NCBI GenBank assembly: GCA_013150955.1
Contig: JAADJD010000002.1
Coordinates: 1 to 28,412, forward strand
DNA from: Calditrichota bacterium
Lineage (GTDB): Bacteria > Calditrichota > Calditrichia > RBG-13-44-9 > J042
Direction of reading: 5' to 3'
DNA: 28,412 nt
Positions 1 to 28,412 of the stretch are shown here, in pieces. Both the position numbers and the translations under genes were made by a program. Positions within the stretch are counted from its first letter, which is position 1, and every line of letters starts with the position of its first letter. The notes beneath the pieces were generated by a model that was not told the DNA's origin, did not search any database, and saw nothing but the letters and a program-made list of their open reading frames with translations.

Positions 1-156
1 CAATAGCCTACGAATTACACGAATTAAAACGAATAAAAATAATGAAATTCATTGGATGATATATGGATGAAAATGTGTTTTGTGGTTTATTTGCGATTTT
101 GCAGATATTTTTTGGTTTCTATTTCGTGTGATTCGCGGTTTAATGCATTATTTGGG
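1..156 (-). repeat. CCCA/TGGG dispersed element, locus 1 (left end cut by window edge)
   Basis: First of ten loci carrying the same ~165-bp repeat. The window opens inside the left terminal inverted repeat (ACGAATTACACGAATT type). The conserved core GGATGAAAATGTG follows, then the right end AATGCATTATTTGGG. The right flank is TTTAT. The orientation matches the minus-strand gene next to it. 'Minus' here means that the strand reading CCCAAATAATGCAT at its 5' end is the minus strand; the same convention is used for all copies. Confidence 0.85.
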
Positions 157-750
157 TTTATCTCATAATTGGGGTTTAAACGCGGAGAAACCCGGTCGTT
201 TGTCATTGAAGCGCAGGATTTGACAAAACGATGTGTTCGGTTACGGAGCGAGCCTCTTAGTAAGGCGGCGAAATGAGGCCGTCGGCTGAAAGCCGTAAAA
301 AGCAATTTCCCCAGGTGGAACAGCGTGACGGCGAAAGAAATATCAACCCATCACGATTCTCCGGACGACGGCATCTGCAAATGGATCAAAAGCTTCTCCA
401 GGCTCATTCATTCTTTTCCGGATTTACCGGGAGAAACGTCCCCGAGCTCTGGTCAGCCCCGGACCAACGATTTTTCTGTTTATTGCCACAAGCGGTCGCA
501 CCCCCACAGGGAACAAGAGGGCTCCAGCGTATCCCCGCCGTTCCTTAAACGTCCAGGCCCGATTGAATCCTGCGGAAATCGATACCTGTCGCTACCTGAA
601 AAGATAATTCTGAATCAGGACCAATCAGGTTACTTCAGAAGCAATGGAATACCGCAAAATATGCCCGGAAAATCGGTGGAAAGAAAACGGTCCCGGTCGA
701 GCCAGCGCATTGGGGCGGGCGAGGGAAGCGGATTCTGCGGCTTTCCGGAC
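157..750. other. Region without a recognisable gene
   Basis: I find no reading frame here that looks like a protein on either strand. The open frames on the plus strand are rich in Ser, Arg and Pro, have no domain or convincing ribosome-binding site, and one runs antisense through the zinc-ribbon gene at 751-930. Small stem-loops are visible, for example CGGCT-GAA-AGCCG at 283-295. It could hold a decayed gene or a structured RNA, but nothing specific can be supported. Confidence 0.4.
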
Positions 751-930
751 TCAATCGTTGTTACGGGAAGATTCTTCCAGCATGGCCATGAGTTTTTCGG
801 TGTTGTGAATCAGTACCGGCATGTGTTCGGGACAAATCCACAGGGGACGTCCCTGATAGGATAAGTGGATTAAAGGAACTCGCTGGTCATCTCGCTGGCA
901 AACCAGACAGGCAGAACGCTGTTCACTCAT
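751..930 (-). CDS. Small zinc-ribbon-like protein (59 aa), unknown function
   Basis: A 59-residue cytosolic protein beginning MSEQRSACLVCQRDDQRVP. The pair CLVC near the N-terminus and CPEH near residue 37 together provide three Cys and one His, the arrangement of a small zinc-binding knuckle. The start was chosen at 930 because a near-perfect Shine-Dalgarno AGGAGG lies just upstream on the minus strand; the open frame continues further upstream but without a ribosome site. It stands alone between two repeat loci, so the context gives no function. Similar tiny zinc proteins often bind nucleic acid or partner proteins, but that is only analogy. Confidence 0.7.
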   Translation of the reverse strand: MSEQRSACLVCQRDDQRVPLIHLSYQGRPLWICPEHMPVLIHNTEKLMAMLEESSRNND

Positions 931-1064
931 GGATTCTCCTCCTTTGTATTTGATGATTTCATAAGGCATTAAAGATAGACGGAAAAGGGGAGAATTCAAC
1001 TGAAAAATAAGAATCATGGAATGAAACATCGATTATGAAACATCCTATGAATTACACGAATTAA

Positions 1065-1384
1065 GCCAGATTATGCATTGAACCACGAATGACACGAATG
1101 AACACAATTAAAAGTAATAAAAGCCATTTATGATGTCTGGATGAAAATGGGTTCCTGGATATATTTTTGTTGATCCCAGATTATGCATTAGAACCACGAA
1201 TTAACACCAATAAACATAATAAAATACGTTTGATTCTGTCTGGAGGAAAATGTTTTCCTGGATATATTCGCTATTTTGTTGATTTTTTTGAATTCATTCG
1301 CGTGATTCGTGGTTTAACGCTTTATTTGGGTTGATAATTTTTCGGAAGAATTCGCGTGAGTCGCGGTTTCATGCATGATCTGGG
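1065..1384 (-). repeat. Dispersed element, locus 2: outer copy interrupted by an inner copy
   Basis: The left half of one copy (about 1065-1174) continues after 1330 in its right half (about 1331-1384), ending ATGATCTGGG. Between them lies a complete second copy. The outer copy is flanked by ATTAA on the left and TTTAA on the right, a 5-bp duplication with one mismatch. The locus lies between two minus-strand genes and has the same orientation as both. Confidence 0.85.
1175..1330 (-). mobile_element. Inner copy of the dispersed element with perfect 5-bp target duplication
   Basis: This copy begins CCCAGATTATGCAT and ends TTTATTTGGG, 156 bp long. It is flanked on both sides by TTGAT (1170-1174 and 1331-1335). 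Removing it together with one TTGAT restores the interrupted outer copy across GTTGATAATTTTT, which matches the corresponding region of other copies (GTTGATATTTTT). This is the signature of a transposition event. Confidence 0.85.
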
Positions 1385-1401
1385 TTTAAGGACTTGCCGG
1401 A

Positions 1402-1800
1402 TTATCGTATCCGTGGCCGGAATTTGTATCCATAGTGGATCAGTCCCCGTTCACCCTGTTCACTAATTTTGCGAAGCACCATCTCCACTGGCATGCCAAT
1501 CTCCACCTGATCCGGATCCACATCGGTGAGCTGTGCAGTGATGCGTGGGCCTTCTTCCAGATCGATTAGAGCCACCACGTAGGGGACAAAGAATTCAAAT
1601 TTCGGGGTGCTCTGGTAAATGATGGTATAGCTATACACCGTGCCCCTTCCGGATAAGCGGAAATCTTCCAGCTGGCGGTTTTTACAGGCGGGACATACCT
1701 GTCGGGGTGGGAAATGGATCTGATTGCAATTCTGGCATCTTGTGCCGGCCAGCTGATACCGTTGCTTGCGCAATCGCCAGTTTCCGGGAATACCCATCAT
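1402..1800 (-). CDS. Zn-ribbon OB-fold protein (DUF35) of the HMG-CoA synthase/thiolase complex
   Basis: A 132-residue protein with an N-terminal rubredoxin-like zinc ribbon (Cys22, Cys25, Cys36, Cys39 in CQNC and CPAC) followed by an OB-fold domain that includes GRGTVYSYTIIY and PYVVALIDLEEGPRI. This is the DUF35/ChsH2-like architecture. In archaea such a protein bridges acetoacetyl-CoA thiolase and HMG-CoA synthase and provides a shared CoA site, so the intermediate is channelled. It is the last gene of the three-gene operon, after synthase and thiolase. I chose the ATG at 1800, preceded by GAGGA; a GTG at 1824 that overlaps the thiolase end by 14 bases is an alternative without a ribosome site. 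Family assignment is confident; the partnership is inferred from adjacency. Confidence 0.9.
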   Translation of the reverse strand: MMGIPGNWRLRKQRYQLAGTRCQNCNQIHFPPRQVCPACKNRQLEDFRLSGRGTVYSYTIIYQSTPKFEFFVPYVVALIDLEEGPRITAQLTDVDPDQVEIGMPVEMVLRKISEQGERGLIHYGYKFRPRIR

Positions 1801-1810
1801 CGCCGGTTCC

Positions 1811-2974
1811 TCATAAACGCTCACGGGTTAAAATCGTCGTAATTATAGTGGCCCCGCTGCCCCCAATGTTCTGGGTCATGGCAATGCGGGCATCGGGCAC
1901 CTGAATCGCCTCCGGGGCCTGTCCCCGCAATTGCAGGGTGGCTTCAACAATTTGGTACAGACCCGTTGCCCCTACCGGGTGGCCGCGTGCTTTCAGCCCC
2001 CCAAAAGTGGAAATGGGCAACCGGCCATCAATGGCAAAATGGCCTTCATTGGCTAAACGCACGGCGGTTCCTCGTTCCGCAAAACCGCTGCCTTCCAGAG
2101 ATAGGGCCGACATGATGCTGAACGCGTCGTGCAACTCGAATAACTGGATGTCCCGGTGGGTCAATCCCGACGTTTTGAACGCCTTGTGAACGCTCCGTTC
2201 CGCTGCCTTTAGCCATAGGGGATTTTCCCGGTTGTCCAGGGCAATGGTGTCGGTGCTTACCTCACAGGCGGCTACCCAGATGGGCCGATTGGGAAATCGC
2301 TTCAGTTGATCGATGCTGGTGACCACAACGGCGGAAGCTCCATCCGCAATGGGGCTGGAATCCAGCAGGTTGACGGGATCGGCCACCATTTTTGCCCGTT
2401 CGTACTGATCCCGGTTGACCAGGTGGCGAAACATGGCATTGGGATTATGCACGGCGTTTCGGTGCGCGATTTCGATGAATGCGGAAAAATCGGATTTGTG
2501 GTACCGATATTCGTACATGTATCGCCGCATGAGCAGGGCGTTGAGTGCCACAAAACTGATGCCCATGGCGGTTTCGTAGTCGGCATCGGCAGCGGAGGCC
2601 AGACCATCGGTGGTTTTGTGAGTGCTGGTTTCGGTAAGCTTTTCGACACCGACGGCCAGTGCCACTTCTGCAGCTCCGGAAGCCACCGCCAGCACCGCCT
2701 GGCGAAATGCGGCGGCACCAGAACCACAGGCTGCTTCCGCCTTAATGGCTTCCACACCGGTCAATCCCGCATATTCTGCAATTAGCGTGGCCAGATGCTC
2801 CTGACCGGTCAATGTGCCGCTTAACATGTTCCCCACGTAAAACACATCCACCGTGTCAATCTGACACTCGTCCAGCGCCTGCCAGACGGCCTGCACGGCC
2901 AGCTCTCGTAAGCCCGCATCCCAGTGTTCCCGTACCGGTGTCTGTCCAATTCCAACAATGGCGACAGGTCGCAT
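1811..2974 (-). CDS. Acetoacetyl-CoA thiolase, archaeal/SCP2-like type
   Basis: A 387-residue thiolase-fold enzyme expected to condense two acetyl-CoA into acetoacetyl-CoA. The nucleophile is Cys83 in AEAACGSGAAAF. Other active-site motifs are His282 in ELHDAF and His332 in ARGHPVGATG. The C-terminal loop reads QNIGGSGAT, so the second catalytic Cys of classical biosynthetic thiolases (CxGGG) is absent, as is usual in archaeal and SCP2-type thiolases. The ATG at 2974 has GGAG upstream and lies 14 bases after the HMG-CoA synthase stop. With its neighbours it forms the thiolase/synthase/DUF35 set that starts the mevalonate pathway. Without the context it could be called a lipid-transfer-type thiolase of unknown substrate; the adjacent synthase makes the acetoacetyl-CoA role likely. 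Confidence 0.92.
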   Translation of the reverse strand: MRPVAIVGIGQTPVREHWDAGLRELAVQAVWQALDECQIDTVDVFYVGNMLSGTLTGQEHLATLIAEYAGLTGVEAIKAEAACGSGAAAFRQAVLAVASGAAEVALAVGVEKLTETSTHKTTDGLASAADADYETAMGISFVALNALLMRRYMYEYRYHKSDFSAFIEIAHRNAVHNPNAMFRHLVNRDQYERAKMVADPVNLLDSSPIADGASAVVVTSIDQLKRFPNRPIWVAACEVSTDTIALDNRENPLWLKAAERSVHKAFKTSGLTHRDIQLFELHDAFSIMSALSLEGSGFAERGTAVRLANEGHFAIDGRLPISTFGGLKARGHPVGATGLYQIVEATLQLRGQAPEAIQVPDARIAMTQNIGGSGATIITTILTRERL

Positions 2975-2988
2975 AATGCACTCCGCCC

Positions 2989-4077
2989 TTAATGCATGAC
3001 AATTTTATTCCGCCACTTGGCATAGGTGGCGTAATCGATGATTTTGGCCCGCTGGATGTAGACGCGGGTCAATGGTGCCCGTTCTCGCCGTTCAAGAATG
3101 GCTTCCGTAACCCGAAAGCTCATGGCATCGCTGCCAGCTCCGGATCCAAAACTGACCACCAGGATCCGGTCTTCTGGCCTGGCTTCGTCCAGCACCGCGG
3201 TTAATCCCAGCGGCGAGGCCCCGGCATAGGTGTTACCAATGAACGGTGCCAGTAAGCCCGTGCGCACCTGCTCTTCCCGAAATCCCAGCATTTTGGCGAC
3301 CTTTAGTGGAAATTTCGTGTTGGGTTGATGAAATACCACCGCGGCGTAGTCCCGGGGACGTGTGTTCAACCCTTCCATGAGTTTGCGTGCTGCGTGAGTA
3401 ATGTGGTGGAAATACGCCGGTTCCCCGGTGAAGCGGTGGCCGTGTTCAGGATACAGCTGGTGTGCCCGTCGGAAGAAGTCGGGCGTATCGGTCACATAAC
3501 TGAAGGAGCCTTCCAGCACCGCCAGTGAGTTTTCCGCCAGCCCGATGACGAATGCGGCACCGCCAGCCGCTGCCGTATATTCCAGTGCGTCGCCGGGACG
3601 CCCCTGAGCCGTATCCATGGCAATGGCCAGCACATAGTCCGCCATTTTACTGCCCACAAAGCCAAAGCCAGCCTGCATGGCCTCGGTGCCGGCCTTGCAG
3701 GCAAATTCAAAATCTGCGGTACTGACGTTGGGGGTGATGCCCAGGGCCTGAGCAACGATGGTGCCGGATGGTTTCACGGCGTAGGGGTGAGATTCGGAGC
3801 CAATCCAGACTGCGCGGATTTTTTCGGGAGAGACCGCCGCGCGCGACAGGGCATTTTCTGCGGCTTCGATGGCCATGGTGATGGTATCTTCATCCGGCCC
3901 CGGCACGCTTTTCTGATCGATGGGCAATACCTCTGCATCCTGCGTTCCCCGCCACAGACGGGCAATTTCCCTTGCCGGCAGGCGATACCGCGGAATGTAC
4001 GCGCCATAACCCACAATACCCACCGGCCGATCCGGTATCAATATTTCTGCCAAGGATGTTTCCCCTGTATTTACCAC
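2989..4077 (-). CDS. Hydroxymethylglutaryl-CoA synthase, archaeal type
   Basis: A 362-residue enzyme that condenses acetyl-CoA with acetoacetyl-CoA to HMG-CoA, the precursor of mevalonate and isoprenoids. It carries the signature segments of archaeal synthases: [14 protein letters not shown] near the N-terminus, [15 protein letters not shown] (Glu95), the nucleophile Cys127 in [31 protein letters not shown], and the catalytic His250 in [11 protein letters not shown]. It is the first gene of the operon. The start is uncertain: the longest frame begins at a GTG (4077) that sits almost on top of AAGGA. A TTG at 4053, with GGGGA eight bases upstream, is a plausible alternative, giving a protein close to the archaeal length. 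No HMG-CoA reductase or mevalonate kinase is visible in the window. Confidence 0.94.
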
Positions 4078-4164
4078 TCCTTATTTTTCGTCTTGAATGA
4101 ACACAAAATTTAATGATAAAACATTTATTTTGAAAAAAAGAATTTTGCGGAAACGCCTCTTTTA

Positions 4165-4456
4165 TCCCGGATGATGCATTCGCCTGCGAATGACACGAAT
4201 TAACCCGAACAAAAATAATAAACTCAGATGATGCCTTAAACCACGAATTGCACGAATTAACACAAATAGAACCAATTAAATCCATTGGATTGTGTCTGGA
4301 TGAAAATGTGTTTCAGGGTTTATTCGCGATTTTGTAGGTATTTTTTGTTTTCATTCGTGTGATTCGTAGTTTATCGCATAATTTGGGATGATTCGAATTC
4401 ATTCGCGTGATTCGTGGTTTAGTGTATTATTTGGTTTAATGCATTATTGGGGTTTA
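4165..4456 (-). repeat. Dispersed element, locus 3: composite of nested copies
   Basis: The outer left half begins CCCGGATGATGCATT. A full inner copy runs from about 4223 (CTCAGATGATGCC) to 4387 (ATAATTTGGG). After it come the outer right half and a second, partly duplicated right end finishing ATTATTGGGG. Flanks of the inner copy (ATAAA and ATGAT) no longer match well, so this may be an older insertion. The locus lies between the HMG-CoA synthase and methyltransferase genes, both minus, and is co-oriented with them. Confidence 0.8.
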
Positions 4457-4552
4457 TCGGGAATTGTTTACAGCAGCATGGAAAGTGCGGCATTTGGCCG
4501 ATTTTTCGACGTCATGAAGGACGGAGCGGGAGGGATGAGCCATCGATCTGGT

Positions 4553-5269
4553 CTATGTCTGCTTTCGGCGAATCTTGTAAATCGAGATGGTCAGCGGTTT
4601 CCTGGATAGATTCACCGTTTCCTCGAAACGCTGGTAAACGAATCCCGCTGCTTCAACCAGCTGGAAAAAACGACGGGCAATGGCGCGATTGGGTTCGCTT
4701 AAATAGATGACGCCGTCCGGAGCCAGTAACTGCTGGAAGGTTTCCACCAGCGGATGAAAATGTCGCTCCTCATAGGCCACATCGGAAGCCAGGATGATGT
4801 CGAATACCCTATCGGCGTCCGGGATGCGCCAATCCAGCCGGTAACTTCTGGCCGGGGTTTGTAAATTCATCATCCAGTTTAATTCGGCCAGTCGCAGGGC
4901 ATCTTCTTTTAAATCGGTAAAGACCACGTCGCCCCCTTTGAGACCGGCCATGACTCCCACCAGGCCTGTGCCGCATCCCAGCTCGACCACCTGTTGCCCC
5001 CGGAAGTGCAATTCGCGAGCAATGAATCGCGACAGGGCAATGGCCGATGGCCAGATCTCCGCCCAGTAGGGGATATCGTCTTCTGCGGGAATGACCTGCT
5101 CGGCCACTTCGTCCAGCACCTGATTGATGTTTGCCACGCGGTACATGTTCAGCCGAAAGCCTTCGATCTTCAGTTCCGTGAGTTCCAGTTGGTACATTCG
5201 GGAAAGCCACTGAAACAGGGCATCGAATCGAAGCGCAATGTCTGGCATTTCCGGAAAGGATGCGTTCAT
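4553..5269 (-). CDS. SAM-dependent methyltransferase (protein-methyltransferase-like, family 16)
   Basis: A 238-residue class I methyltransferase. The SAM-binding motif I is VVELGCGTGLVGV, followed by an acidic strand end in VVFTDLKEDAL and the post-motif segment FDIILASDVAYEERHF. The segment PYWAEIWPSAIALSRFI just before motif I is typical of the METTL-type lysine methyltransferase family (Methyltransf_16), whose members modify proteins rather than small molecules. About 80 N-terminal residues precede the catalytic domain and are unrecognised. The gene follows the GH57 gene by 115 bases on the same strand and might be its operon tail, though nothing suggests a shared function. The substrate cannot be read from the sequence. 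Confidence 0.8.
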   Translation of the reverse strand: MNASFPEMPDIALRFDALFQWLSRMYQLELTELKIEGFRLNMYRVANINQVLDEVAEQVIPAEDDIPYWAEIWPSAIALSRFIARELHFRGQQVVELGCGTGLVGVMAGLKGGDVVFTDLKEDALRLAELNWMMNLQTPARSYRLDWRIPDADRVFDIILASDVAYEERHFHPLVETFQQLLAPDGVIYLSEPNRAIARRFFQLVEAAGFVYQRFEETVNLSRKPLTISIYKIRRKQT

Positions 5270-5363
5270 GATCTCCAGATGCTATTCTTATGAGGAAACG
5301 TTGCCTGTTTCACCGCTCCCTGGTGTTTATCCAGAAAACAATCGTTCACAATTGGGACTCCGG

Positions 5364-5378
5364 ATTCCATTGTGGAAT
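5364..5378. terminator. Small hairpin just past the GH57 stop
   Basis: ATTCCA-TTG-TGGAAT forms a six-base-pair stem six bases beyond the end of the GH57 gene. No T-run follows on the minus strand, so an intrinsic terminator is only a weak suggestion; it might instead stabilise a 3' end. Confidence 0.25.
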
Positions 5379-5384
5379 GGGACA

Positions 5385-7559
5385 TTAAACCGACCATTCT
5401 CGGAGTTCAAAATTTTCATCCGGCACTTCCAGTTCAATGATGTTGATGTGCGGGAATTTCTCCACCAGTTGATTGTTCTGTTTAATGTGCAGCTGAATCC
5501 CCAGTTTTTCCCCGGCCTGCACTTCCAGCGCCCGGAACGGAATGGCCGCTTCCAGAATCTGGTTCAGTTTGAAGGTGGGTTCCAGCAGTTCCCGCTCGTA
5601 CTTCTCCTCTCGCATCTCGTATTTTTCCATGATACCCCGCAACGGAGATATGACCACTGCCAGCTGTTTGGGCATTTTAATGGACAGCACAAATTCCAGC
5701 ATGGGGTCGGGACGGTCGTGGAAATCAATCCGCAGGTACAGATGATCCGGATCGAACCCCACGTATAGCCGCTCGATGATCCGGGATACCTGATGCATTG
5801 CGGTCTGCGGCGCTTTGGTGCCTTCGTAAATGGCCGCTCCCACCCATTCGTAAAAATAGGTGTCCCTGCCATCGATTTGGGGATGAATGAAGTTGAGCGG
5901 GCGGATCGACTTGAACCGATCGAAATGGCTCTTCTTGATGGTCTGGTAATATTCTGCAGGCACGTCCTCGCCCACCAATTCGTACACCCGCATCAGGTGT
6001 TCCCGATACAATTGATCGAATTCCATGTCCTGGCTGGAGGAATGCTCATCACCGTACCACCAGCACCAGTCAGAGCCCTCGGCAATGTAAATCTGTTGCC
6101 AGGCCTCTTCCAGCACCTCCGGGGGGAGCAATACTTCCTTTTCTTTTTCCGTCAGAAAGTCCCGGGTACGCTTTAACAGTTCCCAGGCACGATTGTCTTC
6201 CTCCGAACCAATCCAGATGTTGAAATTGCTGTTTATCCAGCTTCCGGGAAACAGTTTGCGCAGTTCGGGCAGTGTTTGCTGCTGCCGCAAAAATTCACTG
6301 AAGGTGATGGTTTGAATGTAGGGATCATCGGATAACCGCGAAAACAGCGTTTGAAGAAAATCTTTACCGTAGTTGGGATAGTATTCCCAACAGTTTTCTC
6401 CGTCCAGGATCACGGTAACCATGTGATGTGCCAGGGCTTCCTCGCCAGCCTTCTGGGCAATGCGATTGCGGATGGCATAGAGGCGGGTCATGAAATCATC
6501 CACCGCCTTTTCTGCGTCCCAGTTGCTGTACACAAAGCCAATGGCATCGGACAGGTAGTGATCCCGGAAGAAGATGGCCACGGCCTGATTGCGCTGGACA
6601 AAGCGGTAGGGGGAATAAATTTTGTGCGGTTCGAAGTGCACCCCCAGGGTTCGTGCCAGGATGCCTTCGTCGGTGGCGATCCAGCGGATGCCATGGCGGG
6701 CGATCATGGCAGCAGCGGCTTCAGAAACCGCGCCTTCGGCCGGCCAGATTCCCTCCGGGCGGCGTCCAAACAGTTGCTCGAAATACTCCAGACCGGTCTC
6801 TAACTGCCATTCGGCATCTTCCGGATGGGCAAATCCCCCCGCGGGTAATCGGACGGCTGGATCCGACTGACGCGCTACCTGATTGTCAATCAACAGGGGT
6901 AAAATGGGATGGTAGAACGGGGTCGTGGAGAGTTCAATCTGTCCCTCTTCCCAGGCCTTTTTGTGTGCGGGAACGATTTGCTGCAATATGGCCAGCGCTT
7001 CCTGCAGCAAAGTGCGTTTGTCCTTCTCGGTAAAATTTCGGCCCTTGCGGAAAAGCTTCTGCAGTGCCGGTTTTTGCCGACTGATCATGCCTACCCAGAT
7101 GAGATTGTACCACACCTGCAGGTCGCGATATTCCTGAGTGGAAAAAATTCGGGTGCGTTCCGTGGCGGAAAGGTAGCGCGAATCGGAGCGCAGTCGGGTG
7201 TACAATTCAAAGTAGCGGGGATAGGGTTTGATCATGGTTTCTACATTGGCCAGGAAGAAGTTATTGAGGATTTCGTTTTTATCCTCTTCAGTCAATTTTT
7301 CTGCGGGTTTTTCTGTTAATAACCAGATGTTGTCCCGCGCATCCCGATGGGCATAATCTTCGATCTGGGTCAACAGCGACGGTACCAGATTTATGTTTTG
7401 CCGGATGTCCGGGAACTGCCGGATCATGCTGAGCAGATCCAGATAATCTTTCATCCCATGAAAACGCACCCAGGGCATGTGGTAAACGCCCCGTGCGTCC
7501 TTGTAATACGGCTGATGATGATGCCAGAGAATGCCCAGATACAGTTTGTTCGTCTTCAT
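5385..7559 (-). CDS. Glycoside hydrolase family 57 (alpha-amylase/amylopullulanase-like)
   Basis: A 724-residue cytosolic enzyme with no signal peptide, expected to cleave alpha-glucan linkages. The family 57 motifs are in order: WHHHQP at residues 12-17, the nucleophile Glu275 in IWPAEGAVSEAA, WIATDEG near 297, the acid/base region FFRDHYLSDAIGF around 331-341, and DGENCWEYYPNYGKDFL around 386-402. A further segment, GSDWCWWYGDEHSSS, is common in this branch. The last 180 residues form a predicted beta-rich accessory region. I chose the ATG at 7559 because GGAGGAA lies upstream; the frame stays open another 67 codons inside the flippase gene. It overlaps the flippase stop by one base, so translation is probably coupled. 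Storage-glucan turnover is the likely role. Confidence 0.9.
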   Translation of the reverse strand: MKTNKLYLGILWHHHQPYYKDARGVYHMPWVRFHGMKDYLDLLSMIRQFPDIRQNINLVPSLLTQIEDYAHRDARDNIWLLTEKPAEKLTEEDKNEILNNFFLANVETMIKPYPRYFELYTRLRSDSRYLSATERTRIFSTQEYRDLQVWYNLIWVGMISRQKPALQKLFRKGRNFTEKDKRTLLQEALAILQQIVPAHKKAWEEGQIELSTTPFYHPILPLLIDNQVARQSDPAVRLPAGGFAHPEDAEWQLETGLEYFEQLFGRRPEGIWPAEGAVSEAAAAMIARHGIRWIATDEGILARTLGVHFEPHKIYSPYRFVQRNQAVAIFFRDHYLSDAIGFVYSNWDAEKAVDDFMTRLYAIRNRIAQKAGEEALAHHMVTVILDGENCWEYYPNYGKDFLQTLFSRLSDDPYIQTITFSEFLRQQQTLPELRKLFPGSWINSNFNIWIGSEEDNRAWELLKRTRDFLTEKEKEVLLPPEVLEEAWQQIYIAEGSDWCWWYGDEHSSSQDMEFDQLYREHLMRVYELVGEDVPAEYYQTIKKSHFDRFKSIRPLNFIHPQIDGRDTYFYEWVGAAIYEGTKAPQTAMHQVSRIIERLYVGFDPDHLYLRIDFHDRPDPMLEFVLSIKMPKQLAVVISPLRGIMEKYEMREEKYERELLEPTFKLNQILEAAIPFRALEVQAGEKLGIQLHIKQNNQLVEKFPHINIIELEVPDENFELREWSV

Positions 7560-9046
7560 TAGCGATTCCTCCATACCGGTAACCAGCGTGTCACCTGTCC
7601 CGAAAGGATTTCCTTTTCTCTTCGATTTAAAACCATGCCATACACATAGATAGCCCCCAGCAACAGGATGCCCAGACGTTGCCAGAATGCCAGCGGCACC
7701 CAATAATATAAGCAAAGAAGTCCGGCCATCAGTAAAAACATTTTGCCAATCCGTTCCCATTCAATGGGAATGGGATAAATCCGCCGGGAGACCAGAAAAA
7801 TAGTGAATGCCATGGTAAAGTAGCTAAGCCAGGTGGAAACCGCCGCCCCCCAGATGCCCAGATAGGGGAGCAGGATCAGATTGGCCAGAATATTAATGAT
7901 GGCTGCACTTCCGGTAAACACGACCATAAACTGGCTTTTCTTTAAGATGTAGAATCCCGGCGTCAGGATGACGTAAATTCCGTAAAAAAAGTAGGACAGC
8001 AGAATAATGGGAATGATCGGAATGCCCTCCCAGTACTGCTGGCCAAAGAGGTAAAATTTCCCCAGGTAACGGGCGGTCAGGATGTCCCGGATGAAGTAGG
8101 ACACCGTGAGCACCACGGCGCCAGCGATGATCACATAATAGGTCAACACGCGGGAGAAAACCGTGCGCGAATCCGCCTGGGGGGCAATTTTCAGGAAGAA
8201 GGGCTGCCAGGCGTTTCGAAACGCGACCACCATTAGCAGCAAAACGGTACCAAATTTGTAATTGGCGCTGTACAAACCGACCACATCTTTGCCCAGGATA
8301 CCCTTCACCAGAAACCGATCCACCATTTCGATGGTCATGTAAGCGATCCCGTTGGGCAGGAAGGGTAACCCAAAGCGGATCATTTCCCGTGCCAGTTCCC
8401 GATGGATCCGGGGCAGGAAGTAGCGCCGGATGATGGGAAACATCACCCCAAAGTTGATGATTGCCGCTGTTAGATTGGCATACAGAATACCCAGAACCCC
8501 CTTTTTGAGCGCAACGACGAAAAGAAGATTCAACCCCAGTTCCAGTAAAAACCGAAACGTGCGGTACAGGGTGAAGGAAACGGGGCGTTCTTCCGCCCGC
8601 AGGATCAGATAGGGGAGGTTCAGTAATGAATCGAACAGCAGGATCAGGCCGGCCAGCCGGAAGTAAATGGTTAACCGATCGTCAGAGAGAATCCATTGAG
8701 CCAGGTGGGGACTGATGATGAAAATCAATCCGGTCGTAATGACGCTGGTGGTTAAAAGAAACAGAAAAGTGGTGGAAAAGACCGTGCGGCGATCGTGGCG
8801 TCCCAGGAAAAAATACCGCAGTAATGCCGAGTCCATACCATACAGGTAAAAGAAATTCATGAAAGCGATGAAGGTGTAAACCAGGGTGTAATCGCCAAAT
8901 TCGCTGCGAGAAGGGATATACAGGGTGCTGGTGTAAACAGGCAGGAGTACCAGTCCCTGCAATCGCTGGATGGAGGTGCTGAGCCCATAAATGACCGAGT
9001 GACGTGCCAGTTGTGTTAGCCGTGCGAACATGGTATCTTCACTCAC
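7559..9046 (-). CDS. Wzx-like flippase (polysaccharide/lipid-linked sugar transporter, MATE-type)
   Basis: A 495-residue integral membrane protein with roughly 12-14 hydrophobic segments, beginning SVIYGLSTSIQRLQGLVLLP, as in the polysaccharide biosynthesis (Wzx/MurJ-like, MOP) exporters. Such proteins move lipid-linked sugars across the inner membrane. Segments such as MDSALLRYFF, FGLPFLPNGIAY and SANYKFGTVLLL are typical. The open frame starts with a GTG at 9046 that overlaps the preceding gene's stop by four bases. The ATG at 9031 (MFARLTQLARHS) is an alternative that loses five residues. No glycosyltransferase or ligase is adjacent, so the sugar cargo is unknown. Confidence 0.85.
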   Translation of the reverse strand: MSEDTMFARLTQLARHSVIYGLSTSIQRLQGLVLLPVYTSTLYIPSRSEFGDYTLVYTFIAFMNFFYLYGMDSALLRYFFLGRHDRRTVFSTTFLFLLTTSVITTGLIFIISPHLAQWILSDDRLTIYFRLAGLILLFDSLLNLPYLILRAEERPVSFTLYRTFRFLLELGLNLLFVVALKKGVLGILYANLTAAIINFGVMFPIIRRYFLPRIHRELAREMIRFGLPFLPNGIAYMTIEMVDRFLVKGILGKDVVGLYSANYKFGTVLLLMVVAFRNAWQPFFLKIAPQADSRTVFSRVLTYYVIIAGAVVLTVSYFIRDILTARYLGKFYLFGQQYWEGIPIIPIILLSYFFYGIYVILTPGFYILKKSQFMVVFTGSAAIINILANLILLPYLGIWGAAVSTWLSYFTMAFTIFLVSRRIYPIPIEWERIGKMFLLMAGLLCLYYWVPLAFWQRLGILLLGAIYVYGMVLNRREKEILSGQVTRWLPVWRNR

Positions 9047-9834
9047 TCCGAAACGGTCAGGGTTAAGCCGTCGTACGCCAGGTGGATGGTGTCTGGCAAT
9101 TCGGCTTCGGTTTGCGCATGCCCCAGATCGTGCGACATGTGAATGAAGTAGGTTTGCCGGGCAGCGATTCGCTGAGCCGCTTCGATGGCTTCAGCCAGAC
9201 AAAAGTGCGTGGGGTGAGGCCGACGGCGCAGGGCTCCCAGAAGCAACACCTCCAGTCCTTCTAACAGGACAAAACTTTCTTCCGGTATCCGGCTTACATC
9301 GGTACAGTAGGCAAACCGGCCTATGCGGAATCCCAGGATGGGCAATTGCCCGTGCCAGAGGGGAATCGGCTGGATCCGAACGTCGCCAATGGTAAAGGGT
9401 TGCTTGCTGATTTCCCGTGGGATGACCCGGGGAACATCAGAGGGCGATTTTTCCGGCTCAAACACATACGCAAATACCCGTCGAATATGTGCCAGGGTTT
9501 CCCGGGTGGCGTAAATGGGAATGTCCCGTCGGGTAAAAAAATTCAGGCTTCGCAAATCATCCATTCCCAGAATGTGATCCACGTGATGATGGGTGTACAA
9601 CACTGCATCCAGCTGGTGAATGCCGCTGCGGAGGGCCTGCTGCCGGAAATCAATCGACGTATCAATCAACAAATGCATGCCCCGAATTCGAATCAGCACC
9701 GAGGCGCGCAATCGCTTGTCGCGGGGATCATCGGAGCGGCAAACGGCGCAATCGCATCCCACAACCGGAACCCCCATGGACGTTCCACTTCCCAGCACTT
9801 CGACGGTAAATGTTTGCGCTCTGGTTCCCGGCAT
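9043..9834 (-). CDS. PhnP-like metallo-beta-lactamase-fold hydrolase
   Basis: A 263-residue soluble hydrolase of the metallo-beta-lactamase superfamily. The N-terminal GSGTSMGVPVVGCDCAVC combines the fold's first strand with the Cys cluster found in the PhnP group. The metal site is THHHVDHILGMDDLR, and further ligands are expected in WHGQ, YCTDVS and FIHMSHD near the C-terminus. PhnP hydrolyses cyclic phosphodiesters in phosphonate breakdown, but no phosphonate genes are present, so a general phosphodiesterase is the safer call. The segment LLGALRRRPHPTHF is also typical of this group. It lies ten bases after the dehydrogenase gene and overlaps the flippase gene by four bases, so it is part of the operon. 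Confidence 0.85.
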   Translation of the reverse strand: MPGTRAQTFTVEVLGSGTSMGVPVVGCDCAVCRSDDPRDKRLRASVLIRIRGMHLLIDTSIDFRQQALRSGIHQLDAVLYTHHHVDHILGMDDLRSLNFFTRRDIPIYATRETLAHIRRVFAYVFEPEKSPSDVPRVIPREISKQPFTIGDVRIQPIPLWHGQLPILGFRIGRFAYCTDVSRIPEESFVLLEGLEVLLLGALRRRPHPTHFCLAEAIEAAQRIAARQTYFIHMSHDLGHAQTEAELPDTIHLAYDGLTLTVSE

Positions 9835-9844
9835 TGGCGATTGA

Positions 9845-10819
9845 CTATTCTCCCGGTTCTCCGCTAACCTGCAACAAAATCTTTAACACATCTTTTTCCT
9901 GCGAACGTTTAAACGCTTTTTCGTATTGATCCAGCGGAAAGATGCCGCTCAGCAGGGGCTCGACCAGAACTTCCCCTCGTTCCAGGAGGCTTAATGCCCT
10001 GGGGAAGGGGCCACAACGGGAGCCCACCAGCACAATCTCGTTAATGACCAGCTGGGCGGGATTAAAGGGGTGTTCCCCGGCATAAGTGCTTTTTAAGACC
10101 AGGAATCCCCGGGGACGCACGTAACGCAGGGCCATTTCCAGCCCCGACCAGTTCCCGGTCACCTCCACCACCACATGAAAGTACTGCGGTGGAAAGTCAA
10201 CCTGATCTTTCAGCACGGTATGGATTTTAAACTGCTCCAGTAATTTCAATTTGTAGGGCGATTTGCCCACCACCCAGACGTTTTCCGAATGCAGCCGCAG
10301 CACCTGAGCAATTAACTGCCCCAGTTTGCCGTCACCCAGCACCAGAATTCGGTAATCGGGCATGATGTCGATTTGTTCCAGAATCTCGCAGGCGGCGGCC
10401 AGCGGCTCCGTGAATACCGCCTCCAGCTCCGGTACATTCGGGGGCACCACATGCAAATTCTGAATCGGCATGGTGGTATATTCGGCCATCACCCCATCTT
10501 TATTTAAAATGCCCAGTACTTTGCGATTGGGGCAGTGGTTTTTCAGTCCTTTCTGGCAAAAGTCACAACGCCCACAGGGAATGTTGATCTCGCCAACTAC
10601 AGTTTTGCCAATCAGATCCGTGTAAGGCGCTTCCTCCACCACCCCCACAAATTCGTGACCCAGCACCCCGGTAAACCCCATGTATCCTTTTAAAATTTCC
10701 AGATCGGTGTTACAAATTCCCGCATACCGAATCCGCACCAGCGCTTCTCCGATTTCGGGAGTGGGAACCGGAAGATCGGTCAAGGTGAGCTGCTTTCCAT
10801 CGAAATAGAGTGCTTTCAT
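9845..10819 (-). CDS. Zinc-dependent medium-chain dehydrogenase (alcohol dehydrogenase family)
   Basis: A 324-residue oxidoreductase of the MDR superfamily. The catalytic zinc ligands are in YAGICNTDLEIL (Cys) and GVLGHEFVGVV (His-Glu). The structural zinc site is CGRCDFCQKGLKNHC, with four Cys. The Rossmann segment is RILVLGDGKLGQLIAQVL (about residues 175-192), with a Gly-rich turn for NAD(P). It probably oxidises or reduces a small alcohol or polyol; the substrate is not readable. GAGGA precedes the ATG, and a sigma-70-like promoter lies 34-62 bases upstream. It is the first gene of the operon with metallohydrolase, flippase and GH57. Confidence 0.88.
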   Translation of the reverse strand: MKALYFDGKQLTLTDLPVPTPEIGEALVRIRYAGICNTDLEILKGYMGFTGVLGHEFVGVVEEAPYTDLIGKTVVGEINIPCGRCDFCQKGLKNHCPNRKVLGILNKDGVMAEYTTMPIQNLHVVPPNVPELEAVFTEPLAAACEILEQIDIMPDYRILVLGDGKLGQLIAQVLRLHSENVWVVGKSPYKLKLLEQFKIHTVLKDQVDFPPQYFHVVVEVTGNWSGLEMALRYVRPRGFLVLKSTYAGEHPFNPAQLVINEIVLVGSRCGPFPRALSLLERGEVLVEPLLSGIFPLDQYEKAFKRSQEKDVLKILLQVSGEPGE

Positions 10820-10852
10820 TGCCTGTCCTCATTCATTTGGATTTAGCGCTCC

Positions 10853-10881
10853 AATTTAATCCCGAAAGTGTGGAATATCAA
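10853..10881 (-). promoter_or_regulatory. Candidate sigma-70 promoter for the dehydrogenase operon
   Basis: On the minus strand TTGATA (10881-10876) and TAAATT (10858-10853) are separated by 17 bases, close to the TTGACA/TATAAT consensus. It is correctly placed 34 bases before the ATG of the dehydrogenase. It is seen by inspection only. Confidence 0.55.
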
Positions 10882-10989
10882 TTGCTTTAGGGAAAATCGA
10901 CATCCGCGGGCAAGGGGGGCGGTGGAGACCACGAACATTCGCATCCGGTAAAATAGTGAACAAAAATATATCATTTTTCCATTTTTCGC

Positions 10990-11018
10990 TTGACAAAGGC
11001 GGGGAATGATTGTAAAAT
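10990..11018 (+). promoter_or_regulatory. Sigma-70 promoter of lexA
   Basis: A perfect -35 box TTGACA (10990-10995) is followed after 17 bases by TAAAAT (11013-11018), with TG just before the -10 box. Transcription would begin near 11025, about 70 bases before the chosen lexA start. This is the best promoter match in the window. Confidence 0.75.
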
Positions 11019-11034
11019 ACAGGTGAACGTTAGT

Positions 11035-11056
11035 ATACGTATTGGCGCCTGGCGCC
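11035..11056. promoter_or_regulatory. Candidate LexA operator: palindromes in the lexA leader
   Basis: Immediately after the predicted transcription start lies the palindrome ATACGTAT (11035-11042), overlapping a longer ACGT-N6-ACGT arrangement (11028-11041). The repeated palindrome GGCGCC-T-GGCGCC (11044-11056) follows. LexA usually represses its own gene from a site like this. Neither matches the Escherichia coli (CTG-N10-CAG) nor the Bacillus (GAAC-N4-GTTC) operator, so the operator assignment is inference. Confidence 0.35.
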
Positions 11057-11095
11057 ATGGATGAACGGACGACCAAAAGCAAAAGGATTGCGATC

Positions 11096-11722
11096 ATGAA
11101 AGACCTGACACCGCGTCAGCGAGAGGTGCTGGAGTTTATCGCGCGTTACATGACGGAGCGGGGATACGCCCCCAGTTATCAGGAAATTGCCGATGCCTTT
11201 GGCATTGCGTCCAAGCAGGGGGTGGTGCGGCATCTGGAAGCGCTGTGCCGCAAGGGCTACATTGAACGGGACACCACCACTGCCCGTAGCATTCGGATTG
11301 TGGCGCCGGAATATCAGCTCGCTTCGTCTGGTGCAGAGGTGGTGGAATTGCCCCTGATCGGTCGGGTATCGGCCGGTTTTCCCATCCTGGCCGAAGAAAA
11401 CATCGAGGACACCGTGGTGATTCCCCGCCGTCTGATCAGGACTGAGGGACGCTACTTTGTGCTCCGGGTGCAGGGAGACAGTATGGTGAACGCCGGCATA
11501 CTGAACGGAGACCTGGTGATTGTGCGTTCCACCCGGCAGGCGGAGCCGGGTAGCATTGTGGTGGCGCTGGTGGGGGACGAGGTGACCGTGAAACGGCTGA
11601 TTGTGCAGGGCAATCGCAAGTACCTGAAAGCTGAAAATCCAGCGTATCCGGACATTGTTCCCGAGAGCGAGTGGCAAATTCAGGGGAAAGTGGTGGGGTT
11701 GATTCGCGATACCGTGCAGTAA
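11096..11722 (+). CDS. lexA: LexA repressor, SOS response regulator
   Basis: A 208-residue protein, close to the usual 200. Residues 1-65 form the winged helix-turn-helix: LTPRQREVLEFIARYM, then PSYQEIADAFGI and KQGVVRHLEAL. Residues 80-208 form the S24 self-cleaving domain, with the scissile pair Ala93-Gly94 in RVSAGFPI, the nucleophile Ser129 in VQGDSMVNAGI and the general base Lys166 in EVTVKRL. All three are intact, so RecA-stimulated self-cleavage is expected. I chose the ATG at 11096 because AGGA lies eight bases upstream; longer versions start at a TTG (11042) or ATG (11057) without ribosome sites. It heads the damage-response cluster and has its own strong promoter. Confidence 0.95.
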   Translation: MKDLTPRQREVLEFIARYMTERGYAPSYQEIADAFGIASKQGVVRHLEALCRKGYIERDTTTARSIRIVAPEYQLASSGAEVVELPLIGRVSAGFPILAEENIEDTVVIPRRLIRTEGRYFVLRVQGDSMVNAGILNGDLVIVRSTRQAEPGSIVVALVGDEVTVKRLIVQGNRKYLKAENPAYPDIVPESEWQIQGKVVGLIRDTVQ

Positions 11723-11980
11723 GCGGTGTTCGTTTTGTTCAGTAAGCCCTCTCCGGCAAACATTTCGCAGCAGGGTCATGCTGTGCCCTGCCGGCTGTAA
11801 GTGACGTGGCGGGAGCCTATCTGGACGATGGGTTCCGGCAGGCGGGATAATCCGGACAATGGGTTGCGGAAAACCCCGGTGCAATGGCATCGTTTCCCGG
11901 GTTTCGCCGGAAGGAAAGGCGGTGCGGAAATTACCGTTCTTCATCATTTACGGAAAACAAACGATCGAGAGGGATGTGTC

Positions 11981-12403
11981 ATGAATAAAAAGATGCGACA
12001 GCACACGCAGGAATCGACAGCGGAATCGTTCGTTAAGCTCCCGCGAGGGGAATTCTTGCTCCAGCAGGTACGGGGACTGTCCACCCGTTCGCTGGGGGAC
12101 TTTGTTCGCAACGAGACGCTGGAGATGACCGAGCGGCTGCCCCTGCAGGTTACCGACGATGCTATGGTGGGCGCTGGCATTCGTGCGGGCGACTATGTCA
12201 TCGTCGAAAAAGGAAAATTTGCCGAAGGCGACATTCTGGCTGTGCGCCTGGGCGATGCCGTCCTTATCCGCCGGTACTATCGGGCAGCCAATCGGATTCG
12301 CCTGGAGTGCGATCCGGCAACCCGGCAAACCCTTATTGTAGAAGCCGATACCCCGGGATTTGCCATTCTGGGCCGGGTGGTGCAAATTATCCGGGAAGTG
12401 TAA
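11981..12403 (+). CDS. LexA/UmuD-like S24-domain protein lacking the catalytic dyad
   Basis: A 140-residue protein with no DNA-binding domain. Residues 52-140 align with the S24 domain of the neighbouring LexA: LPLQVTDDAMVGAGIRAGDYVIVEK matches its VQGDSMVNAGILNGDLVIV, and GDAVLIRRYY matches GDEVTVKRL. At the nucleophile position there is Ala61 instead of Ser, and at the general-base position Arg97 instead of Lys. No Ala-Gly or Cys-Gly cleavage pair is evident in residues 20-52. Self-cleavage should therefore be impossible. It may be a partner, decoy or heterodimer subunit for LexA or a polymerase accessory akin to UmuD. The start at 11981 has GAGGG upstream; an in-frame extension back to 11801 lacks one. 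Confidence 0.8.
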   Translation: MNKKMRQHTQESTAESFVKLPRGEFLLQQVRGLSTRSLGDFVRNETLEMTERLPLQVTDDAMVGAGIRAGDYVIVEKGKFAEGDILAVRLGDAVLIRRYYRAANRIRLECDPATRQTLIVEADTPGFAILGRVVQIIREV

Positions 12404-12500
12404 CTTTCTGCAATCCGCCCCGGAGTGGGAGCGATTGGGGAACATCGCTAATTCATGCCAGGAGCACATTTCTGGCATTCAGATGGAAAGGAGGCACTCA

Positions 12501-13091
12501 ATGCGTTACCGTTGTGAATGGGCCGGTTCCGATCCCCTTTACGTGAAATACCACGACACGGAGTGGGGGGTACCGGTGTGGGACGATCGCAAGCTGTTTG
12601 AATTCCTTATCCTGGAGGGCATGCAGGCGGGGCTCAGCTGGCTGATCATCCTGCGCAAACGCGAAAATTTCCGGAAGGCGTTTGACCAGTTCGACCCCGA
12701 AACGATTGCCCGCTACGATGAGAAAAAGATCCAGGCATTGCTTCGCGATGCGGGCATCATTCGCAATCGCCTGAAAATTCAGGCCGCCATTGCCAACGCC
12801 CGCGCGTTCCTGAAAATCCAAGAAGAATTCGGCAGCTTTGCCCGTTACATGTGGCGCTTTGTGGACGGCAAACCCATCGTAAACCACTGGAGGCGGCTTT
12901 CGGAAATCCCCACCCATTCCCCGGAATCCGATGCCCTGAGCAGGGATCTGAAGCAGCGGGGATTCAAATTTGTGGGCACCACCATCTGCTATGCGCACAT
13001 GCAGGCCGTGGGAATGGTGAATGATCACGTGGTAAATTGCTTTCGCCATCAGGAAATTCTGAACCAGTATGCCAATTTCGCGTTCAGGTAA
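12501..13091 (+). CDS. tag: DNA-3-methyladenine glycosylase I
   Basis: A 196-residue base-excision repair enzyme that removes 3-methyladenine from alkylated DNA. The zinc ligands of the family are present: Cys4 in YRCEW, the His in KYHDTEWG, and the C-terminal His/Cys pair in VNDHVVNCFRH. The catalytic-pocket segments FEFLILEGMQAGLSWLIIL and FKFVGTTICYAHMQAVGM are well conserved. Length and order match the Escherichia coli Tag protein. The ATG at 12501 follows a strong AAAGGAGG. It lies about 100 bases after the degenerate LexA-like gene and is probably transcribed with the damage-response genes. Confidence 0.95.
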   Translation: MRYRCEWAGSDPLYVKYHDTEWGVPVWDDRKLFEFLILEGMQAGLSWLIILRKRENFRKAFDQFDPETIARYDEKKIQALLRDAGIIRNRLKIQAAIANARAFLKIQEEFGSFARYMWRFVDGKPIVNHWRRLSEIPTHSPESDALSRDLKQRGFKFVGTTICYAHMQAVGMVNDHVVNCFRHQEILNQYANFAFR

Positions 13092-13198
13092 CATCCATGG
13101 GCCAGCCAGATGGCAGGGCAGAAAACACGCCTTCGACTCGCAAATGATTACCCGATGCCCCTGCATGGCAGATTGGTTCAACAGGGAGGTGATGGCCG

Positions 13199-13453
13199 AT
13201 GCATTACGAAGAACTGTTCGAACCGATTGAGGTGATTGCCTATTTTCAGGATGGCCGTGTGATTCCGCTGAAGTTCCGCTGGAATGGTCGAGTATATAAA
13301 ATACGGCAGGTTCATGGGCAATGGAAAGCCCGTAACGGAGAAAGTTATCAGTACCACTTCTCCGTCCGCTGCGAGAGCCCGGACTGCTTTGAACTGATAT
13401 TCGACACGGGCGATTTTTCCTGGCAACTGGCGCGGGTATGTCTGGAGGGATGA
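13199..13453 (+). CDS. DUF6504-like small protein
   Basis: An 84-residue protein rich in aromatic and basic residues: EPIEVIAYFQDGRVIPLKF, then RWNGRVYKIRQVHGQWK, and a C-terminal CFELIFDTGDFSWQLARV. This pattern matches my recollection of the DUF6504 family, which in other bacteria is found beside Y-family polymerases and SOS genes. Its biochemical role is not known. GGAGGTGAT sits six bases before the ATG, an excellent ribosome site. Its place after lexA, its degenerate paralogue and tag fits a damage-inducible function, which is inference from position. Confidence 0.7.
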   Translation: MHYEELFEPIEVIAYFQDGRVIPLKFRWNGRVYKIRQVHGQWKARNGESYQYHFSVRCESPDCFELIFDTGDFSWQLARVCLEG

Positions 13454-13523
13454 GTGCGGTAGAGTCCGGGCACGAAAGCCAGTTTTTTGGAATGTTGACG
13501 AAATTAAGTGAAAGGGAATCATC

Positions 13524-13826
13524 ATGGAAGCGAACCTGGTCACGCGAGGCAAAACCCGGCGGCGGCATGCCCCCGCCGCCATCGAAGTAAAAGGCGATTT
13601 GCTACTTCAATTGTACGAACTGCTGCAGGGGGAGCGAGGGATGGTCAGAGTGTACAGCCGCGCCCTACAAAGCGACGTCTGCTTTGTCAATCCCGCCGTC
13701 CAGGATCCCGAAACGCTGGAAGTGGATTGCCCCGTCTACACCACCCGGGAGCTGGCATTTGTCCTTTCCCTTTCGGAAGAAGAGTTCCGGCGATTTCATT
13801 ATCTGAAAACCCGGTTGATTGGATAA
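13524..13826 (+). CDS. Hypothetical protein (100 aa) in the SOS-type cluster
   Basis: A 100-residue soluble protein with a basic N-terminus (GKTRRRHAPAA) followed by a region of alternating helices: IEVKGDLLLQLYELLQGERG, then a central strand-rich part and LSLSEEEFRRFHYLKTRLIG at the end. I recognise no family. AAAGGGA precedes the ATG, and the composition resembles its neighbours, so it is probably real. It follows the DUF6504-like gene by 70 bases on the same strand. Confidence 0.6.
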   Translation: MEANLVTRGKTRRRHAPAAIEVKGDLLLQLYELLQGERGMVRVYSRALQSDVCFVNPAVQDPETLEVDCPVYTTRELAFVLSLSEEEFRRFHYLKTRLIG

Positions 13827-14040
13827 GCAAATTCGCACCATTTTCGTTTTTTCACCCACCAATCGGTGCCCCGGTACACGGCAGTTGCGCTTTCTTCGCC
13901 AATGCCCACGCTGTCGCATCCCCTGTGGGACGTCATCAATTTTTGGCATCGAATTGACCATGAAGGCTTTCACATTCGCTAAGGGCCTGTTTGGACAAGC
14001 TTGAAAAAAGACCGACAAAACGTAAACCCAATAGATTCAA
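13827..14040. other. Intergenic stretch before repeat locus 4
   Basis: No gene is recognised in this stretch. The plus-strand open frame from 13819 has no ribosome site or domain. It ends in repeat locus 4. Confidence 0.4.
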
Positions 14041-14204
14041 CCCAAATAAAGTGTAGACCACGGATCACGCGAATGAATTTGAAAAAAATCAACAAAATCG
14101 CGAATATATCCGGGAAAACATTTTCATCCAGATTGAATCCAGTGCATTGTATTATTTTTGTTGGTGTGAATTCGTGTCATTCGTAGGCGAATGTATAATC
14201 TGGG
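14041..14204 (+). repeat. Dispersed element, locus 4
   Basis: A 164-bp copy beginning CCCAAATAAAGTG and ending TGTATAATCTGGG. It is flanked by a perfect 5-bp direct duplication TTCAA (14036-14040 and 14205-14209). It lies between plus-strand genes and is oriented with them. Confidence 0.88.
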
Positions 14205-14451
14205 TTCAAGTTTCAAACGAAAGTGGGATGGAATCCATGCCTCAAATCGCAACTCTTCGATTTCGAAAAAGTTGAAAAATTCGCGCAGGATCCGCAAATT
14301 GTGATTTGTTTTTGACAAAGAAATTGTGAAATTATGGCTATCGACAAGGGGAAAACGTCCGGAAGATTGGTTTGTTCTGCCCCATGGGAATAATGAAAGA
14401 AAATGGTCGAAAAAAACAGGATGAACAAACCCCATTACAGGAGAATCGAGT
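14205..14451 (+). promoter_or_regulatory. Upstream region of the TPR-like gene with a weak promoter candidate
   Basis: TTGACA (14312-14317) is present, but no good -10 box is found at the usual spacing; TATGGC at 14333 is only 15 bases away. A functional promoter here is plausible but weakly supported. An AGGAGA ribosome site lies just before the next gene. Confidence 0.3.
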
Positions 14452-15036
14452 ATGGCTTCCTCAAAAGAGTTTATTGATCAGGATCGAGAGGTTGCGGGAG
14501 AATTTTACGATTTAATTGAAAAGCTCGACAATCTTCCCATCCAGACGGCAAAAAAAGAGCTGCAAAAGCTGATCCGCAAGGATCCCGATTTTCTGGATTC
14601 GTATTTGCTGCTTGCCGAACTTCATCTGGAAGAGGATGATCTTGAAGCCAGAGATAGGTTGATCGACCAGGCCTACCAGCGGGCCGTTCAGCTGATCACG
14701 GATGAAACCGGTCAATGGCCCGAAGAATTGCGCTGGGGATGGTGGAGGAATCGCCATATCATCCGTGCGCTGCTTACCAAAGGGATACAATTGTGGGAAA
14801 CCGGAGAAGACAAAGCGGCCCTGGAATTGTTCCGCTATCTTTTGCGGAGCAATCCGAACGACAATCCCGGGGTGCGCTTCTACATCCTGGGCGTTCGCAT
14901 GGGAATGAGCTTCCAGGACTTCGAGCGGCGGTTCAACAAAGGCGGCTATTACGACGAGGATCTGGATGAGTGGTTTGCCAAAAATTCCGCCCGCTTTCCC
15001 GATGAATTCGATTGGTGGGAAAAGCTGTTTTCTTAA
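14452..15036 (+). CDS. Tetratricopeptide-like helical repeat protein
   Basis: A 194-residue acidic, all-helical cytosolic protein. At least two TPR-like helix pairs are visible: AKKELQKLIRKDPDFLDSYL with LLAELHLEEDDLEARDRLI (about 35-75), and ALLTKGIQLWETGEDKAALE with LFRYLLRSNPNDNPGVRFYI (about 105-145). The NPNDNxGxR segment is a recurring feature of some bacterial TPR proteins related to the ST7 group. The C-terminus is rich in Trp, Phe and Asp (FDWWEKLF). Such proteins are usually protein-binding scaffolds, and no partner is suggested nearby. AGGAGA precedes the ATG. Confidence 0.7.
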   Translation: MASSKEFIDQDREVAGEFYDLIEKLDNLPIQTAKKELQKLIRKDPDFLDSYLLLAELHLEEDDLEARDRLIDQAYQRAVQLITDETGQWPEELRWGWWRNRHIIRALLTKGIQLWETGEDKAALELFRYLLRSNPNDNPGVRFYILGVRMGMSFQDFERRFNKGGYYDEDLDEWFAKNSARFPDEFDWWEKLFS

Positions 15037-15189
15037 TCTCGTTTCTTTGCGCAGAAACGCCCTGTCCGTTCCTGCACCAAAATTCTCAGCGGCTTGCTCA
15101 ATGAGGGGGAAGAATTTGCCCGGAGGTGGATCTGCTCCCGGCTTTTCCCGATGCCCGAGAATCGGGCACCGATTTCACCAGGGTATGAA

Positions 15190-15354
15190 CCCAGATAATG
15201 CATGAAACCGTGAATCACGCGAATGGAACCCAAAAATATCTGCAAAATCGCGAATAACCCCTGGAACACATTTTCATCCCGATTTCATCAAGTGGATTTT
15301 ATTATTTTTATTCGTTTTAATTCGTGTAATTCGTAGGCGAATGCATGATCCGGG
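15190..15354 (+). repeat. Dispersed element, locus 5
   Basis: A 165-bp copy beginning CCCAGATAATGCATG and ending ATGCATGATCCGGG. It is flanked by the perfect direct duplication ATGAA (15185-15189 and 15355-15359). It is co-oriented with the plus-strand genes around it. Confidence 0.88.
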
Positions 15355-15436
15355 ATGAACAGCCGTACGCAAAGAATTTCATTTCACCCGGCAGGGATCC
15401 AGAGTTATATTTGAACAAAATGGAAGGACAGGAGGA

Positions 15437-15589
15437 ATGACCATTTCTGCCCGTATCATCTTCGGGGATAGCCGCAAGATGGTTGAGTTGGTCCCGTCGG
15501 AAGCATTCGATTCGGAAAGATTGCGCAACACCACTCCTTTCCCCCCTTCAAACCCGGCGAGTATTACGCATCACCGTGAAGGTGATTGA
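15437..15589 (+). pseudogene. Remnant of a DNA methyltransferase N-terminus
   Basis: A 50-codon frame preceded by AGGAGGA starts MTISARIIFGDSRKMVELVP. This matches the opening of site-specific DNA methyltransferases (consensus RIIFGDSRKM, the SAM-binding loop), but the catalytic SPPY region that should follow is missing and the frame stops after 50 codons. Downstream fragments such as KVIDFRG in another frame may be the tail of the same or an associated gene. It appears to be the deleted modification gene of the restriction system whose other remains lie at 16257-16761. The match is from memory of the family; a search would settle it. Confidence 0.6.
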
Positions 15590-15655
15590 TTTTCGCGGGA
15601 ATTGAGGGGGGGAAGGTCGCCCAATTGGAAGAGCAAAAATAGGGAGTATATTTAA

Positions 15656-15883
15656 ATGAAATTTAAACGCATCACAGTGGATCCTCAGCAAATGGGAGGT
15701 GTTCCCTGTATCCGGGGATTACGCATCCCTGTGGCGACGATTGTTGGAATGATTGCGGATGGAATGACAGAAAAAGAAATTCTGGAAGCGTATCCAGACC
15801 TGGAACCAGAAGATATCCGCGAAGCGTTGCGGTATGCCGCTGAAGCCGTAAAAGAACGAGAAATTCCCCTTCTAGTCCCATGA
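15656..15883 (+). CDS. DUF433 antitoxin (VapB-like)
   Basis: A 75-residue protein with the DUF433 pattern: [40 protein letters not shown], and [18 protein letters not shown]. The second half forms a winged-helix-like DNA-binding fold. It acts as antitoxin to the overlapping PIN-like toxin and probably represses the operon. GGGAG precedes the ATG. The stop overlaps the toxin start by four bases (ATGA), ensuring coupled translation. The gene looks intact even though the restriction genes on either side are wrecked. Confidence 0.88.
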
Positions 15884-16260
15884 AATTTTTAGTGGACAAT
15901 GCATTGTCTCCTCTCGTAAGCAGGAAACTTTCCGAAGCAGGACATGATGCTGTTCATGTTCGTGACTATGGACTACAGTCTGCTACGGATAAAGTAATAT
16001 TTAGGAAAGCAAAAGCAGAAGATCGTATTATTATAACAGCGGATACAGATTTCGGATTTTTGTTAGCTTTGTGGGAATTTTCGAAACCATCGATTATTTT
16101 GCTACGAAGAAATTCTGGTCGCCGTCCGGAACAACAGGCTGCGTTAATATTAGCTAATTTACCAAAGATAGAAAAAGATCTGATGCAGGGAAGTATCGTC
16201 GTTTTTGAAGAAAAACGGATACGTATTCGACAGTTGCCTATCGGAAAAGGTGACGAATGA
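15880..16260 (+). CDS. DUF5615 PIN-like toxin
   Basis: A 126-residue protein of the Mut7-C/PIN-like toxin family. It opens [21 protein letters not shown] with the first acidic residue (Asp6), followed by [11 protein letters not shown] and the second acidic pair in [15 protein letters not shown]. These Asp residues form the metal-binding site expected for an RNase. It is partner to the DUF433 antitoxin, with a four-base overlap, and its own stop overlaps the start of the restriction-gene remnant by four bases. It is more AT-rich than the flanking genes. The activity (RNA cleavage) is a family inference. Confidence 0.88.
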
Positions 16261-16761
16261 GCTTGCCTGTCGATGCCCCCATCATTAACTCCCCTTTTGA
16301 AGTGCCTACCCGCTATTGGGCTTTGCGAAGAGGGACAGCCCATTCTGAGATCAGGACGGCGTCCCGCTGGCTATTATTCAACTTGTCGAGAGACTCCCGG
16401 AAAATCGTGGATACCGTAGGCAAGACCAAGTGGGATGGTGGAGGCGAACCACCAGGAAAAAACATTCGCTGTGTGGTAGCCGTCGGCATGCTCACCGAGG
16501 GATGGGATCCCGGAACGTGACTCAAATTCTGGGATTGCGCGCATTGACTTCTCAATTGCTCTGTGAACAGGACTTCGTCGGATGAATTATGACGGCTTCC
16601 TGGAACCGGAATACGTGGACGTTTGTGGTGTGCCGTTTGAGGTAATGCCTGCAAAAAAGAAAAAGATCGGCGCGACCGATGTCAAAAAGCCTACACGACC
16701 AACCAGGCCCTGCCCGGGCGGAAACATCATCACCTTGCTAAAATCAAAAAAACTTTTCTGA
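16257..16761 (+). pseudogene. Decayed helicase-type restriction endonuclease (type III-like)
   Basis: Pieces of one large restriction protein appear in order but in several frames. They are: APIINSPFEVPTRYWAL (frame 1, from 16257), then GQPILRSGRRPAGYY (shifted), a large internal deletion, VDTVGKTKWDGGGEPPGKNI and VVAVGMLTEGWDPG (frame 1), NVTQILGLRALTSQLLCEQ (shifted), and GLRRMNYDGFLEPEYVDVCG to the stop near 16761. The TEGWD and Q..GLRR segments are the SF2 helicase motifs V and VI of these enzymes. In motif VI the four codons for VVGR are missing. Most of the protein (the N-terminal helicase core) is gone. The start codon overlaps the toxin stop, showing that the toxin-antitoxin pair sat inside the original operon. 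Confidence 0.85.
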
Positions 16762-16877
16762 TTTTTTATTTGTGAATAACAGCCATCATCTGTTTTCTTA
16801 TGTCAATCCCTTCTACGCCATTGTGGCCTGGTAGGAAAAAATTTCTTTGTGCAAATCTGTGGTAATCTGCAAAATCC

Positions 16878-18122
16878 ATGACGAGCCCCAACTCCCCCCT
16901 CATCGCCCACATTGATGCGGATGCGTTTTTTGCTTCTGTGGAGCAGGGATTTAATCCCCTGCTGCGGGGCAGGCCGGTCATTGTAGGTGGAACGGAAAAT
17001 CAACGCGGCGTGGTGCACACCGCCAGTTACGAGGCCCGTGCCCGCGGTGTGCGCACCGGTATGCCCCTGGTGCAGGCAAAGGAAATCTGCCCCGATGCGG
17101 TTTTCCTCAAAGGCCATTTTCAGCATTATCAGGCGGCCTCGCTGGTGTTGCAGGAAATTTACCTGCGTTACACCCCGGTGGTGGAATTTACCTCCCTGGA
17201 TGACGCCTACCTGGATCTGACCGGAACCCGGCATCTGTTCATTGGCCCTGGCAAGCTTCCCGATCCCGAGGCCCTGGGACGGGAAATTCAGCAGGCGGTG
17301 GATCGTGCCCTGCACATTGGGGTGTCCATTGGACTGGCCAGCAACAAGGTGGTGGCCCGCATTGCCTCGGGACGCCGGAAGCCCCGCGGTGTGGTTTACG
17401 TGCCACCGGGCAGGGAAAAGGAATTTCTGGCCCCCTTGCCGGTGGATGAGCTTCCCGGAGTGGGACGGGTGGCCAAGGAAAAGCTGACCGATTTGAAGAT
17501 TTTTACCATTGGTCAGCTGGCTGCCATGCCCGAACAGGTACTGGAAGAGGTTTTTGGGGCCAATGGCAAAAGGCTGTGGGAACTGGCCAACGGCATCGAT
17601 CCGCGTCCCGTGCGCACCCGAATTCTGCCCAAACAGATCAGTCGCGAAACCACGTTCGAGGAGGACACCATGGATCGAACGTTGATTCTGTCCACCCTGC
17701 GCTACCTGACGGAACGCATCGCCAGCAAATTGCGTCAGCAGGGATTGAAGGCCCGGCGCATGGGGGTGAAGATTCGTTACTCGGACTTCACCCAGCACCA
17801 GCAGAGCTGCACGCTTCCTCAGGCAACGGACAACGCGGGGGAACTTTTTGCGGCCATTGAGCAACGGATTTGCCAGCTTCCCTGGCGCCGCCTGCGGGTG
17901 CGGCACGTGGGTGTCCAGGCCAGTCTCATCGAATGGAGTTGCCTGCAACCCCGCCTGTTCGACGATCCGCAGCGACAGGAGTTGCTGGACGCCGCTGTGG
18001 ATGCCATTCGCCAGAAGTTCGGCTTCATGGCCATCCTGCCGGCCGACACGCTGGAGCTACGCAAAAAATATCGCATCGAAAAATCCGGCTACATCCTGCA
18101 TTCCCCGGCATTAACCCGGTGA
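16878..18122 (+). CDS. dinB: DNA polymerase IV, Y-family translesion polymerase
   Basis: A 414-residue error-prone polymerase that copies past DNA lesions. The palm begins IAHIDADAFFASVEQ with metal ligand Asp13. The second site reads VEFTSLDDAYLDLTG with Asp108 and Asp109, where the family normally has Asp-Glu. The helix-hairpin-helix region is PLPVDELPGVGRVAKEKLTDL. The little-finger domain spans about 250-350. A QPRLFDD motif at 357-363 resembles the sliding-clamp-binding motif of UmuC. No clear ribosome site precedes the ATG. It is separated from the lexA cluster by 5 kb. The last 14 codons and stop lie in a 45-bp repeat found again at 18920. Confidence 0.93.
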   Translation: MTSPNSPLIAHIDADAFFASVEQGFNPLLRGRPVIVGGTENQRGVVHTASYEARARGVRTGMPLVQAKEICPDAVFLKGHFQHYQAASLVLQEIYLRYTPVVEFTSLDDAYLDLTGTRHLFIGPGKLPDPEALGREIQQAVDRALHIGVSIGLASNKVVARIASGRRKPRGVVYVPPGREKEFLAPLPVDELPGVGRVAKEKLTDLKIFTIGQLAAMPEQVLEEVFGANGKRLWELANGIDPRPVRTRILPKQISRETTFEEDTMDRTLILSTLRYLTERIASKLRQQGLKARRMGVKIRYSDFTQHQQSCTLPQATDNAGELFAAIEQRICQLPWRRLRVRHVGVQASLIEWSCLQPRLFDDPQRQELLDAAVDAIRQKFGFMAILPADTLELRKKYRIEKSGYILHSPALTR

Positions 18123-18123
18123 T
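18079..18123 (+). repeat. Left copy of a perfect 45-bp direct repeat (end of dinB)
   Basis: This segment, running from AAAAATCCGGC to CCCGGTGAT, includes the last codons and stop of dinB. It is repeated base for base at 18920-18964, offset by 841 bp. The repeat brackets an AT-rich insert. Confidence 0.95.
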
Positions 18124-18919
18124 AGAACTAATTATTGTTTTGATTTTATAATCTTATCGTGTATTTTTATTTATAAATTGTTTGATGTTTTTACAGTTAA
18201 TTTTTTGTCCTTTATGTGTGGGTAAATTATGAAAATTTTTCCTTTTTCTATCCTTTTGCTTATTTTTTGTTTTTCCTATTTGTTTTCACAATTACATAAA
18301 GAAAATGAATTTCGTTTGAGTATTTTGCTAACTGTTTCCGCAGATGAAGATCTGCAAAGTGAAATTTTAAGTTATTTAACTCGTGAATTTCGTTCGATTC
18401 CAGATGTGGAAATAGTTGAAGAAAATCCTGATTGGATAATTTCTGTAGTCGCATCAAAGTTAATGTTAAAAAATGGATATATTGCAGGGATTGCTATTTC
18501 AGTTTCCTATATTCAAATGCCAAATAAAAAGCTTAAATATGCAATAAATAGAGCTCTTTATCCAATAAATAATGAAGATAAATCGGTACTTTATTTATTA
18601 AATAAATCTATTTTATTTTTCCTCAATTTATATGTAAAAAATTTAACGTATTTCCATCATCATGAATTATTGTTGGTTCCATTAGAAGATTTAAAACAAA
18701 TTTGTCAAAAATTCGTTGCTGAATTTGATGGTGAGTATCTTGAGCCTCAACGAAAAAGATTTTATGAAGACCAACAAAATTCTAAAAAATCAAATAGTGG
18801 ATTGGATATCGATTTTGATTTTTTTGAATTGGACACTTTATTACATTCTCCAAATAAGTAAGTTTTGGTATTTTTAAAATTTAGGTATCGATATTGATTA
18901 TTTAAAAAACACTTTCAGA
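18124..18919. mobile_element. AT-rich insert bracketed by the dinB 3'-end duplication
   Basis: A block of about 800 bp far richer in A+T than the DNA on both sides, with sharp boundaries at the two 45-bp repeats. It holds one gene (18229-18861) and no recombinase. The arrangement resembles an integrative cassette that uses the 3' end of a host gene as attachment site and restores the reading frame. A duplication formed by recombination of horizontally acquired DNA is the alternative. The mobile label is inference; the repeat and composition shift are visible. Confidence 0.6.
18229..18861 (+). CDS. Exported protein of unknown function in the AT-rich insert
   Basis: A 210-residue protein with a clear N-terminal signal peptide: MKIFPFSILLLIFCFSYLFS, a Lys followed by a hydrophobic stretch. 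There is no lipobox Cys at the expected position, so secretion to the periplasm rather than lipidation is likely. The mature part alternates short strands and helices and has an acidic C-terminal tail (DIDFDFFELD). No domain is recognised. Codon use is extremely AT-rich, unlike dinB just upstream but similar to the LVIVD protein at the window end. It is the only gene in the insert. Confidence 0.75.
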   Translation: MKIFPFSILLLIFCFSYLFSQLHKENEFRLSILLTVSADEDLQSEILSYLTREFRSIPDVEIVEENPDWIISVVASKLMLKNGYIAGIAISVSYIQMPNKKLKYAINRALYPINNEDKSVLYLLNKSILFFLNLYVKNLTYFHHHELLLVPLEDLKQICQKFVAEFDGEYLEPQRKRFYEDQQNSKKSNSGLDIDFDFFELDTLLHSPNK

Positions 18920-18964
18920 AAAAATCCGGCTACATCCTGCATTCCCCGGCATTAACCCGGTGAT
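18920..18964 (+). repeat. Right copy of the 45-bp direct repeat
   Basis: Identical to 18079-18123. It lies outside any gene and appears to be the original 3' end of dinB displaced by the insert. The DNA that follows (TTGGTCGGTAAA and on) returns to the normal base composition. Confidence 0.95.
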
Positions 18965-19080
18965 TGGTCGGTAAATATCGGGGGTTGCTACCGTCCTTTT
19001 GAGGGGGATGAAAACGACCCACCTGTTTCGGGAAAGTTGGGGTGCGCGGGGTTATCTGAACTGTCCTGAATGGGATTGAA

Positions 19081-19244
19081 CCCAGATTATGCATTCGACC
19101 ACGAATTACACGAATTAACACGAATAAAATTAATAAAATACATTGGATTATTTCTGGATGAAAATGTGTTTCGAGGTTTATTCATGATTTTATTGATATT
19201 TTTGGTTGTATTCGCGTGATTCGCGGTTTAATGCAAAATTTGGG
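19081..19244 (-). repeat. Dispersed element, locus 6, abutting the GGDEF stop codon
   Basis: A 164-bp copy beginning CCCAGATTATGCATT and ending AAAATTTGGG. Flanks are TTGAA (19076-19080) and TTAAA (19245-19249), a 5-bp duplication with one mismatch. The right flank includes the TAA stop of the HDOD-GGDEF gene, so the insertion lies exactly at the end of that reading frame. It is co-oriented with that minus-strand gene. Confidence 0.88.
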
Positions 19245-20783
19245 TTAAATATTCTGAAATCCGATGCACTGGTTGCCCCCGTTCGTTTTTGCATGCTGCA
19301 GGGCTTCCAGTACCATGTTTAAGAGATGCTCTTTCTTCATCAGCGAAAAATTGGGGATAAGGGTGGCGTAGCCAATGGCCACCGTCAGATGATGTTTCAT
19401 GTCCCGCAGGGGATCCAGAAACGGGTGGCGATCCACGTTTTTTCGGATTTTTTCGGCCACAAAATGTACCGGTACCTGTCCCGTATGGGGCAGAATGATT
19501 GCAAATTCGTCGCCCCCATAACGGGCCAACAAATCCGCCTGGCGAAGGTTACGTTTTAAAATCTCGGCCACCTGCTCCAGAATCGCATTACCGGTCTTAA
19601 AACCATATGTTTGATTAAACAGGGTGAAATGGTCAATGTCAATGATCAGCAGCGAAATGGGATGTTCATAGCGTGCAGACTGAGAAACGGCTTTATGGAG
19701 AAATTCGTGGAAGTAGGCATGATTGTAAAGGCCGGTGATGGGATCCAGGAAGTTGTTCAGAGAAATCTCCGCCCGTACCCGATTGAGTTCTTCCCTTAAT
19801 TTTTCAATCTGCTCCCGACTTTTCCCGAGTTCTTTCAACAAATCTTCATACCCAATGATTCGTTTTTTAACAAATTCTTTGTTTTGCAGGAACAGATGGG
19901 TGACCGATTGTTCTTCCAGCTGGGAAAATCCCAGTCCACGGGCAAAGCCAGAAATCTTTTCCAGAGATGTTCGGATGAGGTGGGGGAGTGTCTCCGGCGA
20001 GCGCTGAAAGTACCGATTGTACCGGGCTTCAATTTCATTAAATCGAAGGGCATCAGGAGCTTCCAGGGTAACTCGAGCCAGTTCCGCGGCCACATTGAGC
20101 ACGCCCGCCAGCTTCTGTACCATGGCATCCTCTGGCGGCTGACGATCGATGGCGTGATGGAACCGAATTGGGGGCAGGAATTCCGGTGGAAATCCCCAGC
20201 GCTGTACAATGTCTGCAGAAAGTTCCGCGTGCGTCCAGCCCAGATTTTTTGCCTCTTCGCGCTCCAGATCCCTGGCCTTGCTTTTAATGGTCATCAATCG
20301 CTCATAAAGTTCGGGAATGCATCGGGACAGCGCCAGGTAGGCCACATCCTGGAGCATGGATTGCAGGTAGACTTCTTCAGGCCTGGGAATGGCCAGCTCC
20401 CGCGACATCTGCTCCGCAAACACTGCGGATAAGAAAATTTGCTGCCGGAAAAGGGGGTAATCCAGCTGTTCGTACCGATTGATCGGTTCCAGATGAGATA
20501 GCCAGAGGCTAAAAATTAAATTGCGCAAAACCGGAATGGGAACCAGGTCGACTAAAGTCTTGCCATCCTGGATTTTTTTTCGGAAATTGAAATATCGACT
20601 ATTAACGATGGGGTAGAGAACTTCTTTATATTCGCTGATGAGAGGAAGAACGGCCCGATTGGCGCGCCCGGTGCGATTGGTGCGTTTTTCATACGACCGC
20701 TGAATCAATTCCAGAAGAATGTTTGGTGGTGCTGGAAACCGGGGAGATTTCTCAAAGATTTCCAGTACACGTTCTTTGTTCAT
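19245..20783 (-). CDS. HDOD-GGDEF diguanylate cyclase
   Basis: A 512-residue cytosolic signalling protein. Residues about 10-230 form an HDOD domain (PAPPNILLELIQRSY, LRNLIFSLWLSHLEP, EVYLQSMLQDVAYLALSR, GWTHAELSADIVQRWGFP). A coiled-coil linker spans about 315-345. The catalytic GGDEF domain covers the rest, starting DPITGLYNHAYFHEFL. The active loop at 423-427 is intact GGDEF. The inhibitory I-site RQAD is at 414-417, so the enzyme probably makes cyclic di-GMP under product inhibition. HDOD domains commonly sense or relay signals in place of an HD phosphohydrolase. Its ribosome site is only weakly purine-rich. A 76-bp palindromic element lies 28 bases upstream. It is monocistronic. Confidence 0.92.
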   Translation of the reverse strand: MNKERVLEIFEKSPRFPAPPNILLELIQRSYEKRTNRTGRANRAVLPLISEYKEVLYPIVNSRYFNFRKKIQDGKTLVDLVPIPVLRNLIFSLWLSHLEPINRYEQLDYPLFRQQIFLSAVFAEQMSRELAIPRPEEVYLQSMLQDVAYLALSRCIPELYERLMTIKSKARDLEREEAKNLGWTHAELSADIVQRWGFPPEFLPPIRFHHAIDRQPPEDAMVQKLAGVLNVAAELARVTLEAPDALRFNEIEARYNRYFQRSPETLPHLIRTSLEKISGFARGLGFSQLEEQSVTHLFLQNKEFVKKRIIGYEDLLKELGKSREQIEKLREELNRVRAEISLNNFLDPITGLYNHAYFHEFLHKAVSQSARYEHPISLLIIDIDHFTLFNQTYGFKTGNAILEQVAEILKRNLRQADLLARYGGDEFAIILPHTGQVPVHFVAEKIRKNVDRHPFLDPLRDMKHHLTVAIGYATLIPNFSLMKKEHLLNMVLEALQHAKTNGGNQCIGFQNI

Positions 20784-20810
20784 ACTATCCCATTCCCGAA
20801 TAAAAAAGAA

Positions 20811-20886
20811 GGGAACGTTGCTCTAACCCAAAGGAGGCTTTTTTGATACAAACAGGGATGTCCCACGTCCCCAGAGCAACGTTCCC
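20811..20886. repeat. 76-bp palindromic element in the leader of the GGDEF gene
   Basis: GGGAACGTTGCTCT (20811-20824) is exactly complementary to AGAGCAACGTTCCC (20873-20886), a 14-bp perfect stem around a 48-nt interior that itself contains GGGATGTCCC. Read toward the GGDEF gene on the minus strand, the stem is followed by TTCTTTTTT, so it could act as an attenuator or terminator in the leader. It may also be a separate small repeat family. Confidence 0.7.
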
Positions 20887-21106
20887 TCATTTGTCCCAAT
20901 CGGATAAAATACAAATATCGTGCCTGAAATAAAAAACCGTCAAAAACGGCAGAATAGTGTAAAATACGGGCCTCAGGGCCTGTTTTTCCGGGAATGGGTG
21001 ATGGGAATTCGGACACCCGCCTGTCGGGAATATCAACTCTTCTGCCAGTGAAATTCAACCTGAGCCGTCAGCGAAAGGTGGGTGGGAGATCCCGTCCACC
21101 ATTAAA
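20887..21106. other. Divergent intergenic region
   Basis: No gene is seen in this stretch. It contains further small dyads such as CCGTCAAAAACGG and GGGCCTCAGGGCC. It must contain the promoter for the GGDEF gene, but no good match could be picked by eye. Confidence 0.35.
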
Positions 21107-21271
21107 CCCAAATAATGCATAAAACCGCGAAACACACGAATGAAACCAAAAAATATCTACAAAATCGTGAATAAACCCCGGAATACATTTTCATCCGGAT
21201 ACAATCCAATGCATTTTATTTGTTTTATTTGTGTTAATTCGTGTAATTCGTAGGTTAATGCATAATCTGGG
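21107..21271 (+). repeat. Dispersed element, locus 7
   Basis: A 165-bp copy from CCCAAATAATGCAT to ATGCATAATCTGGG with a perfect 5-bp duplication TTAAA (21102-21106 and 21272-21276). It sits in the divergent region and is oriented with the plus-strand AbrB/PIN operon that follows. Confidence 0.88.
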
Positions 21272-21426
21272 TTAAAGGATGGCTTCCTGAACCGGGAAGT
21301 GTGGCGGGACTGACAGGGGGTGGAGTGGTCTTGAAGTCAAAAAGCACCGGTTGCCGTGTTGAAGAAATAAATCGTTTGTATCCCGGAAGGGAGGTTGCTA
21401 TCTTTACTAAAAACAACGGGGTGCAA

Positions 21427-21624
21427 ATGAAAGTTGGAACATATATCGCCGAATTAAACGATCAGTATCAAATCCACATACCGGTGGAGCTGCGGGAAAA
21501 ACTCAAGCTGGAACCCGGAGATAAAATTGAGGTGTCCATCAAAAAAATTAAATCCCGCCGCCTGGAAGCCCTGATCCTGCAAAATCCATTGCACAAACTA
21601 CTCAAATTAATCGATGAACAATAA
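21427..21624 (+). CDS. SpoVT/AbrB-type antitoxin
   Basis: A 65-residue protein with the swapped-hairpin AbrB fold: YIAELNDQYQIHIPVELREK, then LKLEPGDKIEVSIKKIKSRR. It binds DNA and, in this context, is the expected antitoxin and autorepressor for the PIN protein that follows 18 bases later. I chose the ATG at 21427 because the AbrB domain starts there; the frame stays open back to 21301 but that part has no recognisable domain. The C-terminal tail (LILQNPLHKLLKLIDEQ) is probably the toxin-binding arm. Confidence 0.82.
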   Translation: MKVGTYIAELNDQYQIHIPVELREKLKLEPGDKIEVSIKKIKSRRLEALILQNPLHKLLKLIDEQ

Positions 21625-21642
21625 CCACAGCAGGTTACGCTC

Positions 21643-22077
21643 ATGCGACTATTTTTAGATGAAAGTGCCTGGATAGCGGTGCTGGATCGCCAGCATGATC
21701 AGCACGAGGCATTCAAGCGCTATTTTAACGAGGCCCTGCAAAATGGCACCAAACTTTTTACCAGCAATGTGGCCGTGGGATTGGCGTTAAGTGAATTGAA
21801 AGAGCGCATTGGTCTGGAAAAAAGCCTCAAATTTTATGAGATACTGGAAGAAGCTTATCTGGTCAATCACATTCGTATCCTGTGGGTGGGACGGCGCGCA
21901 CAGAAGGAGGCCCTTCGCTGGATGCGACGTTACCATGAATTACCATTGGGATTGTTTGATTTTGCCCATGCGGTATTGATGGATCGACGCCGCATTCATA
22001 CGATTTTAACCCAGAAAACCGCATTTACACGGATTGGTTTCCGTACAATACCGGAAGGGGAGGGAACGGCTTTATGA
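21643..22077 (+). CDS. PIN-domain toxin (VapC-like)
   Basis: A 144-residue PIN protein. The first metal ligand is Asp6 in MRLFLDESAWIAVLDR. An acidic residue is expected in SNVAVGLALSELKERIG, and a conserved Asp occurs in LGLFDFAHAVLMDRRR, the typical third site. These make a metal-dependent RNase likely. It is paired with the AbrB antitoxin upstream. Its stop overlaps the next start (ATG within TTTATGATG), so it is translationally coupled to the YqeC-like gene, which is unusual for a toxin-antitoxin pair. Activity is inferred from family. Confidence 0.82.
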   Translation: MRLFLDESAWIAVLDRQHDQHEAFKRYFNEALQNGTKLFTSNVAVGLALSELKERIGLEKSLKFYEILEEAYLVNHIRILWVGRRAQKEALRWMRRYHELPLGLFDFAHAVLMDRRRIHTILTQKTAFTRIGFRTIPEGEGTAL

Positions 22078-22814
22078 TGTGGAAAGAGGCACTGGTTCTG
22101 GATCCTCGCTATCGGACGTTTGCCTTTGCGGGTGGAAAAGGGCGGAAGTATTTGATTCGTAAATTTGCGGAGGAACTGGCCCGCGAGCAGCAAACGGTGT
22201 TGATTACCGGGCTGGAATCCATAAAATTGCCTGTGGCTGGCTCTATTGTGGTGGGGCAGGACATTCCCATTCTGATGAATCAGGTGGAGCGGGCGTTCCA
22301 GAATAATCCCATCGTGGATGCCGGAAAAAGCTTGATGGATGCCATGCTGGAGGGCTTTCATCTGGATGAACTGGAGGCCATTCAGCAACAATCGCCAGCC
22401 GATTATTTGTTGATTGAACTAGGAGGGGTGCAGGAAAAGCCCATCCTGGATACACGCTTCATTAAAAAGTGGGCCCGTACCCGCATCTGGGATCAGCTCA
22501 TTTTTTGCATGGAAATTGGGGTGATCGATACCGAACTCACTCAACAAAGCACGGAAGATTTGAAACGATTTTCCCGCAACTTCGATTCAACCCTGTCCCA
22601 GGAAACGTTTCTGGAGTATTTGCTGGATGAATCCCGCGGATTGGGGAAACTGTTCCGGGCTTCCTGGCCAGCCCTTTTCCTGTTTACCGATGTGGAGACC
22701 ACCCCGCTGGAAAATCGGGCGCTGGCCATTGCAAAAGAATTGCACCAGCAGGGGATTACCCATCTGGCCCTTGCCAATCTGAAGGAAAATCGGATTCGGA
22801 AGCTGCGGCCATGA
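22074..22814 (+). CDS. YqeC-like protein (putative selenium-dependent hydroxylase maturation factor)
   Basis: A 246-residue soluble protein that matches the layout of YqeC: an N-terminal P-loop-like segment FAFAGGKGRKYLIRKFAEEL, a central acidic strand DYLLIELGG followed by a Pro-Ile segment, then VIDTEL and RNFDSTLSQETFLEYLL, and a C-terminal ALAIAKELHQQGITHLALANL. In canonical YqeC the P-loop reads GAGGKTT; here the Thr is replaced (GGKGRK), so nucleotide binding may be altered. The YqeC/YqeB pair is linked by phylogenetic profiling to selenium-dependent molybdenum hydroxylases. No such enzyme is in the window. Assignment is by pattern and by the neighbour. Confidence 0.6.
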   Translation: MMWKEALVLDPRYRTFAFAGGKGRKYLIRKFAEELAREQQTVLITGLESIKLPVAGSIVVGQDIPILMNQVERAFQNNPIVDAGKSLMDAMLEGFHLDELEAIQQQSPADYLLIELGGVQEKPILDTRFIKKWARTRIWDQLIFCMEIGVIDTELTQQSTEDLKRFSRNFDSTLSQETFLEYLLDESRGLGKLFRASWPALFLFTDVETTPLENRALAIAKELHQQGITHLALANLKENRIRKLRP

Positions 22815-23656
22815 AACCAGCCCAAACCATTCTCATCCTGGGAGGGAATGAACTGGCCAGCGCAACTGCCCTGGAGCTGGTTCAGGCGGGCTTTGCGGTG
22901 ATGCTCTACGTTTCCCCGGATGAAACCTACCTGCGATATCCCCTTTGTTTTGGCGAAGCGCTCCGGGCCGGTCAAAAGACCATTGGGGATCTAACAGCCT
23001 CCATTATCCCTGAAGAAAAGCTGGCGCAAATTCAGGGAAAAACATTCGCCGAGAAAATGATCCAGGTGGCGCAATTTCTTCTGCTGGATCGAATGTTGCC
23101 CGTGCTTTCGGACGTCCCGCTGAGGGAACTGCTTGCTGTTCTGGAAACCGTTATCGTGATCAATACGCTTCCTGAGGAAACGCTCAAGCTTCCCGAAGAC
23201 GCAGCGAATGGAATATTCCTGGGGTGTTTCCCGGAGCACCGGGGACATTCCCAATATCGACTGTTGGTGGAAACCCGCTGGAATTACCAGCTGGGTAAGA
23301 TCGTTCCCCCGGATGCGGAAGACCTTCACAAGCATCGGCTGGATCCCCATTTTTTTCATTTTCCTTTTCAGACCTGTCATACCCCGATCGAAGGCCTGTG
23401 GGTATCGGTAAAGGAAATCGGAGAAACCATTCGATATAACGAGGCCATTGGAAAAGTAGACGCAATCGAGATTCGTTCTCCTTACGATGGGCAACTCTGG
23501 GGAATTACCCACAGTGGGCAGTTTGTTGCGGCGGGACAGAATGTTGCGCTAATCTACACCGGTCGCCCTACGGAATTTTATCGTGACTACAGTTTTCAGG
23601 AACGTGCAGTTGCACGGGGATTTTTATCGGCGGTTCTGAAATTAATCCGGCAGTAA
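22811..23656 (+). CDS. YqeB-like protein (selenium-dependent molybdenum hydroxylase system)
   Basis: A 281-residue protein with an N-terminal Rossmann-like segment TILILGGNELASATALELVQ and the following QAGFAVMLYVSPDETYLRYP and CFGEALRAG. These match YqeB, which reads GAGDLATG, RLxxAGF and RRxVxFxEAVxxG at the same places. The C-terminus has a small beta-barrel-like part: IRSPYDGQLWGITHSGQFVAAGQNVALIYTG. Overlap with the YqeC-like gene is four bases. Function in selenium or molybdenum cofactor insertion is inferred from the family. The stop TAA at 23654-23656 sits directly against repeat locus 8. Confidence 0.65.
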   Translation: MKPAQTILILGGNELASATALELVQAGFAVMLYVSPDETYLRYPLCFGEALRAGQKTIGDLTASIIPEEKLAQIQGKTFAEKMIQVAQFLLLDRMLPVLSDVPLRELLAVLETVIVINTLPEETLKLPEDAANGIFLGCFPEHRGHSQYRLLVETRWNYQLGKIVPPDAEDLHKHRLDPHFFHFPFQTCHTPIEGLWVSVKEIGETIRYNEAIGKVDAIEIRSPYDGQLWGITHSGQFVAAGQNVALIYTGRPTEFYRDYSFQERAVARGFLSAVLKLIRQ

Positions 23657-23657
23657 A

Positions 23658-23993
23658 TGCAATTTATGCATGAAACCGTGAATCACGCGAATGAATCCAG
23701 AAGATATCCACAAAATCACGAAGAAACCCAAATAATGCATTGAACCGCGAATCACGCGAATGAATTCGAATAATATCAACAAAATAACGAATATATCCAG
23801 GAAAACATTTTCATCCAGATAGAGTCAAGTGCATTTTATTGTTGTTATTGGTGTTAATTCGTGAAATTCATGGTTCTAATGCATGATCTGGGATAAATCC
23901 TGAAACCAATTTTTATGCAGATATAATCAAATGAAATTTGTTATTTTTGTTCGTGTTATTTTGTGTAGTTCATAAGCGAATGCATAATCCGGG
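23658..23993 (+). repeat. Dispersed element, locus 8: outer copy interrupted by an inner copy
   Basis: The outer left half (AATTTATGCATGAAACC onward) begins two bases after the YqeB stop. It breaks at 23726 and resumes at 23893 (ATAAATCCTGAAACC), ending GCATAATCCGGG at 23993. Flanks of the outer copy (GTAAA and ACAAA) differ at two bases. The orientation is that of the plus-strand genes on both sides. Confidence 0.85.
23727..23892 (+). mobile_element. Inner copy of the dispersed element inserted within locus 8
   Basis: A 166-bp copy from CCCAAATAATGCATTG to GCATGATCTGGG. Flanking pentamers are AGAAA and ATAAA; the uninterrupted family consensus at this place reads GAATAAACC, so the left flank differs by a point change from a true ATAAA duplication. 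Removing it rejoins the two outer halves in register. Confidence 0.82.
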
Positions 23994-24024
23994 ACAAATG
24001 CCGTAAAACGGAAGGGGTGAATTG

Positions 24025-25368
24025 ATGGGTAACTTTAGTCAACTGGTGGCTACCGTAGGCAATTGGGTGTGGGGGGCTCCATTAATTATCCTGTTAGTGG
24101 GAACGGGCATCTGGTTAACCATTCGGTTGCGGGGTTTGCAATTTACCCGCCTGTTTCATGCCCTGTATCTGGCATTAATCAAACGAAAAGAAGAAACCGA
24201 TCAGCCGGGAGATATCACCCATTTTCAGGCGTTGATGACGGCGCTATCGGCAACGGTGGGTACCGGCAATATAGCCGGAGTTGCCACGGCAATTGCTACC
24301 GGTGGGCCGGGGGCCTTATTCTGGATGTGGATTACCGGCCTTTTTGGCATGGCCACCAAATATTCGGAGGCGGTGCTGGCTGTGAAGTATCGGATAAAGG
24401 ATCGCTATGGCACCATGAGCGGTGGCCCCATGTACTACATCAGTCAGGGATTAGGCTGGAAGTGGCTGGGAGCGCTATTTGCGGTGTTTGCCTCCATTTC
24501 TGCCTTTGGCATTGGAAACATGGTACAGTCCAACTCCGTTGCCGATGCGCTGGAAAGTACCTTTCAGTTACCGTTCTGGCTAACCGGATTGGTGCTGATG
24601 ATGGCTACGGCTCTGGTCATCATTGGTGGCATTCGGAGCATTGGTCGGGTGACCGGGTTTCTGGTGCCATTCATGATTGTGTTTTACATGGGCAGTTCTT
24701 TGATCATTTTGCTGTTAAATATTCAGGCTATTCCAGAGGCTTTTTATCTTATTTTCCGCTCGGCCTTCTCTCCTACCGCGGCCACCGGGGGATTTCTGGG
24801 CGCCACGGTCATGCTTACCATTCGCATGGGCGTAGCGCGAGGGGTATTTTCTAACGAATCGGGACTGGGCAGTTCTCCCATCGCAGCAGCCGCCGCGCAA
24901 ACCAAAGATCCGGTAACCCAGGCGCTGGTTTCCATGACCCAGACGTTCATCGATACGCTGGTGGTGTGCACGTTAACGGGCCTGGTGTTGATTACCACCC
25001 ACACCTGGTATAGCGGCCATACCGGTGCGGAATTAACCACCATTGCGTTCAGTCAGGGGCTGGGCAGTGTGATCGGAAAGTATATTGTTTCCATTGGCCT
25101 GGCCTTGTTCGCTTATTCAACCATTCTGGGGTGGAGCTATTATGGCGAAAAGTCCATTGAGTTTTTGCTGGGCGAAAAGGCGGTGATGCCTTACCGCTAC
25201 ATATTTACGCTGTTTGTCGGCATTGGTGCCATTGCCGAGTTGGAGATTGTCTGGAGTATTGCAGATATTTTTAATGGGTTGATGGCCTTCCCCAATCTGG
25301 TAGGACTTTTAGCATTAACGCCAGTCATTGTGCAGGAAACCCGCCGTTACTTTGATGCGCCTCGATGA
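24025..25368 (+). CDS. Sodium:alanine/glycine symporter (AGCS family)
   Basis: A 447-residue inner-membrane transporter with about ten to eleven hydrophobic segments. The family signatures are present: [43 protein letters not shown], and [22 protein letters not shown]. These line the sodium and amino-acid sites, so uptake of alanine, glycine or a related small neutral amino acid coupled to sodium is expected. The ATG at 24025 follows GAAGGGGTG; a TTG one codon earlier is also possible. The gene is monocistronic between repeat loci 8 and 9. Confidence 0.93.
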
Positions 25369-25391
25369 ATTAACAAGACAGACAAAACAAT

Positions 25392-25422
25392 CCGGGAACT
25401 CCACAGGCCGTGGAATTTCCGG
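25392..25422 (+). terminator. Stem-loop after the symporter gene
   Basis: CCGGGAACTCCAC and GTGGAATTTCCGG form a 13-bp stem with one wobble and one mismatch around AGGCC, 24 bases past the symporter stop. There is no T-run, so it may be a Rho-independent terminator without tail or a 3'-end stabiliser. Confidence 0.4.
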
Positions 25423-25503
25423 AGATCAGGGCCTTAGTCTCGTATCGGTACGAATTGGAACTCGCAACCGCTCATGAAATAGTAAGCTGCTATCAGGGAT
25501 AAA

Positions 25504-25673
25504 CCCAAATAATGCATTTAACCGTGAATCACGCGAATGAACCCAAAGGAAAGCATCTCCACAAACAGCAAATAATCCTGGAAACAAATTTTCATCAAGA
25601 TCTAATCCAATGGATTTTGTTATTTTTATTTGTGTTAATTCGTGTAATTCGTGGTTCTAATGCATGATCTGGG
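25504..25673 (+). repeat. Dispersed element, locus 9
   Basis: A 170-bp copy from CCCAAATAATGCATTT to ATGCATGATCTGGG. Flanks are ATAAA (25499-25503) and TTAAA (25674-25678), one mismatch. It lies between plus-strand genes and is co-oriented with them. Confidence 0.86.
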
Positions 25674-25794
25674 TTAAAAGCGGAGGGATCTGTTTCACCT
25701 GTATGCATTTGCGAAAAGGAAAATTCCAAAGGATCAATCTTTTTTTGGGCAATCCGATGATTGTCCTGTATTTTATTATGAAACATTGCGAAAA

Positions 25795-26418
25795 ATGATG
25801 GGGCTTTGGATGGATCGGTCTTCTTCACAGGATAGTTTGCCACGGACACACAATCCGGTTTTACACTGGCTTGGAAAGCTGATGTTGAAATTGCCTGGTT
25901 GGAAGCTGAAGGGTACATTCCCGGATATCCCCAAATTGGTAGTAATTGTGGCACCGCACACTTCCAACTGGGATTTTTATTTTGGTCTGGCGGCGAAGTT
26001 TACTCTGGGAATTCAGGCTCACTGGTTGGGAAAGCATACCCTGTTTCGCTGGCCGATCCGGCGATTGTTGATTGGACTGGGAGGCATTCCCATTGACCGC
26101 AGCAAGCGAAGTGGGGTGGTGGATCAGCTGGTGGCGCTTTTTCAGCAGCGGAAAACCATGATTCTTGGACTGGCGCCCGAGGGTACCCGCCGATGGATGC
26201 CCCGCTGGAAAACGGGATTCTATTACACCGCATTGAAAGCGAATATTCCAATCTTAATGGGTTATATTGATTATTTAAAGAAGGAAATCGGGATTGGGCC
26301 GTTAATTTATCCAACTGGAGATATCCGAAAGGATTTTCAAATCATTCGCGATTTTTACCGAAATGTCGTGCCCAAAAAGCCGGAGCAATTTGCTTTGCCG
26401 GATCTGGAGCAGTTGTAA
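25795..26418 (+). CDS. PlsC-like lysophospholipid acyltransferase
   Basis: About 207 residues, membrane-associated. The acyltransferase HX4D motif is VAPHTSNWDFYFGL, with catalytic His and Asp. The phosphate-binding motif is LAPEGTRRWMPRWKTGFYYTAL, and GGIPIDRS lies between them, in the order of the PlsC family. It probably transfers an acyl group to a lysophospholipid or related acceptor. Start is uncertain: ATG at 25795 or 25798, ATG at 25810 or TTG at 25786, none with a clear ribosome site. No other lipid gene is adjacent. Confidence 0.85.
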   Translation: MMGLWMDRSSSQDSLPRTHNPVLHWLGKLMLKLPGWKLKGTFPDIPKLVVIVAPHTSNWDFYFGLAAKFTLGIQAHWLGKHTLFRWPIRRLLIGLGGIPIDRSKRSGVVDQLVALFQQRKTMILGLAPEGTRRWMPRWKTGFYYTALKANIPILMGYIDYLKKEIGIGPLIYPTGDIRKDFQIIRDFYRNVVPKKPEQFALPDLEQL

Positions 26419-26482
26419 ACGGTGTTCCGAACGAAGGGAGATGTTTTGTTAAAGAACATACATAGAGGAGGGGAGAATACCG

Positions 26483-26860
26483 AAAATCCACATTCCCAAA
26501 TCCACAATCCAAAATCCGACATCCGCAATCCGACATCCGCAATCCGCAATCATTTCCGGTTGCCCTACAGGCAACACAAGGTATCGCTATTGGGTTTCGT
26601 GTCCCCCACGCGTTGCGTGGGGCTAACCTCTTTTTGCCCTTCGGGCAAATCGTTTCCACCAATGGCCCCACCTTCCGGAACGTAAACTCAGACCTCAGAC
26701 CTCCATCCCGGAAATTTGCCCCCAAATTCGCATTCCGACATCCGACATCCGAAATCCCCACCCCCTTCCGCCCCACAGGGGCACCATACGGTAGCCCGGA
26801 GTAACGCTCCGGGGATCGGAGAGATTCACCCAAAAAACACATGCGCCCTGTAAGGGCACA
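26483..26860. repeat. Hairpin array with degenerate heptamer tracts
   Basis: A non-coding stretch with two kinds of repeat. Degenerate tracts built on ATCCGCA/ATCCGAC occupy about 26483-26553 and 26725-26755. Between and after them are short perfect stem-loops: GTTGCC/GGCAAC (26559-26575), CCCCACGC/GCGTGGGG (26604-26622), TTTGCCC/GGGCAAA (26633-26649), GCCCC/GGGGC (26770-26782), CCCGGAG/CTCCGGG (26795-26813) and a GCCC/GGGC stem (26842-26860). The open frames across it are low-complexity artefacts of these tracts. It ends at repeat locus 10. Confidence 0.75.
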
Positions 26861-26865
26861 ATTAT

Positions 26866-27030
26866 CCCAAATAATGCATTAAACCGCAAATCACACGAAT
26901 GAACCCAAACCGTATCCACAAAATCGCGAATATACCCCAAAATAAATTTTCATTTAGATTTTATTTAATGTATTTGATTATTTTTATTTGTGTTAATTCG
27001 TGCAATTCGTGGTTTAATGAATAATCTGGG
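26866..27030 (+). repeat. Dispersed element, locus 10
   Basis: A 165-bp copy from CCCAAATAATGCATT to AATAATCTGGG. Flanks are ATTAT (26861-26865) and TTTAT (27031-27035), one mismatch. It directly follows the hairpin array. Confidence 0.85.
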
Positions 27031-27092
27031 TTTATTATATTTGTTCGTGTTAATTCGTGTCATTCGTAGGCTAATGCGTAATCTGTGTTAAA
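27031..27092 (+). repeat. Detached right half of another dispersed-element copy
   Basis: TTTGTTCGTGTTAATTCGTG onward to GCGTAATCTGTG matches only the right third of the family. Its left part is not found upstream of locus 10, so it was probably lost when the hairpin array or the neighbouring copy arrived. Confidence 0.75.
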
Positions 27093-27675
27093 AATGAAAT
27101 AATTGAAAATCCATGATCAGGAATGAAACAAATTTGACAACCCGTTTTGCTAATTAAACAACAAAAAATCGTTAAAACGGTTACATAATTTATTGTTTTT
27201 ATAGGAATTGTCCATCCAGATAAATCTGGGTGTTAATAGATGAGAATTTCTATTAAGAAAGGATAGCGTGACCGATTGATTATTAATCATTTTAAGGGTT
27301 TCCTAAATACTTGATTTGTCAAAAAATAATACAATAAGTTTAATGTGATTGTTGGTTTATCGATACATTACTTTGCTTAATTTCAAGCTACCCCACTGAT
27401 TTCTTTTCTGCAATGTTGAATTTTAAAAATGTTGCAGATGTGAAACATTAAACATTTTATTTTGCACCGTATTATCAATCCTAACTAATTGAATTTTAAA
27501 ATTTTAGTAAAACTTCCATGTTCCCTGGCATGAAAGTTGACATAATTTTTTAAGAAAAATGAAATTTTAGGTGAAAGTGGTGTATTAACAACGGATTTGA
27601 AAGAGATTAAATATAAATAAGTTTTTATGGTAAACATAGATCAATTCATAAAAAATTAAAGAGGAAGTTATTTCC
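27093..27675. other. AT-rich intergenic region before the LVIVD gene
   Basis: Almost 600 bases of strongly AT-rich DNA with no credible open frame. TTGACA occurs at 27132 and 27537 without a good -10 partner. An imperfect dyad (AACCCGTTTT and AAAACGGTT) lies near 27140-27183. The second TTGACA, about 140 bases before the LVIVD start, is a possible promoter with low confidence. Confidence 0.4.
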
Positions 27676-28412
27676 ATGAGCGCCTTTAAATTTAAAATAA
27701 CAGTAGGATATATTATCTTTTTACTTTTTTCTATTTATTCTTTGATATATGCCCAACCAAGAAATGCTCCATTTTTTAAAGGCCTGGACTTTTCTCAACA
27801 TTTAATAAATACAAACCAACAGATAAGCACGAGCGGTGACAGCAAAAATGTATCGCTTATTGGCCGGTGGGCTAATGGACCGTGTGTTGCCGTAGCCGTT
27901 CAGGGTGATAAAGTTTATTTTGGTAATGGCGGTTATCTGGAAATTGCCGATATTTCGGATCCGAAAAATCCAAAGAGGTTAGGAAAAATTTTATTACCTT
28001 CAAGTGTAAAAGATATTTTTGTTAGTGGAAATTATGTTTACGTGGCAAATTCGCGGTCTGGCTTACGAATTGTAGATGTAAGTAATCCATACGAACCAGT
28101 AGAGGTTGGCTTTTTTAATAAAAAACGTTATGGTGAGTTTTTGGGTGTTTACGTTAGTGGTAGATACGCTTATGTGGCTGAAAGGTACAACTATTTAAGG
28201 ATTATTGATGTTAGTAATCCAGATGCCCCACAGATAGTGGGCTATTGCCCTGTGGGAACATGGAGTTGGACACAAAAAGTTTATGTAAGCGGTAATTATG
28301 CTTATGTGGCCTGTGGTAGTCCTGGTTTACGAATTGTTGACGTAAGCAATCCATCTGCACCGAAAGTAGTAGGAATTTTTGAAAAAGGAACCTTCACAAA
28401 TAGCGTTTATGT
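27676..28412 (+). CDS. Exported LVIVD beta-propeller-repeat protein (3' end beyond window)
   Basis: A frame open from the ATG at 27676, preceded by GAGGAAG, to the window edge (245 codons seen). The N-terminus is a signal peptide: MSAFKFKITVGYIIFLLFSI with an Ala-Gln cleavage region (IYAQ). The remainder consists of tandem units of about 42-48 residues. Each has a strand such as VYVSGNYAYVA, then LRIVDVSNP and a Pro-rich link to VVGIF. These are LVIVD repeats, which build beta-propellers on the cell surface or in the periplasm, often for adhesion or matrix interaction. Four units are visible. The DNA is very AT-rich like the insert at 18124-18919. The C-terminus, where any secretion-sorting signal would be, is outside. 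Confidence 0.88.
   Translation, partial: MSAFKFKITVGYIIFLLFSIYSLIYAQPRNAPFFKGLDFSQHLINTNQQISTSGDSKNVSLIGRWANGPCVAVAVQGDKVYFGNGGYLEIADISDPKNPKRLGKILLPSSVKDIFVSGNYVYVANSRSGLRIVDVSNPYEPVEVGFFNKKRYGEFLGVYVSGRYAYVAERYNYLRIIDVSNPDAPQIVGYCPVGTWSWTQKVYVSGNYAYVACGSPGLRIVDVSNPSAPKVVGIFEKGTFTNSVY

Follow-up and report, generated by a model that had tools for sequence, protein, structure and literature searches.

Copies of a short repeat in the window

The window considered here, the whole 28,412-nucleotide stretch that was analyzed (contig C17:1-28412), belongs to a 4.07-Mb assembly of 66 contigs (genome G000) and carries ten loci occupied by a short repeated element. These ten loci were first reported in a preliminary description of the same DNA, and direct reading of the window confirmed all of them. 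The copies and their derivatives are distributed as follows.

1-156, minus strand: element truncated by the contig start, with a CCCAAATAATGCATT end at 142-156 and outer flank TTTAT
1065-1384, minus strand: older host element, split by the insert at 1175-1330; join matched to the element profile
1175-1330, minus strand: nested 156-bp element with perfect target duplication TTGAT (ATCAA in element orientation); the best join removes exactly 5 bp
4166-4222, minus strand: solo right arm of 57 bp adjoining a full copy, read as a scar of self-insertion
4223-4387, minus strand: full element, flanks ATAAA and ATGAT
4388-4452, minus strand: two more element ends (4435 and 4452), remnants of older copies
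14041-14204, plus strand: full element with perfect target duplication TTCAA
15190-15354, plus strand: full element with perfect target duplication ATGAA
19081-19244, minus strand: full element, flanks TTGAA and TTAAA
21107-21271, plus strand: full 165-bp element with perfect target duplication TTAAA
23658-23993, plus strand: older host element, interrupted by the insert at 23727-23892; join matched to the element profile
23727-23892, plus strand: nested element at the host's internal ATAAA site, flanks AGAAA and ATAAA; the best join removes exactly 5 bp
25504-25673, plus strand: full 170-bp element, flanks ATAAA and TTAAA
26866-27030, plus strand: full element, flanks ATTAT and TTTAT
27031-27087, plus strand: additional tandem right arm, followed by flank TTAAA

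The locus at 4166-4452 is made up of a solo arm, a full element and remnant ends, and that at 26866-27087 of a full element and a tandem right arm. The elements behind an earlier count of at least 14 copies are real, but not all are independent insertions: several are nested inside other copies or consist of a solo right arm of 38-57 bp. The perfect pentamers previously noted at the flanks are present (TTGAT around the insert at 1175-1330, TTCAA at 14041, ATGAA at 15190 and TTAAA at 21107), as are the pairs with one mismatch at 19081, 25504 and 26866.

A profile built from the full copies gave a consensus of 165 bp that starts at the 5' side with CCCAAATAATGCATTAAACCGCG and finishes at the 3' side with GCTAATGCATAATCTGGG. 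Direct reading of the copies agrees with the architecture described for them at the outset, with CCCA at one terminus and TGGG at the other, a central box, and imperfect terminal inverted repeats of about 40 bp (left, CCCAAATAATGCATTAAACCGCGAATCACGCG; right, reverse-complemented, CCCAGATTATGCATTAGCCTACGAATTACACG). Element lengths are mostly 134-182 bp, below the limit of about 400 bp for MITEs, and a transposase gene is absent inside the element. In size, lack of a transposase, inverted repeats, target duplication, and ends matching those of an insertion sequence (IS), the repeats agree with MITEs in every respect testable here. They are a non-autonomous MITE family, new as a family and of a kind already known. 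A search of the window against Rfam at the gathering threshold returned 0 matches, the arm motif ATTCGTGTAATTCGTGG was absent from loci of diverse phyla totalling 1.34 Mb, and in the open-licence literature we found neither an occurrence of the element's exact repeat string nor a paper dealing with a MITE together with Caldithrix.

Abundance, target sites and insertion into older copies

The preliminary description had proposed a genome-wide profile search, and the family was found to extend far beyond the window. The end motif CCCARATWATGCATT, allowing at most one mismatch, has 888 matches in 4.07 Mb, compared to 3 for a reversed-pattern control. A sample of 822,902 bp (20.2% of the genome), representative in that 176 of the 888 motif matches fall in it where 180 are expected, yielded 268 non-overlapping copies in the profile search. 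These included 122 near-complete copies, 100 with the right end only, 34 with the left end only, and 12 with neither, and together they cover 3.7% of the sample. Extrapolation to the genome gives about 1,300 copies, whole or partial, about 600 of them near-complete, occupying approximately 3.7% of the sequence.

Copies that interrupt older copies of the same family supply empty sites within the genome itself, and these nested sites test the duplication because both flanks certainly derive from one target. For each near-full copy, the two flanks were joined, one pentamer was kept, and the join was matched to the element profile. Sixteen joins matched a host copy across the junction (each E < 1e-24). 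The pentamers of these 16 nested insertions were identical in nine and differed by one mismatch in the remaining seven, with none worse. The best host score was reached upon removal of exactly 5 bp in 9 of 16 cases, of 6 bp in one, and of 0 bp in six, the last group probably because AT-rich host arms differ in length. Two of the 16 lie inside the window (1175-1330, TTGAT, and 23727-23892, at the ATAAA site). The nested sites are direct evidence that proves insertion with a 5-bp target duplication.

The target itself is narrowly defined. A WTNAW pentamer was found directly outside 297 of 371 element ends, against a background of 2.5% of positions overall and 3.0% of those lying no more than 200 bp from an element. 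A preference of this kind makes the two pentamers of a pair coincide by chance in about 8-10% of cases; the pentamer matches originally reported in the window are present, but so strict a target required a control, for which we used shuffled flank pairs. Flank pentamers were identical in 17 of 62 near-full copies (shuffled mean, 5.9), and the identity peaked only at k=5, with 0 at k=3, 4 and 6. Among isolated copies, an exact pentamer duplication was present in 13 of 43 (about 30%), compared to a shuffled expectation of 3.4. Agreement of flanks merely at chance level, which the preliminary description had taken to speak against its reading, is not what these copies display. At isolated copies the signal is genuine but weak, with two or more differing positions in half of them.

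Few isolated copies would retain an exact duplication because flanks have decayed or have been shuffled between copies. Of 21 isolated copies with at least two pentamer mismatches, 12 have lost WTNAW on one side, which is decay, and nine keep two different WTNAW pentamers, for which decay alone is an insufficient explanation. Truncated copies begin at preferred positions of the model (109-113, 117-119 and 126-128), all of them WTNAW-like sites of the right arm, and directly adjoin a full copy. Insertion into a copy of the same orientation would create tandem-repeated arms whose later contraction swaps flanks, and exchange between distant copies would likewise swap them; many truncated arms would then be scars of self-insertion. 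We also considered composite units of an element and an extra arm moving together, whose outer flanks match in 5 of 34 cases (2.8 expected) and which offer no general explanation. Segments between neighboring elements, treated as composites, gave 3 matches in 19 (1.9 expected) and no signal.

The copies are strongly biased in genomic position. Long open reading frames, which span 82% of the sample, contain only 2.1% of element bases. Elements occupy 38 of 61 convergent, 76 of 246 co-directional and 12 of 63 divergent gaps between genes, and the difference between convergent and divergent gaps is significant (p about 1e-6), figures that are approximate given that the gene list is a crude reading-frame call. 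Selection against promoter damage is enough to produce the intergenic and convergent bias. It is also possible that elements lying between convergent genes serve as terminators. The folding of single-copy RNA is weak (z from -0.1 to -2.3).

An IS1380-family insertion sequence as candidate partner

An IS with element-type ends, which the first reading had suggested looking for, is present in the same genome and is a member of the IS1380 family. The PF13701 domain search identified a single locus, at the beginning of C18 (Pfam E=1e-40). There, a long reading frame scores 219 bits against the NCBIfam model NF033539 (IS1380 family transposase; cut-off 180) and covers profile positions 67-416 of 419, while a short reading frame covers positions 1-66 of 419. 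The assembled transposase gene is complete apart from the frameshift that splits the two reading frames. This gene may encode the enzyme of the family, and the frameshift may be either genuine or an effect of assembly. Contig C18 starts inside the IS. Its first 33 bases recur at the end of contig C14, where the opposite IS end is also found; pieced together from the two contigs, the IS is about 1,459-1,467 bp long. More IS ends were found at the ends of contigs C12, C13, C19, C21, C27, C35 and C44, as expected of a multicopy IS collapsed in assembly, and an older, diverged piece of the IS is present in contig C8.

The ends of this IS, CCCAGATTACGCAWTAGA, match the element ends in the same genome. 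On a matrix of element ends, the IS ends CCCAGATTACGCATTAGA and CCCAGATTACGCAATAGA score 24.3 and 22.4, respectively, against a median of 23.9 for the elements; in the background, scores this high are reached at just 2 positions in 1.57 million. WTNAW pentamers flank 10 of 10 IS ends. With the left and the right IS ends on separate contigs, the flanks agree as sets: three left flanks are TTAAA and three right flanks, read on the same strand, are TTAAA (reverse complement TTTAA). Because element and IS have only about the terminal 17-18 bp in common, the element did not arise from the resident IS by simple internal deletion. We regard it as highly probable that the repeats form one MITE family mobilized in trans by the IS1380-family IS of the same genome. 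The pairing is the most likely one on the grounds of end sequence, target, duplication size, and co-occurrence. The initial view of a non-autonomous, DDE-type MITE with 5-bp AT-rich duplications and an enzyme encoded elsewhere is thereby sustained, both by the nested empty sites and by the IS with matching ends.

In the mechanism we envisage, the IS1380 transposase would bind the CCCARATWAYGCAWTA ends common to IS and element, cut at CCCA/TGGG, and join these ends to a WTNAW target cut with a 5-bp stagger. Elements have demonstrably inserted at WTNAW pentamers with a 5-bp duplication, also into one another, and an IS with a matching terminal 18 bp and WTNAW flanks is resident in several copies. 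Insertion into the WTNAW sites of older copies would leave direct-repeated arms, contracted by slippage or recombination. Such contraction could yield the many solo right arms and, along with decay, the mismatched flanks. Copies would survive chiefly between genes, most often convergent ones, with selection having purged insertions elsewhere.

Other transposases are resident in the genome, and the elements might be moved by one of these, the similarity to the IS1380 ends being accidental or a matter of descent only. Candidates exist, as the genome holds an IS982-like element at C14, an IS1634-like element at C36 and other DDE_Tnp_1 copies; IS1634-like elements also tend toward duplications of 5-6 bp, and the IS982-like IS has CCCG ends and a MITE-like family of its own. 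However, the ends of the latter, CCCGTTGTGCTAATT, are unlike those of the element and belong to that other small family, on which ground this IS (L054) was rejected as partner. Among the DDE_Tnp_1 loci, only the IS1380 one was found between element-type ends. Given the rarity of equally good end matches in the background and the same WTNAW flanks, mobilization by another transposase is unlikely. Still less likely are non-mobile, REP- or ERIC-like intergenic palindromes, spread by recombination or selected, for example, for transcription termination, with flanks that represent a shared AT-rich boundary. The intergenic location of nearly all copies, their enrichment between convergent genes, and the modest flank identity away from nested sites would all fit such palindromes. 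A strong counter-argument comes from the nested copies, which break up an otherwise continuous host copy and are bordered by 5-bp duplications; furthermore, the identity peak at k=5 has no counterpart at k=3, 4 or 6, the ends match those of a DDE IS, folding is weak, and Rfam gave no match. Site-specific recombination of the Tn916 type, with 5-bp coupling sequences, could explain the two different WTNAW pentamers at nine isolated copies but can be practically dismissed, as pentamers at nested sites agree within one base in 16 of 16 cases and the transposase of the end-matched IS is of the DDE type.

Relatives, known systems and significance of the family

The proposed pairing of MITE and IS1380-family IS can be set against the genomes of relatives. 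In a congener (G001), gene order is kept at about 77% nucleotide identity, and one clear element was found, 313 bp long with ATAAT on either side; the IS1380 transposase was not found in this genome, nor was a comparable transposase found in any of G001-G015. At four orthologous loci compared in the congener, no window element was detected. Orthologous sites in this congener were rejected as a test of the duplication, the intergenic DNA being too diverged to read base-level junctions or a single pentamer, and the nested sites were used instead. Window positions 23623-24066 and their counterpart in the congener differ in spacing by 340 bp, almost what the nested insertion of 336 bp and a further 5 would produce. 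Apart from the one clear element in G001, end-motif counts in G001-G015 are at background, as they are in more distant relatives, where a few short arm-like matches also occur. Among the order and class relatives, a single-contig 4.98-Mb genome (G017) has a distant IS1380 element (31% identity) with ends CCTAAATTTCTAATG (CCTAAAT), one copy of which bears TTTAA on both sides. Among the 40 genomes compared, the burst is specific to this species.

Known systems resemble parts of this arrangement. REPs and IS200-type palindromes are also intergenic palindromic repeats, but the element described here has a DDE-type 5-bp duplication, whereas REPs, which are smaller and associated with HUH enzymes, do not duplicate their target. 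ERIC, Chunjie (Geobacter) and Correia elements are likewise high-copy, imperfect intergenic palindromes with many truncated copies, and we take their ends and sequences to differ from those of the window element. A Tn3-derived TIME (with GGGG... repeats of about 38 bp) was rejected as an identification, judged from ends alone, since those of the element are CCCARATWATGCAT and match the IS1380-family IS. MITEPye1 of IS1182 and the TIMEs of Tn3 are also short, non-coding and intergenic, with direct repeats and with inverted repeats that resemble those of an IS in the same genome (PMC11578231, PMC4133298). They occur, however, as single or 1-3 copies per genome (PMC11578231, PMC4133298), compared to the approximately 1,300 copies, partial ones included, and the heavy self-insertion observed here. 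Within the IS1380 family, IS1247 makes 5-bp direct repeats (PMC3281130) and ISEcp1 duplicates 5 bp of AT-rich target (PMC2887853). The partner IS is like them in its NF033539-type transposase and C-rich ends, and the window element in its 5-bp AT-rich duplication. Members of the family carry a transposase, in contrast to the window element, which lacks one and has no more than the terminal 17-18 bp in common with the resident IS.

A 2024 review of prokaryotic MITEs does not mention IS1380, and the highest copy number found in it is the 711 of ERIC in Photorhabdus (PMC10969869). An apparent extension of both burst size and the set of partners follows from these two points. Among the open-licence papers searched that name both the IS1380 family and miniature inverted repeats, we found no description of an IS1380-driven MITE. 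Within the open-licence literature searched, the scale and the IS1380 partner are notable, though elements of this kind are known. A fuller account, in which an IS1380-driven burst exceeds the cases of the review, self-targeting gives rise to tandem-arm derivatives, and the copies perhaps act as two-way transcription stops, is offered tentatively, as a combination that would probably not hold in full.

Previously unexplained intergenic repeats can now be described as a defined pair of MITE and partner, with ends, a 5-bp WTNAW target, a candidate enzyme, and a congener without the burst. The self-insertions reveal how 5-bp duplications become scrambled, which counsels caution in using flank identity alone as a criterion for MITEs. 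Overall, the case seems to widen both the size of bursts that MITEs attain in bacteria and the range of transposase families that drive them.

A second repeat family and its IS982 counterpart

Another repeat family, rarer than the element and bounded by CCCGTTGTGCTAATTAGACAAC, was found at 27141-27260 of the window and at L054 (1084-2092 and 2779-2995), the locus of an IS982-like insertion sequence on contig C14 of the source genome. These CCCGTTGTGCTAATTAGACAAC ends, nine of which occur in the 0.82-Mb sample of the genome, are common to the rarer family and to the IS982-family insertion sequence of ~1 kb on C14. The family and this insertion sequence probably constitute a second MITE/IS pair in the source genome. 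Imperfect short repeats with AATCCGACATCCGC-type units are also present in an intergenic region of the window (26495-26558 and 26721-26770).

Rearrangements in the window

Relative to the congener G001, the segment 1411-18122 appears inverted. Element copies are present at both apparent breakpoints (909-1411 and 18122-19252); since they lie in the same orientation, simple inverted-repeat recombination does not account for the arrangement.

The DNA polymerase IV-like gene has its 3' end present twice, as a perfect 45-bp direct repeat (18079-18123 and 18920-18964) that encloses an AT-rich segment of ~800 bp with an ORF (18229-18861), as if insertion of this segment had duplicated the gene end.

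The IS1380 transposase and the element interior

At L183, which carries the IS1380 transposase, two overlapping frames (1036-1266) divide the protein at profile position 66/67; the split may reflect a frameshift, an assembly effect or recoding.

The sole clear element of G001 (L180 2437-2747, contig C15) measures 313 bp and has perfect ATAAT flanks, its usual centre being replaced by another palindromic repeat, ACCACAAAGACTCGAAAATC... The inner arm motif TTAATTCGTGTAATTCGTGG is present in relatives (L206, L217 and L208) as short palindromes with different outer ends, and the element interior may therefore go back to an older repeat of wider distribution that was captured by IS1380-type ends.

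Follow-up and report, generated by a model that had tools for sequence, protein, structure and literature searches.

The window analysed here, a 28,412-nucleotide stretch of a Calditrichota genome (contig JAADJD010000002.1), carries dinB, which is followed by a block of AT-rich DNA enclosed between two copies of a 45-bp sequence (Table 1). A repeat search returned the two copies as a direct repeat, identical at 45 of 45 positions with a spacing of 841 bp, and found no third copy of the 45-mer in this genome, which bears out the perfect 45-bp duplication at the dinB 3′ end that the initial annotation had proposed. Two details of that proposal need adjusting. The repeat does include the stop codon, but it opens with 2 nt from a Glu codon, after which come 13 sense codons (K-S-G-Y-I-L-H-S-P-A-L-T-R), the TGA stop and 1 further nt, rather than the last 14 codons and stop; and the 841 bp given for the cassette is the insert proper, of 796 bp, plus one repeat copy.

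Table 1 Features of the dinB region and positions of the dispersed repeat in the window.
Feature	Position	Strand	Description
Segment upstream of dinB	13810-16878		3 kb between conserved genes and dinB; missing in the congener
DUF5615 PIN-like gene	15880-16260		Adjoins the 87-aa ORF
87-aa ORF	16257-16520		Probably a gene fragment; no Pfam match
dinB	16878..18122	+	Y-family DNA polymerase, 414 aa; Pfam IMS, IMS_C, IMS_HHH; intact, end from left repeat copy
Left repeat copy	18079..18123	+	100% identity; very end of dinB; one of only two copies in the genome
AT-rich insert	18124..18919	.	796 bp, 25% GC
P0001	18229..18861	+	210 aa; hydrophobic N-terminus, probably exported; remote homologue in G127
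Right repeat copy	18920..18964	+	100% identity; outside any gene, then GC-rich host DNA downstream of dinB
Dispersed repeat	1-161, 1058-1389, 4159-4440, 14037-14210, 15183-15360, 19070-19253, 21100-21277, 23655-23998, 25497-25678, 26859-27092	both	60-230 bp; mostly intergenic

The edges of the repeat are sharp, because the bases outside it agree between the two contexts at just 9 of 30 and 7 of 30 positions. Its right edge falls one base past the dinB stop codon, and AAAAA is common to both sides at the right junction. When a 26-base core of the repeat was searched with 3 mismatches allowed, it matched only the two repeat copies in the whole window and nothing in 100 shuffles. The complete lack of differences (0 of 45) bounds the divergence of the copies at about 6% (95% bound), and since it holds although the right copy is non-coding, the duplication is probably young.

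Between the repeats the GC content is 25%, against about 50% around the insert and in the genome. A single ORF of at least 80 amino acids, P0001, is contained in the insert. This agrees with the earlier description of a unit that holds one gene for an exported protein and no integrase: the ORF is complete, and its product is probably exported, because its N-terminus, read by eye, is hydrophobic. At the GC content of the insert, a 210-codon ORF would arise by chance with p of about 4e-9. The GC of P0001 by codon position (0.39/0.24/0.17, versus 0.66/0.43/0.70 in dinB) is that of a gene from an AT-rich genome, and among 2261 ORFs of at least 100 amino acids in 1.19 Mb sampled from the same genome, P0001 has the lowest GC. 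These values give good support to the initial view that base composition marks foreign DNA here, and the insert probably came from an AT-rich organism. P0001 has the same orientation as dinB, starts 106 bp past its stop codon and may be co-transcribed with it. A terminator-like site was not found in the insert.

P0001 had no match in Pfam or NCBIfam, gave one marginal match of 22 residues in PHROG, and was predicted alone as a structure with a pLDDT of 41. Searches of GTDB contigs, IMG/VR, phages and plasmids yielded no homologue. (Two of these scans were run with an alignment in which rows two and three were degenerate motifs and not real proteins; both came back empty, and nothing rests on them.) The sole relative found is a 197-amino-acid, probably exported protein in a genome (G127) of a small, distant phylum, with 23% identity and a pairwise E value of 2e-9. 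This match indicates a real, uncharacterised protein family, one that is patchy because 3 other genomes of the phylum of G127 lack a homologue.

The dinB 3′ end in related genomes

We compared the locus at genus level and above, with one genome per species. None of the remaining 39 phylum genomes contained P0001. The dinB-end motif was present in 20 of 40 phylum genomes, in two copies in this genome only and as a single copy in the 19 others, and none of the dinB ends checked in relatives recurred downstream (about 1.5 kb of downstream DNA in most). The AT-rich gene is thus not vertically conserved at this place, a prospect that the initial annotation had raised against an insertion. Since the other 39 genomes lack P0001 and none has a second dinB-end motif, the insertion is lineage-specific and probably recent, and it left dinB intact. 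With the left repeat copy serving as the end of an intact dinB, the claim that the insertion regenerates the end of the gene is also well supported. In the congener (G001), whose DinB orthologue shares 81% amino-acid identity, the 45 bases at the dinB end differ at 10 of 45 positions, and the DNA after them is unrelated.

Candidate origins of the duplication

The reading that we favour, at a probability of roughly 0.5, is that the locus is a new example of insertion with long target duplication. According to three papers (PMC1643837, PMC3031569, PMC4978471), this pattern is documented for non-IS genes; they trace its first description to Nobusato et al. 2000, in Helicobacter pylori, where it often involves restriction-modification genes. 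The locus shares with that pattern non-IS DNA carrying a gene, long direct repeats of the target, a unit free of any recombinase gene and a horizontally acquired cargo. The long flanking repeats are target-derived, as the left copy forms the end of dinB, and the congener and 18 other genomes, compared at genus level and above, have a single repeat and no insert. Unlike the published cases, which mostly concern restriction-modification genes, the cargo here is a probably exported protein, and the phylum also differs.

Under insertion with long target duplication, a short fragment from the DNA of an AT-rich organism, with a single complete gene whose product is probably exported, would have entered at the dinB 3′ end, and its insertion would have copied 45 bp of the target into the direct repeats that now flank it. 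The duplication may have arisen during the insertion itself, most simply if replication or repair switched from the dinB template to the incoming DNA and rejoined 45 bp upstream; a possible point of rejoining is the AAAAA common to both sides of the right junction. The repeat equals the sequence of this species at every wobble base, where the congener is off at 10 of 45 positions; a local duplicate of the site itself would show this match, which is not expected of an att site brought from elsewhere. We found no Ku gene, which makes Ku-type end joining an unlikely route. Once formed, the repeats would let the gene be lost again through RecA or slippage, which would return the site to its former state. 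The empty site would read as the dinB end with a single 45-mer leading into TGGTCGG, and the junction of an excised circle would read CACTTTCAGA, one 45-mer, then AGAACTAATT.

Some points count against this explanation. By our estimate, if a duplication fell at random across the gene end and left dinB intact, its edge would lie at the stop codon in only a few percent of cases; for an att site that rebuilds the end of a gene, this position is inherent. In addition, exactly one complete gene lies in the fragment, and restriction-modification genes make up most of the published cases. If insertion with long target duplication is correct, the locus would be a clean, apparently recent case of a lone foreign gene entering a chromosome with a long target duplication and no mobile element in sight. 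Cases of this sort are relevant to how single genes are acquired in lineages that lack Ku-type end joining, and the weight of this one is modest because it is a single instance.

It is possible, with clearly lower probability, that the repeats are attL and attR, left by a tyrosine-recombinase element that carried the dinB 3′ end in its attP and regenerated the gene on integration. What remains would then be a minimal cassette moved by a recombinase in trans or the part of a larger island that internal deletion left behind. The regenerated gene end, the edge at the stop codon and the single enclosed gene all agree with this explanation, as does the repeat length, since 45 bp lies within the usual range of att identity blocks. 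It is well known that islands occupy 3′ ends of protein-coding genes, as SGI1 does at trmE (PMC8409611). The locus resembles SGI1-type elements in its duplicated terminal gene segment and intact host gene, and differs from them in its size of 796 bp, its one gene, its lack of an integrase and of transfer genes, and the absence of any other occupant found at the site.

Several results speak against attL and attR. The insert contains no recombinase gene, and a genome-wide search that covered tyrosine recombinases found only two 301-amino-acid Xer-like proteins and one broken integron integrase. A recombinase-type inverted-repeat core was absent from the repeat, whose fold z-score was +0.68 with a stem of only 4 bp. 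No second two-copy repeat around AT-rich DNA occurred in 1.19 Mb (29%) of the same genome and nothing similar in 0.34 Mb of the congener; further cassettes at this gene end, which the initial annotation had suggested seeking, were not found in relatives, and the literature searched yielded nothing relevant on dinB serving as an attB site. The species-specific wobble match would also require the element to have adapted to this species. The proposal of a mobile cassette bounded by attL and attR is therefore not supported, given that only Xer-sized tyrosine recombinases are intact, that att-type structure is missing and that the sampled DNA holds no other cassette; nothing found so far demonstrates mobile-cassette status. 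We regard as improbable the more specific idea of a minimal, integrase-free cassette with one exported-protein gene, specific to the dinB 3′ end in this lineage and moved in trans by the recombinase of another element.

Known junction types were each searched for as well, and an integron cassette, a dif site, transposon ends and an Rfam element were all rejected. Neither strand of positions 17901-19200 contained an attC-like pair (RYYYAAC plus GTTRRRY cores), the best dif-like match in the repeat was no better than in shuffles, terminal inverted repeats of the insert were absent, and no Rfam element lay at the junctions. The locus does recall integron gene cassettes in its size and single-gene content, and this genome has a broken integron integrase; unlike such cassettes, it lacks the attC-like pair of core sites, and integron cassettes are not known to create a 45-bp target duplication when they insert. 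The broken integrase itself lies near a contig end (L097:12086-12953; G000:C33), and as its 3 fragments match successive parts of the TIGR02249 profile, the genome once carried an integron.

A Campbell-type single homologous crossover would yield exactly such a product, an insert between perfect copies, if the incoming DNA was circular or concatenated and had 45 bp of dinB in it beforehand. We consider it doubtful, as 45 bp is short for RecA and as an 841-bp circle with the dinB end of this very species needs an explanation of its own, for example an earlier excision from the same site. A non-autonomous transposon that belongs to an unknown type and makes a very long target-site duplication would account for a compact unit inside a long perfect duplication, and is very improbable: the unit is single-copy in the genome and shows no transposase or IS ends (its single ORF is without a Pfam or NCBIfam match, and inverted repeats are missing from its termini), and the target duplications of known bacterial transposons fall far below 45 bp. 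Equally remote is an assembly artefact, for although the assembly is fragmented (66 contigs) and has runs of N elsewhere, the region contains no N, and a join made falsely at the 45-mer presupposes a foreign AT-rich molecule that had the dinB end of this species at both of its ends.

Surroundings of dinB and a dispersed repeat

The locus around dinB is plastic: about 3 kb upstream of the gene, as well as the downstream DNA, differ from the congener. There, dinB directly adjoins genes that are placed 3 kb further upstream here, and a short stretch after dinB matches the far end of our window. The upstream segment missing from the congener holds a TPR protein, a DUF5615 gene, a helicase-like fragment and repeats. 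The 87-amino-acid ORF in this segment ends in IRCVVAVGMLTEGWDPG, which we take to resemble a helicase motif of restriction enzymes. In two other genomes (G003:C76 and G010:C8; L010 and L027), an ORF directly after dinB has a start that looks like the PHP domain of the DNA polymerase III alpha subunit, which suggests a dinB-dnaE translesion pair there that was not seen in this genome.

The window also contains a dispersed repeat at about ten places, with CGTGTAATTCG and its variants as the core. Its appearance is that of a MITE or REP-type element, and our searches found nothing on how its copies move. We counted the core 354 times in the 1.19 Mb sampled from this genome and 2 times in 0.34 Mb of the congener, and the repeat has thus expanded in this lineage.
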